From contig NZ_HE978531.1 of NCBI RefSeq assembly GCF_000311745.1, positions 62,001-126,000 of the forward strand: a stretch of DNA of 64,000 nt, written 5' to 3'. Below the pieces are notes generated by a model. It was given only the letters and a program-made list of their open reading frames with translations. It made no database searches and had not been told where the DNA came from. The stretch comes from Anaerococcus obesiensis ph10 (GTDB lineage Bacteria > Bacillota > Clostridia > Tissierellales > Peptoniphilaceae). Shown piece by piece: positions 1 to 64,000 of the stretch. How positions within the stretch are numbered: position 1 is the stretch's first letter; every line of letters starts with the position of its first letter. A program made the translations under genes and the position numbers.

Positions 1-363
1 GGAAATTCTGTATTTACTTATCTTGATGCTTTTTGTGAAGATTATCATTTTGAAAAATATTTGCCAGAATATAAAAATTTAGATGAATTAAAAGATCATT
101 ATAGACGTGGTGGTCTTGGAGATGTGAAAATTAAAAAATTCTTAAATAAAGTTTTGGAAGATTTTCTTGTTCCTGTTAGAGAAAAAAGAGCTTATTATGA
201 AAAAGATATTTCCAAATTATTTGAAATTATGGAAAATGGTTCGAAAGAGGCAAGTGCTTATGGAAAAATGAAACTTGAACAAGTAAAAGACGCTATGGGC
301 ATAAATTATTTTGATGATAATAATTTAATTTCTGAACTTCAAAGAAAATATAACCAAAAATAA
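1..363 (+). CDS. trpS: Tryptophanyl-tRNA synthetase, C-terminal part (5' end outside window)
   Basis: This gene is open from the first base of the window, so only about the last 120 residues are present. The class I tryptophanyl-tRNA synthetase charges tRNA-Trp in the cytoplasm. The visible part is the helical C-terminal region, including the family-typical segment HYRRGGLGDVKIKKFL followed by LVPVREKRAYYEKD. The catalytic HIGH and KMSKS motifs would lie upstream, outside the window. A TTG at 61 could look like a start, but residues before it (GNSVFTYLDAF...) continue the same conserved protein, so it is internal. A strong terminator follows at once, so trpS ends its transcript here. Confidence 0.93.
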   Translation, partial: GNSVFTYLDAFCEDYHFEKYLPEYKNLDELKDHYRRGGLGDVKIKKFLNKVLEDFLVPVREKRAYYEKDISKLFEIMENGSKEASAYGKMKLEQVKDAMGINYFDDNNLISELQRKYNQK

Positions 364-385
364 GAAAAATTGATAATAATTTGTT

Positions 386-416
386 AAAAAAGTGCAATTT
401 TATTTGCACTTTTTTT
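386..416 (+). terminator. Rho-independent terminator of trpS
   Basis: A perfect stem AGTGCAA / TTGCACT (391-397 with 404-410) is extended by A/T pairs and runs into a T tract. It lies 23 bases after the trpS stop. Its right arm overlaps the -35 box of the next promoter. Confidence 0.88.
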
Positions 417-432
417 CTTTATGTCCTATAAT
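404..432 (+). promoter_or_regulatory. Predicted vegetative promoter of the SLC1-type symporter
   Basis: TTGCAC at 404-409 and a perfect TATAAT at 427-432 are separated by 17 bases. The -35 hexamer sits inside the right arm of the trpS terminator. Transcription would start near 439 and give a leader of about 65 bases. Confidence 0.6.
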
Positions 433-452
433 GGATAGGTAGTCACGTTACG

Positions 453-481
453 AGCTATATATTTTACATAAAAATATAGCT
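453..481 (+). other. Hairpin in the symporter leader, just before the ribosome binding site
   Basis: AGCTATAT (453-460) pairs perfectly with ATATAGCT (474-481), with further A/T pairing inside. It ends about five bases before the AAGGAG ribosome binding site and has no T run suited to termination. It may affect mRNA stability or translation; I do not recognise a riboswitch family here. Confidence 0.45.
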
Positions 482-504
482 AAAAAAGGAGTGTTTAAAT
501 TTTT

Positions 505-1755
505 ATGAGTAAATCTGAAAAGAAAAAACTTGGTTTAATACCTAAATTATTGATAGCGATTGCCTTAGGTACTTTAGCTGGTTTATATTTGCCTGAATGG
601 TTTGTAAGAATTGCAGTTACATTCTCATCAATTTTCGGTGCATTTTTAAACTTTGTTATCCCACTTATGATAATCGCTTTTGTTACTAAAGGAATAGCAG
701 ATCTTGGAGAAGGAGCTGGAAGGTTACTTGCTGTAACTGTTCTTATTGCTTATACATCAACTATAGTTGGTGGTTCATTATCTTATTTAATGAGTTCAAA
801 TATTTTCCCAGCTTTTATTAGTCAAGATCAAGTTGCTAAGATCCAAGCTTCAAGTGAAATTGAAGTTAATCCATTTTTTGAAGTGCCTATCACACCATTT
901 TTTGATGTTACATCAGCAATTATTTTTGCTTTTATGATGGGAATTTCAATTTCTTGGTTAAGAAAACATGGTAAGGGAGAATATTCTTACGGTTTAATTG
1001 GAGAATTTAATGAGATAATTACAAAAGTTTTATCAACAGCAATTGTACCATTATTACCATTTTTTATTTTTGGTAATTTCTCAAAAATGGCATTTACAGG
1101 TTCTGTATTTGCAGTTCTTTCAATTTTCTGGAAAATATTCTTGTGTGTAATTGCTCTTCACTTATTATACATATCTGCTTTATTTATAATAAATGGTCTT
1201 TATACAAAGAAAAATCCTCTTGTTTTAATCAAAAATCAAATCAAAGGATATTTAACAGCTGTTGGAACTCAATCATCTGTTGCTACAATTCCTGTAAACT
1301 TAGAATGTGCTAAGTCAAATAGTGTTAGCAAGGGAATAAGAGATTTTGTAATTCCTCTTGGAGCTACAGTTCACATGCCAGGCTCAATGATTACAATTAC
1401 AGCTTGCACATTTACAATTTTAACCATGTATGGAATGGATCATTCTTATTTATTAATGTTAAGATATATGGCAATTTTGGGAATAGCTATGGTTGCAGCC
1501 CCTGGAGCACCAGGTGGAGCTGTAATGAGTGCCCTACCATTTTTACCAGTTGTAGGAATTCCTTCAGAAGGAGAGCTTGCATCATTATTGATTACACTAT
1601 ATCTAACTCAAGATTCATTTGGAACCGCTGCAAATATATCAGGAGATACAGCAATCTCTATTGGTATAGATAAAATATTTAATAAACATATAGTTAAAAA
1701 TGATGACTACAAAGACGGTTTCAATGATGAAATTATAAATGCTGAAGAAATTTAA
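505..1755 (+). CDS. Dicarboxylate/amino acid:cation symporter (SLC1/DAACS family)
   Basis: A 416-residue integral membrane transporter of the family that includes GltP/GltT glutamate-aspartate carriers and SstT. It would import an acidic or neutral amino acid or a dicarboxylate with Na+ or H+. Many hydrophobic segments are visible: GLIPKLLIAIALGTLAGLYL at the N-terminus, VIPLMIIAFVTKGIADLG, then the substrate-binding half with the re-entrant loop TQSSVATIP, the PLGATVHMPGSM segment and AAPGAPGGAVMSALPF. The ATG at 505 is preceded by AAAAAAGGAG. The gene is monocistronic, with its own promoter and terminator. The substrate cannot be assigned from sequence alone. Confidence 0.88.
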   Translation: MSKSEKKKLGLIPKLLIAIALGTLAGLYLPEWFVRIAVTFSSIFGAFLNFVIPLMIIAFVTKGIADLGEGAGRLLAVTVLIAYTSTIVGGSLSYLMSSNIFPAFISQDQVAKIQASSEIEVNPFFEVPITPFFDVTSAIIFAFMMGISISWLRKHGKGEYSYGLIGEFNEIITKVLSTAIVPLLPFFIFGNFSKMAFTGSVFAVLSIFWKIFLCVIALHLLYISALFIINGLYTKKNPLVLIKNQIKGYLTAVGTQSSVATIPVNLECAKSNSVSKGIRDFVIPLGATVHMPGSMITITACTFTILTMYGMDHSYLLMLRYMAILGIAMVAAPGAPGGAVMSALPFLPVVGIPSEGELASLLITLYLTQDSFGTAANISGDTAISIGIDKIFNKHIVKNDDYKDGFNDEIINAEEI

Positions 1756-1757
1756 TT

Positions 1758-1787
1758 AAAAAACTAGGCTTTGCGCCTAGTTTTTTT
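1758..1787 (+). terminator. Terminator after the symporter
   Basis: AAACTAGGC (1761-1769) pairs with GCCTAGTTT (1775-1783) over a five-base loop and is followed by T's. The converging histidine kinase gene ends at 1802, so it may serve both directions. Confidence 0.9.
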
Positions 1788-1801
1788 GTGCTTAAAATTA
1801 T

Positions 1802-2926
1802 TTATAAATTAGAAATTGGTAGGGAAACTTTTATTAGGCTTCCTTTGTCTTTGTCTAAAACTTTAATTTTTCCTCTATGAAGTTTTATTGTTTCTTTTAC
1901 TAGAGAAAGTCCTAGTCCTGATCCTATTTCTTCATTTGCTTTTATTCTATAAAAGGCTTTGAAGATATTTTCTTTTTCGCTTTTTGCTATTCCTATTCCA
2001 CTATCTTCTACGTATATTTCTGCAAAATCTTTATTTTTTTTGGAATAAATTTTTACGAATCCATTATTGTTGTTGTATTTTATTGCGTTTTCTATCAAAT
2101 TATAAAATACTCTATAGATTAGTAAATCACTTCCTTCTATATATATTTCTTGGCAAAGATTTTCTATGTTTATATTTTTTTTGTCGGATATAAATGATAA
2201 GTCTTGAATTGCCTCTTCAATTAAAGAGGAAAGCTCTATTTTTTCATTTCTTGTAACTGACCTTAATTCGCTTAAATCTAAAAGGCTTGTTACAAGTTTT
2301 GAAAGTCTATCTGATTCGTTTTTTATCATTGTTACAAGATTTTTAATTTCATCTTCATCCATATTTTCTTCTTCGAATAGGTCGATTTGTGAATTTATTA
2401 TGGTAAGGGGAGTTCTCAACTCGTGAGCTGCTCTTGCTGTAAATTCTCTTTCATTTTTGTAGGATTCGTTTAATCTTTCTAGCATTTGGTTAAAAGATTT
2501 GGTTAATTTTTGAAATTCTTTTATTGGATTTTCTTTTACTTCGTAATCGGTTATATTTTTAAGCTGGATTTGCTCAATTTGATTTGAAAATTTATCAAGG
2601 GGTTCTAGAAATTTGCCACTTAGAAAGTAGGAAATTATTCCTCCAAAAATTGTAACTAAACTTGTTATTATCCAAGATTTTTTTGAAAAATTATTTTTTG
2701 TAATTGTGACTTGGTCTGAAAAATTTGTATCAAAATCGCCAATTTTATCCTTGTCAATATTTATATACAAATCTTCTTTGTTTTCCATCTTATCGACATA
2801 TCCACCCAAAGAATCTATATAAAAATATGCGGTTTTGTTCATAAAAAAATTCATGGTTAAACTTGTAAGAGCTATCAAAATACTTGTTAAAATGGCGATT
2901 CGAAGTCTTAATGACATTTTTTTCAT
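1802..2926 (-). CDS. Membrane sensor histidine kinase (OmpR/EnvZ-type system 1)
   Basis: A 374-residue sensor kinase. Two membrane segments (about residues 8-28 and 85-103) enclose a short extracytoplasmic loop of about 55 residues, followed by a HAMP-like linker. The HisKA phosphoacceptor is His168 in ARAAHELRTPLT. The HATPase domain has the N box (NLIENAIKYN), G1 (DSGIGI) and G2 (GSGLGLSL). Its start overlaps the stop of the response regulator by four bases, so the pair is translationally coupled. The pair is divergent from the CXXC/ferredoxin/TlpA operon, which makes that operon the likely target (inference). The small sensor loop gives no clue to the ligand. Confidence 0.92.
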   Translation of the reverse strand: MKKMSLRLRIAILTSILIALTSLTMNFFMNKTAYFYIDSLGGYVDKMENKEDLYINIDKDKIGDFDTNFSDQVTITKNNFSKKSWIITSLVTIFGGIISYFLSGKFLEPLDKFSNQIEQIQLKNITDYEVKENPIKEFQKLTKSFNQMLERLNESYKNEREFTARAAHELRTPLTIINSQIDLFEEENMDEDEIKNLVTMIKNESDRLSKLVTSLLDLSELRSVTRNEKIELSSLIEEAIQDLSFISDKKNINIENLCQEIYIEGSDLLIYRVFYNLIENAIKYNNNNGFVKIYSKKNKDFAEIYVEDSGIGIAKSEKENIFKAFYRIKANEEIGSGLGLSLVKETIKLHRGKIKVLDKDKGSLIKVSLPISNL

Positions 2927-3597
2927 TTTATTTTCCTCAATAAATATCCTATTCCAATCCTATTTTCAATTGGATCATAGCCAAGTTCTTGTTTTAATTT
3001 TTTTCTAAGGGCAGATATATGCACCCTTATTGAATTGCTTAATAAATCAACGCTAGAATCCCAAACGTGGTCAATTAATTCTTCTTGGCTTACTGGCCTT
3101 CCTTGATTTAAAAGCAAGTATTCCAAAATTCCAGATTCTTTTCTTGTCAATTTTAATTCTTTGTCGTCTATAAAAATTGTCCTATTTTTACTATCAAATT
3201 TTATCTTGTCAAAAGAAAGCTCTGTATTATTTTGGATAAAGTTTCTTCTTGTAAGAGATCTAACTCTTGCTTTTAATTCGTCCAAGTGAAATGGCTTTTG
3301 CAAAAAATCATTTGCTCCGGCATCAAGACCTTCAACCTTATCTTGGATTTGACTTCTTGCAGATAGGATTAAAACTTTTGTTTCAACATCTTCTTTTCTC
3401 AAATTTTTCAAAATTTCCATTCCATCCATATTTGGAAGATTTAAATCTAAAACTATAAGATCATAAGATTCAATTTCTATCATTTCCATAGCATCAAAAC
3501 CGTCAAAAGCGGATTCAACTTCATAACCTGCATCTTTTAAAGATTTATTTATTGTATTATTTAATATTTTTTCATCTTCTACTATTAATATTTTCAT
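2923..3597 (-). CDS. OmpR-family response regulator (system 1)
   Basis: A 224-residue two-domain regulator. The receiver domain has the acidic pocket (VEDE), phosphoacceptor Asp51 in DLIVLDLNLPNMDG, the conserved Thr/Ser (LSARS) and Lys (LQKPF). The C-terminal winged helix ends in VHISALRKKL...ENRIGIGYLL, typical of the OmpR/PhoB class. An AGGAGAA ribosome binding site precedes the ATG. The gene is upstream of and coupled to its kinase. A perfect palindrome at 3642-3660 lies about 45 bases upstream, between this gene and the divergent redox operon, and is the best candidate binding site. Confidence 0.93.
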   Translation of the reverse strand: MKILIVEDEKILNNTINKSLKDAGYEVESAFDGFDAMEMIEIESYDLIVLDLNLPNMDGMEILKNLRKEDVETKVLILSARSQIQDKVEGLDAGANDFLQKPFHLDELKARVRSLTRRNFIQNNTELSFDKIKFDSKNRTIFIDDKELKLTRKESGILEYLLLNQGRPVSQEELIDHVWDSSVDLLSNSIRVHISALRKKLKQELGYDPIENRIGIGYLLRKIK

Positions 3598-3641
3598 GTT
3601 TTCTCCTTTATAAGTATTATATCAAATCATAATAAAATATA

Positions 3642-3660
3642 TGTTAAGAAAATCTTAACA
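3642..3660. promoter_or_regulatory. Candidate operator: 19-bp palindrome between divergent operons
   Basis: TGTTAAGA-AAA-TCTTAACA is a perfect 8-bp inverted repeat with a 3-bp spacer. It sits midway between the start of the response regulator (3597) and the start of the CXXC microprotein (about 3702). The position suits autoregulation and control of the divergent operon. No binding evidence is available from sequence alone. Confidence 0.55.
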
Positions 3661-3701
3661 GAAAATTTATATCTAATCTGTTATTATTAATTTGTAAAGA
3701 G

Positions 3702-3857
3702 GTGATTGATATAGAAATTAAGAAAAAGAAAAATATACAAATAGGATTTTTGATCCTTGCAATAGGTTTTATTTCTTATGGAGCCTTCCGTGGAGAAGTA
3801 GATACGGTTTTTAGCAAGGCGATAAAATTATGTCTGGAGTGTGTTGGAATTGGATAA
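3702..3857 (+). CDS. CXXC-motif membrane microprotein (CD1871A family)
   Basis: A protein of about 51 residues: a short basic N-terminus (KKKKN), one hydrophobic segment (IQIGFLILAIGFISYGAF), then RGEVDTVFSKAIKLCLECVGIG ending at TAA. The C-terminal GEV..VF.KA...CLEC.GIG pattern is that of the small CD1871A-type CXXC proteins of Clostridia. CLEC is a possible redox or metal pair placed just after the membrane segment. The frame is clear, but the start is not: GTG at 3702 overlaps the strong AAAGAGGTGAT ribosome binding site, and a non-standard ATA or ATT start a few codons later is possible. The stop overlaps the start of the polyferredoxin gene by 17 bases, so the two are co-translated. Confidence 0.75.
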   Translation: MIDIEIKKKKNIQIGFLILAIGFISYGAFRGEVDTVFSKAIKLCLECVGIG

Positions 3858-4770
3858 GATTAGATCAAAAACTATAGCAAAATTTAGGTGGCTAATCCAA
3901 ATTTTAGCAAGTCTTATGACAAATATTCACCTTCCTAATTTTTTAAAAGGAGTAATTTATAGGGGGAATATAAAAAAGATTTGCGTTCCTGGACTTAATT
4001 GCTATTCTTGCCCAGCAGCAACAGGAGCTTGTCCAATAGGAGCATATCAGGCAGTAGTTGGCTCATCAAAATTCAAATTTTCCTATTATATAAGCGGATT
4101 TTTGATTTTTGTTGGAGTAATGGTAGGAAGATTAGTTTGTGGATTTTTGTGTCCATTTGGTTTTATCCAAGAAATTTTACACAAGATTCCATGCAAAAAA
4201 TTTTCAACAAAAAAATTAAAACCATTAAGATACATAAAATATTTGATACTTGTAGTTGCCGTTATTATTTTGCCAGTTCTTGTAGTAAATGAATTGGGAA
4301 TGGGCAATCCATATTTTTGTAAGTATATTTGCCCAGCAGGAGTTCTAGAAGGAGCAATCCCGCTTTCCTTAGTAGACACATCAATAAGAGCAAGCTTAGG
4401 TTCATTATTTAACCTAAAACTTACAATTTTGATAATAACTGTAATCCTATCAATAATATTTTTTAGACCATTTTGCAAATGGATTTGCCCTTTGGGAGCA
4501 TTTTATGCCCTATTTAATAAAATATCCCTATTCAAAATTAATTTTGACAACAACAAGTGCATATCCTGCAAAAAATGCGTAAAAGCCTGTAAAATGGATG
4601 TAGACGTTAGAAAAGACCAAAACCATACCGAATGTATAAGGTGTGGAATGTGTATCACATCGTGTCCAACCTGTGCCCTCAAATATCAATTTGGACTCGA
4701 TAAGAAAAAAGAAGAAAATAAAAAAGAAAATTTAAAAGAAGACATTAAAGGAGAAAAAAATGAAATTTAA
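3841..4770 (+). CDS. Membrane-bound 4Fe-4S polyferredoxin (NapH/CcoG-like)
   Basis: A 309-residue membrane iron-sulfur protein. Cysteines appear in sets: C48/C54/C57/C64, then CGFLCPFG (100-107), CKYICPAG (160-167) and CKWICPLGA (212-220), each next to membrane helices. Two classical 4Fe-4S clusters follow at the C-terminus (C240-C243-C246-C250 and C265-C268-C271-C275), before a charged Lys/Glu tail. Related proteins pass electrons from the cytoplasm to membrane or periplasmic partners. Here the partner is probably the TlpA-like lipoprotein encoded next. The GTG start at 3841 lies inside the CXXC microprotein gene. The stop overlaps the tlpA start by 11 bases, so all three genes form one tightly coupled operon. 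Confidence 0.85.
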   Translation: MLELDKIRSKTIAKFRWLIQILASLMTNIHLPNFLKGVIYRGNIKKICVPGLNCYSCPAATGACPIGAYQAVVGSSKFKFSYYISGFLIFVGVMVGRLVCGFLCPFGFIQEILHKIPCKKFSTKKLKPLRYIKYLILVVAVIILPVLVVNELGMGNPYFCKYICPAGVLEGAIPLSLVDTSIRASLGSLFNLKLTILIITVILSIIFFRPFCKWICPLGAFYALFNKISLFKINFDNNKCISCKKCVKACKMDVDVRKDQNHTECIRCGMCITSCPTCALKYQFGLDKKKEENKKENLKEDIKGEKNEI

Positions 4771-5689
4771 AAAAGTAAAAGTATTAGCATTATCAGCAAC
4801 ATTAGTATTAGCATTAACAGCTTGTTCAAAACAAGAAAACAAAGACAATATGAACTCAAATCCTTCATCAGTAGAAAAAGTTGAAAGTAATTCAAATAAT
4901 TCAAATAAGATGGACGATAATAAAGCTAAAATTGACGAGTTGATGAAAAAACAAAATGACATCTTAGCTTCACACGATAAGCAATGGCAAGTAGCATTTT
5001 CAAAAGCAGATAAGTCAAGTGCAGAAGATAATAAAGATAAAGGATACGATGCATATTTAAAAGATTTAGTAGAAAAAGCAAAAGATGAATTATCCAAAGA
5101 AGACTATGAGCTTTTGACAAAAGACGTAGAAGAAATTGCAAAATTAGAAGAAGAAATTACAAAATTAAAAGCAGGAAACGAAAGCTCATCAAACAAAAAG
5201 GAAGATGGAGCAGTTTCAACAAAAGAATTAAAAAAATTCCCAACATTCAATTCAAAAGATTTTGATGGAAATGATGTTACAAAAGACATATTCAAAGATA
5301 AAAAATTAACACTCGTAAATTTCTGGTTTAACGGCTGTGCACCATGCGTAGGAGAGCTTCCAAAATTACAACAATTAAATGATGAAATAGAAAAAATAGG
5401 TGGACAAGTAATAGGAATAAATTCAGAAGCCAAAGTAGGTGAGGAAGATACAATAAAAGAAGCTAAAAAAATCCTAGAAAAACAAGGAGCAAAATACAAA
5501 AATATTACTATAGACAAAGATAGCGAACTTGAAAAATACACAGAAACAATAATGTCATATCCAACATCAATCCTTGTAGATAGCGAAGGAAATATAGTTG
5601 GAGATCCAATAGTAGGAGCAATAGACAAAGAAGACAAATACAAAGAAGTAAAAGAAATGATAGAAAAAATAATAAAAGACAAAATGTAG
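4760..5689 (+). CDS. TlpA/thioredoxin-like disulfide reductase lipoprotein
   Basis: A 309-residue lipoprotein. The signal peptide ends in the lipobox LTAC, making Cys22 the lipidated residue. A low-complexity Asn/Ser linker and a charged helical region (about 50-145) follow. From about 155 there is a TlpA/AhpC-type thioredoxin fold with VNFWFNGCAPCVGELP, whose redox pair is C193-APC-C196, and the cis-Pro region SYPTSILVD. It would work outside the membrane, reducing disulfides or feeding a reductase. GGAG lies about six bases before the ATG at 4760. It ends the CXXC-polyferredoxin operon. The electron route ferredoxin to TlpA is an inference from the operon. Confidence 0.88.
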   Translation: MKFKKVKVLALSATLVLALTACSKQENKDNMNSNPSSVEKVESNSNNSNKMDDNKAKIDELMKKQNDILASHDKQWQVAFSKADKSSAEDNKDKGYDAYLKDLVEKAKDELSKEDYELLTKDVEEIAKLEEEITKLKAGNESSSNKKEDGAVSTKELKKFPTFNSKDFDGNDVTKDIFKDKKLTLVNFWFNGCAPCVGELPKLQQLNDEIEKIGGQVIGINSEAKVGEEDTIKEAKKILEKQGAKYKNITIDKDSELEKYTETIMSYPTSILVDSEGNIVGDPIVGAIDKEDKYKEVKEMIEKIIKDKM

Positions 5690-5738
5690 AAAATGAAAAT
5701 TTTCGAATTTAGATTTATATTATCCTTCTTGATGAATC

Positions 5739-5772
5739 AAAAATACCAGAGTTTTAAAACTCTGGTATTTTT
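5739..5772. terminator. Bidirectional terminator between tlpA-like gene and ppdK
   Basis: AAATACCAGAGTTTT (5741-5755) and AAAACTCTGGTATTT (5756-5770) form a perfect 15-bp palindrome with A and T runs on either side. It serves two converging genes. Confidence 0.9.
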
Positions 5773-5787
5773 GTATTAATTTTTAAA

Positions 5788-8419
5788 TTATTTATTTCTT
5801 GGATGTTCAATTGCTTCTTGAGCTGCTGCAAGTTTTGCAATTGGAACTCTAAATGGAGAACATGATACATAATCAAGTCCTACATTATATAAATATTTAA
5901 CAGTAGTAGGTTCTCCGCCGTGTTCTCCACAAATTCCTAAGTGAAGATTTGGATTTGCTTTTTTACCACGTTCAACAGCAGTTTCAACTAAGAAACCAAC
6001 ACCTTTTTGGTCTAGAACTTGGAATGGATCTTTTGCAAAGATATCTTTGTCTAAGTAAAGATCCAAGAATTTACCAGCGTCATCTCTTGAAAGACCAAAA
6101 GTCATTTGTGTTAAGTCGTTTGTACCAAATGAGAAGAAGTCAGTAATTTCTCCAATTTGATCAGCTGTTATAGCAGCTCTAGGAATTTCAATCATTGTTC
6201 CTAATAAGTAGTCAATTTTCTTTCCTTTTTCTTCAAATACTTTTTCAATTTCTTCTCTTACTTGATTTTTTACATAAGCAAGTTCTTTAACATCAGATGA
6301 AAGTGGAATCATTATTTCTGGAACAACATTAATTCCATCTTCATGACAATGCATTGCAGCTTGAATTATAGCACGAGCTTGCATTTTTGAAATTTCGGGA
6401 TATCTTACGCCAAGTCTTAGTCCTCTAAATCCAAGCATTGGGTTTACTTCTTCAAGATCTAAGATTCTCTTTTTAACTTCAGATATTTCCATATTTAAAT
6501 CTTCAGCAAGAGTTCTAATTTCTTCTTGTCCTCTTGGTAAAAATTCGTGAAGAGGTGGATCAAGAAGTCTTACAGTAACAGGTCTTTCGCCCATTAGAGA
6601 ATAAATTTGATAGAAATCATCTTCTTGCATTGGAAGAATTTTATCTAAAGCTTCTTTTCTTGTTTCGAAATTGTGAGCTAAAATCATTTTTCTAACTTGG
6701 AAAATTCTATCAGCCTTAAAGAACATGTGTTCAGTTCTACATAAACCAATTCCTTCAGCACCAAATTCTAAAGCTTGTTTAGCATCGTGAGGTGTATCTG
6801 CATTAGTTCTTACTTTCATATCACGATATTTGTCAACCCAGCTCATGAATTCTCCAAATGTACCTTCAAGTTTTGGATTTTCAGTTTCTAAAGCTCCAAC
6901 GTAAATATTTCCAGTAGAACCATCTATTGAAAGTACATCTTGGTCTGAATATTTTTTGCCATCAATTCTTACGAATCTTTCATCTTCATTTACATATATT
7001 TCATGAGCACCAGATACACAACATTTTCCCATTCCTCTAGCAACTACAGCAGCGTGGCTTGTCATTCCGCCTCTTGCTGTAAGAATTCCAACTGCTGAAA
7101 CCATTCCTTCAAGATCTTCTGGAGAAGTTTCTTCACGAACTAAGATTACATTTATACCTTTTGCAGCTCTTTTTTTAGCTTCTTTTGCAGTAAATGCAAT
7201 GTAACCTACAGCAGCTCCTGGACTTGCTGCAAGACCTTTAGCAACAGGTTTATTTTCTTTTATAGATTTTTGAGAAAGTGTAGGGTGGAGTAGACCATCA
7301 AGATCTTTAGGATCAATTCTTAAAACTGCTTCTTTTTCATTAAGAAGTCCTTCATGAACCATATCAACTGCAACTTTTACTGCAGCATGAGCAGTTCTTT
7401 TACCGTTTCTTGTTTGAAGTAAGTATAATTGTCCTTCTTGGATTGTAAATTCCATATCTTGCATATCTTTGTAATGTTGTTCAAGTTTTTCTGCAGTATC
7501 ATGGAATTGATCAAAAACTTCTGGTAATGAATCCTTTAATGTTGCAATTTCTTTTGGTGTTCTAACTCCAGCTACAACGTCTTCGCCTTGAGCGTTCATT
7601 AAATATTCACCAAATAATTTATTCTCACCAGTTGCAGGGTTTCTTGAGAAAGCTACACCTGTTCCAGAAGTTTCTCCCATATTTCCAAATACCATTGATT
7701 GAACATTTACAGCAGTTCCCATAGAATCATCAATATCATTTAATCTTCTATATAAAATTGCACGTTCATTATTCCAAGATGCAAATACAGCAGTAATAGC
7801 TTTGTCTAATTGTTCTCTTGGCTCTTGAGGGAAATCCTCTCCTTCAATATCTTTATAAACTTTTTTGTATTTTTCTACAACATCTTTTAAGTCGTTAGCA
7901 TCAAGTTCAGTATCTTCTGTTACGCCTTTTTCAACTTTTTTTTGCACTAAGAACCTTTTCAAAATTATTTTTATTGATTCCCATTGCTACATCAGCAAAC
8001 ATTTGAATAAATCTTCTGTAAGAATCGTAAGCGAATCTTTCGTTGTTTGTTTTTTTGCTAAGACCTATAACAGCATCATCATTTAAACCAAGATTTAAAA
8101 TTGTATCCATCATACCTGGCATAGAAATTGGAGCACCACTTCTTACAGATACAAGGAGTGGATCTTCTGTTGAACCAAAAGTTTTTCCATTATGTTCTTC
8201 TAAATCTTTGATGTGATTTGTAATTTCTTTTTTAAGATCTTCCCAGATTTTTTGATCTTCTTTGTAAAATCTTGCACATGCTTCAGTTGTAACCGTAAAA
8301 CCGTATGGGACATTGATTCCCATATTTGTCATTTCTGCTAGATTTGCGCCTTTACCACCGAGCAAAGAGCGCATGTCCTTGTCGCCTTCGTTAAAATTGT
8401 AAACATATTTTTCAGTCAT
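5788..8419 (-). CDS. ppdK: Pyruvate,phosphate dikinase, frameshifted at an A8 run
   Basis: The enzyme interconverts pyruvate, ATP and Pi with PEP, AMP and PPi. Two open frames carry it: 7931-8419 (162 residues, ATP-grasp N-terminus starting MTEKYVYNFNEGDKDMRSLL) and 5788-7962 (rest of the nucleotide domain, the phosphohistidine domain with GGMTSHAAVVARG, and the PEP-binding barrel ending near the catalytic Cys in LGICGEHGG). They join at eight A's (T's at 7936-7943 on the plus strand). Reading seven A's gives ...EKVLSAKKVEKGVTEDTE... and a protein of about 876 residues, the usual length. Either the run is miscalled, slippage occurs, or the gene is broken. It starts inside the end of the DUF299 regulator gene. 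Confidence 0.9.
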
Positions 8420-9233
8420 TTTTTTCCCCTTTCCTACTGTTAATATGATTAATTATTATATCAGACGTTTCTTCTATAGATTTATATGTAACATCAATCA
8501 TGACACAATCTAAATCTTCCATAATCGCTTTGGCATAGTCCAATTCTTTTTGAATTGCTCTTATATCTGAATATTGACTTTTTCCAGATAAGCCCAAACT
8601 TTTAAGTCTTTCTTCCCTAAAAGACTTTAAAATATTTTTATCGATAGTTAGACCGAATATTTTCTTGCTATCAATTTCAAAAAGTTCATCGGGCAGGCTA
8701 GTATTTAAAAGTATAGGAATATTACAAACTTTATAGCCCTTGCTTGCCATATAAATTGATAATGGCGTTTTAGAAGAACGAGATACTCCAATTATTGCTA
8801 TATCACAAGCTTTAAGTGACCTAAAATCTTTTCCATCGTCATATTTGATGGCAAAATCTAATGAATTTAATGTTTTAAATCGGTCAGTTTCATAAAGGGA
8901 CTCTTCAGAAAAAGCATATTTTGGTTCTAATTCAAGTTTTTTAGAAATAGTCCTTATGGAATAGCCGGTTATATCAACATAAGTAATATTATTTAGCTCA
9001 CAAAAATCATTGATATAAACATTCATCCTTGAATCTTGAAAGGAGTGATAGATAATGAAATTATCGCAAGTTTCAATTATAAAATTTAATATATCTTTAA
9101 GAGAATCTATATCTCTTACATCTGGATATATATTTGTAATTGATTCAACATTAAATTGACTAAGAGATACTTTTACAATTTTTTCTGTAGCGTATCCACT
9201 TGTGTCAGAGATAATGTTTACACTAAGCTTCAT
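8412..9233 (-). CDS. PPDK regulatory kinase/pyrophosphorylase (DUF299/PSRP)
   Basis: A 273-residue member of the bacterial PPDK regulatory protein family. Members inactivate PPDK by ADP-dependent phosphorylation and reactivate it by phosphorolysis. It begins with the family opening (VNIISDTSGYATEKI) and carries the P-loop-like motif IIGVSRSSKTPLS, followed by MASKGYKVCNIP. The C-terminal RAIQKELDYAKAIM..D...IDVTYKSIEETS is also typical. It overlaps the ppdK start by 8 bases, and the operon pairing matches its function. The ATG follows AGAGGTGACAGG. An extended -10 promoter lies about 30-60 bases upstream. Confidence 0.93.
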   Translation of the reverse strand: MKLSVNIISDTSGYATEKIVKVSLSQFNVESITNIYPDVRDIDSLKDILNFIIETCDNFIIYHSFQDSRMNVYINDFCELNNITYVDITGYSIRTISKKLELEPKYAFSEESLYETDRFKTLNSLDFAIKYDDGKDFRSLKACDIAIIGVSRSSKTPLSIYMASKGYKVCNIPILLNTSLPDELFEIDSKKIFGLTIDKNILKSFREERLKSLGLSGKSQYSDIRAIQKELDYAKAIMEDLDCVMIDVTYKSIEETSDIIINHINSRKGEKND

Positions 9234-9266
9234 CCTGTCACCTCTTTAATATAAGATTCTATTAAT

Positions 9267-9294
9267 ATTATAGCATTTTTAATCAAAAATCCAA
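9267..9294 (-). promoter_or_regulatory. Predicted promoter of the PSRP-ppdK operon
   Basis: On the minus strand TTGGAT (9294-9289) and TATAAT (9272-9267) are 16 bases apart. A TGC precedes the -10, giving an extended -10 element. Confidence 0.65.
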
Positions 9295-9389
9295 GAGCTG
9301 AAAACATTTTTCAATCATTAAAACTAATAATTATTAATATTTTACAAATATATTATTTGAATTTTCAACATTAACTTTTACAAGTGAAA

Positions 9390-9417
9390 TTGACAAAAAA
9401 ATAATTTAAAATATAAT
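9390..9417 (+). promoter_or_regulatory. Consensus promoter of the valS T-box transcript
   Basis: Exact consensus hexamers TTGACA (9390-9395) and TATAAT (9412-9417) are separated by 16 bases. This is one of the strongest promoters in the window and drives the T-box leader. Confidence 0.8.
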
Positions 9418-9449
9418 AAGAAAAAGAATTGAATAATAAACTTTGACAA

Positions 9450-9640
9450 AAAGGAGTAGTAGGGGAAATTTTTTAGAGAGAAGACGGATGCTGAAAGTCT
9501 TTAAATTGAAACTATGAAGGTTGTTTTGAAATAGTTTAATGTAGCATGCATGAATGCAAATAAGAGCCTTTTTTTAAAAAAAGGAAGATAGGTGGTAACG
9601 CGATAATCTCGTCCTTGAGAATTGTGTTACTTTTTTTATT
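9450..9640 (+). promoter_or_regulatory. T-box leader controlling valS
   Basis: The leader of valS contains the conserved T-box core AGGTGGTAACGCG at 9590-9602. A terminator stem follows (GTAAC at 9595-9599 with GTTAC at 9626-9630, plus inner TCTC/GAGA) and ends in seven T's. Upstream parts fit Stem I: AGTAGTA near 9455, then AGAGAGAAGACGGATGCTGAAAG, and a later hairpin AAACTAT/ATAGTTT. Uncharged tRNA-Val should bind and favour the antiterminator. GTT triplets at 9520-9522 or 9523-9525 could be the valine specifier, but I did not fold the RNA and do not assign it. Confidence 0.88.
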
Positions 9641-9680
9641 ATTTATTTTTAATTTTATATTTTGAAAATAAGGAGAAATT

Positions 9681-12308
9681 ATGCAAACAAAATACGAACC
9701 ACAAAAATTTGAAAAAGAAATTTATAAAAAATGGGAAGAAGGTGGATATTTTAAGGCAAGAGTTAATGAAAATAAAAAACCATTTACTATTGTTATGCCA
9801 CCACCAAATATTACAGGAAAATTACACTTGGGCCATGCCCTAAACAATACAATTCAAGATATTATTATTAGATATAAAAGAATGCAAGGTTATGAAGCTT
9901 GTTGGATTCCAGGAACAGATCACGCATCTATTTCGACTGAGGCAAAAGTTGTAGAAAAAATAAAAAACGAAGGAAAATCAAAAGATGAACTTGGTCGTGA
10001 TAAATTTTTGGAAGAATGTTGGGATTGGACAGAAGAATACGGTGGAACAATCAAAAGACAATTAAGAACTGTAGGAGTTTCTTGCGATTGGGATCGTGAT
10101 TCTTTTACTATGGATAAAAATCTTACAAGAGCTGTAAGAAAAGTTTTCAAAAAAATGTATGATGAGGGATTAATTTATAGGGGAAATAGAATTGTAAATT
10201 GGGATCCTGAAGCAAAAACTGCTCTTTCTGATGCAGAAGTTTATCACAAAGACCAAGAAGGACATTTGTGGTATATAAAATATTTCTTTGAAGATAGTAA
10301 TGATTTTATAACAATTGCTACAACAAGGCCTGAAACAATGCTTGGAGATTTGGCTGTTGCTGTAAATCCAGAAGACGAAAGGTTTAAAGATAAAATTGGG
10401 AAGAATTTAATTTTGCCACTTGTAGGCAGAAAAATTCCTTTGATTGAAGATTCTTATGTTGATATGGAATTTGGTACAGGTTGTGTAAAAATCACTCCAT
10501 CTCATGACCCTAACGATTTTGAAGTTGGAAAAAGACATAAGCTTGGTCAATGCGTAGTTATTGATGAAGGTGCAAAAATTAAAGAAGGGTATGGAAAATA
10601 TTCTGGTCTTGATAGGTATGATGCTAGAAAACTAATTATTGAAGATTTGGAAAAAGAAAATCTTTTGGTAAAAACTGAAACAATTGAGCATGCAGTAGGA
10701 TATAGTGAAAGAACAAATGTTGTAATTGAACCATTAATTTCAAAACAATGGTTTGTTAAAATGGAAGATTTGGCAAAGGATGCAATCGAAGTTTATAAAA
10801 ATGGAGATTTAAATTTAATCCCAGATTCTTTGGGAAAAACCTACATGAATTGGCTAGAAAATATTAGAGATTGGTGTATTTCTAGACAATTATGGTGGGG
10901 TCACAGACTTCCAGTTTTCTATACAGAAGATGGAGAAATTATTGTTTCGGAAGATGATCCAGATGAAAATGGATATTTGGATGGGAAAAAAGTCACTCAA
11001 GAAGAAGATACTCTAGATACTTGGTTTTCATCAGCTCTTTGGCCTTTTGCAACTTTAGGTTGGCCAGAAGAAACTGAAGATTATAAATATTTCTTCCCAA
11101 CAGATATTCTTGTAACAGGTTATGATATTATATTTTTCTGGGTTATAAGAATGGTATTTTCTTCACTTTACAATACAAATAAAACTCCTTTTGACCACGT
11201 ACTTTTCACAGGACTAATTAGAGATCCACAAGGAAGAAAGATGAGTAAGTCTCTTGGAAATGGAGTTGATCCAATTGATGTTGTAAATAAATACGGAGCA
11301 GATGCTTTAAGATTTACAATTATTACAGGAAATTCTCCTGGAAATGATATGCGTTACGATGAAAAAAGAATTGTAGCAAGCAGAAATTTTGCCAATAAAT
11401 TGTGGAATGCTACAAGATTTGTATTGATGAACGTTGATGAAAATGATGATATCGAATTTAAAAATTTAGATTTAAGTCTTGAAGATAAGTGGATTTTAAA
11501 AAGATTAAACAATGTTGTTGAAGAAGTTTCTAAAAATCTTGATAAATATGAAATTGGTCTTGCTGCAAGCAGAATTGAAGATTTTATTTGGGAAGAATTT
11601 TGCGATTGGTATATTGAATTTGCCAAGGAAAGATTAAATTCTGATGATGAAAATAAAAAAGCTACAGTTAAAAAAGTTTTGCTTTATGTTTTAAAAGATA
11701 TGATTTCACTTCTTCATCCATTTATGCCATTTATTACTGAAGAAATTTATAAGCAATTACCAAATAAAAAAGATATGCTTATAGTTGAATCTTGGCCACA
11801 AGTTAGGGATGATTTTAATTTTGATAGCGAGGCAAGGGTTGTTGATGGAGCAATTGAAGCTATAAAAGCTATAAGAAATCAAAGACAAACTTTAAATCTT
11901 GGATCAAAAACAAGACAAGATTTGATAATTTACTCATCTGATGAAAATACAAGAAATTTCCTAGAAATTTTGAAGGGACAATTTGTAAATCTTTCAAAAT
12001 CTGGAGAGATTTCAATTATAAGCGAAGATAAAGAAGTTGAAGATGCGGTTAGTTTGATTTTTAATGATTTTAAAATTTATATTCCTTTAGAAAATTTAAT
12101 TGATTATGATAAGGAAAGAAAAAGATTAAAAGATGAAATCAAAAAATTAGAATCCGAAATTAAAAGAGCTGAGGGCAAACTCAACAATCAAGGCTTTGTT
12201 TCAAAAGCGCCAGAAGCAGTTGTAAATGAAGAACGTGAAAAATTAGAAAAATATAAAGACTTACTTGAAAAAACTCAAGAATCTTACAAGGAAATAGAAG
12301 ATAAATAA
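9681..12308 (+). CDS. valS: Valyl-tRNA synthetase
   Basis: An 875-residue class I synthetase that charges tRNA-Val. The HIGH region is PPNITGKLHLGH (41-52) and the KMSKS loop is at 520-524. Between them lies the CP1 editing domain (TTRPETMLGDLAVAVNP..., GTGCVKITPSHDPNDFEVG). The C-terminal coiled coil of about 70 residues (RKRLKDEIKKLESEIKRAEGKLNNQGFVSKAP) is the valine-specific tRNA arm. The ATG at 9681 follows AAGGAGAAATT, and length is normal. Expression is under the T-box leader. The stop overlaps the ATG of the next gene as TAATG, so a methyltransferase and a cold-shock gene probably share the transcript. Confidence 0.97.
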   Translation: MQTKYEPQKFEKEIYKKWEEGGYFKARVNENKKPFTIVMPPPNITGKLHLGHALNNTIQDIIIRYKRMQGYEACWIPGTDHASISTEAKVVEKIKNEGKSKDELGRDKFLEECWDWTEEYGGTIKRQLRTVGVSCDWDRDSFTMDKNLTRAVRKVFKKMYDEGLIYRGNRIVNWDPEAKTALSDAEVYHKDQEGHLWYIKYFFEDSNDFITIATTRPETMLGDLAVAVNPEDERFKDKIGKNLILPLVGRKIPLIEDSYVDMEFGTGCVKITPSHDPNDFEVGKRHKLGQCVVIDEGAKIKEGYGKYSGLDRYDARKLIIEDLEKENLLVKTETIEHAVGYSERTNVVIEPLISKQWFVKMEDLAKDAIEVYKNGDLNLIPDSLGKTYMNWLENIRDWCISRQLWWGHRLPVFYTEDGEIIVSEDDPDENGYLDGKKVTQEEDTLDTWFSSALWPFATLGWPEETEDYKYFFPTDILVTGYDIIFFWVIRMVFSSLYNTNKTPFDHVLFTGLIRDPQGRKMSKSLGNGVDPIDVVNKYGADALRFTIITGNSPGNDMRYDEKRIVASRNFANKLWNATRFVLMNVDENDDIEFKNLDLSLEDKWILKRLNNVVEEVSKNLDKYEIGLAASRIEDFIWEEFCDWYIEFAKERLNSDDENKKATVKKVLLYVLKDMISLLHPFMPFITEEIYKQLPNKKDMLIVESWPQVRDDFNFDSEARVVDGAIEAIKAIRNQRQTLNLGSKTRQDLIIYSSDENTRNFLEILKGQFVNLSKSGEISIISEDKEVEDAVSLIFNDFKIYIPLENLIDYDKERKRLKDEIKKLESEIKRAEGKLNNQGFVSKAPEAVVNEEREKLEKYKDLLEKTQESYKEIEDK

Positions 12309-13035
12309 TGTATAAAGATTTTGCTTATATTTATGATAAATTATCTTTTGACCTTGATTATGAAAAATATGCAGAAAATATAAAATCTTTGGTTATTAAA
12401 AATAATATAAAAAAGAAAAAATGTTAGAGTTAGCATGCGGAACGGGCATGCTAACCAATCATTTTTTTGATTTTTTTGAAAAAATTGACGCCTTAGACTT
12501 ATCAAAATCTATGCTTGAAGTTTTTTCGAAAAAATTTCAAGAAGAAAATGTATCTTTGTATAATTATAATATGGTAAATTTTCAAAATGAAAATTCCTAT
12601 GATTTAATTGTAATCTTGCTTGATTCTATAAATTATATTTTGGATGAAAAAGATTTGAAAAAATTAATAGAAAATTCTTATAAAAATTTGAAAAAAGGTG
12701 GACTTTTGATTTTTGATATAAATTCAGAATATAAAATGGAAGAAGTTTTTGGCTCAAAATCTTATATTTATGAGTATGAAGATATTTTTTATACTTGGGA
12801 TAATATTAAAGATGGCGATATAATTGATATGGAATTAAACTTTTTTGTTGAAAATGAGGACGGAACTTACCAAAGAATTATTGAAAATCAAGTTGAAAGA
12901 ATTTATTCTGTAGATTTTATGAAAAAAGTTTTAAAAGAAAATAATTTTTCTGAAATTGAAATTTTTGATGAAGATACAATGCAAGAAATCAAAGATGATA
13001 CTTTGAGAATTTTGTTTAAGGCTAAAAAGGAGTGA
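12308..13035 (+). CDS. SAM-dependent methyltransferase, frameshifted at an A6 run
   Basis: A class I methyltransferase of about 242 residues that methylates an unknown substrate. The N-terminal frame starts at ATG 12308 (MYKDFAYIYDKLSFDLDYEKY...NNIKKKK) and stops at once after the A run at 12416-12421. The second frame (12421-13035) begins with MLELACGTGMLTNHF, which is SAM-binding motif I, and continues with DALDLSKSML and LLIFDINS. One more A joins them into a single ordinary protein. The start at 12421 would lack the N-terminal helices. The zero frame reads ATA AAA AAG AAA AAA at the break, the same 16-base context as in pcp. It is translationally coupled to valS. Confidence 0.82.
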
Positions 13036-13037
13036 AT

Positions 13038-13238
13038 ATGGAAGGAAAAGTTAAATTTTTTGATGAGAAAAAAGGATTTGGTTTTATAGAATCAGAAAGT
13101 GGCGACTATTTTTTCCATTATTCTGAAATAATTTCTGACAAAGAATATAAAACTATAGAAAATGGTGCAAGGGTTGAATTTGATGTGAAAGATTTGGGCA
13201 GGGGAGATACTGCCTTTAATGTGAAAAAAAGGAGTTAA
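13038..13238 (+). CDS. Cold-shock-domain protein (CspA family)
   Basis: A 66-residue single OB-fold protein that binds single-stranded nucleic acid and acts as an RNA chaperone. RNP1 is KGFGFI and RNP2 is the YFFHYSEI segment, where FFHY varies from the usual FVHF. I use ATG 13038 because AAAGGAG lies five bases before it; the GTG at 13032 is inside that site. The gene lies three bases after the methyltransferase stop and two bases before the next ORF, so it is part of the same operon. Confidence 0.85.
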   Translation: MEGKVKFFDEKKGFGFIESESGDYFFHYSEIISDKEYKTIENGARVEFDVKDLGRGDTAFNVKKRS

Positions 13239-13239
13239 G

Positions 13240-14247
13240 ATGAAATATTTTATTTTGATTTTGTTTTTGATTTTTCTTCCTCAAATTTATTATTTGTATA
13301 GGAAAAAAACTTATCTTGATTTAAAAAATGGTTCAAGATTTTTTATCAAAGAAGAAAGTATGATTAATGACAATAGGTGTAAGGTGATTTTGACAAATTC
13401 TGATGGTTTTGATATTTATGCTAACCGTTTTGATGTTGAAAATCCAAAAGCTGTTGTTCAAATTGTTCATGGTATGCTTGAACATTCACTTAATTATTTG
13501 CATTTTATTAAATTTTTAAATGAAAGAGGTTATGCTGTTATCATTTCTGATAATAGGGGACATGGAAAATCTATTTCTGAAAATCATCCTTCTGGATTTA
13601 TTAAGGAAAAAGATGAGCTTGTTGACGATCAATTTGTTATAAATAAATATATTAGAATGTATTACAAGGACAAAAAAATTTATATGATAGGTCATTCTAT
13701 GGGATCTTTGATTTGTAGAAATTATTTGCAAAAATATGATGATACAATTGATAAATTAGTTTTGACAGGAACTGTAGCTTATATTCCAATAGCAAGTCTT
13801 GGAATTTTTATTGGAAATATTGTAACATTTTATTTGGGAGAAAAAAGAAAATCTAAAATTCTTGATAAACTTTCTGGAATTTCATCAAAAGATCCATCTT
13901 GGATTTCCTATAATGAAGAAAATGTAAAGATTAAAAACAATGACCCAATGCGCCTTGAAGGATTTTTGGCAAGAAGTAATGTTTGCCTGTTTACTCTTGT
14001 AAATAATTTAAACAAGAAAAATAAATTTAAGCTAAAAAATAAAAATTTACAAATAGCTTCATTTAATGGAGTTGATGATGACGTTACTGGTGGAGATAAG
14101 GGACTATTGAATACAAAAAATATTTTATCTTCTATTGGTTACGAAAATTTATATTTCAAAACTTACGATCACATGAAACATGAAGTTTTAAATGAAGATG
14201 AAAGATTTGAAGTTTTTGAAGATATTGATATGTTTTTTAAAAAATGA
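13240..14247 (+). CDS. Alpha/beta hydrolase (monoacylglycerol lipase/lysophospholipase-like)
   Basis: A 335-residue hydrolase with an N-terminal hydrophobic anchor (residues 2-20). The fold is shown by the oxyanion strand VVQIVHGMLEHSLNYLHF, the SDNRGHGKS segment and the nucleophile elbow GHSMGS with Ser153. The likely acid is in NGVDDDVTGG and the likely base His is in KTYDHMKHEVL near the end, so the triad seems complete. Family members cleave lipid esters; the substrate here is unknown. AAAGGAG precedes the ATG. The stop codon lies in the left arm of the terminator that ends this transcript. Confidence 0.82.
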   Translation: MKYFILILFLIFLPQIYYLYRKKTYLDLKNGSRFFIKEESMINDNRCKVILTNSDGFDIYANRFDVENPKAVVQIVHGMLEHSLNYLHFIKFLNERGYAVIISDNRGHGKSISENHPSGFIKEKDELVDDQFVINKYIRMYYKDKKIYMIGHSMGSLICRNYLQKYDDTIDKLVLTGTVAYIPIASLGIFIGNIVTFYLGEKRKSKILDKLSGISSKDPSWISYNEENVKIKNNDPMRLEGFLARSNVCLFTLVNNLNKKNKFKLKNKNLQIASFNGVDDDVTGGDKGLLNTKNILSSIGYENLYFKTYDHMKHEVLNEDERFEVFEDIDMFFKK

Positions 14248-14267
14248 GTTTAGGCTCATTTTTTTAA
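14240..14267 (+). terminator. Terminator after the alpha/beta hydrolase
   Basis: AAAATGAG and CTCATTTT form a stem over a short TTTAGG loop, followed by a T run. The TGA stop of the hydrolase lies within the left arm. Confidence 0.85.
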
Positions 14268-14306
14268 TGTGATAGGAAAAAATGATTTTTAAAATAGGGA
14301 AATAAA

Positions 14307-15614
14307 ATGATTGAAGAAGAGCTTATTAGATTAAGAAGACATTTTCACAAATATGCCGAACCTGCTTGGATGGAATTTTTGACTACTGCAAAAATTATTG
14401 AAGAGTTGAAAAATTATAATCTCGACCTTTATTATGGAAAAGAAATTTATTTCAATAAAAGGATGGGACTTCCAGAAAAATCAATTCTAGAGTCTTATAA
14501 AAATTCCATTTCTATTTCTGATATAGAAAAAAAGGAAGAAATTTTGGATTCTTACACAGGTCTTATCGCTGTTTTGGATACGAAAAAAATTGGACCAAAT
14601 ATTGGATTTAGATTTGATATAGATGCAAATGAACTTTGCGAAAGTAATTCACTTGGACATTTGCCAAATATTTTAAATTTTTCATCAAAAAATTCTTTTG
14701 CCATGCACGCTTGCGGTCACGACGCTCACATGTCAATTGGGATTGAGCTTGCAAAAATTCTTGCATCAAATATAAAAAAATTAAAAGGAAAAATTATTTT
14801 TATTTTTCAACCAGCAGAAGAAGGAGTAAGAGGAGCTTATTCTCTAATGAATAATCCGATTATAGATAAACTTGATTATTTGGCGGGCATGCATATTGGA
14901 ATGGACGTAAAAAGTGGAGAAATTGGTGTGGGAAGTCATGGATTTCTTGCTACAAAAAAAATTGATATTATTTTTAAAGGCAAGGCATCTCATGCTGGAG
15001 CAAGTCCCGAAAAAGGTCATAATGCACTTTTGGCTGCATCAAGTGCAGTTTTAAATTTTAATAGTCTTGCTCAACATTCTATGGGAGAGGCAAGAATTAA
15101 TGTTGGGAAATTAAATGCAGGAAGTGGAAGAAATATAATAGCTAATAAGGCGAAAATCGAAATGGAGATTAGGGGAGAAAATGATCATATAATTTCTTAT
15201 TTATACGATGGAGTAAATAGAATCGTTGAAGGCTCAGCTATCTCTTATGATTGTTCTTATGAAATAGAAATAAAGGGACAAGCTCCATCACTTATTTCTT
15301 ATGATGAAGAATTTATAAAAAATCTTAGAAATTATTATAAAGAAAAATCCTACAAACTTGTAGATGCAAATTTGAAAGGCTCTGAAGATATTGCTTATTT
15401 ATTAAATGAAGTGAGAAAAGCTGGTGGCAAGACAGTTCATTTTATTTTAGGCTCAAATTTAAAAGACAGCCATCACAGCGAAGAATTTGATATTAACGAA
15501 AAAGATATGCTAAGAGGAGTCAACCTAATGGTAGATTTTGTAAAATATATAGAAAAAATTGATAAGATTGATTATGAAAGGGTAGAAAATGAAAATATTG
15601 CTTACAGGATTTGA
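14307..15614 (+). CDS. M20-family amidohydrolase (AbgA/aminoacylase-like)
   Basis: A 435-residue metallo-amidohydrolase of the M20D type, which includes p-aminobenzoyl-glutamate hydrolase and N-acyl-amino-acid deacylases. It starts [18 protein letters not shown], has [10 protein letters not shown], the metal motif [10 protein letters not shown] and the catalytic/metal segment [11 protein letters not shown]. It then has the dimerisation domain ([21 protein letters not shown]) and the final metal His in SHHSEEFD. The substrate is not certain. Its end overlaps the pcp start by 26 bases. The last 13 residues look non-conserved: one more A in the run at 15553-15558 would end the protein at ...KYIEKN, before pcp, but this is only a suspicion. 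Confidence 0.85.
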
Positions 15615-16229
15615 TCCTTTTGATAAAGAAAAAATAAATCCATCAATTGAACTTGTTAAAAAAGTTGAAGAAAAAATTGAAGGCGCCCAAATTTTTAAAA
15701 TAGAAATTCCAACAGTTTTCAAAAAATCAGGAGAAATTTTGGAAGAAAATATTAAAAAAATAAGGCCAGATGTAATTTTGTGTATTGGGCAAGCTGGAGG
15801 AAGAAGCTCTATTTCTGTTGAAAGAATTGCAATTAATATTGATGATGCAAGAATTTCTGATAATGATGGTAAAAAACCGATTGATGAAAAAATAAGAAGA
15901 GACGGAGAAAATGCTTATTTTTCAAATCTTCCAATTAAAAAAATTGTAGAAGAGATAAAAAAGAAAAAATTCCAGCAGAAATTTCAAACTCAGCAGGAAC
16001 TTTTGTATGTAATCATTTGATGTATGAGGCCTTGTATTTGGCAAAAAAATATAAAAATATAAGAGCAGGATTTATCCATATTCCATATTTACCAGAACAA
16101 GTTTTAAATAAAGCGAACACACCTTCAATGGATTTGGAAAATTCTTTAAAAGCAATAAATATTGCCATAAAAACTATAATAAACCATGACGGAGAAGATT
16201 TGAAAATTTCTGATGGAAAAATTTCATAA
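15589..16229 (+). CDS. pcp: Pyroglutamyl-peptidase I, frameshifted at an A6 run
   Basis: A cysteine peptidase (C15) that removes N-terminal pyroglutamate. The first frame (15589-16020) gives [19 protein letters not shown]..., the catalytic Glu region ([19 protein letters not shown]) and [11 protein letters not shown], then runs into junk after KKKK. The second frame supplies [22 protein letters not shown], with the catalytic Cys in FVCNH, and [10 protein letters not shown] with the His, ending at 16229. The break is the A6 run at 15964-15969. Adding one A restores a 213-residue protein of normal length. As read, the first frame lacks the catalytic Cys and His. AAAGGG precedes the ATG. Confidence 0.88.
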
Positions 16230-16237
16230 TTTTTGTA

Positions 16238-16268
16238 AAAAAGCAAGTTTTGTACTTGCTTATTTTTT
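16238..16268 (+). terminator. Terminator after pcp
   Basis: AAGCAAGT (16241-16248) pairs with ACTTGCTT (16254-16261) over a five-base loop, followed by ATTTTTTT. It overlaps the -35 box of the next promoter. Confidence 0.87.
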
Positions 16269-16277
16269 TGTTATAAT
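16250..16277 (+). promoter_or_regulatory. Predicted promoter of the ABC transporter pair
   Basis: TTGTAC (16250-16255) and TATAAT (16272-16277) are 16 bases apart. The -35 lies inside the pcp terminator, the same compact arrangement as at 404-432. It gives a leader of about 65 bases. Confidence 0.55.
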
Positions 16278-16347
16278 GAAAAAGATTAGTGATAAAATAA
16301 ATAATATTATTAATAAAATAAATATAAATTTTCTTAAAGGAGTTCTT

Positions 16348-17103
16348 ATGAAACTTGAAATAAAAAATCTTTCCAAAAAATTTGGCAAAAAAGAAGTTTT
16401 GAAAAATATAGATTACACTTTTGACCAGGGGGTTGTTTATGCCCTTTTGGGAAGAAATGGTGCAGGAAAAACTACACTTTTTTCTTTGATTAGTGAGCAA
16501 ATAAAAAAAGATTCTGGAAATATTTTTCTTCTTGATGAAAATGAAAAGAAAGAACTTGATTTTAGGGATGTATTTTTTATGGTGGCAGAGCCAGATCTTC
16601 CCAAATTTCTTACAGGGCGAGAATTTATAAAATTTTTTGTAGAGGCAAACAAAGAAATAATAAAAGATTTTAAGTCTGTCGAAGAATATTTTTCTCTTGT
16701 GGATTTTGACATGGAAGATGCCGATAGATTAATTCAAGATTATTCAACGGGAATGAAAAACAAACTTCAAATGCTTATGTTTTTGATTTTAAAACCAAAG
16801 GTAATTTTGATGGATGAGCCGCTTACAAGTCTTGATGTAGTTGTTCAACTTGAAATGAAAAAAATAATTAGAGATATTCACAAAGACCATATAATTATTT
16901 TTTCAACCCATATTTTGCAACTAGCAAAAGATATTTGCGATGATATTGTTCTTCTCCATGACAAAAATTTACAAAAAGTTGATAAAAAGGTTTCAGAAGA
17001 TAAGGATTTTGAAGATAAAATAATAAAGCTTTTGACAAGCAAAAATATTGAAAATATTGATATAAATTTAGATGATGAAAATTTGGGTGATAAAGATGAG
17101 TAG
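16348..17103 (+). CDS. ABC transporter ATP-binding protein
   Basis: A 251-residue ATPase. Walker A is GRNGAGKTT, the signature is a variant (YSTGMKNKLQ in place of LSGGQ), Walker B is VILMDEPLTSLD and the switch His is in IIFSTHILQ. The length and MKLEIKNLSKKFGKK opening fit the ABC-2/antibiotic-export ATPase type. The frame is open back to 16213, but that stretch covers the terminator and promoter. ATG 16348 has AAAGGAG six bases before it, so I choose it. It overlaps the permease gene by eight bases. The substrate is unknown. Confidence 0.9.
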   Translation: MKLEIKNLSKKFGKKEVLKNIDYTFDQGVVYALLGRNGAGKTTLFSLISEQIKKDSGNIFLLDENEKKELDFRDVFFMVAEPDLPKFLTGREFIKFFVEANKEIIKDFKSVEEYFSLVDFDMEDADRLIQDYSTGMKNKLQMLMFLILKPKVILMDEPLTSLDVVVQLEMKKIIRDIHKDHIIIFSTHILQLAKDICDDIVLLHDKNLQKVDKKVSEDKDFEDKIIKLLTSKNIENIDINLDDENLGDKDE

Positions 17104-18727
17104 GTATTTTTCAAAATTTCTATTAATTGAAAGAATAAAGATCACCAAAGTTTTTAATGGAATGGTTTACGGTATAAGAAAAATTCCAATAATTGGAAAG
17201 CACTTGGGAGATAAGTATTATTTTTATGATTTAAAAGAAATTGTAAATACATTTGTTCCGATTTTTTCTATAATTTGGCAATTTATCAAATCGATTTTAA
17301 CTTTTGGATTTGCAATAATAATTTCAAGGACTATGTTAAAATTTTTATTTGAAATTTCTGATAAATCTCCCTTATTTTTTAGGGAAAATTTTGATTTAAG
17401 TCTGGGAGCAGTTCTTCTAACTTGTATTCCTTTTGTTTTTTATATAACAAATATGATTACATCATCAATGCTAACAGATAATGGAAATGTATTTTCAGAT
17501 TTAAGTAAAAATTTTAATTTTTTTCCAAATGATTTGGCGCACATATTTTTGTATTTACAGCCATTTTTAATTTTTATTGGAAGAACTTTGGGATTTGTGA
17601 TTTTTGGAAAAATATTTGCAAATATTAATCCTATCTATACATTTTTATTTAGTCTTGGTATTTATTTTTATAATATAAATATTACAGGATTTTGGACAAA
17701 AATATATGAAAAAAGAGAAAAATCATTTTTTGAAGATAGACCTTTTTTACAAATCATTTTGATTTTAATTTTGGATTTGCTAATAAGTTTGATAGCTCTT
17801 GTTATAAAGTTTGATTTTAAAATCCTAAGTCTTGGATTTTTCTTTATTAATTTAAGTTTATTTCCATTTGCAGTGAAATATTTTAAAAATTTCAAGGGCT
17901 ATGACAAAATAATCGAAAAAACAATAAATGTATATAAAATTGCGGTTAAAGATGCGAAAAATATTCAAGATGGTGTAGTAAAAATTGAAAATAAAGATAT
18001 AAATAAAAAAGAAAATATTAAGGGAGAAGGCTTTGTCTATCTAAATAAGATATTTTTTAAAAGACACAAAAGACATCTTTTAAAGCCAACTTTAATAAAA
18101 AGTGGAATTTTTCTTATTATAGGAATTGGTGGATTTTTATTTGCATCAAGCCTTACAATGAAGGCAAAAGAAATTTATAAAATCTTAATATTTATAATTC
18201 CAATAATTTCATATATTTTATTTAAACAAGATATAATACTAATGGCATTTTATAAAAACTGCGACTCTTCGCTTTTGTATTACAATTTTTATAGGGAAGA
18301 TAAGAATTTGTTGAAAATGTTTTGGCTAAGATTAAATTCGATTTTTAAACTTATGCTTATTCCTATGGGAGCTATGTTTGTAATTTATATTGGATTTGCA
18401 ATAAAATTTTTGATTAAAACTGATTTAAATTTATTATTGCCGATTTTTTATATCCTGTTAAATGCAATATTTTTTACAGTTTTGCCCTTGTTTCAATATT
18501 ATATAATCCAACCCTTTGACAAGGAAGGAAAACAAAAATCTGTAGTTTTAGTTTTAATGAATATATTTTTGTATTATATTTTTATATTTGGACTTCCAGC
18601 TTTGGCAACAAAAATTGGAGAGATTAAATTTATGTTAATAATTTCAATTTTTATGGTTGCCTTTGTAGGGCTTGCAAGTTTTTTAATATATAAATTTGCA
18701 CCAAAAACCTTTAAAATTAAGCAATAA
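17096..18727 (+). CDS. ABC transporter permease-like membrane protein
   Basis: A protein of about 543 residues with many hydrophobic segments on either side of a charged stretch (about residues 270-320: KDAKNIQDGVVKIENKDINKKEN). I find no catalytic motif. Overlap with the ATPase gene, ATG 17096 within its last codons, makes it the likely membrane partner of an export-type ABC system. GGTGAT lies a few bases before the ATG. Such pairs often move peptides or small molecules outward, but the sequence does not show the cargo. A terminator directly follows the stop. Confidence 0.75.
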   Translation: MSRYFSKFLLIERIKITKVFNGMVYGIRKIPIIGKHLGDKYYFYDLKEIVNTFVPIFSIIWQFIKSILTFGFAIIISRTMLKFLFEISDKSPLFFRENFDLSLGAVLLTCIPFVFYITNMITSSMLTDNGNVFSDLSKNFNFFPNDLAHIFLYLQPFLIFIGRTLGFVIFGKIFANINPIYTFLFSLGIYFYNINITGFWTKIYEKREKSFFEDRPFLQIILILILDLLISLIALVIKFDFKILSLGFFFINLSLFPFAVKYFKNFKGYDKIIEKTINVYKIAVKDAKNIQDGVVKIENKDINKKENIKGEGFVYLNKIFFKRHKRHLLKPTLIKSGIFLIIGIGGFLFASSLTMKAKEIYKILIFIIPIISYILFKQDIILMAFYKNCDSSLLYYNFYREDKNLLKMFWLRLNSIFKLMLIPMGAMFVIYIGFAIKFLIKTDLNLLLPIFYILLNAIFFTVLPLFQYYIIQPFDKEGKQKSVVLVLMNIFLYYIFIFGLPALATKIGEIKFMLIISIFMVAFVGLASFLIYKFAPKTFKIKQ

Positions 18728-18750
18728 AAAAGACCCTGCTGGGTCTTTTT
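18726..18750. terminator. Bidirectional terminator
   Basis: AAAAGACCC and GGGTCTTTT pair over a TGCT loop between converging genes. A and T runs on the two sides allow function in both directions. Confidence 0.88.
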
Positions 18751-19021
18751 ATTTGTTTTCTTCTATATATTCAACTTTTTCCTTTTGCATTATTGAATCA
18801 GGAATCATTTTGCTTGTTACATATATTAAAAATGGGAGGACAATAGCATCATCCAAAATCCCCAAAAATGGAATCATATCATTTACAAAATCAGCGGGCA
18901 TTACTGCATATAAAATTGCTCCAAGTCCCAAAATTTTTGCAAGTTTTGGAGTTTCTTTATTTCTCATTGCCTTAAAATAGACTGGTATGAAATTTTTGAT
19001 TTTTGTAAATTTATTTATCAT
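18749..19021 (-). CDS. DUF1232 (YkvA-like) small membrane protein
   Basis: A 90-residue protein with the DUF1232 core: ILGLGAILYAVMPADFVNDMIPFLGILDDAIVLPF, a hydrophobic hairpin with conserved P.D...D.IP..G..DD. A second hydrophobic segment (YVTSKMIP) follows. The function of the family is unknown. The gene stands alone, converging on the ABC permease gene and sharing its terminator. The ATG at 19021 is preceded by a weak AAGGGATAA site. Confidence 0.8.
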   Translation of the reverse strand: MINKFTKIKNFIPVYFKAMRNKETPKLAKILGLGAILYAVMPADFVNDMIPFLGILDDAIVLPFLIYVTSKMIPDSIMQKEKVEYIEENK

Positions 19022-19203
19022 TATTTATCCCTTACTTTCTTTTTAAAATAAAATTTAAAGTATTCTTATTTTCATTTTAATTATACTTTAAATTTTACAC
19101 TTGTAAATTAATTATATTAATTTTAAATTTTAAAAAAATCCTACAAGAATAGTATATTATGATTTTTTTAAATTTCAAGTTATAATATATAAAAGGAGTT
19201 ATT

Positions 19204-19695
19204 ATGGCGTTAAAAGTTATTGATATAGATATTTTAAAATTAAATGTAGATGCAATTGTAAATGCTGCGAACGTAGACTTGGTTGAAGGTGGCGGAATTT
19301 GCGGGCAAATTTTTGAAAAAGCAGGAAGAGAAAAGTTAAAAAAAGCTTGTCAAAAATTATCCCCAATTAAACCAGGCGAGGCTGTGATTACAGATGGATT
19401 TAAACTTTATCAAAAATATATAATCCATGCAGTAGGCCCTGTTTATAATGAAATGTATAAGGAAGCTTGTCAAAAAATCCTTCAAGATGCCTACAAAAAT
19501 TCTTTAAATATTGCCAAGAAAAAAGGAATAAAGTCTATAGCTTTTCCCTTAATTTCATCAGGAATTTATGGCTATCCTGACAAAGATGCTTTTATAATTG
19601 CAAAAAATACAATAGATGAATTTTTAAAAGATAATGAAATGGAAGTTTACCTATCAACTTATGGGAAAAATATTTTATCTTTAATTATGGGATAA
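19204..19695 (+). CDS. Macro-domain protein (ADP-ribose/O-acetyl-ADP-ribose hydrolase-like)
   Basis: A 163-residue stand-alone macro domain. The ADP-ribose-binding motifs are VDAIVNAANVDLVEGGGICGQIF and FPLISSGIYGYP; HAVGPVYN lies between. Family members remove ADP-ribose or deacetylate O-acetyl-ADP-ribose. In MacroD/YmdB enzymes the loop reads GGGVDGAIH. Here Cys and Phe replace the Asp and His, so catalysis may differ or be lost while binding remains. The ATG has AAAGGAG just upstream, and TATAAT at 19181-19186 is a possible -10. The gene is monocistronic with its own terminator. Confidence 0.88.
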   Translation: MALKVIDIDILKLNVDAIVNAANVDLVEGGGICGQIFEKAGREKLKKACQKLSPIKPGEAVITDGFKLYQKYIIHAVGPVYNEMYKEACQKILQDAYKNSLNIAKKKGIKSIAFPLISSGIYGYPDKDAFIIAKNTIDEFLKDNEMEVYLSTYGKNILSLIMG

Positions 19696-19759
19696 GCAAA
19701 TTAATTTATTTCATTTTTGAAAAATAAAAAAATGCCGATAAAATTAAATATTTTTACAA

Positions 19760-19799
19760 AAAAAGAATTAGCCTTTTGCCTAAGAGCTAATTCTTTTTT
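19760..19799 (+). terminator. Terminator after the macro-domain gene
   Basis: AAAGAATTAGC (19762-19772) pairs with GCTAATTCTTT (19786-19796), then T's. It also lies downstream of the converging deoR-type gene (ends 19848). Confidence 0.85.
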
Positions 19800-19847
19800 C
19801 TTTATAAACATTCAATTCAATCATAAAATCGTTATTTAAAACTTGTC

Positions 19848-20603
19848 TTATACAAGTATAACTTTGATTCCTAAACTTTCGGCATATTCTAAAATACTTC
19901 TTGGCATAGAGCTATCTGTTATCAGAATATCTATATTTTCTATTGTTCCTATTTTAAAATTTGCGGTTTTTGAAAATTTGCTTGAATCGCATACCAAAAT
20001 ATTTTTGCTTGTAGATTCATTTATCATATATTGGTTTATTTCAACTTCATCTATAACTGACGTAGTTAATTCTCCGCTTTCAGATACACCAGAAATTCCT
20101 AGGATTGAAATATCTGATGCAACAGTTTTGAGATTATTTAAAGCAAAAGTACCGGTAAGTGCGTTTTTTGGATAAGAAACCCTGCCGCCAGTTAAAATCA
20201 CATTGACTAAGGGGTCTATATCAATATAAGATGCTTTTGCGTTATTTGTTATAACATTTATCCTTTTATTTTTGAGATATTTTAAAACTCCTAGGGCTGT
20301 CGATGATGAATTTATAAAAATATCATCATTTTCTTTTATAAAATCGGCACATTTTTTTGCGATTTTTTCTTTGTTATTTTCAATAGTTAGATTTTTACAG
20401 CTGTTGGATTCGTTATATTCTGCTCCTCCATAAAATCTTTCTATTTTTCCTATTGATTGAAGATAATCCAAATCTCTTCTTATTGTTATTTCAGAAACTT
20501 TAAATATTTCGACAAGCTCATTTGTTTTTGCTTGTTTATTATCCTTTATAAATTTTAATATATTATTTCTTCTGTTATTTACGATTGTTTTTTTAATTTT
20601 CAT
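19848..20603 (-). CDS. DeoR-family transcriptional regulator of the ascorbate operon
   Basis: A 251-residue regulator. The N-terminal winged helix shows RRNNILKFIKDNKQAKTNELVEIFKVSEITIRRDLDYL..GKIERFYGGA, the DeoR signature. The C-terminal sugar-phosphate sensor domain resembles the isomerase fold (NSSSTALGVLKYL, VITNN, LTGGRV, LGISGVS, VCDSSKFSK). It is divergent from ulaG, the classic place for a UlaR-like repressor that responds to ascorbate 6-phosphate. The target is inferred from position. AGAGAGGTAGTT precedes the ATG. Confidence 0.87.
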   Translation of the reverse strand: MKIKKTIVNNRRNNILKFIKDNKQAKTNELVEIFKVSEITIRRDLDYLQSIGKIERFYGGAEYNESNSCKNLTIENNKEKIAKKCADFIKENDDIFINSSSTALGVLKYLKNKRINVITNNAKASYIDIDPLVNVILTGGRVSYPKNALTGTFALNNLKTVASDISILGISGVSESGELTTSVIDEVEINQYMINESTSKNILVCDSSKFSKTANFKIGTIENIDILITDSSMPRSILEYAESLGIKVILV

Positions 20604-20759
20604 AACTACCTCTCTTTAAATGATAACCTATACTTACAAAAAAATCAAAAGAATCCATTAATTTGATTAGAATTTTAAAAAAAACCTTTCTAAATTATAA
20701 AAAAATCAAATAACGAAAGAAACAATCGTAAAATATATGCAAAAATGTGTTTTTTATGC

Positions 20760-20788
20760 TTGACCGTTCAAAATAATTATTATATTAT
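20760..20788 (+). promoter_or_regulatory. Predicted promoter/operator of the ula operon
   Basis: TTGACC (20760-20765) and TATTAT (20783-20788) are 17 bases apart. The -35 lies in the near-palindrome TTGACCGTTCAA. The whole 226-base divergent region (20604-20829) holds no gene, and the repressor sites should lie here; I see no long perfect operator repeat. Confidence 0.5.
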
Positions 20789-20829
20789 AATATCAAAGAA
20801 AAAAAGAAAATGAAAAATTGGAGGTATTA

Positions 20830-21894
20830 ATGAGCAAAGTTGACGAAATCACAAGAGAAAATTGGATTTTAAATGCTTTTCCAGAATGGGGAACGTGGCT
20901 AAATGAAGAAATTGATGAAGAAGTTGTAGAAAAAGGCACATTTGCTATGTGGTGGATAGGATGTACTGGTATTTGGTTTAAAACTGAAAATAATACTAAC
21001 ATAGCTGTGGATCTTTGGTTTGGTAATGGAAAGAGAACAAAAAAAGTTAAAGAGATGCAACCATATCATCAAATGAGAAATATGACTGGTGGAAAAGCTC
21101 TTCAACCAAATTTAAGAGCAAATCCAATTGTCTTTGATCCTTTTGCAGTTAAAAATGTTGATGCAGTTTTATCTACTCATTATCATAATGATCATATTGA
21201 TCCTTTCTTTGCTGCAGCAGTTTTGAAAAATTGTCCAGAAGATGTTCCTTTTATAGGTCCTGAAGAATCTGTAAAAAAATGGTTGTCTTATGGTGTTCCA
21301 GAAGAAAGATGCAAAATGGTTAAACCAGGAGATGAAATTAAAATTAAAGATACTACTATAGTTGTTTTGGACAGTTTTGATAGAACTTGTTTGGTTACTA
21401 CTGAAGTAGGAGAAGATATTGAAGGAGTTTGTCCTACAAATATGGATCAAAAGGCTGTAAATTATTTAATAAAAATGCCAGCTGGTAGCGTATATCATAC
21501 AGGTGATTCTCATTTTTCAATTGGTTTTGCAGAAGTTGGAAAAAAATATGACGTAGATATTGCGTTTGGTTCTTATGGAGATAATCCTGTTGGAAATCAA
21601 GACAAGATGACTTCAATTGATATTTTAAGAATGGCTGAATCAGTAGGATGCGAAGTTGTAATTCCAATTCACTATGATGTTTGGACTAACTTCAAAGCTG
21701 ATCCTAAAGAAATAAAATATTTATGGCAATATAGAAAAGATAGGTCAAAATATAAATTCCATCCATATATTTGGGATGTAGGTGGCAAATACGTATGGCC
21801 TAAGATGAAAGATGAATTAGAATTTAGATATAGACCTGGATTTGAAGATGCATTTGATAATGAAAGGAATGTTCCTTTTAAATCTATTTTGTAA
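20830..21894 (+). CDS. ulaG: L-ascorbate-6-phosphate lactonase
   Basis: A 354-residue metallo-beta-lactamase-fold enzyme that opens L-ascorbate 6-phosphate to 3-keto-L-gulonate 6-phosphate. The metal motif is STHYHNDHID (HxHxDH). VYHTGDSHFSIG and PIHYDVWTNF supply further ligands and the UlaG-typical C-terminus. The frame opens at a TTG at 20818, but ATG 20830 has TTGGAGG seven bases before it and gives the family's exact usual length. It is the first gene of the ascorbate operon. A strong non-terminating hairpin separates it from the IIA gene. Confidence 0.95.
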   Translation: MSKVDEITRENWILNAFPEWGTWLNEEIDEEVVEKGTFAMWWIGCTGIWFKTENNTNIAVDLWFGNGKRTKKVKEMQPYHQMRNMTGGKALQPNLRANPIVFDPFAVKNVDAVLSTHYHNDHIDPFFAAAVLKNCPEDVPFIGPEESVKKWLSYGVPEERCKMVKPGDEIKIKDTTIVVLDSFDRTCLVTTEVGEDIEGVCPTNMDQKAVNYLIKMPAGSVYHTGDSHFSIGFAEVGKKYDVDIAFGSYGDNPVGNQDKMTSIDILRMAESVGCEVVIPIHYDVWTNFKADPKEIKYLWQYRKDRSKYKFHPYIWDVGGKYVWPKMKDELEFRYRPGFEDAFDNERNVPFKSIL

Positions 21895-21902
21895 AATAAT
21901 AA

Positions 21903-21926
21903 GTGCTGTCAAATTTTTGGCAGCGC
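21903..21926 (+). other. Intercistronic hairpin between ulaG and the IIA gene
   Basis: GTGCTGTCAAA and TTTGGCAGCGC form an 11-bp stem with two G-T pairs and a TT loop. There is no T run after it, so it is probably a processing or stability element that lets ulaG be expressed differently from the PTS genes. Confidence 0.5.
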
Positions 21927-21948
21927 CTACATATAAGTGAGGATAATA

Positions 21949-22404
21949 ATGATTAGTGAAATTATTGAAAAGGGTTTATTTGATTTTTATGATAAAATCG
22001 ATACCTGGCAAGATGCTATTATAAAATCTTGTAATAAGCTAGTGGAAAAGGATATTGTAGATGATTCGTATGCTAAACAAGTTATAGAAACAGTTGAAAA
22101 ATATGGTCCATACATAGTTTTAATTCCTGGAGTTGCCATGCCACATTGTCAAGAATGTGCTGATGGAGTGAAAGATACTGCTGTAGCTTTTATGAAAGTA
22201 GAAAATCCAGTTGTATTTGATGAAAATGATAGGGATAAGGATGCGAAAATATTTTTTACAATAGCAAGTGAAAATAATGAAAAACATTTGGAAAATATAG
22301 CACAACTTTCTGATATTTTGTGTGATGAAGAAATAGTAGAAGCTTTTAATCAAGCTAAGAACGTAGATGATTTAATAAAAATTTCAAAAAAATATAATAT
22401 TTAG
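21949..22404 (+). CDS. ulaC: PTS ascorbate-type IIA component
   Basis: A 151-residue cytoplasmic PTS IIA protein of the mannitol/fructose-like fold. It takes phosphate from HPr at the active His in IPGVAMPHCQE and passes it to IIB. The start is ATG 21949, with TGAGGATAATA before it; an in-frame GTG at 21937 lies in the ribosome-binding region. It lies next to the IIC and IIB genes as separate polypeptides, the usual arrangement for ascorbate systems. Confidence 0.9.
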   Translation: MISEIIEKGLFDFYDKIDTWQDAIIKSCNKLVEKDIVDDSYAKQVIETVEKYGPYIVLIPGVAMPHCQECADGVKDTAVAFMKVENPVVFDENDRDKDAKIFFTIASENNEKHLENIAQLSDILCDEEIVEAFNQAKNVDDLIKISKKYNI

Positions 22405-22413
22405 GAGAAAAAT

Positions 22414-23877
22414 ATGGATATAATTTTAAGTATTTTAAATGGATTTGTAAAAAATATTCTCACAAAACCAGCGTTTTTTATAGGATTTTTGGTTTTAATT
22501 GGTTATTTGTTAGATGGAAAAAAATGGTATGAAGCTTTAGCTGGTTTTATTAAGGCTACTGTAGGATATATGATTTTGATGGTAGGTTCTGGTGGACTTG
22601 TTTCAACATTTAGACCGATTCTTACAGGACTAAAGGACAGATTTAATATTTCTGCAACTGTAATAGATCCTTATTTTGGACAAAACGCAGTTACTGAAGG
22701 TATGGAACATTTAGGTAAATCATTTTCTCAAGTAATGATTTTGTTATTGGTTGCCTTTATTGTAAATATTATTTTGGTAAGATTAAAAAATATTACAAAA
22801 ATGAGAGCTGTTTTTACAACAGGACACGTACAAATGCAACAAGCTGCTACAGCTTTTTGGTTAATAGTTTTTTGCTTTCCAAAGTTAGGACAAACTCCTA
22901 TACTTGTTATAATGGCAATTCTTTTAGGACTTTATTGGGCTGTTGGTAGTAACTTAACAGTTGAAGATACACAACGCTTAACTGATGGGGCTGGTTTTTG
23001 TATAGCTCACCAACAAATGTTTGGTATTAGACTTGCTTGCTGGTTAAGTGATAAATTATTTGCAAATAAAAAAGATCAAAGTAAAGATATTGATGATATA
23101 GAACTTCCTGGATTTTTGTCAATTTTCAATGAAAATATGGTAGCAACTGCTATACTAATGACTTTATTCTTTGGAATAATCCAAGGTGTTTTGGGAAAAG
23201 AATATTTAGTAGCTCAAGAAGCTTTAACAATGGAAGATAATTTCTTCTTCTATATACTTCAATCATCATTTAGTTTTGCTGTAAATTTAGCTATTTTACA
23301 ATTAGGAGTTAGAACTTTCGTTGGAGAGTTGACTGCATCATTTGATGGAATTCAAAATAAACTTTTACCAGGAGCTCTTCCAGGAATAGACTGTGCTGCA
23401 GTTTTCGGATTTGGTGCAGCAAATGCTGTTACAATTGGATTTATGTTTGGTGCTTTAGGTCAATTTTTAGCAATAGCAATCCTATTTTTACTAAAATCTC
23501 CTACATTAATAATTGCAGGATTTGTACCTTTATTTTTTGATAATGCCGTAATTGGGGTATATGCTAATAATAGAGGAGGATATAAAGCAGCTTTCTTGAT
23601 GCCATTTATATCTGGACTAATTCAAGTATTTGGTTCTGCTTTTATAGCAACATATACAGGACTTGCTCAATATGGTGGATACTTAGGAATGTTCGACTGG
23701 GCAACAGTATGGCCAGCATTTACAGTATTGATTAATAATATCCAATATGTTGGTGTAGCAATAGTAGCAATTTTCTTGATAGTTATACCTCAAATTCAAT
23801 ACAAAAAGAACAAAAAAGGTTATTTCATGATAACTGAGGATTACGAAAAGTACAAAGAAACAATTGAAAACAAATAG
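22414..23877 (+). CDS. ulaA: PTS L-ascorbate-specific IIC permease
   Basis: A 487-residue integral membrane protein of the UlaA/SgaT family, which moves L-ascorbate across the membrane during phosphorylation. About ten or more hydrophobic helices are visible. Family-typical stretches are GGLVSTFRPILTGL, VTEGMEHLG, HVQMQQAATAFWL and LPGALPGIDCAAVFGFG. The charged C-terminal tail (NKKGYFMITEDYEKYKETIENK) is cytoplasmic. AGGAGAAAAAT precedes the ATG. It lies between the IIA and IIB genes. Confidence 0.94.
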   Translation: MDIILSILNGFVKNILTKPAFFIGFLVLIGYLLDGKKWYEALAGFIKATVGYMILMVGSGGLVSTFRPILTGLKDRFNISATVIDPYFGQNAVTEGMEHLGKSFSQVMILLLVAFIVNIILVRLKNITKMRAVFTTGHVQMQQAATAFWLIVFCFPKLGQTPILVIMAILLGLYWAVGSNLTVEDTQRLTDGAGFCIAHQQMFGIRLACWLSDKLFANKKDQSKDIDDIELPGFLSIFNENMVATAILMTLFFGIIQGVLGKEYLVAQEALTMEDNFFFYILQSSFSFAVNLAILQLGVRTFVGELTASFDGIQNKLLPGALPGIDCAAVFGFGAANAVTIGFMFGALGQFLAIAILFLLKSPTLIIAGFVPLFFDNAVIGVYANNRGGYKAAFLMPFISGLIQVFGSAFIATYTGLAQYGGYLGMFDWATVWPAFTVLINNIQYVGVAIVAIFLIVIPQIQYKKNKKGYFMITEDYEKYKETIENK

Positions 23878-23886
23878 GAGGAAAAA

Positions 23887-24183
23887 ATGAAAGTAATAGT
23901 AGCGTGTGCAAATGGAGCTGGAACTTCTTTAATGATGATGAATAAAATCAAACAAGCATTTAAAGAGTTGGATTATAAAGGAAAACTTGATATATCTCAT
24001 TGCTCCTTGTCAGAAGGAAAATCTACAGGTAGAAATGCTGATGTTATATTCTGTGCTATTAATTTCACCAAAGATTTTGATGCGTTAAAATCAAAAGGTG
24101 TTGAAATAATTGGAATGAAAAATATTCTTTCTAAAGATGAAGCTATTGAAAAGATTAAAGAACATAATCTTTTAGAAAAATAA
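23887..24183 (+). CDS. ulaB: PTS ascorbate-type IIB component
   Basis: A 98-residue IIB protein. Its phosphorylated residue is Cys7 in VACANGAGTSLMM. The C-terminal half (DVIFCAINF, GVEIIGMKNIL) is as in UlaB/SgaB. It takes phosphate from IIA and gives it to ascorbate carried by IIC. AGGAGGAAAA precedes the ATG, and the gene is nine bases after ulaA. Confidence 0.92.
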   Translation: MKVIVACANGAGTSLMMMNKIKQAFKELDYKGKLDISHCSLSEGKSTGRNADVIFCAINFTKDFDALKSKGVEIIGMKNILSKDEAIEKIKEHNLLEK

Positions 24184-24193
24184 GTTGGTTAAA

Positions 24194-24886
24194 ATGCTAG
24201 AAGATATAAAAGAAAGGGTCTACAAGGCAAATTTATTATTGCCAAAATATGATCTAGTTAAATTTACTTGGGGAAATGTTTCAGAAATCACTCCAGATAG
24301 AAAATATGTTGTAATAAAACCATCAGGTGTTGATTATGATAGCATGAAAGCAAGTGATATGATTGTTGTTGATTTAGATGGAAATATCGTAGAAGGTAAT
24401 TTAAAACCTTCTAGCGATACTCCAACACATCTTGAACTTTATAAAAAGTATAAAGAAATTGGTGGTATAACTCATACTCATTCAAGATGGGCAACAATTA
24501 TGTCACAAGCAAAGCTTGATATAAAAGCTATGGGAACAACTCATGCAGATTATTTTTACGGAAGTATTCCTGTAACAAGAGATATGAAAAAAGAAGAAAT
24601 CAAAAATGACTACGAAAAAAATACTGGTCTTGTAATAATAGAATGTTTTGAAGAAAAAAATATTTCTCCAAAAGATGTGCCAGCTGTGTTGGTAGCAAAT
24701 CATGGCCCATTTGTGTTTGGAAAAGATGCAAATGATTCAGTATTTCATTCAGTAGTCTTAGAAGAAGTTGCTTTTATGAATTGGCACTTAGTTTCTCTTG
24801 GAAAAAATGAATCTATGAGTGATAATCTTCTTGATAAACATTACCTAAGAAAACATGGAAAAGATGCTTATTATGGACAAAATTAA
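24194..24886 (+). CDS. ulaF: L-ribulose-5-phosphate 4-epimerase
   Basis: A 230-residue class II aldolase/epimerase that turns L-ribulose 5-phosphate into D-xylulose 5-phosphate, the exit step of ascorbate breakdown. Visible motifs are LVKFTWGNVSEI, PSGVDYDSM, PSSDTPTHLELY, the zinc histidines THTHSRWATI, and ANHGPFVFGK. A TTG at 24185 opens the frame, but ATG 24194 aligns with the usual UlaF N-terminus. Its ribosome binding site is weak, so coupling to ulaB upstream is likely. Its 3' end overlaps the next gene. Confidence 0.93.
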   Translation: MLEDIKERVYKANLLLPKYDLVKFTWGNVSEITPDRKYVVIKPSGVDYDSMKASDMIVVDLDGNIVEGNLKPSSDTPTHLELYKKYKEIGGITHTHSRWATIMSQAKLDIKAMGTTHADYFYGSIPVTRDMKKEEIKNDYEKNTGLVIIECFEEKNISPKDVPAVLVANHGPFVFGKDANDSVFHSVVLEEVAFMNWHLVSLGKNESMSDNLLDKHYLRKHGKDAYYGQN

Positions 24887-25702
24887 TCTAGGAATATACG
24901 AAAAGGCTCTGCCAAATAGATTAGATATAAATGAAAAATTAAAACTTGCAAAAAAAATAGGATTTAATCAGTTAGAAATTAGCATAGATGAGTCAGATGA
25001 AAAATTAAATAGGCTTACAAATGGTTTTTCCAAAAAACTTCTAAAGGCACAAATTGATAATGACATGAGAGTAAGGACAATGTGTTTGTCAGGACATAGA
25101 AAGTATCCTTTTGGTTCAAATGACGAACAAATCAGAAAAAAAAGCCTTGACATTATGCAAAAAGCTTTAGAATTTGCTGATATTAATTCTATAAAAATAA
25201 TTCAACTTGCAGGTTATGATGTTTATTACGAAAAATCAAATGAAAAAACAAAAAATATTTTATAGAAAATTTATTTAAAGCGGTGGACTTTGCATCAAAA
25301 TATGGAGTTATACTTGCTTTTGAAACCATGGAAACAGAATTTATGGATACTGTAGAAAAAGCTATGGAATATGTTAATCTTGTTGATAGTCCATATCTTG
25401 GAATATATCCAGATATTGGCAACTTAAAAAACGCATCTGTAAAATATAACAAGGATGTAGTTGAAGACATAAAAAAAGGCAAGGGACATATTTTTGCAGC
25501 TCACCTTAAAGAAACAAATCCTGGAATTTATAGGGATATGCAATTTGGATCTGGTGGTCATACAGAATATGAAAGATGTATAAAAGAATTAAAAAATCAA
25601 AAAGTTCAAATCTATACTGGCGAATTTTGGGATCATGGAGAAGAAAATTATAAGGAAATAATAAAAAATTCTTACGAATTTTTAAGTGAAAAACTAAAAT
25701 AA
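24873..25702 (+). CDS. ulaE: L-ribulose-5-phosphate 3-epimerase, frameshifted at an A6 run
   Basis: This enzyme converts L-xylulose 5-phosphate to L-ribulose 5-phosphate. The first frame carries NLGIYEKALP, CLSGHRKYPFGS and IQLAGYDVYYE and stops at 25265. The second frame carries YFIENLFKAVDFASKYGVIL, the metal-binding YPDIGNL, AAHLKETNPGIYRDMQFGSG and GEFWDH. The join is at the A6 run 25250-25255; one more A gives a normal 276-residue protein. ATG 24873 lies inside the ulaF end; an in-frame ATG at 24855 is six codons earlier. The second frame's GTG at 25283 is not a real start, because conserved sequence continues upstream of it. Confidence 0.9.
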
Positions 25703-25712
25703 GGAGAAAGTT

Positions 25713-26348
25713 ATGGCAAAACCAAAACTACAAATAGCGCTTGATAGTCAATCTTTAAGTGAAGCTCTAGTTACAGTTAGAGAAGTTGGAGATGTAGTAG
25801 ATATTTTAGAAGTTGGAACTGTACTTTGCTTGCAAGATGGTATGGAACCTGTAAGAGCAATAAGAGCTTTATATCCAGAAAAAACAATTCTTGCAGATAC
25901 AAAATGTGCAGATGCTGGAAAAACTGTCGCTAAAAATTGCAAAGATGCAGGAGCTGATTGGATGACTGTTATCTGCTGTGCAACAATACAAACAATGCAA
26001 GCGGCTAACAAAGAAATAGACGAACTTCAAGTAGAATTATATGGAGATTGGACATTCGATCAAGCAAAAGATTGGAAAAATATTGGAATAGAACAAGTTG
26101 TTTATCATCAATCAAGAGATGCCCTTCTTAGTGGACAAAGCTGGGGAGATAAAGATTTAGATAAAATTAAAAAATTGGTAGAAATGGGCTTTAAGGTTTC
26201 AGTTACAGGTGGGCTTGATGTAGATACTCTTGAATTATTTAAGGGAATAAATGTTAATGCTTTTATAGCAGGTAGATCTATAGCAGAAGCGGAAAATCCT
26301 AAACAAGCTGCCATTGATTTTAAAAATAAAATAAACGAAATATTTTAA
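25713..26348 (+). CDS. ulaD: 3-keto-L-gulonate-6-phosphate decarboxylase
   Basis: A 211-residue TIM-barrel enzyme of the OMP decarboxylase superfamily that converts 3-keto-L-gulonate 6-phosphate to L-xylulose 5-phosphate and CO2. The catalytic DxK region is [27 protein letters not shown]. The phosphate-binding end shows VTGGLDVD and [14 protein letters not shown] related enzyme, hexulose-6-phosphate synthase, is possible by family, but the operon (ulaG, ulaE, ulaF) fixes the ascorbate role. AAGGAGAAAGTT precedes the ATG. Confidence 0.93.
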
Positions 26349-26374
26349 TTGTTAGAAGAAAGTTAGGAGTTAAA

Positions 26375-27022
26375 ATGAAATTTTTCTTAGACACAGCAAA
26401 TATTGAAGAAATAAAAAGAGTAAACGACCTTGGACTTTGCGACGGAGTAACAACAAATCCATCTATTATAAAAAAAGAAGGTAGAGATTTTGAAGAGGTC
26501 GTAAAAGAAATTTGTAAGCTTGTAGATGGTCCTGTATCAGCAGAAGTAACAAGCTATGAATGTGAGGGAATGGTTGAACAAGCAAGAGCTTTATCAAAAT
26601 GGGCAGAAAATATTGTTGTAAAAATTCCTATGACAGAAGAAGGATTGAAAGCAATAAATATTTTGTCAAAAGAAAAAATAAAAACTAACTGTACACTAAT
26701 ATTTTCTGTATCTCAAGGATTAATGGCTATGAAAGCTGGAGCAACATATATTTCTCCATTTATGGGAAGAATAGATGACATGGGAGAATCTGGAGCAAAA
26801 TTAGTAAGTGAATTAAGAGATGTTATAGATATTTACGGATATGATTCACAAATAATTGCAGCAAGCATAAGACATATTGGTCATCTAGAAGAAGCTGCTT
26901 TAGCGGGAGCTCACATAGCAACAATCCCAGGAACTTTATTCGAAAAACTATGGTCTCATCCATTGACAGATGCAGGCATAGAATCATTTAAAAAAGATTG
27001 GGAAGCTTTCGAAAATCGTTAA
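26375..27022 (+). CDS. Transaldolase-like fructose-6-phosphate aldolase (FSA/TalC type)
   Basis: A 215-residue short transaldolase-family enzyme. It opens [30 protein letters not shown], has the Schiff-base Lys in [13 protein letters not shown], and [10 protein letters not shown] and [24 protein letters not shown]. It either splits fructose 6-phosphate or acts as a transaldolase; sequence alone does not decide. As the last gene of the ascorbate operon and just before transketolase, it probably helps return xylulose 5-phosphate carbon to glycolysis. TTAGGAGTTAAA precedes the ATG. Confidence 0.9.
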
Positions 27023-27029
27023 TTAAAAA

Positions 27030-27072
27030 ATGGCTTTGCACAATGTTTAAAATATTTTGCAAAGCCTTTTTC
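27030..27072 (+). terminator. Terminator of the ascorbate operon
   Basis: GGCTTTGCA at 27032-27040 pairs with TGCAAAGCC at 27058-27066, followed by TTTTTC. It separates the ula operon from tkt, although read-through could link them. Confidence 0.82.
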
Positions 27073-27118
27073 TTATTCAAAAATAAAATTTACAAATAAA
27101 AATATATAAGGAGAATCA

Positions 27119-29107
27119 ATGTTTACAAAAAATGATCAACTAGCAGTTAATGCTATAAGATGTTTGTCCCTTGCTCAAATAGAAAAAGCAAATAGTGGCC
27201 ATCCTGGACTTCCTATGGGAGCAAGTCCTATGGCTTATGTTTTGTTTAATAAAATTTTAAAAGCAAATCCAAAAAATGAAAATTGGTTTGATAGAGATAG
27301 GTTTGTTTTATCAGCAGGCCATGGCTCTGCAATGCTTTATTCGCTTTTGCATTTGTCAGGATATGATTTATCAATTGATGATTTAAAACAATTTAGACAA
27401 AAAGGTTCAAAAACTCCAGGACATCCAGAATATTCACACACCAAAGGAGTAGAGGTTACAACTGGGCCTCTTGGTCAAGGTATAGGTCAAGCTGTAGGTC
27501 TTGCTATTGCAGAAAAACACATGCAAGCTCTTTACAATAAAAATGATTTAAAAATTATTGACCATTATACCTATGCTCTTTGTGGAGATGGCGATCTTAT
27601 GGAGGGGATTTCTTATGAGGCGATGAGTCTTGCAGGACATCTTAACCTAAATAAATTAATCGTTTTATATGATTCAAACGATATTTGTTTAGATGGTAAT
27701 CTTTCATCATCATTTTCTGAAAATGTTGAAAAAAGAGTTAGTGCACAAAATTGGAATTATTTAAAAGTAAAAGATGGAAATAATCTTGAAGAAATTTATA
27801 AGGCTATAATAAAAGCAAAAGAAAATCAAAATGGTCCAACATTGATTGAAGTAAAAACTATTATAGGATATGGTTCAAAAAATCAAGGAACAAATAAAGT
27901 TCATGGTGCTCCGATAGGAGAAGATGATTTTTCTTTAGCCAAAAAAAATTATGGCTGGGAATTTGAAGATTTTGAAGTGCCAGATGAAGTTTATAAAACT
28001 TTTGAAGATGGAATTTTAAAAAATGGCAAAGAAGAAAACGAAAAATGGGATGAAATTCTTAAAAATTATGAGGAAAAATATCCAGAAGATTATAAGGAAT
28101 TAATGATAGGAATTAATAGAAAACTTCCTAAAGATTTTATGAAAGATGTAAAAAAATATGATTCATCAATGAAAGCTCTTGCAACAAGAGCATCAAGCGG
28201 AGAAATTATTCAAGATCTTTCAAAAATCACAAGAAATTTCTGGGGAGGCTCTGCTGATTTATTTTCATCAAACAAGACTGATATAAAAGATGAGAAAGGT
28301 TTTAGTGATGAAAATTCTTGTGGAAGAAATATTTTTTATGGAGTTCGTGAATTTGCTATGGCAGCAATTGGAAATGGAATCATAGCTCACGGCGGAAGTT
28401 TTCATCATGTGTCAACTTTCTTTGTTTTTGCAGATTATTTGAAAGCTGCAATTAGACTATCAGCTTTATCAGGTCATGCTTTAACTTATGTTTTTACACA
28501 TGATTCAATTGCTGTTGGAGAAGACGGACCAACTCACGAACCTATTGAACAATTAGCAATGCTAAGGTCAATTCCAAATACTATAGTTATAAGGCCAGCA
28601 GATGCAAATGAAACAAGACTTGCTTGGAAAATTGCCTTAGAAAGTCAAAATACACCAGTAATACTTTCTTTGACAAGACAAAATCTTCCAAATTTAAAAC
28701 AAACAGAAAATTTAGAAGATATTAATAGGGGAGCTTACGTAATAAAAGATTGCGAAAATCCAGAATTAATTTTAATAGCTACAGGCTCAGAAGTTTCTCT
28801 TGCCCTAGAAGTTTCAAAAAAGCTTGAAGAAGAAAATAAAAAAGTAAAAGTTGTATCAATGCCATCAATGGAATTATTTAGGATGCAAGAAGATTCATAC
28901 AAAAATGAAATTTTACCAAAAAATGTAAAAAAAGTTTCAATAGAAATGGCATCAACATTTGGCTGGAGCGAATTTACTGGAGATGATGGATTAAATATCG
29001 GCATAGATAGGTTTGGGATTTCCGGCAAAGGAGAAGAAGTCCAAGAAGAATTAGGATTTTGTGTAGAAAAAATAAAAGAAAAAATTACAAATAAATTTTT
29101 CAAATAA
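27119..29107 (+). CDS. tkt: Transketolase
   Basis: A 662-residue thiamine-diphosphate enzyme of the pentose-phosphate pathway. It opens with NAIRCLSLAQIEKANSGHPGLPMG and has the TPP motif GDGDLMEGISYEAMSLAGHLNLNKLIVLYDSN. The pyrimidine domain (RNIFYGVREFAMAAIGNGIIAHGG) and THDSIAVGEDGPTHEPIEQL follow. It moves two-carbon units from xylulose 5-phosphate. Length and domain order are normal. Placement after the ascorbate operon suggests a dedicated or shared role there. AAGGAGAATCA precedes the ATG. Confidence 0.96.
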   Translation: MFTKNDQLAVNAIRCLSLAQIEKANSGHPGLPMGASPMAYVLFNKILKANPKNENWFDRDRFVLSAGHGSAMLYSLLHLSGYDLSIDDLKQFRQKGSKTPGHPEYSHTKGVEVTTGPLGQGIGQAVGLAIAEKHMQALYNKNDLKIIDHYTYALCGDGDLMEGISYEAMSLAGHLNLNKLIVLYDSNDICLDGNLSSSFSENVEKRVSAQNWNYLKVKDGNNLEEIYKAIIKAKENQNGPTLIEVKTIIGYGSKNQGTNKVHGAPIGEDDFSLAKKNYGWEFEDFEVPDEVYKTFEDGILKNGKEENEKWDEILKNYEEKYPEDYKELMIGINRKLPKDFMKDVKKYDSSMKALATRASSGEIIQDLSKITRNFWGGSADLFSSNKTDIKDEKGFSDENSCGRNIFYGVREFAMAAIGNGIIAHGGSFHHVSTFFVFADYLKAAIRLSALSGHALTYVFTHDSIAVGEDGPTHEPIEQLAMLRSIPNTIVIRPADANETRLAWKIALESQNTPVILSLTRQNLPNLKQTENLEDINRGAYVIKDCENPELILIATGSEVSLALEVSKKLEEENKKVKVVSMPSMELFRMQEDSYKNEILPKNVKKVSIEMASTFGWSEFTGDDGLNIGIDRFGISGKGEEVQEELGFCVEKIKEKITNKFFK

Positions 29108-29131
29108 AAACATAAAGACATAAATTATAAG

Positions 29132-29170
29132 AAACTCATATTGATAAAATATTATTGATATGAGTTTTTT
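29132..29170 (+). terminator. Terminator after tkt
   Basis: AACTCATAT and ATATGAGTT form a 9-bp stem over an AT-rich loop of about 16 bases, then TTTTTT. Confidence 0.75.
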
Positions 29171-29235
29171 ATATTCTTCTTATTTTAATTTTCTAATGGG
29201 TAAAATTATAATGAAAATAAAAAAAGGAAGTAAAA

Positions 29236-30162
29236 ATGGAATTAACAGAAAAATTTGAAAAAGACAATTGTAAAAATCCTAGAGAGTATTCACTAATACA
29301 TAAGGAAATTCCCATAAAATTATCAAGTGATATGTGGGCTGCTCTTGCGTATTTGTTGTGGTATGTGCCAGATATTTCATCGATCCAATCAAAATCAAAT
29401 GAATTGATTTCAAATAAGGAATATGATTATTATACTTTTGTAGAAATAATGACTTATATGGATTTAAGAGATGAGGATTGTTTGTTTACAAATGAAATTG
29501 ACGAAAAAATTGCATCTGAATATAAAAAAAGAATTTGTACAAATTCTCAAAAATTAATTCTGACTCAATCTGATGGGGAAACAAAAACTGAATCCTTGTT
29601 AAGACATATTAGAAATGCAATAGCACACGGCTCTTTTAATATAGTTGAAGATTTGATGGTTGGTTTTGATGAAAAAATAATTGGCAAAGATGAGGCGAAA
29701 ACTACAGCGATTTTTAAAATAAAACCAAAAAATCTTTTGAACGCCTTAAAAATGTTAAATGAAGATTTGACAAATCAAAAGTTAATTTCAAAAGCTTTAA
29801 AAAGTACTTCTTATTGGGTTGAACCTTATCAAGAAGGCTTTGAAAGAAGCAATAAATTTGATTTATATGCCAAGAAAAATGAAAGAAGATACGCGATTGA
29901 GATTAGAAATTATAAATCGCAAAGAGATATTGATAAAGGATTTGCAAGAAAACTTGCTGATAATTTTGAAAAATTAAAAAATGAAAGAGTAAGACCTGTT
30001 CTTGTAATAAATACATCTTTTTTGCAAGAAGAATCAAAAAACGAATTGATTGCAGCTGATGTATTGATTTTGGATGTAAAAAATATCAAAAAAATGTTAA
30101 AGGGCAGAGATATGATAAGAGAAATTGAAGAGGCTCAAAGTTTATACAAATATAAAAAATAA
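29236..30162 (+). CDS. HEPN-like protein with a C-terminal restriction-nuclease-like region (unrecognised)
   Basis: A 308-residue protein that I do not recognise as a named family. The N-terminal half is helical and contains LLRHIRNAIAHGSF, with R126-NAIA-H131 matching the Rx4-6H motif of HEPN ribonucleases. The C-terminal half (about 205-290) reads FDLYAKKNERRYAIEIRNYKS...VRPVLVINTSFLQEE...ADVLILDVKNIKKML. This looks like a PD-(D/E)XK/Mrr-type fold with D209, E222 and an Arg224 in place of the usual Lys. Such a pairing suggests a stress or anti-phage nuclease, but this is inference. The gene stands alone after a terminator, with AAAAGGAAG before the ATG. TATAAT at 29207-29212 is a possible -10. 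Confidence 0.55.
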   Translation: MELTEKFEKDNCKNPREYSLIHKEIPIKLSSDMWAALAYLLWYVPDISSIQSKSNELISNKEYDYYTFVEIMTYMDLRDEDCLFTNEIDEKIASEYKKRICTNSQKLILTQSDGETKTESLLRHIRNAIAHGSFNIVEDLMVGFDEKIIGKDEAKTTAIFKIKPKNLLNALKMLNEDLTNQKLISKALKSTSYWVEPYQEGFERSNKFDLYAKKNERRYAIEIRNYKSQRDIDKGFARKLADNFEKLKNERVRPVLVINTSFLQEESKNELIAADVLILDVKNIKKMLKGRDMIREIEEAQSLYKYKK

Positions 30163-30276
30163 AAATGGATATTAAATTTTTTATATAAAAATAAATAAAA
30201 ATTACAAAAATATTAACGGATATTTTAATTTTATTTACTAATCCTTTAGAAAAATTAATTATTTGAAAATTTGAAA

Positions 30277-30304
30277 TTGATTCTTAAAATATTTCCAGTA
30301 TAAT
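30277..30304 (+). promoter_or_regulatory. Predicted promoter of the 357-aa membrane protein
   Basis: TTGATT (30277-30282) and TATAAT (30299-30304) are 16 bases apart, about 50 bases before the start codon. The rest of 30163-30352 shows only AT-rich spacer. Confidence 0.6.
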
Positions 30305-30352
30305 CTTAATGTATAAATTATTTATATTTTATAAAATTTTAAAGGAGGAATT

Positions 30353-31426
30353 ATGACTGAAAATTATAATGAAAATAATAGGAAGAAAAGAACTTCCGAA
30401 ATGAGGGAGCACAAAAGAGCTAGATACAACGATGATTATTCTAGAGATAATAGTATTTCTTGGGGTTCAATTATCGCTGGTGCAATTTCATTTGCAGCTG
30501 TTTTTACAGTATTAAGTTTACTTGTTGGAGCTTTAGGTCTTGGAATTTTTTCACCAAATAATGAAAATCCACTTCAATCTATGGGAATTGGTGTAGGAAT
30601 TGCTACAATAATTATTTTGATAATTTCTTTTGCAATTTCTGGATTTATTTCTGGAGCTTTTTCAAAAGGACAATCTTTACTTCATGGATTTATGAGCTGG
30701 GCTTTATCAATAATGTTATTATTTGGTTTGGTAACTAGCATTTTATCATCTGCTTTTGGACTTGCAACTTCTGCTGCAAAATCTGTAGCAAACACTGCAG
30801 GAAATGTTGCAGGAAGCGTAGCAAGCACAGCAGCTGATGGGGCAGGAAATGTTCTATCAAGTGTTGGAGATTCAATTTCTGAAGTTGATACAAAAGAGCT
30901 TGAAAAAAATATAGAAGATGCTTTAAAAGAAACTGATGTTAAAGAACTTCAACCTGGATATTTAAAATCTCAACTTGATGAATCAAAAGATGAAATTGCA
31001 GAAGCTGGAAAAGAACTTGTAACAAATCCAGAAAATTCTGATCAAATAATTGATGATTTAGCAAAATCTTTAGAGAAAAAGGCTAAAAATATTACTGATT
31101 CTGTTGATAAAAAAACAATCCAAGAAGAAGTTTACAAAAATTCAGATCTTTCTGAAAAGGAAAGCGAAGAGGCTGTAAATAATATTTATGATGGAATGGA
31201 TAAGGCATCAAAAGAAGCTAGTAAACAAATTGAAAATGCAAAAGATTCTTTAGAAAAAGCCAAAAAAGATGTAGATAAAACAGTTGAACAAGCAAAAGAT
31301 GGGGCAGAATCTGCAACAAATAAAGCATCAGCTGGAGCTGTATTAGTATTTTTATTCTTAATTGTTGGACTTGCAATTGAAGTTTATACAGCAAAAATTG
31401 GAGAACAATACGTAAATAATCTTTAA
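30353..31426 (+). CDS. Membrane protein with central amphipathic helical region (unknown function)
   Basis: A 357-residue protein of unknown function. A charged N-terminus (RKKRTSEMREHKRARYNDD) is followed by WGSIIAGAISFAAVFTVLSLLVGALGLG and two more hydrophobic segments (IATIIILIISFAISGFISG, ALSIMLLFGLVTSILSSAF). An Ala/Ser-rich stretch (SAAKSVANTAGNVAGSVAS) and a long charged helical region (about 180-325) follow, then one last membrane helix (AVLVFLFLIVGLAIEVY). The central region resembles repeat-rich stress or LEA-like helices in composition only. AAAGGAGGAATT precedes the ATG, indicating strong translation. It is monocistronic, with promoter and terminator. Confidence 0.7.
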   Translation: MTENYNENNRKKRTSEMREHKRARYNDDYSRDNSISWGSIIAGAISFAAVFTVLSLLVGALGLGIFSPNNENPLQSMGIGVGIATIIILIISFAISGFISGAFSKGQSLLHGFMSWALSIMLLFGLVTSILSSAFGLATSAAKSVANTAGNVAGSVASTAADGAGNVLSSVGDSISEVDTKELEKNIEDALKETDVKELQPGYLKSQLDESKDEIAEAGKELVTNPENSDQIIDDLAKSLEKKAKNITDSVDKKTIQEEVYKNSDLSEKESEEAVNNIYDGMDKASKEASKQIENAKDSLEKAKKDVDKTVEQAKDGAESATNKASAGAVLVFLFLIVGLAIEVYTAKIGEQYVNNL

Positions 31427-31437
31427 AAATAAATTAA

Positions 31438-31474
31438 AAAATCCTAAAGGGAATTTCCTTTAGGATTTTTTTGT
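31438..31474 (+). terminator. Terminator after the 357-aa membrane protein
   Basis: AAATCCTAAAGG and CCTTTAGGATTT are perfectly complementary, with a GAATTT loop and a seven-T tail. Confidence 0.92.
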
Positions 31475-31505
31475 ACGCTTAAATAATTTGAATGAACATA
31501 AGATA

Positions 31506-31533
31506 GAAAAAAACCACCTACTAGGCAGGTGGA
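31506..31533 (-). terminator. Terminator of the S41-like gene
   Basis: On the minus strand CCACCT (31532-31527) pairs with AGGTGG (31519-31514) over a seven-base loop and runs into seven T's. It follows the stop of the S41-like gene at 31549. Confidence 0.85.
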
Positions 31534-31548
31534 AAAATTAAGTTTTTA

Positions 31549-32947
31549 TTATTTTATTATAGATAAAACTTGCTTGTAAGGATTTTGTGCATTTATAATT
31601 TGGCTATATTTTAAATATTTATCATCTTCATCTAAACTTTTTGCGCAATCAATGGAAACTAAAATTCCGGAATGATCTAATTTTATAATTTCAGTTCTCA
31701 TATGATAAATAATATCGCTTTTGGACTTATCTCCTTCAAATCCATTTTTTACAACATAAGCATCTGAAGTATTTTTTAAAATATTTGCAAATCTAATGGC
31801 GTCATTTTTTGTATTATCATTTGTCAATATATATATTTTTTTGTCTGGCAAATTGGAATCCTTTTTGATTTCAGTTTTTATTTGATCATAATACATAAAA
31901 TCATTTTTATTTATGCCTTGTGATTTTTCAGGGAATTTTATTGATTGATTTTTCATAAATGAGGAGTAAGTGTTGACCTTATCCTTGTTATTTTTCATGT
32001 AGGAAAGACTTTGTTTTAATAAATTTCCCCTATAAAATACAACTTTTTCGTATGAATAATCTTTATGAATTAGCAAAGGAAGAATTTCGTTTGCATATTT
32101 GTCATCAATTGATTCGTTATTTGATAAGTTAATAAAAATATTTTGAATTTCTTGATTATTTTGCAATATTTTTTTCAAATTTTCTTTGTCTTTTTCCAAA
32201 TCATTTGAATTAAAACTTGGCATATTTATCTCTAAAATATTTTTATTTTCCTTAAATTCTATTTTTTCTAAATCATCTTTTCTTCCAAGAAGTCTTTTGT
32301 ACCTATTTACAACTTGAGCATCTCCTAAAATTTTTCCCCTAGGAGAGTCTTTATTTTCTTTGTAATATCCAAATATGCTTCTATAAGTTTTAATATCAAT
32401 TACATTTGTTCTATTATCATCGAGGATTGAAAGATATGATTGAATTGCATCAAAAAATTCTTGGTCTGATTTTGAATTTTTAATTCTTTTTTTGTAAGCG
32501 TCTGTTTGATTCATTAGAGATTTGAAATTTTCTTTGTTTTCCTTATCAATAGCGTAATTTCTGCTTACATAATAAGTAAGTTTATTAAAATCTGCAATTT
32601 TTTCTGCACTTGTAAGTGTTCTTTCTTCAGTATTTCCAATAAAAATTTCTTTACTTACAGATTTCATTACATTATCTCTAAATTTTGGATATTTATAAGT
32701 TTCGAATTTATTTTTTGAAGAAAAAATAGCTTTAACAATAAAAAAATATTAAAAAAACCAAGATAAGAAGAAGGGCAAGCCTTCTTCTCATATATTTTCT
32801 CTTTTTTTCCTTTAATCTTTTTTTTGATCTTTTATTAATATTTGTATTTTTTGATTTAATTTTTATATCTTTTTTTCTTACTTTTTTTTTCGTGTGTCTT
32901 GATGCGGACTGATCTTTTTTATTTCTTTTATTATTTTTACTTTTCAT
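31549..32947 (-). CDS. Membrane-anchored, catalytically degenerate S41-peptidase-like protein, frameshifted at a T7 run
   Basis: The first frame (32732-32947) gives a very basic N-terminus (many Lys/Arg) and one membrane helix (RRLALLLILVFLIFF). The second (31549-32667) gives an extracellular domain. They join if the T7 run (A's at 32740-32746 on the plus strand) is read as T6: LIFFIVKAIFSSKNKFETYKYPKFRDNVMKSVSKEI, for about 465 residues. The C-terminal part (ILEINMPSFN, KIYILTNDNTKNDAIRFANIL, AYVVKNGFEG) follows the S41/tail-specific protease fold. The nucleophile motif TxSAAE is replaced by TKNDAI, so it is probably not a peptidase. It ends in a terminator and faces its neighbour. Its role is unknown. 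Confidence 0.68.
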
Positions 32948-33012
32948 AATTCACCTGTATTATAATATATCAAAAAATAATTTATATACAAAATTTTTTG
33001 TAATATATAAAA

Positions 33013-34328
33013 TTATTTAGGGAAAATAACTGAAAAAGTTGAGCCTTTTCCTAGTTTTGATTTTAATTTTATTTTTCCTCCAAGACTTTCAACGAAGTTT
33101 TTTGTAATAGAAAGACCTAGACCATGTCCGTTTGTTTTTGTGTTTCTTGCATCATCAATTCTATAAAATCTCTCAAAAATAACTTCTTTTTTTCATCAGA
33201 TATTCCAACACCATTATCCTTTATATCAATATAAATATTATTTTTATCTTCATAAAGGCTTACTCTAATCAAGCCATCTTCTTTTATAGCTTTTATAGCA
33301 TTTGAAATTAAATTTTGAATTATTTGGCTTATCTTATCCTTATCAGAATAAATCATAACTCCATCTTTTATTTCTTCAATCAAAGAAATATCAAGTTTTG
33401 TAAGTCTTGGTTTTATTGTATCAAGAATAAGTTTTATATGTTGAGATAAGTCGAATTCTTTTTTATTTATTTTTAAATATTCAGAATTATCATTGAAAGA
33501 TTTATTTAAATTTACAACAAGCCCTTCAAGTCTGTGAGTTTCTTCCAATAAAGAAGAAAGAGTTTGCTCATCAACATCAATAACTCCATCTTTTATAGCT
33601 TCAATATAAAGTTGTAGATTTGTAATTGGAGTTCTAAGTTCATGAGAAATATCTTGGGCGTATTGCTTTCTTACATATTTTTGATTTTTTAAATTCCTTG
33701 AAAGATACCTTATATTATTTTGTAAATTTTCAAGCTCAATAATTTTGCTTTCTTTTAAATTAATATCATAATCGCCATCTTTAATTTTTAAAGTTGCATC
33801 AGAAATTTGCTTTATAGGATTAGTTATATTTGTAGAAAGCACCAAGGCAATAATTATCCCAATAGTAAGAGACATAACAATTGCAATTATGATTGAATTT
33901 CTAAAATTATTTAAAAGTTCATTAGCTGCCATTTCACCAGTGTCATAAGTTATAATTAATTGACCCCTATAATCATTGAGATTAGGATTTATAATATCGT
34001 AACTTTTTGTAGTAGTAAGAGGATTTTCATTGTCATTTCTTCCCTTAAAACGCATTACTGGCTCATTGTTTTTATCTAAAATTTCTATATCAATATTTAA
34101 AGCCTTAGAATATTTGCCAAGTCTTTCTTTCATAGTATAAACATCATTATCAGTCAAAAGACTTTCAAATTGCTTTTTAATATTCAAAGGCATATTATCC
34201 TCAGTTGTTGCAAGGAAATTTTTTGTATAGATACTTAATAAATAAGAAATTGCAATAGAAAAAACTAAGATGCAGGCAAAAATTCCTCCAACAAAGTTTC
34301 TAATTATTTTATTTCGAAGAGACGTCAT
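33013..34328 (-). CDS. Sensor histidine kinase (system 2), frameshifted at an A7 run
   Basis: A kinase of about 438 residues once repaired. Membrane segments at about 11-34 and 144-165 enclose a 110-residue extracytoplasmic domain. HAMP follows, then HisKA with His229 in AQDISHELRTPIT, and HATPase with LISNAIKAI and DNGVGIS. As read, the frame leaves the family after SDEKKK and stops at 33117. With one more A in the run (T's at 33187-33193 on the plus strand) it continues VIFERFYRIDDARNTKT, then GHGLGLSITKNFVESLGG and GSTFSVIFPK, ending at 33013. I choose ATG 34328, preceded by GGTGG, over 34358. It overlaps the regulator gene by 20 bases. Confidence 0.88.
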
Positions 34329-35022
34329 CGACACCACCAGATTTATAACCCATACCATAAATTGTTTTTATATAGTCAGGTTTTTTTGGATTATCTTCAA
34401 TTTTTTGTCTGATATTTTTAATGTGAGTATCAATAGCTCTGTCGTAGGCGTCATAGTCAAAACCAAAAGTGATTTCTATAATTTCTTCTCTAGTAAAAAT
34501 CTTATTAGGATTTGAAAATAGAGTTTTAATTATTTGGAATTCATTTTTTGTAAGGAAAATTTCTTCTCCATCTTTGAAAAATCTATTATATTCAAGATCC
34601 ATTTCAAGTCTGCCATCAGTTGTTTTTATAATGTCAGCTCTTGGAATATTATATTTTTCAATTCTTCTAAGAACAGTTTTGATTCTTTGCATAAGTTCCT
34701 TTGGAGAAAAAGGTTTAGTAACATAATCATCAGCGCCAAGTTTTAAACCATTTATAATATTTTCCTCACTTACCTTGGCAGTAACCATGATAACAGGAAC
34801 ATTAGACTTGTTTCTAATCTCTTTAATAAGATCTTCGCCAGAAATTTTTGGAATCATCAAATCAAGCAAGATCAAATCAATTTGTTCATTTTCAAAAAAA
34901 TCTAAACCTTCCTTGCCATCAAAAGCTTGAAAGACATTGTAGCCTTCTTTTTCAAGATAAGATTTAATAATTTTTGAAATACCTTGTTCATCTTCAATAA
35001 TTAAAATATTTATATCATTCAT
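34309..35022 (-). CDS. OmpR-family response regulator (system 2)
   Basis: A 237-residue regulator with a receiver domain (acidic pocket IIEDE; phosphoacceptor Asp54 in LILLDLMIPKISG; conserved Thr in VTAK and Lys in TKPFSP) and an OmpR winged helix ending in IDTHIKNIRQKIEDNPKKPDYIKTIYGMGYK. The start is ATG 35022, eight bases after AGAGG; a GTG three codons earlier lies on that site. It is upstream of its kinase. Target genes are not evident; envelope genes nearby (PBP1A, the GlsB-like protein) are possible. Confidence 0.92.
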   Translation of the reverse strand: MNDINILIIEDEQGISKIIKSYLEKEGYNVFQAFDGKEGLDFFENEQIDLILLDLMIPKISGEDLIKEIRNKSNVPVIMVTAKVSEENIINGLKLGADDYVTKPFSPKELMQRIKTVLRRIEKYNIPRADIIKTTDGRLEMDLEYNRFFKDGEEIFLTKNEFQIIKTLFSNPNKIFTREEIIEITFGFDYDAYDRAIDTHIKNIRQKIEDNPKKPDYIKTIYGMGYKSGGVDDVSSK

Positions 35023-35194
35023 CTGTTTCACCTCTGTTTTATTATACCTTATTAAAATTGTTAAAATTAATATATCCTATTAATTAGTTTATATTATGTG
35101 AAAAATTTAAAAAAATGATAGATTTTAAATAAGCTGGGTATAAATAATATGTAAGATAATTACAAAAATTAAAAAATATATGAAGGAGAGAAAT

Positions 35195-35437
35195 ATGATT
35201 AGTTCAATTATAATAGGCGCATTGTGCGGATGGATTGCAAGTATGATAATGAAAACAGATGCTCAAATGGGAGCTATAGCAAATATAGTAGTAGGAGTTA
35301 TCGGAGGAGCAATTGGCTCTTGGATACTTGGAATGGTAAACATAAGCGTATCAGGATTTGTAGGAAGTTTAATTTCAGGAATCCTAGGTTCTGTAATTTT
35401 AATTTATATTTATAATTTAATAACAAAGAAAAAATAA
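35195..35437 (+). CDS. GlsB/YeaQ/YmgE-family small membrane protein
   Basis: An 80-residue protein with three hydrophobic helices. The opening [45 protein letters not shown] matches the transglycosylase-associated (GlsB/YeaQ) family, whose members are stress-induced membrane proteins without proven enzymatic function. The frame opens at 35180, but ATG 35195 has AAGGAGAG six bases before it. The 35023-35194 gap has GGGTAT at about 35136, reminiscent of a general-stress -10 element, but I see no matching -35. Confidence 0.82.
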
Positions 35438-35449
35438 ATTAAAAAATTT

Positions 35450-35477
35450 TAAAGACTGGTTTAGCCAGTCTTTTTTT
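35450..35477 (+). terminator. Terminator after the GlsB-like gene
   Basis: AAAGACTGG and CCAGTCTTT pair over a TTTAG loop, followed by TTTTT. Confidence 0.9.
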
Positions 35478-35525
35478 GTAAACATTTTAAAAAATTTTAA
35501 ATTGCTATCAAATATCAGGAGGGTT

Positions 35526-35541
35526 TGCTATAATATAATTA
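35526..35541 (+). promoter_or_regulatory. Extended -10 promoter abutting the thyA start
   Basis: TGC-TATAAT (-10 at 35529-35534) lies so close to ATG 35541 that transcription would start at or next to the A of the start codon. No ribosome binding site lies in the usual window; the GGAGGG at 35518-35523 is about 18 bases away. This points to a leaderless mRNA. Confidence 0.5.
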
Positions 35542-36404
35542 TGGATGTAAATGAAAAATATATAAAAATCGCAAAAGAAATTTTAGAAAAAGGCTATGAC
35601 GAAGAAGAATTAAACAAAGAGGTAAGACCTGTTTGGGATGATGGAGAAAGTGCTTACACAAAATATTTGCCCCAACAAGTCGTAAGATATGAGAAAGGAG
35701 AATTGCCTCTAATAAGTTTAAGAAAAATTGCTTGGAAATCAGCTATAAAAGAAATTTTGTGGATTTATCAAGATAGGTCAAATGATGTAAATTTATTAAA
35801 AGAAAAATACAAAGTAAATTATTGGGATTCATGGAAAAATGAAGATGGCAATCTAGGAACAGCCTATGGCTATCAAATAAATAAAAAATTCAAATCACCA
35901 GAAACAGGACAAATGACAAATCAAATCGAACGTTTAATAGACCAAATAAAAAATAATCCTCTAAACAGAAGATTAATTATGAATTTGATTGATGTAGACG
36001 ATATGGCAGATATGACTTTGATACCATGTGCATTTTTGACAATGTGGACAGTAAGCGGAGAATATTTAAACCTTACTTTGGTACAAAGAAGTGGAGATTT
36101 TTTGGCAGCCGCAGCACCAGGAGGAATAAATGCTTTCCAATATTACGTTTTATTAAGAATGGTTGCCCAAGTTACAGGATATAAGGCAGGAGATTTTGTT
36201 CACTTTATTCAAAATTACCACATTTACAAAAAACACATACCAAGCGTAAAAAAAATATTAGAAATAAAAGTCGATGAAAAAAGTAAGCCAAGGCTTGAAA
36301 TAAATCCAGCTATAAAAGAATTTAAAGACTTTACAATAGATGATTTTAAATTAATAGACTATTATCCAGACCAAACAAAATACGACATAGATATTGCTTT
36401 GTAG
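35541..36404 (+). CDS. thyA: Thymidylate synthase (ThyA)
   Basis: A 287-residue folate-dependent thymidylate synthase that makes dTMP from dUMP. It carries the phosphate-binding RRLIMNL, the catalytic Cys163 in TLIPCAFLTMW, and LTLVQRSGDFLAAAAPGGINAFQYYVLL and HFIQNYHIYKKH near the substrate site. The residue after the catalytic Cys is Ala rather than the His common in E. coli-type enzymes, so this is a divergent branch of ThyA. The frame is open to 35502, but those codons cover the promoter. ATG 35541 fits the family N-terminus and may be leaderless. Confidence 0.9.
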   Translation: MDVNEKYIKIAKEILEKGYDEEELNKEVRPVWDDGESAYTKYLPQQVVRYEKGELPLISLRKIAWKSAIKEILWIYQDRSNDVNLLKEKYKVNYWDSWKNEDGNLGTAYGYQINKKFKSPETGQMTNQIERLIDQIKNNPLNRRLIMNLIDVDDMADMTLIPCAFLTMWTVSGEYLNLTLVQRSGDFLAAAAPGGINAFQYYVLLRMVAQVTGYKAGDFVHFIQNYHIYKKHIPSVKKILEIKVDEKSKPRLEINPAIKEFKDFTIDDFKLIDYYPDQTKYDIDIAL

Positions 36405-36455
36405 CTTGTTGCAAAGAAATATTTTTTAAGTATAGTCAATCGGTATGGAGGAATT

Positions 36456-36962
36456 ATGGAAAAAATAACTATAATTGGATCAGGAGGTTCTGGAAAATCA
36501 ACTCTTGCCAAACAGCTAGGAGAAAAGCTTAATATAGAAGTTTTTTACTTAAATAAAATATGGTGGATAAACGATAAAGATCACATTAGCGATGAGGAAT
36601 TTTTAAAAATTCAAAAAAATATAATAGAAAACAAAAAATCATTTATTTTTGACGGCTACTATCCAGACACTTTGGATTTAAGATTAAAGGCTAGTGATAC
36701 GATTATTTTTTTAGATTTTCCACCAGTAACAAATTTAAAAAGATCAGTAAAAAGATCACTAACAGAAAAAAATAATGAAGACGATCCAAGTCTAGATAGG
36801 ACTGAAAAATTAAATAAAGATTATATCTCTTGGCTATTAAACTTTGATAAAAACGAAAGAGATAAAATCCTAGAAAAATTAAATAAGTTAAAATTAGAAA
36901 AAAAGATTGTAATAATAGACAATGACAATAAAAAAGATTTGTTTTTACAATCTATTGCATAA
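36456..36962 (+). CDS. Small P-loop kinase (adenylate-kinase-like, FlaR/topology-modulation type)
   Basis: A 168-residue P-loop protein. Walker A is GSGGSGKSTLAKQLGEKL at the N-terminus; FIFDGYYPDTLDLRL and TIIFLDFPP form the middle. Its layout resembles proteins annotated as DNA topology modulation protein FlaR or small nucleoside/shikimate-like kinases. The substrate is not known. TATGGAGGAATT precedes the ATG. It probably follows thyA in one transcript, 51 bases downstream. Confidence 0.75.
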   Translation: MEKITIIGSGGSGKSTLAKQLGEKLNIEVFYLNKIWWINDKDHISDEEFLKIQKNIIENKKSFIFDGYYPDTLDLRLKASDTIIFLDFPPVTNLKRSVKRSLTEKNNEDDPSLDRTEKLNKDYISWLLNFDKNERDKILEKLNKLKLEKKIVIIDNDNKKDLFLQSIA

Positions 36963-36988
36963 AAAAAGAGCTTAAAGCTCTTTTTTTA
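36961..36988. terminator. Terminator between the P-loop kinase and PBP1A genes
   Basis: AAAGAGCTTAAAGCTCTTT is a short perfect palindrome with A's before and T's after, placed between converging genes. Confidence 0.85.
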
Positions 36989-37006
36989 ATGTAAATTATT
37001 TTTATA

Positions 37007-39886
37007 TTATTGACCATTATTTGTATTGTTTTTATTATTTTTATTTTCTTTATTATCTTTAGATTTTTCATCCTTATCTTTTTTATCCTTTTCATTAGAA
37101 TTGTCGTCTGATTTTGGCTTTTCAGCTCCTAAAGGAGAATACATATAAGGAATATTATATTTCCAATCTTCTGGTATTATTCCATCCCATTTATTAGGAT
37201 CATAAGATTTTTTTCTATCAACAAAGGCTCTAGTTGCTTGTAAGGATTTAGGGGTTTTATTTGTTGCAAGCAAATTGTTTCTTTTATCAACTGTGATCCA
37301 AACGTGCATATCATCTTCATCTTTTGGAAGATTGTCTTTTGTAAATATTTCATCTTTGACAGTGCCTCTAGGATCTGAATAAGATGCATAGGTTGGAAGT
37401 TTTCCGCTTATTGTATCAACTTTTGCATGGATTATTCCTTCTGGCTCTTCGAATTTTGCAGTTTCATATTCTTCTAAAAGATTTCTATTAACTACATTCC
37501 ACATACTAGCTGCTCTATTATATGAATAGCCATTTAAAGATAAATTTTGATCGTCAGACCCCATCCAAACTCCAACTGTATAATAAGGACTATATCCTAC
37601 ACACCAAAAATCAACACTATCATCACTAGTACCAGTTTTGGTAGCATAATCAGTACCATCTAAGTAGATAGTCTGGTAACTTTCTCCAGTTGATTGTAAA
37701 GCAGATGTTATTTGATAAGCAGTTTCTGGACTAGTAACCTTATTTTTATTGATTTTATTTGAATCAAAAATTACTTTATTTCTATTATCTTCAATTTTAG
37801 AAAAAGTTAGAGGTTCAATATACTCTCCGCCATTTGCAAGAGCTGCGTATGCTGCAGTCATATCTAAAACTGATAGACCTCTTGTCATTGCTCCAAGTCC
37901 TAACGCTGCTAAATTTTCATCGTTATGAGCGCTATCTTCTTCTTTAGTAATAAAATTATCATTTTTATCTTTTTTTATTAAACCAAAGTTTTCGAGATAT
38001 TCTTTTGATTTATCTATTCCTATATCTTTAAGGGTTCTAACTGCGTTAGTATTAATTGAATATACCAAAGAATCTCTTAAACTTACAATACCTTTGTAAT
38101 ATTTATATACATTTTCTGGCCAAATTTCTCCTTGTTCATTTCTCATAAATGGAACATCATCAATCCCAGTTGCCAAATTATATCCGTTGTCTAAAGCTGG
38201 GGTATAGGTAGCTAGAGGTTTAATTGAGGAGCCAGGTTGTCTTGGCTGATCTATGGCTCTATTTAGTGTTTTAAGACCTTTTTGATCACGTCCACCAACA
38301 ACAGCTTTTACTTCTCCATTTTTATGGTCAATTACAACAGTAGATGATTGTGGCTGAATAACTCCTTCAAGATCAATATCATAATAAGATTTATTAAAAG
38401 AATAAGATCCTGATTCGTTTTTTGTAATTAAATCTTTGTGTGCTTTTAAATATTTTGATGTAATTATAATTGAGCCATCATTTCCTTTTTTGACATTTTC
38501 GTTTGAAGTTAATTGTATTAAGCCTGTTTTATGAGTTCTTAGATTTGAATTTTTGTCATCTAATGTATAAAATTTTTTCAAAATTATATTAGTTTGGTCT
38601 AGGCGAACTTTGTTTGAATTTATTATGAAATTTTCATTTTCATCAAAGTAGGCTTCATCAGCTGACAAAGTAAAATCATTGTTATCATTAATAACATTTG
38701 ATTTTGCATAGTATAAAACTTCTCCTTGTTCGTTAATAATATTTCCAAAATTATCATATAGTAGAGAAAGTAATGGGGCATTATACCAGCCTTGAGTGTT
38801 TCCCATTATATATTCTGAAAAATCATCATAAATATTTTCAAGTTGTTCTTGCATTTTTGTATCTATAGTAGTTGTAATTTTTAAACCACCATAATACAAC
38901 TTGTTATAAGCTTGTTTTTCATCAATATCATAAAGTTCTTGTAGTTTTTCTACTACTTGTTTTTCTAAAAGTGTATTAAAATAAGAAGCCATTAATGGTT
39001 TTTTGTCTTTCGGTGGCTTAATATTGCTAGCTACATCTTCGTTTAAAGCTTGTTGATATTCTTTTTGAGAAATATATCCTTCTTCTTTCATTTTTAAAAG
39101 AACATCTTTTTGTCTTTCAAATGGTTTTGGATTATAAATAGCTGCATATTTTTGTCCATCTATTGAAAATTCTCCTAAAACTCTTTGGTTTGTAACTTCA
39201 GATGTTGGGATTGATTTAAATAAAGCAAATTCTGTAGGGGATTGAACGATTCCTGCAATGGCTGCGCATTCGGCAAGTGTTAATTCTCCTACGTCTTTTG
39301 AAAAATATGTTTGAGCTGCAGCCTGAACTCCATAAACATTTTGTCCTAGAAAAACTCTATTCATATAAGCTTCGAGTATTTCATCTTTGTTTAAATTTTT
39401 TTCGATTTCTAGGGCAAGAAATATTTCCTTAATTTTTCTTTCATAAGTTTGGTCGTTTGAAAGATAAGTGTTTCTTGCAAGCTGTTGAGTTAGAGTTGAT
39501 CCGCCTCTTACTATTGATCCGCTTTTTAAATTTTGAAAAGCAGAACCAATTATTGACATTGGATCAATTCCACCATGTTTGTAAAATCTTCTGTCTTCAA
39601 CTGCTACAAAAGCATTTTTCATATTTTCAGGAATTTTATCGTAATCAACAATTTCCCTATTTTCGCTAGTCCTAATAGAATCAATTTCATTTCCATCTTT
39701 ATCAACTATAGTTGAATTTTCACTCATTTCATATTTTATATTATCGGGATTAACCTTTGGAGATTTTTTCATAACCTCAATTATTCCTCCGCCAACTAAT
39801 CCTGCAAATATAGTTGCCAATATGCCTAAGGCAAAAAACGCTATAAGTAAAACTTTTAAAACTATAGAGGAAATTTTTTTATTCAT
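37007..39886 (-). CDS. Class A penicillin-binding protein 1A
   Basis: A 959-residue bifunctional peptidoglycan synthase. A membrane anchor (about 10-35) is followed by the glycosyltransferase domain: catalytic Glu in AVEDRRFYKHGGID, then GGSTLTQQLARN and YMNRVFLGQNVYG. The transpeptidase domain has SSIK (near 554, nucleophile Ser), SIN (near 609) and KTGT (near 749). An unusually large insert of about 150 residues, rich in Asn and Asp, lies between the two domains (around 370-510). The low-complexity tail (KSDDNSNEKDKKDKDEK...) is Lys/Asn-rich. GGAGGTCAAA precedes the ATG. It stands alone, converging on the P-loop kinase gene. Confidence 0.93.
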   Translation of the reverse strand: MNKKISSIVLKVLLIAFFALGILATIFAGLVGGGIIEVMKKSPKVNPDNIKYEMSENSTIVDKDGNEIDSIRTSENREIVDYDKIPENMKNAFVAVEDRRFYKHGGIDPMSIIGSAFQNLKSGSIVRGGSTLTQQLARNTYLSNDQTYERKIKEIFLALEIEKNLNKDEILEAYMNRVFLGQNVYGVQAAAQTYFSKDVGELTLAECAAIAGIVQSPTEFALFKSIPTSEVTNQRVLGEFSIDGQKYAAIYNPKPFERQKDVLLKMKEEGYISQKEYQQALNEDVASNIKPPKDKKPLMASYFNTLLEKQVVEKLQELYDIDEKQAYNKLYYGGLKITTTIDTKMQEQLENIYDDFSEYIMGNTQGWYNAPLLSLLYDNFGNIINEQGEVLYYAKSNVINDNNDFTLSADEAYFDENENFIINSNKVRLDQTNIILKKFYTLDDKNSNLRTHKTGLIQLTSNENVKKGNDGSIIITSKYLKAHKDLITKNESGSYSFNKSYYDIDLEGVIQPQSSTVVIDHKNGEVKAVVGGRDQKGLKTLNRAIDQPRQPGSSIKPLATYTPALDNGYNLATGIDDVPFMRNEQGEIWPENVYKYYKGIVSLRDSLVYSINTNAVRTLKDIGIDKSKEYLENFGLIKKDKNDNFITKEEDSAHNDENLAALGLGAMTRGLSVLDMTAAYAALANGGEYIEPLTFSKIEDNRNKVIFDSNKINKNKVTSPETAYQITSALQSTGESYQTIYLDGTDYATKTGTSDDSVDFWCVGYSPYYTVGVWMGSDDQNLSLNGYSYNRAASMWNVVNRNLLEEYETAKFEEPEGIIHAKVDTISGKLPTYASYSDPRGTVKDEIFTKDNLPKDEDDMHVWITVDKRNNLLATNKTPKSLQATRAFVDRKKSYDPNKWDGIIPEDWKYNIPYMYSPLGAEKPKSDDNSNEKDKKDKDEKSKDNKENKNNKNNTNNGQ

Positions 39887-40066
39887 TTTGACCTCCTTGC
39901 TTAAAGTCTTTATTTTTTATTTCAAATTAATCATAAATTTAAACTTATTATTATTTTATCATTTTTTAAAAATTTAATCTATTTTATTCAAATAAATATT
40001 GGAGATTATTTTTAGATTCTTTAATTTGATTCAATAAATTGTATAATCTTAATAGAAAGGAAGTTT

Positions 40067-41302
40067 ATGCAAGAAGTTATACAAGTAAATGTTTTTGAAA
40101 AAAATGAAAATCCAAATAAAGAGTTTGAGCTTGAATCATTAATTAACACAGCAGGCGGAAAATCTGTTGCAAAAATCAGTCAAGTTATTTCGAAAGTAAA
40201 TCCTGCCTACTACATAGGTTCTGGAAAAGTTTCTGAAATTGAAGATATAGCAAAAAAATTAGATGTAAAAACTGTAGTTTTTGATGTGGAGCTTTCGGCA
40301 TCTCAACTTAGAAATCTTGAAGAGAAAATGAAACTTCACGTCGTTGATTGGACAACTTTAATTTTGGATATTTTTGCTCAAAGAGCAAATACAAAAGAAG
40401 CAAAATTAAAAATTAAACTTGCTCAATTAAAATATCAGTTGCCAAGAATTAACAAATGGTTTGCTTATCTTTCTCGTCAATCAGGTGGAATTGGAACAAG
40501 AGGACCAGGCGAAACTATGCTTGAAACTGATAAGAGAGCTATAGTTCGTGATATAAGAAGTCTTGAAGAAAAACTAAAAGATTTGGAAAAAACAAAAAGT
40601 GTAAATAGAAAATCAAGAGATAAGATTTTAAATATTTCACTTTTGGGCTACACCAACGCAGGAAAATCTACAATATTAAATAATATGCTAAAAATTTTTG
40701 GTAAAGAAAAATATGTATATTCTGATGATTTGTTGTTTGCAACTTTGGATACATCAACAAGAAGACTAGATTTTTCAAATACCAAGGTTACTTTGACTGA
40801 TACAGTAGGATTTATTGATAATTTGTCAAAAGAATTAAATGATTCTTTTCTTACAACGCTTGAGGAAATAAAATTTTCAGATATGCTTTTAGTTGTCATA
40901 GATTCATCATACGATATTGAAACTCAGTTGAAAACAATAGATAAGGCTTTGGATGATATTGACGTTGGAAATAAAAAAATTCTTTATGTTTTTAATAAAA
41001 TAGACAAAATAGAAAATGATACACTTCTTTTAGGATATAAGAGAAAAGAAGAAAAAATTTATATATCAGCAAAAAATCAAGATGATATTATAAAATTGAA
41101 AGAAAAAATTGTTGATGTTATAAAAGATGATTATATAAAAGTAAAAATGAAAATACCATACGAAGATGGTAAAGTTTTAGATTATATAATGACAAATTAC
41201 GACATTGACAATAAAGATTATGATGAGAGTTCATCAATATTAGAGTTTGATATTTCAAAGAAAGACTACAATAAATATGAAAGATATATCGAGAAAAATT
41301 AG
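40067..41302 (+). CDS. hflX: GTPase HflX
   Basis: A 411-residue ribosome-associated GTPase. The N-terminal HflX domain contains NPAYYIGSGKVSEI and VFDVELSASQLRNLEE, then RLSRQSGG-type glycine-rich loop GGIGTRGPGETMLETDKR. The G domain has P-loop GYTNAGKST (194-202), DTVGFIDNL and FNKIDKI. HflX splits or rescues ribosomes under stress. AAAGGAAG precedes the ATG. Its 3' end overlaps the IMPACT-family gene by 26 bases. Confidence 0.94.
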   Translation: MQEVIQVNVFEKNENPNKEFELESLINTAGGKSVAKISQVISKVNPAYYIGSGKVSEIEDIAKKLDVKTVVFDVELSASQLRNLEEKMKLHVVDWTTLILDIFAQRANTKEAKLKIKLAQLKYQLPRINKWFAYLSRQSGGIGTRGPGETMLETDKRAIVRDIRSLEEKLKDLEKTKSVNRKSRDKILNISLLGYTNAGKSTILNNMLKIFGKEKYVYSDDLLFATLDTSTRRLDFSNTKVTLTDTVGFIDNLSKELNDSFLTTLEEIKFSDMLLVVIDSSYDIETQLKTIDKALDDIDVGNKKILYVFNKIDKIENDTLLLGYKRKEEKIYISAKNQDDIIKLKEKIVDVIKDDYIKVKMKIPYEDGKVLDYIMTNYDIDNKDYDESSSILEFDISKKDYNKYERYIEKN

Positions 41303-41924
41303 CGAAGATTATAAAACCATCAAGGGCGAAATTAAAGATGAATTTGAAATAGAAAAATCAATTTTTATCACTAATATGAAATATGTGGAAAGCGAAAAAG
41401 ATGCCATTTCTTTTATTGAAAAAATCAAAGAAAAATACAAGGATGCCAACCACAATTGCCATGCATATATAATAAATGAAAAACCAGAAATAAAAAGATA
41501 TTCTGATGATGGAGAGCCACAAGGCTCAGCAGGTCTTCCCATGCTTTCGGTTTTAGAAAAAGAAAAACTTTTTAATGTAGTTGCAATTGTAACTAGGTAT
41601 TTTGGTGGTAAAAAACTTGGGAAAGGCGGTCTAGTAAGAGCATACACAAGAGGAGTTTCAGATTGCCTTGATGGAAATATTACTTGTAGAAAAATTTTTG
41701 TAGAAAGTAAAATAATTTTCGATTATAATTTACTAGGAATAATAGAAAACTTCCTAAATGAGGAAAAATATATTATTATAGAAAAGGACTTTCTTGAAAA
41801 TGTTAGAATAAATTTATATATTAAAAAGGAAGATTTTGAAAAATTTGAAAAAAAACTTATTGATATGACATCATCGAATATAATAATAGAAAAAATTGAT
41901 GAAATAATGTTATACGAAGATTAA
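41277..41924 (+). CDS. IMPACT-family protein (YigZ/YvyE, UPF0029)
   Basis: A 215-residue protein. The UPF0029 core is clear: IEKSIFITNMKYVESEKDAISFIEKIKEKYKDANHNCHAYI, RYSDDGEPQGSAGLPML and VVAIVTRYFGGKKLGKGGLVRAYTRG. A DUF1949 ferredoxin-like domain follows. Its role in bacteria is unclear; eukaryotic IMPACT affects translation control. The frame opens at TTG 41247, but ATG 41277 gives the usual start. It overlaps hflX, and its own ribosome binding site is weak, so translational coupling is likely. Confidence 0.88.
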   Translation: MKDISRKISEDYKTIKGEIKDEFEIEKSIFITNMKYVESEKDAISFIEKIKEKYKDANHNCHAYIINEKPEIKRYSDDGEPQGSAGLPMLSVLEKEKLFNVVAIVTRYFGGKKLGKGGLVRAYTRGVSDCLDGNITCRKIFVESKIIFDYNLLGIIENFLNEEKYIIIEKDFLENVRINLYIKKEDFEKFEKKLIDMTSSNIIIEKIDEIMLYED

Positions 41925-41938
41925 AAATAGGAGGAAAT

Positions 41939-42676
41939 ATGTCAGGACATAATAAGTGGAGCAAAATTAAAAATAAAAAAGGTAGTGAAGACGCAAGACG
42001 TGGAAAAATTTTTACAAAACTTGGTAGAAATATTTCAGTTGCAGTAAGAGAAGGTGGAGATAATCCAGAATATAATCCAGCTTTGAAAGCAGCAATCGAC
42101 AAGGCAAAAGCAGAAAATATGCCAAATGATAATATAGAAAGAGCAATAAAAAAAGCAAGCGGCGACACAAGCGGGGCAAATTTTGAAAGAATAATTTACG
42201 AAGGCTATGCCAAAGATGGAGTAGCTGTAATTGTAGATTGTCTTACAGACAATAAAAATAGAACAGCTCCAGATATTAGACACATTTTTGATAAAAACGG
42301 TGGAAATCTTGGAACAGATGGTTCAGTTATGTTTATGTTTAACAGAAAAGGACTTATTGAAATCGAAAAAGATGAAATTGATTTTGATGAATTGATGTTA
42401 GAAGTTATTGATTTTGGAGCAGAAGACGTAACAGACGAAGGAGATGTTTATCAAATAATAACAAGCGTTGAAGACTTCCAAACAGTTCTTGATGGAATAA
42501 AAAAAGAAAATTATAAACTTGCAAAGGCAGATATTTCATATATAGCAGATAATTTGATTGATGCACAAGAATCAAATAATAAACAAATAATGAAATTAAT
42601 TGATGCCCTTGAAGATAACGATGACGTTCAAGAAGTTTATACAAATTGGAATGTGCCAGATAATATAGAAGAATAA
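41939..42676 (+). CDS. yebC: YebC/PmpR-family regulator
   Basis: A 245-residue protein with the hallmark opening SGHNKWSKIKNKKGSEDARRGKIFTKLGR, followed by GGDNPEYNPALKAAIDKAKAENMPNDNIERAIKKA and GYAKDGVAVIVDCLTDNKNRT. Family members act as transcription regulators, and some help ribosomes through proline stretches. TAGGAGGAAAT is one of the best ribosome binding sites in the window. The gene sits in the hflX-yigZ-yebC-lgt run. Confidence 0.95.
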   Translation: MSGHNKWSKIKNKKGSEDARRGKIFTKLGRNISVAVREGGDNPEYNPALKAAIDKAKAENMPNDNIERAIKKASGDTSGANFERIIYEGYAKDGVAVIVDCLTDNKNRTAPDIRHIFDKNGGNLGTDGSVMFMFNRKGLIEIEKDEIDFDELMLEVIDFGAEDVTDEGDVYQIITSVEDFQTVLDGIKKENYKLAKADISYIADNLIDAQESNNKQIMKLIDALEDNDDVQEVYTNWNVPDNIEE

Positions 42677-42677
42677 T

Positions 42678-43439
42678 ATGTTAAATTTTAATATAGATAG
42701 AGTAGCATTTTCTCTTTTTGGAATTGATATATATTGGTATGCAATATTAATTATTACCGGAGTTTTAATTGGAGCAAAATTTGCCCAAAAAGAATTTGTA
42801 AAAAGAGGATTTAAAGAAGATTTTATTTACGACTTACTTTTTGTGATTTTGCCACTTGCAATTATTGGAGCAAGAGCTTGGTATGTGATTTTTGAATGGG
42901 ATATGTATAAAAATAATCCAATTCAAATTTTAAATTTCAGAGCAGGAGGACTTGCTATCCACGGAGGAATTTTATTTGCAATAATTGGTATTTATTTTTA
43001 TGCCAAGAAAAAAGAAATTCCTTTGATAGATATTTTAGATGTAATGGCACCATCTTTAGCCTTTGGTCAAGCTATCGGAAGGTGGGGTAATTTTGTAAAT
43101 GGAGAAGCACATGGGACTGCTACAAATTTGCCATGGGCAATAATAGTTGATGGAGTAAAAGTTCATCCTACATTTTTGTATGAATCAATTGGAGATTTTT
43201 TAATATTTTTATTTTTAATAAATTATAGGAAAAAAAATCCAAAAAAAGGAATTCAAACAGCAATATATTTTATCGCTTACGGAATTTTGAGATTTTTTGT
43301 AGAAGGACTTAGAACAGATTCTCTAATGATAGGGCCAATAAGAATGGCACAACTTACAAGTGTGATTTATTTAATCGTAGGAATTTATTTGTTTGTAAAA
43401 TATAAAAATATAAACTTAAAACCATATATAAAAAAATAA
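42678..43439 (+). CDS. lgt: Prolipoprotein diacylglyceryl transferase
   Basis: A 253-residue membrane enzyme that attaches diacylglycerol to the lipobox Cys of prelipoproteins, such as the TlpA-like lipoprotein of this window. About seven helices are visible, with FRAGGLAIHGGILF and the signature GRWGNFVNGEAHG. HPTFLYESIGDFLIF and YGILRFFVEGLRTD complete the pattern. It starts one base after yebC, so the two are co-translated. The stop lies at the edge of the first hairpin of the repeat element downstream. Confidence 0.95.
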   Translation: MLNFNIDRVAFSLFGIDIYWYAILIITGVLIGAKFAQKEFVKRGFKEDFIYDLLFVILPLAIIGARAWYVIFEWDMYKNNPIQILNFRAGGLAIHGGILFAIIGIYFYAKKKEIPLIDILDVMAPSLAFGQAIGRWGNFVNGEAHGTATNLPWAIIVDGVKVHPTFLYESIGDFLIFLFLINYRKKNPKKGIQTAIYFIAYGILRFFVEGLRTDSLMIGPIRMAQLTSVIYLIVGIYLFVKYKNINLKPYIKK

Positions 43440-43669
43440 ACAGCTTAGGCTGTTTCATAGCGTAGACAAACCCTCAAGCACGAATATCTGACTCCAAAAA
43501 TTGTTGATTTCTAAATTTCAAAATTCTAAAATCGCAAACTCGCTAACGCTCAAACAATGCGATTTTGACGAATTTTTCAATTTGAAATCAAATCAATTTT
43601 TTCCGTATGATATTCTTAGCATGAGGGTTTGTATACTTTGTCGATATTCTTAAACAGCTTCGGCTGTTT
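43438..43669. repeat. Long-hairpin repeat element bracketed by duplicated terminator hairpins
   Basis: The 370-base gap between lgt and mraZ holds no gene. Two 18-bp copies of AAACAGCTT(A/C)GGCTGTTT, each a hairpin, lie at 43438-43455 and 43652-43669 as direct repeats with one mismatch. Between them ACAAACCCTCA (43466-43476) pairs with TGAGGGTTTGT (43622-43632). The inner sequence continues as an imperfect stem (GAATATC, AAAAATTG, GATTT, AAATCGCA arms) to a tip around 43535-43560. The layout suggests a miniature non-coding mobile or REP-like element inserted at the lgt terminator. Confidence 0.7.
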
Positions 43670-43674
43670 TTTTA
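43652..43674 (+). terminator. Terminator hairpin downstream of lgt (second copy)
   Basis: AAACAGC-TTCG-GCTGTTT ends in a T run, forming a good terminator with a stable TTCG loop. The first copy (43438-43455) has the same stem but only three T's before other sequence. Confidence 0.8.
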
Positions 43675-43788
43675 TTTTTAAATTTTATTTTGGGAATTCA
43701 AACCACTTTTTTTAAAAAATATAAAAAAATTAAAAATTTCAAAAAAATTTTAAAAAATAAATTTTTTAATCCTTTACAATTTACAGAT

Positions 43789-43834
43789 TTTGGTATAAAA
43801 TATATGTGAAGTGGAAATAAGTGGTAGAAGGTGG
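43789..43834 (+). promoter_or_regulatory. Promoter and MraZ operator of the dcw cluster
   Basis: An extended -10 (TGG-TATAAA, 43792-43799) with TTTACA upstream would start transcription near 43806. GTGG follows three times, at 43811, 43821 and 43831, spaced exactly 10 bases. MraZ proteins bind tandem GTGG/TGGG repeats ahead of their own operon, so this is very probably the autoregulatory site. The last copy is also part of the ribosome binding site (AGGTGGGTC) of mraZ. Confidence 0.78.
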
Positions 43835-43837
43835 GTC

Positions 43838-44251
43838 ATGTTTTTAGGAGAATTCATTCACAAATTAGATTCTAAAAATAGAATAATGATGCCAAGTGAA
43901 TTTAGAGATGATCTTGGTAATGAATTTTATGTAACCAAGGGCCCAGAACGCTCATTAGTTTTGTATACTATTGAGGAATTTGAAAAACGTGCTAAAAAGT
44001 ACGAAGAATTATCCTACCAAAATAAAAACAACAGGGCGATAAAAAGATTGTTTTTTTCTTCCACTATCAAGGCTTATTTGGATAAACAAGGGCGAGTTTT
44101 ATTAAATAAGCAATTACGCGACTATGCTAATTTAGGCAAAGAGGCTATTATAATCGGAAATAATTCAAACATAGAAATATGGGATTTGAATAATTGGAAT
44201 GATTATATTGGTGATGTTGAAGTGAACTTATCAGAAATTATGGATCAGTAA
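43838..44251 (+). CDS. mraZ: Transcriptional regulator MraZ
   Basis: A 137-residue protein with two SpoVT/AbrB-like half-domains: MFLGEFIHKLDSKNRIMMPSEFRDDLG...VTKGPERSLVLYTIEEFEK and FFSSTIKAYLDKQGRVLLNKQLRDYANLGKEAIIIGNNSNIEIWD. It is a DNA-binding regulator that represses its own dcw operon. The frame opens at GTG 43811, but that region is the operator. ATG 43838 has AAGGTGGG before it and gives the conserved MFxGE start. It is the first gene of the cluster, one base before rsmH. Confidence 0.95.
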   Translation: MFLGEFIHKLDSKNRIMMPSEFRDDLGNEFYVTKGPERSLVLYTIEEFEKRAKKYEELSYQNKNNRAIKRLFFSSTIKAYLDKQGRVLLNKQLRDYANLGKEAIIIGNNSNIEIWDLNNWNDYIGDVEVNLSEIMDQ

Positions 44252-44252
44252 T

Positions 44253-45173
44253 ATGGAATTTTCTCATAAATCAGTTTTGTTAAATGAAACTATTGAAAAC
44301 TTAAATATAAAAGAAGATGGAATATATGCTGACTTAACTTTAGGTAAGGGAGGCCATTCTAAAGAAATTTTAAAAAAATTATCACCAAAGGGTCTTTTGA
44401 TTGGCTTAGATCAAGATAAGGATGCTATCAAAGCAGCTAGAGAAAATTTGAAAGATTTTTCTAATGTCTTATATTTTAATGAGAATTTTGAAAATATTGA
44501 AAATGTTCTTGATGAAGCTGGGTTTAATAGGATAGATGGCGCTTTGATGGATATTGGCGTAAGTTCTTACCAAATTGACAATGAAGATCGAGGTTTTTCT
44601 TATATGAAAGACGGTCCATTGGATATGAGGATGAACAAAGATAATGAGTTAACAGCAAAACAAATTGTCAATGATTACTCTTTGGATGAGCTTTGGAAAA
44701 TTTTTTCTGAATATGGAGAGGAAAGATATTCCAAAACAATTGCTAAAGCAATAGTAGATTACAGAAAAATGCACGAAATTAATACAACTTTACAACTCCG
44801 AAATATTGTTATGAAATCTGTAAATACTAGCGAAGCTCATCCTGAAAAAAGAGTATTCCAAGCTTTAAGAATTGAAGTTAATAGAGAGCTTGAAGTTTTG
44901 GAAAATACTTTAGAAAAAATAGTTGATCGTCTAAACAAAAATGGAAGATTATGTGTAATAACTTTTCATTCTTTGGAAGACAGGATCGTTAAAAATAAAT
45001 TTAAAGAGATGAGTAAAAAATGTATTTGTCCACCTGATTTTCCTGTTTGTGTTTGCAATCATGAAAAAAAGGTTAAATTAATTAGCAAAAAACCTATTTT
45101 GCCAAGCAAAGATGAATTGAAAAATAATAATAGGTCTCATAGTGCTAAGCTTAGAGTTTGTGAGAGGATTTGA
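44253..45173 (+). CDS. rsmH: 16S rRNA (cytosine-1402-N4)-methyltransferase RsmH
   Basis: A 306-residue SAM-dependent methyltransferase (MraW). SVLLNETIENL opens the protein; motif I is DLTLGKGGHSKEIL. ALMDIGVSSYQIDNEDRGFSYMKDGPLDMRM and VFQALRIEVNRELEVLE are family signatures, and ITFHSLEDRIVKNKFKEM is near the C-terminus. It modifies C1402 in the ribosomal P site. It is the second gene of the dcw cluster. Confidence 0.96.
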   Translation: MEFSHKSVLLNETIENLNIKEDGIYADLTLGKGGHSKEILKKLSPKGLLIGLDQDKDAIKAARENLKDFSNVLYFNENFENIENVLDEAGFNRIDGALMDIGVSSYQIDNEDRGFSYMKDGPLDMRMNKDNELTAKQIVNDYSLDELWKIFSEYGEERYSKTIAKAIVDYRKMHEINTTLQLRNIVMKSVNTSEAHPEKRVFQALRIEVNRELEVLENTLEKIVDRLNKNGRLCVITFHSLEDRIVKNKFKEMSKKCICPPDFPVCVCNHEKKVKLISKKPILPSKDELKNNNRSHSAKLRVCERI

Positions 45174-45174
45174 T

Positions 45175-45573
45175 ATGTCAAACGCTTTGAAAAAAAGAAA
45201 AATAAATAAAAATTTAAATAAAAAATTAAAGCTAAGTTTGCACGATCAAACTTCTTATGATATTAAGTTTAGATATAATAAACTCCAAAAAAAAGATAGG
45301 AAGTTTAAGAGAAATATATTAGCTTTATTATTTTTATCTTTTATTTTTATGGGTTTTATTTCTTTACATAATTATATTAAATTGAATAATAGAATAAAAG
45401 AGTATAATAAATTACAAAGTCAATATACATCTTATCAATTAACAAGGGATAGATTAAATAGTGATCTTGAAGATTCAGTTAGTTTGAAAGAAATTCAAAG
45501 ATATGCGATGGAAAATCTTGGCATGATTTATGAAAATGAAGGTAATGTTGTATATCTTAATATTGATAGGTAG
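45175..45573 (+). CDS. ftsL: Cell division protein FtsL-like
   Basis: A 132-residue bitopic protein: a basic cytoplasmic N-terminus, one membrane helix (about 50-70, ILALLFLSFIFMGFISLHNYI) and an extracellular coiled coil (KLNNRIKEYNKLQSQYTSYQLTRDRLNSDLEDS). It ends SLKEIQRYAMENLGMIYENEGNVVYL, the FtsL/DivIC pattern. It works with DivIB/FtsQ at the septum. The frame opens inside rsmH, but ATG 45175 with GAGAGG before it fits best. Sequence similarity in this family is low, so position supports the name. Confidence 0.82.
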   Translation: MSNALKKRKINKNLNKKLKLSLHDQTSYDIKFRYNKLQKKDRKFKRNILALLFLSFIFMGFISLHNYIKLNNRIKEYNKLQSQYTSYQLTRDRLNSDLEDSVSLKEIQRYAMENLGMIYENEGNVVYLNIDR

Positions 45574-45578
45574 GAGAG

Positions 45579-46529
45579 ATGAAAAATACGATTTTAATTA
45601 TTTTAATAAGTTTAATATTAACTTTGATTTTGGGAAAAATTATAATTCCAATTTTAAGATCAAGTCATATTGGACAAAATATTAGACAAGAAGGACCAAA
45701 AAGTCATTATGGAAAAGCAGGTACGCCAACTATGGGTGGTATTATATTTTTAATATCAGCACTTGTTTTGACATTGATATTTGTTCCTTTTTCTATGAAA
45801 ACTTTTATATTATTGTTAGCAACTTTTGGATTTGGAGCTATAGGTTTTATTGATGATTTTAGAAAATTAATTTTAAAAAGATCATTAGGATTAACTGCTA
45901 AGCAAAAAATAATTCTTCAAGTTGCTTTATCATTTTTAATTGCAATTTTATGTTTTATTTTCCAAAATGATACAATAACAAAATTGTGGATTCCTTTTAC
46001 AGATATTAGATTAAATGTTTCAATTTTAGGAATTCCTATAATGATGTTTATTATGATTGGAACTTCAAATGCTGTAAATTTAACTGATGGGCTAGATGGT
46101 TTATCTAGTCAAGTTTCTATTCCAGTATTTTTAACATTTATAATTTTAAGTCAAAATATAGAAGATGAATTGTTTGCAAGTATTATGCTTGGTTCTGTTT
46201 TAGGATTTTTATTTTATAACTCAAATCCAGCAAGTGTATTTATGGGAGATACAGGTTCTATGGCAATCGGTGGAGCTGTAGTTGGACTTGCCATAAATAT
46301 GGGAATAACTTTATTTTTAATTATACTTGGGGGAGTTTATGTGGCTGAGGCTTTAAGTGTAATAATTCAAGTTGCCTCATACAAATTTAGAAATAAAAAG
46401 AGAATATTTTTGATGACTCCAATCCACCATCATTATGAATTGAAAGGATACAAAGAACCAAAAATAGTTACTGGTTTTACAATAGTATCAGTAATTTTAT
46501 CTTTGATTACTTTATTGATAGTATTATGA
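45579..46529 (+). CDS. mraY: Phospho-N-acetylmuramoyl-pentapeptide-transferase
   Basis: A 316-residue membrane enzyme that makes lipid I from UDP-MurNAc-pentapeptide. The catalytic aspartates lie in GFIDDFRKL, and NAVNLTDGLDGL and FMGDTGSMAIGG are signature motifs. The C-terminal histidine-rich loop TPIHHHYELKGYKEPKIV is also present. TAGGAGAG precedes the ATG. It directly follows ftsL: the usual ftsI, murE and murF genes are absent between them. It overlaps murD by four bases. Confidence 0.96.
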   Translation: MKNTILIILISLILTLILGKIIIPILRSSHIGQNIRQEGPKSHYGKAGTPTMGGIIFLISALVLTLIFVPFSMKTFILLLATFGFGAIGFIDDFRKLILKRSLGLTAKQKIILQVALSFLIAILCFIFQNDTITKLWIPFTDIRLNVSILGIPIMMFIMIGTSNAVNLTDGLDGLSSQVSIPVFLTFIILSQNIEDELFASIMLGSVLGFLFYNSNPASVFMGDTGSMAIGGAVVGLAINMGITLFLIILGGVYVAEALSVIIQVASYKFRNKKRIFLMTPIHHHYELKGYKEPKIVTGFTIVSVILSLITLLIVL

Positions 46530-47836
46530 AAAAAGTTTTAGTTTACGGTTTAGGAATTACAGGAATATCTACAGTAAAAACTTTTGACAAATTAGGTTAT
46601 GAAGTTTTTACTTTCGATAAAAATAAAAATACTGATGAAAGATTAGAGGGCTATAATTATAGCCCTATTTCTGATATTAAAATTGAAGAAAAATATGATT
46701 TTGTAGTAAAATCTCCAGGAATTAGACCAGACGATGATATTATAAAAATTTTAGAAAAAAATAATGAGATAATTACTGATATTGAATTGTCATATAGACT
46801 TTTTAAAGATAAAAAAAATATAGCAATTACAGGAACAAATGGCAAAACAACAACCACATCGCTTATTAGCCATATTTTAAATCAAAGTGGTAAAAAAGCT
46901 ATTGGGGTAGGAAATATTGGCGAAGGCATCTTGTGGCAAATGTATAATAATGATGATATTTTTGTTGAAGAAATATCTTCATTTCAACTTCACAATACCA
47001 AATTTTTTAAGCCACATATAGCAGGTATTTTAAATATTACGCCAGATCACATAGATTGGCACGGATCATTTGAAAATTATATAGAAGATAAGTTAAAAAT
47101 TGCTATAAATCAAGATGATAAAGACTACCTTGTAATAAATCATGATGATGAAATTTTAAGAAAAAATAAAAATAAATTCAAATCCAAAATATACGAATTT
47201 TCTATAAAAGAAGAAGTTCAAAAAGGAATATATTTGAAAGATGACTCTCTTTATTTAAAAGACAAAAAAGAAATTTATTTATTAAAAAGAGATGATTTAA
47301 AAATTGTAGGAGATCACAATCTTTTAAATGTATCTTGTGCTATTCTTTGCTTGTATTTATTTGGCCTTGATCTTGATAAAATTATAAAATATACAAAAAC
47401 TTTTAAGGCTATTGATCATAGACTTGAGTTTGTAAAAAAAATTAGAAATGTATCTTTTTACAATGATTCTAAGGCTACTAATGTAGATTCTGCAATAAAA
47501 GCAATAAATAGTTTTGATAAAAATGTAATTCTAATTGCAGGTGGCTATGATAAAAAAATTGATTATACGCCCTTATTTGAAGATACAAAGAAAAAAATAA
47601 AAACTATGATTTTAATGGGTCAAACAAAAGAAATTTTACAAAATCTTTGCGAGAAATATAAAATTAATTATTATTTAGTAAATGATATGAAAGAAGCTGT
47701 AAATAAATCTTTTGAAATAATGAAAGATTCTGATACGGTTTTGCTCTCTCCTGCAAGTGCTAGTTGGGGAATGTATGACAATTACATGCAAAGAGGAGAT
47801 GATTTCAAAAAAAGAGTTTTAGAAAAGGAAGATTAG
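46526..47836 (+). CDS. murD: UDP-N-acetylmuramoylalanine--D-glutamate ligase
   Basis: A 436-residue Mur ligase that adds D-Glu to UDP-MurNAc-L-Ala. The nucleotide-binding loop is ITGTNGKTTTTSL; EEISSFQL, NITPDHIDWHGS and YNDSKATNVDSAIKAI are typical MurD motifs, and AGGYDKKIDYTPL and LLSPASASWGMYDNY close the protein. ATG overlaps the mraY stop (ATGA). The next gene, murG, starts at the base after its stop. Confidence 0.96.
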   Translation: MKKVLVYGLGITGISTVKTFDKLGYEVFTFDKNKNTDERLEGYNYSPISDIKIEEKYDFVVKSPGIRPDDDIIKILEKNNEIITDIELSYRLFKDKKNIAITGTNGKTTTTSLISHILNQSGKKAIGVGNIGEGILWQMYNNDDIFVEEISSFQLHNTKFFKPHIAGILNITPDHIDWHGSFENYIEDKLKIAINQDDKDYLVINHDDEILRKNKNKFKSKIYEFSIKEEVQKGIYLKDDSLYLKDKKEIYLLKRDDLKIVGDHNLLNVSCAILCLYLFGLDLDKIIKYTKTFKAIDHRLEFVKKIRNVSFYNDSKATNVDSAIKAINSFDKNVILIAGGYDKKIDYTPLFEDTKKKIKTMILMGQTKEILQNLCEKYKINYYLVNDMKEAVNKSFEIMKDSDTVLLSPASASWGMYDNYMQRGDDFKKRVLEKED

Positions 47837-48921
47837 ATGAGAGTAATAGTATCTGGCGGTGGAACTGGCGGACATATTTATCCAGCCATAGCCATGTGCC
47901 AAAAATTAGAAGAAGAAATAGATGATTTGGAAATTCTTTATGTGGGATTAAATGATGGCCCAGAAAAAAGAATTGTAAATAAATATGGTTACAAATTTAG
48001 AGCTATTGAGGCTATGGGTCTACCAAGAAAAATTTCCAAAAGACTTTTTAAATCTCTTTTGACAAATTTAAGAGGTTTCAAAGAAGCAAAAAAAATTATT
48101 AAAGAATTCAAACCAGATCTTGTTATAGGAACAGGTGGTTATGTTTGTGCACCAATTCTCTATCAAGCAAGCAAGAAAAATATAAAAACTTTGATACATG
48201 AATCAAATTCTTTTCCAGGAGTTACTACAAGATTTTTGTCAAACAAAGTCGATCTTGTTTGTATATCATTTGAAGAAGCAAAAAAACATTTGAAAAATAA
48301 AAAAATGTTTATGTAACAGGAAATCCAGTAAGAACTAATTTTAATACATCATACAGTCAAGAAGATTTGGAAAAGTTAGGAATAAAAAAAGATAGACCAG
48401 TAGTTTTTTCTTTTGGAGGTTCTAATGGTTCAAAATATCTAAATGATGCAGTAAAACAAATGAGTGAATTTTTGGACGGGAAATTTTATTTGCTCCATCA
48501 AACTGGATTAAAAAATTATGATGAATTTATAAAAAATACAAAAGAAAATGAGTTTATAAAGGCATTTTCTTATATAGATAATATAGATTTATTTTATGCG
48601 GTAAGTGATTTGGTAATAGCATCATCTGGGGCTATGAGTTTAAGCGAAATATCAAATCTAAAAAAAGCATCAATTTTAATACCAAAAGCCTACACAACAG
48701 AAAACCATCAAGAATATAATGCAAGATCATATTTAAAAAAAGGTGCTTGCTCAATGATTTTAGAAAAAGAATTAAATGGGAAGATTCTTTATGAAAATAT
48801 ACTTGATATTGTAGAAGATAAAGAAAAAATAAAGGAAATGGGCGAGAAGGCAAGCTTATTACAAAATCCTAATGCAAGTGATGAAATTTATGATTTGATA
48901 AAAAAAGTTATGGGTATGTGA
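47837..48921 (+). CDS. murG: UDP-GlcNAc--MurNAc-pentapeptide transferase MurG, frameshifted at an A7 run
   Basis: This membrane-associated glycosyltransferase adds GlcNAc to lipid I, giving lipid II. The first frame (47837-48316) has VSGGGTGGHIYPAIAM and LVIGTGGYVCAPILYQA. The second frame holds NVYVTGNPVRTNF, VVFSFGGSNGSKYLN and VIASSGAMSLSEIS. They join at seven A's (48299-48305); eight A's give one 361-residue protein of normal length. MurG is essential, so a true null is unlikely, and a miscalled run or slippage is implied. The first frame alone would lack the UDP-GlcNAc-binding domain. ftsW, usually between murD and murG, is absent. Confidence 0.93.
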
Positions 48922-48922
48922 A

Positions 48923-49713
48923 ATGAGCAAAAAAAATAGACAAAAAAATAAAGGCAGAAAAAAATTAAAAAGAAAACAAAAATTATTTACTCCTTTTTTT
49001 GTGATTTTTTTAATAATAGTAATCGCAGCTATATTAATTGTTAATTTGTTTAGGCATGATTACTATAAAATTTCTCAAGTATACATAAAAGGAAATAAAA
49101 TTTTATCAAATGATCAAATTTTATCAAAATTAAATAATCCAATGGGAACAAATATAATTTTATACGATGAGAAAGAAAGCATAGAAAATCTAAAAAAAGA
49201 AAAAATAATAAAAAGCGCCAAAATAGAAAAAGAACTTCCAGATAAAATTATAGTAAGAGTAAAAGAAGAATATCCTTATATGCTTGCAAGATACAAAAAA
49301 GATAACTATGTTATTGCAAATACAGGAAAAGTATTGGATAAAACAGCAAATGAAGAAAATAATAATTTACTAAAAATCAAAGGAATAAAAAACAAACCAG
49401 AAATTGGAAAAAATTTTACCGATAAAAAAAATCTAATAAAATTTATCGATTCTATTCAAAAGCTAAAATATGCTAAAGACATAAAAGAAATAGACTTGGA
49501 AAACTATAATGAAATTGGTATAATAATAAATGATATTCAGATTAATTTCGGAGATTTAAAAAATTATAATTATAAACTTAAACTACTTGATTCAGTTTTA
49601 AAGGATATAGAAAATAAAAAATAAAAGCTTATTCAATTAGCCTAAATAAGGGTAAGAATCCAGTAGTTGAAGTTGAAGAAAAAAGTCTTGACGAAAAAGA
49701 TGAAAATAATTAA
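48923..49713 (+). CDS. ftsQ: Cell division protein FtsQ/DivIB, frameshifted at an A6 run near the end
   Basis: A bitopic division protein. A Lys-rich cytoplasmic tail and a membrane helix (about 24-44) are followed by the POTRA domain ([24 protein letters not shown]...[28 protein letters not shown]). As read it stops at 49624 after DIENKK. One more A in the run at 49616-49621 extends it with [30 protein letters not shown] and a stop at 49713, giving 263 residues. The added part contains the NKGKNPVV segment that ends many DivIB proteins, so I include it. It lies one base after murG. Confidence 0.85.
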
Positions 49714-49745
49714 AAATATTAATCTTAATGAAACGGGGGATGAAG

Positions 49746-50831
49746 ATGGCAAATATTAACATGGAAGTAGAAAATAACGCCTTAGCCAAAATAAAAGTAA
49801 TAGGAGTTGGTGGTGGCGGAAATAATGCTATAAGTAGAATGAGAGAGGGCGGCCTTTCTGGAGTTGAATTTATTGCATTAAATACAGACCTTCAAACTTT
49901 AAATGAAGCAAATGCTGACATCAAATTACAAATAGGAGCAAAGCTTACAAGAGGACTTGGAGCTGGAGCTAATCCTGAAATTGGTGAAAAAGCTGCTGAA
50001 GAAAGTGAATCAGAAATTGATGAATCACTAAAGGGAGCAGACATGGTATTTATCACTGCTGGAATGGGCGGTGGAACTGGTACTGGAGCAGCCCCTGTTG
50101 TAGCAAGAAAAGCAAAAGAACAAGGAATACTTACAGTAGGTGTTGTAACTCGTCCTTTCACATTTGAAGGAAGAAAAAGACAAACATCTGCAGAAGGTGG
50201 AATTGAAGCATTAAAAGAATGTGTGGATACATTAATTACAATACCAAATGATAGACTTTTACAAATTGTAGAAAAAAGAACATCAATGGTAGACGCATTT
50301 AAAATGGCTGACCAAGTACTTATGGATGCTGTAAGTGGTATTTCAGAACTTATAGCTGTACCAAATGTAATCAACCTTGATTTTGCTGATGTTAAATCAA
50401 TTATGTCAGATCAAGGAATAGCTCACATGGGAATTGGTAGAGCAAGCGGAGAAAACAGAGCAGTAGATGCAGCAAAAGCAGCTGTAAATTCTCCATTACT
50501 TGAAACATCAATCGAAGGAGCTAACGCAGTATTATTAAACGTAACTGCAGCAGAAGTTGGTTTAATGGAAGCAAACGAAGCAGCAGAATTAATTAGAGAA
50601 CATATAGATTCAGATGCAAATATAATTTTTGGTGTAGGAAGCGATGAATCATTGGGCGATGACATTAAAATAACTGTAATTGCCACAGGATTTGATCAAG
50701 ACAACCAAACAAGAAGAGAAGTTTTAGAAAACAGAAGATCTTCACAAGGTGTTAGCCAAAGACAAACACCAAAAAAACAAAGTTCTTCAAATCCATTTGA
50801 CGATATAGATCTTCCAGATTTCTTAAAATAA
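49746..50831 (+). CDS. ftsZ: Cell division protein FtsZ
   Basis: A 361-residue tubulin-like GTPase that forms the division ring. It has [16 protein letters not shown], the tubulin signature [21 protein letters not shown] and the T7 loop region [14 protein letters not shown] short linker leads to the conserved C-terminal peptide [10 protein letters not shown]. Three in-frame ATGs are possible (49728, 49740, 49746); GGGGGATGAAG before 49746 makes that the best start. No ftsA gene precedes it, so the ring must be anchored by a protein encoded elsewhere, such as SepF or an unlinked FtsA. Confidence 0.97.
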
Positions 50832-50832
50832 A

Positions 50833-51390
50833 ATGAAGTGTCCATATTGTGACTCAAATGATACAAAAGTTATAGACTCTAGAGCAACAGAAGATAATCA
50901 TGCTATTAGAAGAAGAAGGCTATGTCAAGCTTGTAATAAAAGATTTTCAACTTATGAAAGATATGAAGACCAAACTTTAATGGTTGTAAAAAAAGATAAT
51001 ACTAGAGAATCTTTTGATAGGTCAAAACTTATAAGTGGAATTGTAAAATCTTGCGAAAAAAGACCTGTAAGCATGGAAGACATTGAAAAAATAGCAGATG
51101 ATATAGAAGTTTCTATAAATCATATTGGTAAAAAGGAAGTATCATCCACTACCATAGGAAAATTTGTCATGGAGCATCTAAAACAATTAGATCCTGTAGC
51201 TTATGTGAGATTTGCATCAGTATATAGGGAATTTAAAGATGTTGAGAGTTTCTATAGAGAGATTAAAAATTTAAAAGAAAAAATTAGAAAATTTAAGGGG
51301 CTATTGCAAGATGAAAATGACAAAAAACAAATTCATTTTGCAACAGTCCTTTTTTTGAAAGATTGGATAAAATGGACTTATTTGAATTAA
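50833..51390 (+). CDS. nrdR: Transcriptional repressor NrdR
   Basis: A zinc-ribbon plus ATP-cone regulator of ribonucleotide reductase genes. The zinc ribbon is CPYCDSNDTKVIDSR...RRRLCQACNKRFSTYER, and the ATP-cone follows (VVKKDNTRESFDRSKLISGIVKSCEKRPVS). The 185-residue reading is about 30 longer than usual; the extra tail (IRKFKGLLQDENDKKQIHFATVL...) does not look conserved and overlaps rarA by 19 bases. One more A in the run at 51278-51283 would end the protein at LKEKN, 151 residues, a typical length. It lies one base after ftsZ. Confidence 0.9.
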   Translation: MKCPYCDSNDTKVIDSRATEDNHAIRRRRLCQACNKRFSTYERYEDQTLMVVKKDNTRESFDRSKLISGIVKSCEKRPVSMEDIEKIADDIEVSINHIGKKEVSSTTIGKFVMEHLKQLDPVAYVRFASVYREFKDVESFYREIKNLKEKIRKFKGLLQDENDKKQIHFATVLFLKDWIKWTYLN

Positions 51391-52703
51391 ATAAATTAAG
51401 AGAACTAGAAAAGTCTGCGCCATTAGCTGACAGGATGAGACCTGAAAAAATTGAAGATTTTTTAGGACAAGATCATCTTCTAGGAGAAGGAAAAATTTTA
51501 AGAAGAATGATAAAATCTGATAGAATTTATTCTTCTATTTTTTATGGACCTCCAGGAGTTGGCAAAACTACTCTTGCAAAAATTATTTCAAATTCAACTA
51601 ATATGGCTTTTGAAAAAGTTTCTGCGGTAGCTAGTGGAATCAATGACTTAAAGAAAAAAATTCAAATTGCAAAAGATAATTTGAAATTTGAAAATAAAAA
51701 AACTATTTTATTTATTGACGAAATTCATAGATTTAATAAAAGTCAACAAGATTATTTACTGCCTTTTGTTGAAGATTCTACGATTATTTTGATAGGAGCT
51801 ACAACAGAAAATCCATATTTTGAAGTAAATAAAGCTTTAATTTCTAGAATGTATGTATTTGAATTAAAAGCACATACAGATGATGATTTAAAAAAATTAA
51901 TATATATGGCTTTAAGTCGAGATAGGCTTTTACAAAATAAAAATATAAAAATTGATGATGATGCCAGAAATACTTTGGTTAAATATTCTAACGGGGATTG
52001 TAGAGCCTTGTTGAATGCTTTAGAAATTGCAATATTTTCACAAGAAGATAAAGAAGGTATAATAGTAGTTGATCGAAAAAGTATTATAAATTCTATCCAA
52101 AAGAAAATTTCTATTTATGATAGGGATGGAGATAGACATTATGATACTATTTCTGCTTTTATAAAATCTATGCGTGGCTCAGATCCTGATGCAGCGGTTT
52201 ATTATTTGGCAAAAATGTTAAATAGCGGAGAAGATATAAAATTTATAGCAAGAAGAATGATTATTTTTGCATCAGAAGATATTTCGCTTGCTGATCCCTA
52301 CGCTTTAAGCCTTGCGACAAACACTTTTACAGCAATTAATACTGTAGGTATGCCAGAGGCAAGAATTATTTTGGCAGAGACTTGTATATATTTATCTTTA
52401 GCAAAGAAAAATAATTCTACATACCTTGCTATAAATAAGGCTATGGATTTTGTAAAAAATGAAAAAGATTTGGAAGTACCAAATAAATTAAAAGATACCC
52501 ATTATAAAGGAAGTAAAAATTTAGTTAAAGATACTTATTTATATCCTCATGATTATGATGGATATGTAAAACAAGACTATCTTCCAGATGGATTTGTAGA
52601 TGAAAAATTTTATAAGCCAAAAAATATAGGTTATGAAAAAATACTTAATGAAAATTTAGAAAAAATTAAGAGAGGAAATAAGGATGAAATTAAGAGAGAT
52701 TAA
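51372..52703 (+). CDS. rarA: Replication-associated recombination protein A (RarA/MgsA)
   Basis: A 443-residue AAA+ ATPase of the clamp-loader type that acts at stalled replication forks. It starts [22 protein letters not shown]; Walker A is [12 protein letters not shown], Walker B is [15 protein letters not shown], sensor 1 is [14 protein letters not shown]. The C-terminal MgsA domain includes [21 protein letters not shown] and [20 protein letters not shown]. The frame opens at TTG 51363, but ATG 51372 (MDLFE) fits the family. It overlaps asnS by 20 bases. Confidence 0.94.
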
Positions 52704-54072
52704 AAAAGATGTTGAAAAATACATCGACCAAGAAATTACAGTTGAAGGATGGATTAGACAGGCGCGATTTACAAAAAATGTCGGATTTATTGAATTAAAT
52801 GATGGGACAATTTTTAAAAATCTTCAAATTGTTGTTGGAAAAGAATTAGAAAATTTTGAAGATTTACAAAAAGAACATCTTTCAGCATCATTAAAAATTA
52901 GAGGAATTCTTGTAAAAACAAATAATGCCAAACAAGCCTACGAACTTCAAGCAAAATCTGTAGAAGTTTTAGGTCACAGTGATGAGAAATTTCCTATTCA
53001 AAAACAAAAACAATCTCTTGAATATATGAGAACCATTCCTCATTTAAGAGCTAGAACTAATACTTACAGGGCAGTTTTTAGATTAAGGTCAAAACTTGCC
53101 TATGCTCTTCATAAATTTTTCCAAGAAAGAGGATTTATTTATTTAAATGCTCCATTAATTACTGCATCTGATACAGAAGGTGCTGGAGAAATGTTCCAAG
53201 TTACTACCCAAAATTTAGATAAATTAGATTTAAATAAGGATGGAAAAGTTGATTATTCTAAAGATTTCTTTGGAAAAAAATCTTATTTGACAGTTTCAGG
53301 ACAACTTGAGGCAGAAGATTATGCTCTTGCCTTATCTAATATTTATACTTTTGGTCCAACCTTTAGGGCTGAAGAATCAAACACACCAAGACACGCTGCG
53401 GAATTTTGGATGATTGAACCAGAAATTGCTTTTGCAGATTATAATGTGTGCATGGATGTGGCTGAAGATATGATGAGATATATGATAAGTTTTGTTTTAG
53501 AAAATTGTAAGGATGAAATTGAATTTTTCAACGAAAGAGTTGATGATACTTTGATTGAAAGACTTACAAAAGTTAAAGAGGCAAAATTTGCAAGAATTAC
53601 TTATACTGAAGCTATTGAAAAATTACAAGAAGCTGATGTTGATTTTGAATATCCTGTAAAATGGGGAATGGATCTTCAAACAGAGCATGAAAGATATTTA
53701 TCAGAAAAAATAGTTGATGGTCCAGTTTTCGTTACAGATTATCCAAAAGATATAAAGGCATTTTATATGAGAAGAAATGAAGATGGAAAAACTGTTGCAG
53801 CTTTTGATATGTTAGTTCCTGCTGTAGGAGAATTAATAGGTGGAAGTCAAAGGGAAGAAAGATATGATGAGCTTGTAAAATCTATGAAAGATAATGGACT
53901 AAAACTTGAAGATTATCAAAATTATTTAGATTTAAGAAAATATGGAACAGTAGTTCACTCAGGTTATGGTCTTGGATTTGAAAGAGCAGTAATGTATCTT
54001 ACAGGAATGAAAAATATCCGTGACGTGATCCCTTACCCAAGAACAGTAAAATCTTTTGCATCAAAAAACTAA
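52684..54072 (+). CDS. asnS: Asparaginyl-tRNA synthetase
   Basis: A 462-residue class IIb synthetase. The N-terminal OB-fold anticodon domain ([32 protein letters not shown]) is followed by the catalytic domain with motif 1 around [18 protein letters not shown], motif 2 [21 protein letters not shown] and motif 3 [14 protein letters not shown]. The last, with FWMIEPE, favours AsnS over AspS. AGAGGAAATAAGG precedes the ATG. leuS follows 9 bases later with its own good ribosome binding site. Confidence 0.96.
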
Positions 54073-54081
54073 GGAGAAAAA

Positions 54082-56490
54082 ATGAGAGAATATAATCCAA
54101 ATGCCATCGAAAAAAAATGGCAAGAAAAATGGGATGAAAATGAAACTTTTAAATCAGTAATTGATAAAAATAAGAAAAAATTCTATCCACTCGTAGAATT
54201 TCCTTATCCATCAGGTCAAGGTCTTCATGTTGGCCACCCAAGACCATACACAGCTTTAGATATTGTTGCAAGAAAAAGAAGACTTCAAGGAGAAAATGTA
54301 ATTTATCCTATGGGCTGGGATGCTTTTGGACTTCCTACAGAAAATTATGCTATAAAAAATCACATTCATCCTTCAATTGTAACAAAAAATAATATCGAAA
54401 ATTTTAAAGCGCAAATGAAATCTATAGGATTTTCATTTGATTGGTCCAAAGAAGTAAATACAACAGATCCAAATTATTACAAATGGACTCAATGGATTTT
54501 CATTCAATTATATAAACATGGACTTGCTTATAAAAAAGAAATGCCAGTAAACTGGTGTCCTTCATGCAAGGTAGGACTTGCTAATGAAGAAGTTGTAGAT
54601 GGAAAATGTGAAAGATGTGGCTCAGAAGTAACTCACAAAGTTAAAAATCAATGGATGTTAAAAATCACAGAATATGCCGATAGACTTATTGATGATTTAG
54701 ACGAAGTTGATTATGAAGAAAAAATTAAAACCCAACAAAAAAATTGGATTGGAAGAAGTCATGGTGCAGAAATTAATTTTTCTTTAAAAGATAAAGATTA
54801 CAAATTAAATGTCTACACAACAAGACCTGATACAATTTTTGGTGCAACATATATGGTAATTGCACCAGAACATCCAATGCTTGAAGAATTTAAAGATGAA
54901 ATTAAAAATTTGGATGATGTAAAAGAATATCAAGATTTTGCAAAGAAAAAATCAGATTTTGAAAGAAGTGAGCTTACAAAAGAAAAAACTGGCGTAATGC
55001 TTGATGGAATTTCTGCAATAAATCCTATAAATGGGAAAGAAATTCCAATTTGGATTTCTGATTATGTATTAATTTCTTATGGAACTGGAGCTATAATGGC
55101 AGTTCCTGCTCATGATGATAGAGATTTTGAATTTGCACAAAAATTTGATATGCCAATTGTTCCTGTAATTGATACAGGCGATGAAGATTTGCCAACAACT
55201 TCAATTGACAAGGGGATTTTAATAAATTCCGATTTTCTAAATGGTTTATCTGTAGAAGAAGCTAAAAAGAAAATGATAGAATTTGTTGAAGAAAAAAATC
55301 TAGGTTCTGCTAAGGTAAATTATAAATTAAGAGATTGGGTATTTTCTAGACAAAGATATTGGGGAGAACCAATCCCTATGATTTATTGTGAGGAACATGG
55401 ATGGGTTCCAGAAAAGGAAGAAAATCTTCCAATAAAATTACCAGATGTTGAATCTTACGAAGTAACAGATGATGGCGAAAGCCCACTTTCAAAAATTGAT
55501 GAATTTGTAAATACTACTTGTCCAATTTGTGGAAAGCCAGCAAAAAGAGAAACTGACACCATGCCACAATGGGCTGGATCTTCTTGGTATTATTTAAGAT
55601 ATACAGATCCAAATAATAATGAAGATCTTGCAAGCAAGGAAAGTTTAGATTATTACACACCAGTTGATTGGTACAATGGTGGAATGGAACATACAACTCT
55701 TCACTTATTGTATTCAAGATTTTGGCACAAATTTTTATATGATATAGGAAAAGTTCCAACAAAAGAACCATATCAAAAGAGAACTTCTCACGGAATGATT
55801 TTAGGAGAAGACCATCAAAAAATGTCAAAATCAAGAGGCAATGTTGTAAATCCTGATGATATTGTAAGAGATTATGGGGCAGATACCCTAAGATGCTATG
55901 AAATGTTTATTGGAGATTTTAGATCAACAGCTCCATGGTCAGATGAAGGGGTTAAAGGTTGTAGAAAATATTTAGAAAGAGTATTTAATCTTTATGATTT
56001 AGTTGAAGATGGCGACGAATATACAAAAGAAATTGAAATTCTAATTAATCAAACAATTAAAAAAGTAAGTGATGATTATGAATCATTAAAATATAATACA
56101 GCAATAGCTTCACTTATGAGCTTGTTAAATGAAATGAGAAATATTGGAAAAATTACCAAAAAAGATTTCAAAACTTATTTGATTTTATTAAATCCAGTTG
56201 CTCCTCACTTGACAGAAGAATTGTGGGAAGAAATTGGTTTTGAAGGCGAATTAAACCAAACTAGCTGGCCAACTTATGATGAAAGTAAACTTGAATATGA
56301 TTCAATTGAACTTCCTGTTCAAGTTAATGGTAAAGTTAGGGCTACAATAAAAATTTCAAAAGATGCGAATCAAGAAGAAGCTGTAACAAGTGCAGAAAAT
56401 GATCAAAATATTCAAAAAAATATAGATGGTAAGGAAATATTTAAGGTAATATATGTACCAGGAAAAATATTAAACTTGCTTGTAAAATAA
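54082..56490 (+). CDS. leuS: Leucyl-tRNA synthetase
   Basis: An 802-residue class I synthetase. The HIGH region is [15 protein letters not shown] and KMSKS is [11 protein letters not shown] zinc-type knuckle [22 protein letters not shown] is present, with the CP1 editing domain ([20 protein letters not shown]...). [14 protein letters not shown] and [22 protein letters not shown] are typical, as is the C-terminal [24 protein letters not shown] precedes the ATG. A bidirectional terminator ends the rarA-asnS-leuS run. Confidence 0.97.
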
Positions 56491-56493
56491 TAA

Positions 56494-56533
56494 AAAAAGC
56501 TCTTGCAAAAAAATTAATGCAAGAGCTTTTATT
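56494..56533. terminator. Bidirectional terminator after leuS
   Basis: AAAAGCTCTTGCA (56495-56507) pairs perfectly with TGCAAGAGCTTTT (56518-56530) between converging genes. Confidence 0.92.
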
Positions 56534-57275
56534 TATACCTAGATTTTTGAATAAGTGAAATTATTTTTCTGATTTTTTCAGAAGAATTTAAGTCATCAAA
56601 AGATATTTTTTTAATATTATTAATTATTTCTATATTATTATTTGTGAAATTTTTGTAGTCAGATCCTGTTATAAAATCAATAAAGAGATTTTTTTCGATT
56701 TTTTCTATAGAAAGAATAAAAATTCCTTCTAAATCTTTTGTATTATTTAAATAAACTCCAAAATTATTTTCTCGTTCAAAACCATTTATCCAAACAAAAT
56801 CTTTATCCTTATTTATTTTTAATCCCAAATCAATTATTTTATTAAAAATTTTCAAAAAATCATCGGCAATAAAATCATCATAGAAATTGGAAATTTTTAT
56901 TTGCCCATAAGAATTTTTGATTTTTAAAGAAACTTCCTTATTATTATAAAATTTAGCAAACATAGATTTAAAAATATAAAAAGCTGTATTATACGATAAA
57001 TTTTTTTCTCTGGTATTTTTGTCCAAAGAAAGAATTACAGATGATTTTTGGGGTTTATTTTTGATTGTATGAACTAAATTTCCATTTATAAACTCAACAT
57101 CCAAAAGCACATTTTCCGAAATTTTTGGATTTTCATCTAATAAATAGGAAGAATTAGGCATAAAAATACTTCTGTCCAAAATTATTTTTGTTGTATCATC
57201 TTCGTATTTTCTTTTTACAATTTTGGCGCTTATTTGATTTATTTGTGGATGACTAATATATAACAAATCCTTCAT
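56529..57275 (-). CDS. Degenerate AlaX-like (alanyl-tRNA editing domain) protein
   Basis: A 248-residue protein with the outline of the AlaX/AlaRS editing domain. IILDRSIFMPNSSYLLDENPKISENVLLDVEFINGNLVHTIKN sits where AlaX has its first beta-barrel (DxTxFYPEGGGQ...DV...G.I.H.V). NTAFYIFKSMFAKFY sits where the HxxxH zinc motif should be. The final FVWINGFERENNFGVYLNNTKDLEGIFILSIEKIEKNLFIDFITGSDYK parallels the C...GTHV..T.EIG.I.I segment. All zinc ligands (HxxxH and CxxxH) are missing, so deacylase activity is unlikely. The assignment rests on pattern reading and is tentative. Its start is 41 bases from comEC, in divergent orientation. Confidence 0.5.
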   Translation of the reverse strand: MKDLLYISHPQINQISAKIVKRKYEDDTTKIILDRSIFMPNSSYLLDENPKISENVLLDVEFINGNLVHTIKNKPQKSSVILSLDKNTREKNLSYNTAFYIFKSMFAKFYNNKEVSLKIKNSYGQIKISNFYDDFIADDFLKIFNKIIDLGLKINKDKDFVWINGFERENNFGVYLNNTKDLEGIFILSIEKIEKNLFIDFITGSDYKNFTNNNIEIINNIKKISFDDLNSSEKIRKIISLIQKSRYK

Positions 57276-57329
57276 AAAATTACCTCTAAATTATTATATC
57301 ATATGTTATAATCATATTGGGAGAATCTT

Positions 57330-59509
57330 ATGAGAAAAAATTTGTTTTTTTACTTATTTCTTTAATATCTGGTATAGGAATTTTCACTTTTTTTGAGGCT
57401 TATGATTTTTTGTTTGTGATTATAGGCTTATTTGTATGTGGAATTTTTCTTTTTGTAAAAAAATCTTATCTTTCTTTTTTGTTTTTTGGATTTTCTATGG
57501 GAATTTTTTTGGCATCTTTTAATTTTCATTCTTATAAGCTTGAAAAATATGATAATTTAGATTTAAATTTAACTGTTGTTGAAAAAATTAAAAATGATAA
57601 TTCCTATACTTATTATGTAAAAGCAAAAAATATGGATAAAAAAATAGATGAAAAATCTACTTTTATATCTGATAAAAATTTTGAAATAGGAGATAGGCTA
57701 AGGGCAAATTGCAATATTTCCATGCCTTCTACAAACACCAATCCATATTTATTTTCTTATAGGAAATATTTATTATCTAAAAAAATAAAAAGCAAGCTTG
57801 ATATAAAATCTTTTGAAAAATTGGGAGAATCTTCTTCTATTTTTTTAAAAATTAAGAAAAATTTTAACCAATATATTAATAAGGTGTTTGAAAAAAATTT
57901 GTCTAAGGATTCTTTTTCTTTTGTAAAAGCTGTTATTCTTTCGGATAAATTTGAATATAGACAAGGTCTTTCGAAATTAGGCTTAGCTCATATTTTGGCG
58001 GTTTCTGGTCTTCACATTGATTTATTGATGGCTTTGTTAATATTTTTATTGATAAAAGCAAATATTTCATACAAGTACGCTTATCCGATTTCTTTGGGAA
58101 TTTCTTTATTTTATGCCTATTTAATTTCATTTCCATTTTCGGTTTTGAGAGTTTTATTTATATACAGCTTATCTCATTTGGAATTTTTACTAAAAAAAGG
58201 CAAGGATACAGGAAAAAATCTCATTGTAGCCATGTTATTAATTTTATTGGCAAATCCTTTTGCAATTTTAAATTCTGGCTTTATTCTTTCATTTTTGGCA
58301 GGGTTTGCAATTTATGAGATTTATCCAAAACTTGTAAGGGGGAAAAATTTCTCTTATTTAAAAAAATACATAATTTTTATTCTTTGCTTGCAAATAACTT
58401 TGGCTTTTCATGTTATTTACTATTATGGATATTTTAATTTGCTTAATTTTTTTGCGAATTTTTTGGTTGTTCCAATTTTTTCTATAAGTATGTACATAAT
58501 TTTTGGGATAATTATTTTGTATCCGATATTTGGCGGATTGTTAGCTGGTTTTTTCTTTATTTTGGATTTTTTGATAAAATCTATCATGGATATAGCAAAT
58601 TTTTTGAGTACTTTTACAATTTTTGGCTTAGACTTTCCAAAAGAGTCAATCTTAATTAGTTTTTATTATTTGATACTTTTGTATATATTTGTGAAATTTA
58701 AAAATAAAAAACTAAGGGCAAAAAAATTTTTGATGATTTCTATGATTATAGTGATTTTTTCTATTGTAAAAGATAAAAATAAGCCTATTTCCTATCAAAT
58801 GCTTGATATTGGACAGGGAGATTTTTTTATTTTGGAAGATAAGGGCGATTTTTATTTGTTTGATTGTGGGGAAGTTTCTTACAAAAATTATTCATCAACT
58901 GAAAAAATAGCTATAGCTTTTTTAAAGGCAAAAGGAGTAAAAAAAATCAAGGCGGTTTTTATTTCTCATGAGGATAAGGATCATTCGGGCGCTTTGGAAA
59001 AATTGAAAAATGAATTTGAAATTGGTCCTGTAATTTCTAATATTTATAATAAAAATCTAGGGGAAAAATATAAATTTTTGGAAATGAAAGAGGGTAATAT
59101 TTACAAAGGAAAAAATTTTAGCGTTGAATGTTTAGAAAATTTTTCTGGAGACGAAAATTCTAATTCTATGCCACTTTTAATTAGGATAAATGATTTTAAA
59201 ATTTTGACTATGGGAGATTTGCCAATGGAGTATGAACAAAAAGTTGCAAGAGATATTGATATTTTAAAAGTTTCCCATCATGGCTCAAGATTTTCAACTT
59301 CAAAGGATTTTGTAAATAAAACAAGTCCACAAGTTGCTTTAATTTCAGCTGGAAGAAAAAATACTTATGGACACCCATCAAAAGAAGTCTTAGATAATTT
59401 AAAAAATGTTAAAATATACAATACTCAAAAAGATGGATATTGTAAGATAGAATTTTACAAGAATTCATTTAAGGTAAAAAAATATGTGAAAGGAGGATTT
59501 TTTAGATGA
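57330..59509 (+). CDS. comEC: DNA uptake protein ComEC/Rec2, start region frameshifted at an A6 run
   Basis: A protein of about 726 residues that forms the channel for transforming DNA. It has an N-terminal membrane part, an OB-like loop, the competence domain (LGLAHILAVSGLHIDLLMALLIF and following helices) and a C-terminal metallo-beta-lactamase domain (MLDIGQGDFFIL, FISHEDKDHSGALEKL, DILKVSHHGSRFST). As read, the long frame can begin only at TTG 57317, with no ribosome binding site. ATG 57330 has an ideal GGGAG site; one more A in the run 57335-57340 puts it in frame as MRKKFVFLLISLISG. The stop overlaps holA by four bases. Confidence 0.88.
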
Positions 59510-60519
59510 ATTATAAGGAATTTATGGCTGAACTTTTTTCAAAAAAAAGCAGGGGAATTTATCTAATTGATTCAAAAGAAGAATATCTAAAAGAAACAAT
59601 TATAGATCAAGCTAAGGATTTAATTTCTTTTCCTGACTTTAATTATATAGAAATTAAGGGCAAAAAAAGCCTTGAGGACATAAAAACTGCCATGGATACA
59701 TATCCAATAATGGAAGATAAAAAAGTTGTGATTTGGAGAAATATCGACTTATCTAAAAATAATATAAAAGATTATGAGGAAATTTGTAATTTGATTATTG
59801 AAGATATAGAAAATTTAGCAGATTTTTTGACATTTATAATAATATCTGATGAAAGTGTATTTAAAGGAAAATTTTACAAGGCAATCAAGAAAAATGGAAA
59901 TATTGTAGAAATTGATAGGCTAAATAATAATGAGCTTGTTTCTTTTATTGGAAAAAGATTTGTAAAAAATAATAAAAAAATCAAAAAATCTTATATAAAT
60001 GAAATAATTGATAGGTTTTCATATTTAAATAAAAATTCGCAGATCGACCTTTATGAGGTTGTAAATACAGTGGATAAAATTATTGCAAATTCCGATAAAA
60101 GCGAAGTTTTATTGGAAGATGTTCACGACCAATTAGACCAAGTTTTAGATTTAAATATCTTTAATCTCACAGATGCTCTGTCAAAAAGGGATACAAAAAC
60201 TGCTATGAACACATATTTATTTATGGCAAAGGATATGGATGAAATATTTAAAATTTTCTATATGCTAGTAAGGCATATTAGAAATTTAATCGGAATAAAA
60301 ATTTTATCAAAAGATTCTTACAATGATTCCTTTATGCAAAAATCTTTAGGTATATCAAATTTTGAGCTTAGAAAAGATAAAAGTTTTATTGGGAATTTTA
60401 CTTTGGATGAATTATTTGATTTGCAAGATTTTTTATATACTTGCGACTTAAAACAAAAAAGCGAAGATTTTGATATGAATTTAAATATGTTAATTTTTAT
60501 AGAAAAATTTTCAACATAA
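59506..60519 (+). CDS. holA: DNA polymerase III delta subunit
   Basis: A 337-residue clamp-loader subunit. The N-terminal part (GIYLIDSKEEYLKETII, DTYPIMEDKKVVIWRNID) and middle AAA-like lid are as in HolA; ALSKRDTKTAMNTYLFMAKDMDEIFKIFYMLVRHIRNLIGIKIL is the typical collar helix region. It helps load the sliding clamp on DNA. AAAGGAGG precedes the ATG, and the start overlaps comEC (ATGA). The comEC-holA-rpsT order is common in Firmicutes. Confidence 0.9.
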   Translation: MNYKEFMAELFSKKSRGIYLIDSKEEYLKETIIDQAKDLISFPDFNYIEIKGKKSLEDIKTAMDTYPIMEDKKVVIWRNIDLSKNNIKDYEEICNLIIEDIENLADFLTFIIISDESVFKGKFYKAIKKNGNIVEIDRLNNNELVSFIGKRFVKNNKKIKKSYINEIIDRFSYLNKNSQIDLYEVVNTVDKIIANSDKSEVLLEDVHDQLDQVLDLNIFNLTDALSKRDTKTAMNTYLFMAKDMDEIFKIFYMLVRHIRNLIGIKILSKDSYNDSFMQKSLGISNFELRKDKSFIGNFTLDELFDLQDFLYTCDLKQKSEDFDMNLNMLIFIEKFST

Positions 60520-60574
60520 AAAAATCGACTCATTCTAATCTTGGCGACTTTTCTAAGTCGCAAGTTTGAATGAA
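60518..60574 (-). terminator. Two-tier terminator hairpin after rpsT
   Basis: On the minus strand an outer TTCATTC/GAATGA pair and an inner GCGACTT-AGAA-AAGTCGC stem are followed by GTCGA and seven T's. It lies between converging rpsT and holA. The A run on the plus strand comes before the stem, so it is better suited to the rpsT side. Confidence 0.75.
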
Positions 60575-60585
60575 CCGACTAAAAA

Positions 60586-60852
60586 TTAAGCGTTTAATGA
60601 ATTTAATTTTTTAGCTAATCTTGAAGTTGTTCTACTAGCTTGATTTTTGTGAATTATGTTTTTAGCTGCTGCTTGTTTTACTTTTTTATCAACAGTTTTG
60701 AAAAGTTCATTAGCTTTTTCGCTATCATTATTTGCAATAGCTTCTTCAAATTTTTTAACATAAGTTTTTATTTCAGATTTTGCTGATTTATTTCTAGCAG
60801 TTTGTTTTCTTGTTACATCAATTCTTTTTATTGCTGATTTAATGTTTGCCAT
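60586..60852 (-). CDS. rpsT: 30S ribosomal protein S20
   Basis: An 88-residue basic helical protein of the small ribosomal subunit. It starts MANIKSAIKRIDVTRKQTARNKSAKSEIKTYVKKFEEAI and ends KNIIHKNQASRTTSRLAKKLN, as in S20 throughout. GGGGGTGAAAAA precedes the ATG. It is transcribed alone on the minus strand between holA and lepB. Confidence 0.96.
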   Translation of the reverse strand: MANIKSAIKRIDVTRKQTARNKSAKSEIKTYVKKFEEAIANNDSEKANELFKTVDKKVKQAAAKNIIHKNQASRTTSRLAKKLNSLNA

Positions 60853-60941
60853 TTTTTCACCCCCAATTTATATCGACTGATTTATTTTACCATAAAACTA
60901 TATTTATTACAAATCTTTATAAATTTTAAATATTAAAATAT

Positions 60942-60970
60942 TTGGAACTTTTGAGATATTCGTTTATAAT
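60942..60970 (+). promoter_or_regulatory. Predicted promoter of lepB-lepA
   Basis: TTGGAA (60942-60947) and TATAAT (60965-60970) are 17 bases apart, ending 22 bases before the lepB ATG. Confidence 0.6.
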
Positions 60971-60992
60971 TATAAAATGAGAGAGGTGTTAT

Positions 60993-61541
60993 ATGACAGA
61001 AAAATCTAATGATTTAGAATTTCTTGATTGGATAAAAACAATACTTTTGGCATTGGCAATTGCTTTTGTTATAAAAATTTTTATAATGGATGCAACAAAA
61101 GTTGAAGGAAATTCTATGCTAAATACATTACATAGTGGCGATATGCTATTTGTTGACAAAGTTTCAAAACATTTTAAGGGATACAATAGGGCAGATATTG
61201 TAATAATTAATGCTCCAGACCAAGAAGATACTTTGTATATAAAAAGAATAGTTGGTATGCCAGGAGATAATATAGAAGTTAAAGATGGAAATGTGTATGT
61301 AAACGGAGAAATCTACGAAGAAAATTATATAAATAATGAAGAAACCCTAACAACAAATGAAAATTCATCTTGGGAAGTTGGCGAAGGAGAATATTTTGTT
61401 ATGGGAGATAATAGACTTCCAAATGCAAGCAATGACTCAAGAAATTTTGGTCCGATTTCTGAAGAAAAAATTGTAGGGCACGCATTTTTAAGATTTTTCC
61501 CGATTTATGATATAGGATTTGTAGATAAGGAAAACAGATAA
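60993..61541 (+). CDS. lepB: Signal peptidase I
   Basis: A 182-residue type I signal peptidase anchored by one N-terminal helix (about 12-32). The catalytic Ser41 lies in [10 protein letters not shown] and the Lys84 base in [36 protein letters not shown] is the conserved box E region. It removes signal peptides from exported proteins. GAGAGGTGTTAT precedes the ATG. Its stop overlaps the lepA ATG (TAATG), so the pair is coupled. Confidence 0.95.
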
Positions 61542-63346
61542 TGAAGAAAAAAGAGAATATTAGAAATTTCTCTATAATTGCTCATATTGACCATGGAAAA
61601 TCTACTCTTGCAGATAGATTAATTGAGAAAACTCAATCTGTTGCAAAAAGAGATATAAATGATCAAATGCTAGATAGCATGGAGCTTGAGCAAGAAAGAG
61701 GAATAACCATAAAATTAAAATCAGTAAAGTTAAAATACAAGGCTAATGATGGAAAAATTTACGATTTAAATTTGATTGATACTCCAGGCCATGTTGACTT
61801 TACTTATGAAGTTTCAAGATCATTAAAAGCTTGCGAAGGAGCAATTTTGGTTGTTGATGCTTCCCAAGGAGTTGAAGCTCAAACTTTGGCAAACACTTAT
61901 CTTGCACTTGAACAAGATTTGGAAATTTTGCCAGTTTTAAATAAAATTGACCTTGAAAGTGCAAGAGTCGAAGAAACAAAAGAAGAAATAGAAAATCAAA
62001 TTGGTCTTGATACAGAAAATATTCCCTTAATTTCTGCAAAAACTGGTTTAAATATTGAAGATGTACTTGAAGATATTATAGAAAATGTTCCAGCCCCAGA
62101 AGATCATGATGACAAACCATTAAAGGCTTTGATTTTTGATTCATATTATGATTCATACAGGGGGGTAATTTGCTATGTTAGAATTTTTGAAGGAAGTGTA
62201 AAAGCAGGCGATGAAATTTTGATGATGGCAAGTGGAAAATCTTACGAAGTAACTGGCGTAGGATATACTATGAAAAATAGAATTGAAACCAAAGAATTAA
62301 AAAGCGGAGATGTAGGATTTATTGAAGCAAGCATAAAAGATATTAGAAATGCGAGAGTTGGAGATACAATTACCTTAAAAAATAATCCAACACAAAAAGC
62401 ACTTTCTGGCTACAAAGAAGTTTTGCCAATGGTTTATTCTGGAATTTATCCAGCTGAAGGAGAATCATTTAACAAATTAAAAGATTCTTTGGAAAAGCTT
62501 CAAGTAAATGATGCGTCTTTAGTTTTTGAACAAGAAAATTCACAAGCTCTTGGCGTTGGATTAAGATGTGGATTTTTAGGTCTTTTGCACATGGATATTA
62601 TCACAGCAAGACTTGAAAGAGAATATGATTTGGACATAATCGCAACAGCACCATCAGTAATTTATAAGGTAAAAACAAAAGGACACGAAGAAAAAAAATT
62701 AGAAAATCCTAATGATTTTCCTCCACCATCAGAAATTGAATATGTAAAAGAGCCAATTACAATTTCTGAAATTATGACTCCAAAAGAATATATAGGACCT
62801 GTAATGGAACTTGCACAAGCAAGAAGAGGAGATCTTATAGATATGTCATATATTGACGAAAATAGGGTTTCAATAAAATATAAAATTCCTTTAAATGAAG
62901 TAATCTATAACTTTTTTGATTCTTTAAAATCAAGATCAAAAGGATATGCTTCGCTTGATTATGAAGTTGTAGATTATGAAGAAAGTAATTTAATAAAACT
63001 TGATATAAAAATCAATGAAGATAAAGTTGATGCTCTATCTACAATTGTTCACAAAGATTTCGCCTATGCTAGGGGAAGATCAATTGTCGAAAAATTGAAA
63101 GATCAAATTCCAAGACAACAATTTGCAATTCCAATTCAAGCTACAATCGATTCAAAAGTTATAGCAAGAGAAACCGTAAAAGCTTTGAGAAAAGATGTAA
63201 TTGCAAAATGCTACGGTGGAGATATATCAAGAAAGAAAAAACTTCTAGAAAAACAAAAAGAAGGAAAGAAGAGAATGAGACAATTAGGAAGCGTACAAAT
63301 TCCACAAGATGCCTTCCTTGCTGTTTTGAAATATGATGATGAATAA
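61541..63346 (+). CDS. lepA: Elongation factor 4 (LepA)
   Basis: A 601-residue translational GTPase related to EF-G. G1 is [15 protein letters not shown]2/G3 are [10 protein letters not shown] and [16 protein letters not shown], and G4 is LNKIDL. The LepA-specific C-terminal domain is seen in [24 protein letters not shown] and [37 protein letters not shown]. It acts on stalled ribosomes or in 30S assembly. It is followed by a terminator and hemW. Confidence 0.97.
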
Positions 63347-63373
63347 AAGTTAGGATAAGTCCTAACTTTTTAT
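63345..63373 (+). terminator. Terminator after lepA
   Basis: AAAAGTTAGGA pairs with TCCTAACTTTT over a TAAG loop, then T's. It lies between lepA and hemW; some read-through is likely because hemW has no clear promoter. Confidence 0.82.
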
Positions 63374-63396
63374 TTGCAAAAATTTAAGGAGAAAAT

Positions 63397-64000
63397 ATGG
63401 AAAAAATTGGAATCTATATTCATATTCCTTTTTGTAAGAAAAAATGTTTTTATTGCGATTTTACAGCTTTTCAAAATTTAGAATCTTGGATTGATTCATA
63501 TTTTGAAAATTTAAAAAAAGAAATAATCTTGTACCAAAAAAATATGAAAGTAGAAGTCGATTCTATTTATATTGGTGGAGGTACGCCAACTTACGTTGAT
63601 TATCATTATATAATTGAGCTTGTAGAAATTTTGAAAAATTTTGATTTAAGTCATGTAAAAGAATTTACAATTGAGGCAAATCCAAATTCTTTGACCTTGG
63701 AAAAATTAAAAGCTTACAAGAGCTTGGGAATAAATAGAATTTCTCTTGGTGTCCAATCTTTTGATGATAAAGTTTTAAAAAAAATTGGCAGGGACCATAA
63801 TAAGGAAATTGTCTTAAAAGATATAGAAAATATAAGAAAAGCAGGTTTTAAAAATCTATCTTTAGATATGATTTTAAATCTGCCTAGTGGAAATTTTGAT
63901 TCTATAAAAAATGATTTGGAGATAATAAAAAAGATAAATCCAGAACATTTATCTTATTATTCTTTAATACTTGAAAAAGGATCACATTTTTATAGTTTGT
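63397..64000 (+). CDS. hemW: Radical SAM coproporphyrinogen/heme-chaperone protein HemW, 5' part (runs off the window)
   Basis: The first 201 codons of a radical SAM protein are present. IGIYIHIPFCKKKCFYCDF carries the CxxxCxxC cluster (C13, C17, C20). SIYIGGGTPTYVD, FTIEANPNSLTLEKLKAYKSLGINRISLGVQSFDD and NLSLDMILNLPSG are typical HemW/HemN motifs. HemW proteins bind heme and are thought to be heme chaperones rather than oxidases. TTAAGGAGAAAAT precedes the ATG. The lepA-hemW order is common in Firmicutes. The frame is open to the last base. Confidence 0.93.
   Translation, partial: MEKIGIYIHIPFCKKKCFYCDFTAFQNLESWIDSYFENLKKEIILYQKNMKVEVDSIYIGGGTPTYVDYHYIIELVEILKNFDLSHVKEFTIEANPNSLTLEKLKAYKSLGINRISLGVQSFDDKVLKKIGRDHNKEIVLKDIENIRKAGFKNLSLDMILNLPSGNFDSIKNDLEIIKKINPEHLSYYSLILEKGSHFYSL

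Follow-up and report, generated by a model that had tools for sequence, protein, structure and literature searches.

The window analysed here, a stretch of 64,000 nucleotides, comprises bases 62001-126000 of contig 1 of the 2.04-Mb, five-contig genome of Anaerococcus obesiensis ph10. An earlier note on this stretch, made from the letters alone, had singled out nine genes that leave their reading frame at short runs of A or T, and had preferred miscalled run lengths as the explanation. These genes are listed below with their coordinates in the window, together with a tenth, nrdR, that was absent from that list.

5788..8419, minus strand: ppdK (pyruvate phosphate dikinase), in two frames, with the break at the T run 7936-7943
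12305..13035, plus strand: SAM-dependent methyltransferase, reading frame shifted over the N-terminal 14%, with the break at 12409-12421
15589..16229, plus strand: pcp (pyroglutamyl peptidase), split at 15957-15969
24855..25702, plus strand: ulaE-like sugar-phosphate epimerase with a TIM barrel, broken in two at the A run 25250-25255
31549..32950, minus strand: gene called S41-like in the earlier note, reading frame shifted over the N-terminal 14%, with the break at the A run 32740-32746
33013..34358, minus strand: sensor histidine kinase, out of frame from codon 388 of 448 onward
47837..48921, plus strand: murG, its two glycosyltransferase domains separated by a break at the A run 48299-48305
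48923..49713, plus strand: ftsQ/divIB, reading frame shifted over the final 11%, with the break at the A run 49616-49621
50833..51390, plus strand: nrdR, the tenth case, broken at 51283 within its last codons
57317..59509, plus strand: comEC, frame shift confined to the start, as far as codon six of 726

Frame breaks at A/T runs in the window

All nine runs named in the earlier note are present, with correct positions and lengths. The nearest relative, A. vaginalis ATCC 51170, belongs to the same species (97% identity over 4.3 kb, and 96-98% across the aligned part of the window), and this single genome served as the same-species comparison. Comparison with relatives, which the earlier note had proposed as a check, bore out its observation: all nine genes are open in a single frame in ATCC 51170, where they encode proteins of 876 (ppdK), 242 (methyltransferase), 213 (pcp), 282 (ulaE-like), 465 (S41-like), 448 (histidine kinase), 361 (murG), 264 (ftsQ) and 726 (comEC) amino acids. 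When we aligned the whole window to this genome, each of the nine genes showed a one-base difference at or beside the named run or in the next run. A gene-by-gene shift test, run on the aligned part of the window with ORFs of 120 aa upward, found uncompensated shifts in 9 of the 53 ATCC 51170 genes, namely the same nine; the window sequence is shorter in seven of them and longer in two, again as claimed. By a two-frame split test, which excludes genes whose pieces jointly cover less than 85% of the reference as well as query ORFs with masked letters, 8 of 53 genes are split, comEC being the one left unsplit. A/T runs of at least six bases plus their adjoining bases make up 6.2% of the window and hold nine of nine differences (binomial p 1.4e-11, with positions treated as independent).

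The exact run was correctly named for five genes, but the alignment to ATCC 51170 places the difference elsewhere in four others. In the methyltransferase gene and pcp it aligns to a neighbouring A6 run, in the histidine kinase gene the differing base adjoins the T run 33187-33193, and in comEC it lies in the T run 57345-57351. The ppdK site carries substitutions relative to ATCC 51170 as well, and hence is no plain run-length change.

Four genes of the window (ppdK, pcp, the TIM-barrel gene and murG) have Pfam domains that are truncated or spread over several ORFs: Glyco_transf_28 and Glyco_tran_28_C of murG fall on separate ORFs, Peptidase_C15 matches only positions 1-127 of 204 in pcp, the pieces of ppdK match PPDK_N, PEP-utilizers and PEP-utilizers_C, and AP_endonuc_2 lies in two halves in the ulaE-like gene. 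The remaining matches are Methyltransf_25/11 for the methyltransferase, POTRA_1 and FtsQ_DivIB_C for ftsQ, Zn_ribbon_NrdR and ATP-cone for nrdR, and those of the histidine kinase (HAMP, HisKA, HATPase_c truncated), while comEC holds DUF4131, Competence and Lactamase_B within one ORF. Two gene names given in the earlier note need revision. The ulaE label stands as far as a xylose-isomerase-like TIM barrel is concerned, with nothing more specific by Pfam, and the S41-like label finds no backing in Pfam, the intact 465-aa copy having no family at E ≤ 0.001.

Sharing of the breaks among relatives

We further compared the syntenic stretches of four other relatives (strain PH9, A. ihuae, A. jeddahensis and A. 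hydrogenalis), and a wider search for ppdK and murG took in 13 other genomes. Best-frame coverage is 1.00 in all five relatives for the methyltransferase, pcp and the histidine kinase, and 0.96-1.00 for ftsQ. A single open frame is found for ppdK in 13 of 13 genomes and for murG in 12 of 13, A. hydrogenalis being the exception. The nrdR product measures 185 aa in the window versus 150-151 aa in all five relatives. The ulaE-like gene is intact in A. vaginalis ATCC 51170 and has no match in the syntenic stretches of the four further relatives; the sharing count therefore covers the eight other genes in four genomes, that is, 32 gene-by-relative cases, of which 24 are in frame and 8 shifted. The shifted cases are comEC in strain PH9 and A. 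hydrogenalis, murG in A. hydrogenalis, ftsQ at other sites in strain PH9 and A. hydrogenalis (by a finer count), and the S41-like gene at other sites in strain PH9, A. hydrogenalis and A. ihuae (it is in frame in ATCC 51170 and A. jeddahensis). Seven of the eight lie 67-2128 bases off the break in the window, and a single one, comEC in strain PH9, coincides with it, which leaves 31 of 32 cases with no shift at the place where the window is broken.

These counts bear on the possibility that the bases are correct and that RNA polymerase inserts or skips a base while transcribing A/T runs, bringing part of the mRNA into frame (transcriptional slippage). If this were the case, we would expect the out-of-frame runs to be common to relatives, and the shared comEC shift, at the same place in strain PH9, is what such a mechanism would produce. 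However, none of the nine is out of frame in ATCC 51170, and only this 1 of the 32 cases elsewhere is shared.

For comEC, the frame shift that had been claimed is indeed present, but the ORF in the window covers essentially the whole protein, as the break lies at codon six, and it is at codon six that strain PH9 is shifted too. The difference may be a real change near the start of the gene, or an error in both assemblies. Because the break falls at codon six, sharing it with strain PH9 leaves the probability of error unchanged.

The frequency of breaks tracks the assembly, not the tree. With ATCC 51170 as the reference, the shift test flags 1 of 53 genes in A. ihuae and 3 of 52 in A. jeddahensis, but 19 of 48 are flagged for strain PH9 and 9 of 45 for A. 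hydrogenalis; the split test gives 0/54, 0/54, 14/49 and 7/47, respectively. ATCC 51170 itself has no split gene against either A. jeddahensis (0/53) or A. ihuae (0/53) as the reference, and when these two are compared with each other by the split test, 1 of 61 A. jeddahensis and 2 of 59 A. ihuae genes are split. Reads from the 454 platform err at homopolymers, and Ion Torrent has the same weakness. The A. ihuae assembly is described as Illumina-sequenced (PMC9300522), and that of strain PH9 as a 454 GS FLX Titanium/Newbler assembly (PMC3558966). Like the window, the strain PH9 assembly shows one-base shifts, mostly to a shorter sequence and at a higher rate in the same syntenic stretch; unlike the window, it is shifted mostly in other genes, and many of its shifts sit at short runs.

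Extent across the genome

To place the window in its genome, we sampled five stretches of this assembly totalling 344 kb, the window included. Among 255 ATCC 51170 genes, 22 are split here; in the reverse direction, where ORFs of this assembly are tested in ATCC 51170, the count is 6 of 265 (p 0.0015). The share within the window (8/53) is higher than in the rest of the sample (14/202), though not clearly so (p 0.09), and a few shifts outside the window sit away from long runs. Genome completeness is 92.3% for this assembly versus 97% for A. vaginalis ATCC 51170.

The reverse test also speaks to the converse reading, in which the errors would sit in ATCC 51170 and the other relatives and the frames of the window would be true. 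The 6 of 265 ORFs of this assembly that look split in ATCC 51170 would agree with it, but four of the six are mirror images, that is, out-of-frame ends of genes broken here; of the other two, one has a pair of opposite differences close together and one adjoins masked sequence. In addition, Pfam domains that are truncated or split here lie in a single frame in the relatives. With the frames whole there, we rejected this reading as extremely unlikely.

The genes split outside the window include topA (topoisomerase I), 5-formyltetrahydrofolate cyclo-ligase, and a sigma factor with regions 1.2 to 4. The only sigma-70 region 1.2 match in the whole genome falls in this split gene, which is in a single frame in all five relatives; further sigma-70-like genes exist in the genome and are without a region 1.2 match. 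Like murG and ftsQ, the primary sigma factor is generally essential, and neither it nor topA should be dispensable to any cell.

Run length and selection

Run-length changes were tabulated over 224 of the 344 kb, using runs flanked on both sides by three matching bases. The proportion of coding A/T runs of ATCC 51170 that differ here rises from 2 of 1578 (0.13%) at length five to 7 of 689 (1.0%) at six, 11 of 320 (3.4%) at seven and 6 of 58 (10.3%) at eight, and 21 of the 26 altered coding runs are shorter here. Intergenic runs change more often (5.4-29% for lengths five to eight), and 16 of the 28 altered ones are shorter and 12 longer; these changes are also explicable by ordinary divergence. 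The directional contrast between coding and intergenic runs is not significant (p 0.08). In three of the relatives, coding A/T runs of at least nine bases number 0, 0 and 1, versus about 20, 19 and 21 expected from synonymous-codon shuffles.

A relaxation of selection, the sign of a pseudogene, was sought by dN/dS and not found: the ratio is 0.109 in 26 shifted genes versus 0.093 in 153 others, although very recent loss would escape this measure. Among the 26 are one repeat-rich, heavily gapped gene and some genes broken at the very start, and 22 of 255 is the preferred figure for broken genes.

Real mutation as an alternative

The indels could in principle be real and recent, in a mutator strain, in a decaying strain, or at phase-variable loci that happened to be switched off. 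Replication slippage is expected at A/T runs, length differences between the two strains do occur in intergenic runs, and the comEC difference may be such a case. A mutator, however, would be hard to reconcile with the mismatch repair genes, and we rejected it: the MutS-family frames, of 882 and 785 aa, and the 607-aa MutL frame are all open, and their sizes depart by at most one residue from those in ATCC 51170. Gene decay was likewise rejected, as no clear relaxation of selection is seen, dN/dS being hardly raised in the shifted genes, and essential genes are affected; the cell would be without its only primary sigma factor. As to phase variation, murG, ftsQ, topA and the primary sigma factor have housekeeping and not surface roles, whereas the majority of phase-variable genes are described as surface genes (PMC3711429). 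Altogether, we consider real mutation very unlikely.

Transcriptional slippage as an alternative

Slippage at A/T runs is a real phenomenon that has been measured in E. coli and Buchnera, where it mostly takes the form of one-base insertions (PMC5574713), and seven of the nine breaks are of the type that an insertion would compensate. The persistence of purifying selection in the shifted genes would also be compatible with their expression. The sequence is of the same kind as in the systems described (PMC1088944, PMC5574713), but the runs here are shorter. In a sizeable fraction of bacteria, selection against A/T runs is reported to become evident at nine bases; slippage at shorter runs may occur in some, and the threshold varies between organisms (PMC1088944). 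With six to eight bases, the runs here stay below about nine, and the near absence of coding runs of nine or more in three relatives looks as if slippage were avoided. The present case further differs from known slippage in that the frame shift is not conserved in relatives, save for comEC in one, and in that it is known here from DNA alone. Moreover, slippage would need to feed about 9% of genes simultaneously, essential ones too. With shifts that are not common to relatives (comEC in one excepted) and with runs this short, decoding by slippage was rejected as highly improbable. The full claim, that the printed bases are right and that about 9% of genes, among them murG, topA and the sole primary sigma factor, are expressed by this route, is extremely improbable; if it were true, expression through slippage would be a trait absent from the species' own reference strain.

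Probable homopolymer-length errors in the assembly

In all likelihood, the nine broken genes (ten with nrdR) are artefacts of homopolymer-length errors in the assembly. The differences coincide with or adjoin runs much more often than expected by chance, their frequency grows with run length and their direction is biased one way; they are private to this assembly, with the exception of comEC in strain PH9, and they occur genome-wide and irrespective of gene function. The preference of the earlier note for miscalls is thus supported, because the breaks are nearly all private, genome-wide and run-length dependent, and because they affect essential genes that are still under constraint. From these sequence comparisons we strongly infer that homopolymer-length errors account for nearly all breaks, which would make slippage superfluous. 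The errors would have arisen in the base-calling or the assembly of reads with uncertain run length.

Similar cases have been described. According to the authors of GeneTack, singleton frame shifts validated by BLAST are expected to stem from sequencing error and not from indel mutation (PMC3711429). Long-read-only assemblies are prone to homopolymer indels according to the description of Polypolish (PMC8812927), and for Kastor the pseudogene share is given as 23.3% before and 5.6% after correction (PMC12007338). As here, one-base homopolymer indels in long-read-only assemblies split many conserved genes and lower completeness, and long reads are one possible origin, among several, of the assembly that holds the window.

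Some observations sit less easily with the error account. The place of the comEC shift is common with strain PH9, the ppdK site carries its substitutions, A. ihuae and A. jeddahensis themselves have some shifts, a few shifts outside the window lie away from long runs, and intergenic runs alter in length more often than coding ones.

Implications

The breaks are very probably no real biological feature. Going by the sampled stretches, annotating this assembly as it stands would turn about one gene in eleven or twelve into an apparent pseudogene, and claims about gene content or recoding made from it would be wrong. For such cases there is a cheap test, in that one genome of the same species and the state of the primary sigma factor nearly decide the matter. 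Judged by these comparisons, the bacterium itself very probably carries intact genes.

One-base differences in nrdR, comEC and murG

Besides the nine genes shifted at or near A/T runs, nrdR (50833-51390) is 34-35 codons longer in the window than in all five relatives, an overrun caused by a tenth one-base difference in the window. In the stretch 57330-57351, at codon six of comEC, the shift is common to the window assembly and the 454 assembly of strain PH9, and the run make-up of PH9 at this site differs from that of the window assembly; the common shift represents either a shared difference close to the gene start or two errors. The murG gene of A. hydrogenalis DSM 7454 (G002:C10:52475-53550) is split into four separate matches and carries three shifts relative to A. 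vaginalis ATCC 51170 (G028), so this assembly, too, probably contains errors of a similar kind.

Species placement and gene content

Strain PH9 (L019-L022) was deposited as A. vaginalis and is classed in this analysis as a different Anaerococcus species; its identity to the window genome is only ~86% over 4.3 kb. A block of ~9.4 kb carrying sugar-phosphate genes (19700-29180; ula-like in the naming of the earlier note) is common to both A. vaginalis genomes and, by syntenic comparison, absent from the corresponding place in PH9 (G029), A. jeddahensis (G004), A. ihuae (G003) and A. hydrogenalis (G002).

Length of coding A/T runs in Anaerococcus

In three genomes of this genus, which has a G+C content of ~29%, the length of coding A/T runs has a sharp ceiling at eight. 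Across syntenic 80-kb stretches, runs of at least nine numbered 0 in A. ihuae, 0 in A. jeddahensis and 1 in A. vaginalis ATCC 51170, against about 20, 19 and 21, respectively, expected from synonymous-codon shuffles. In the same stretches, A runs of six and seven exceed expectation.
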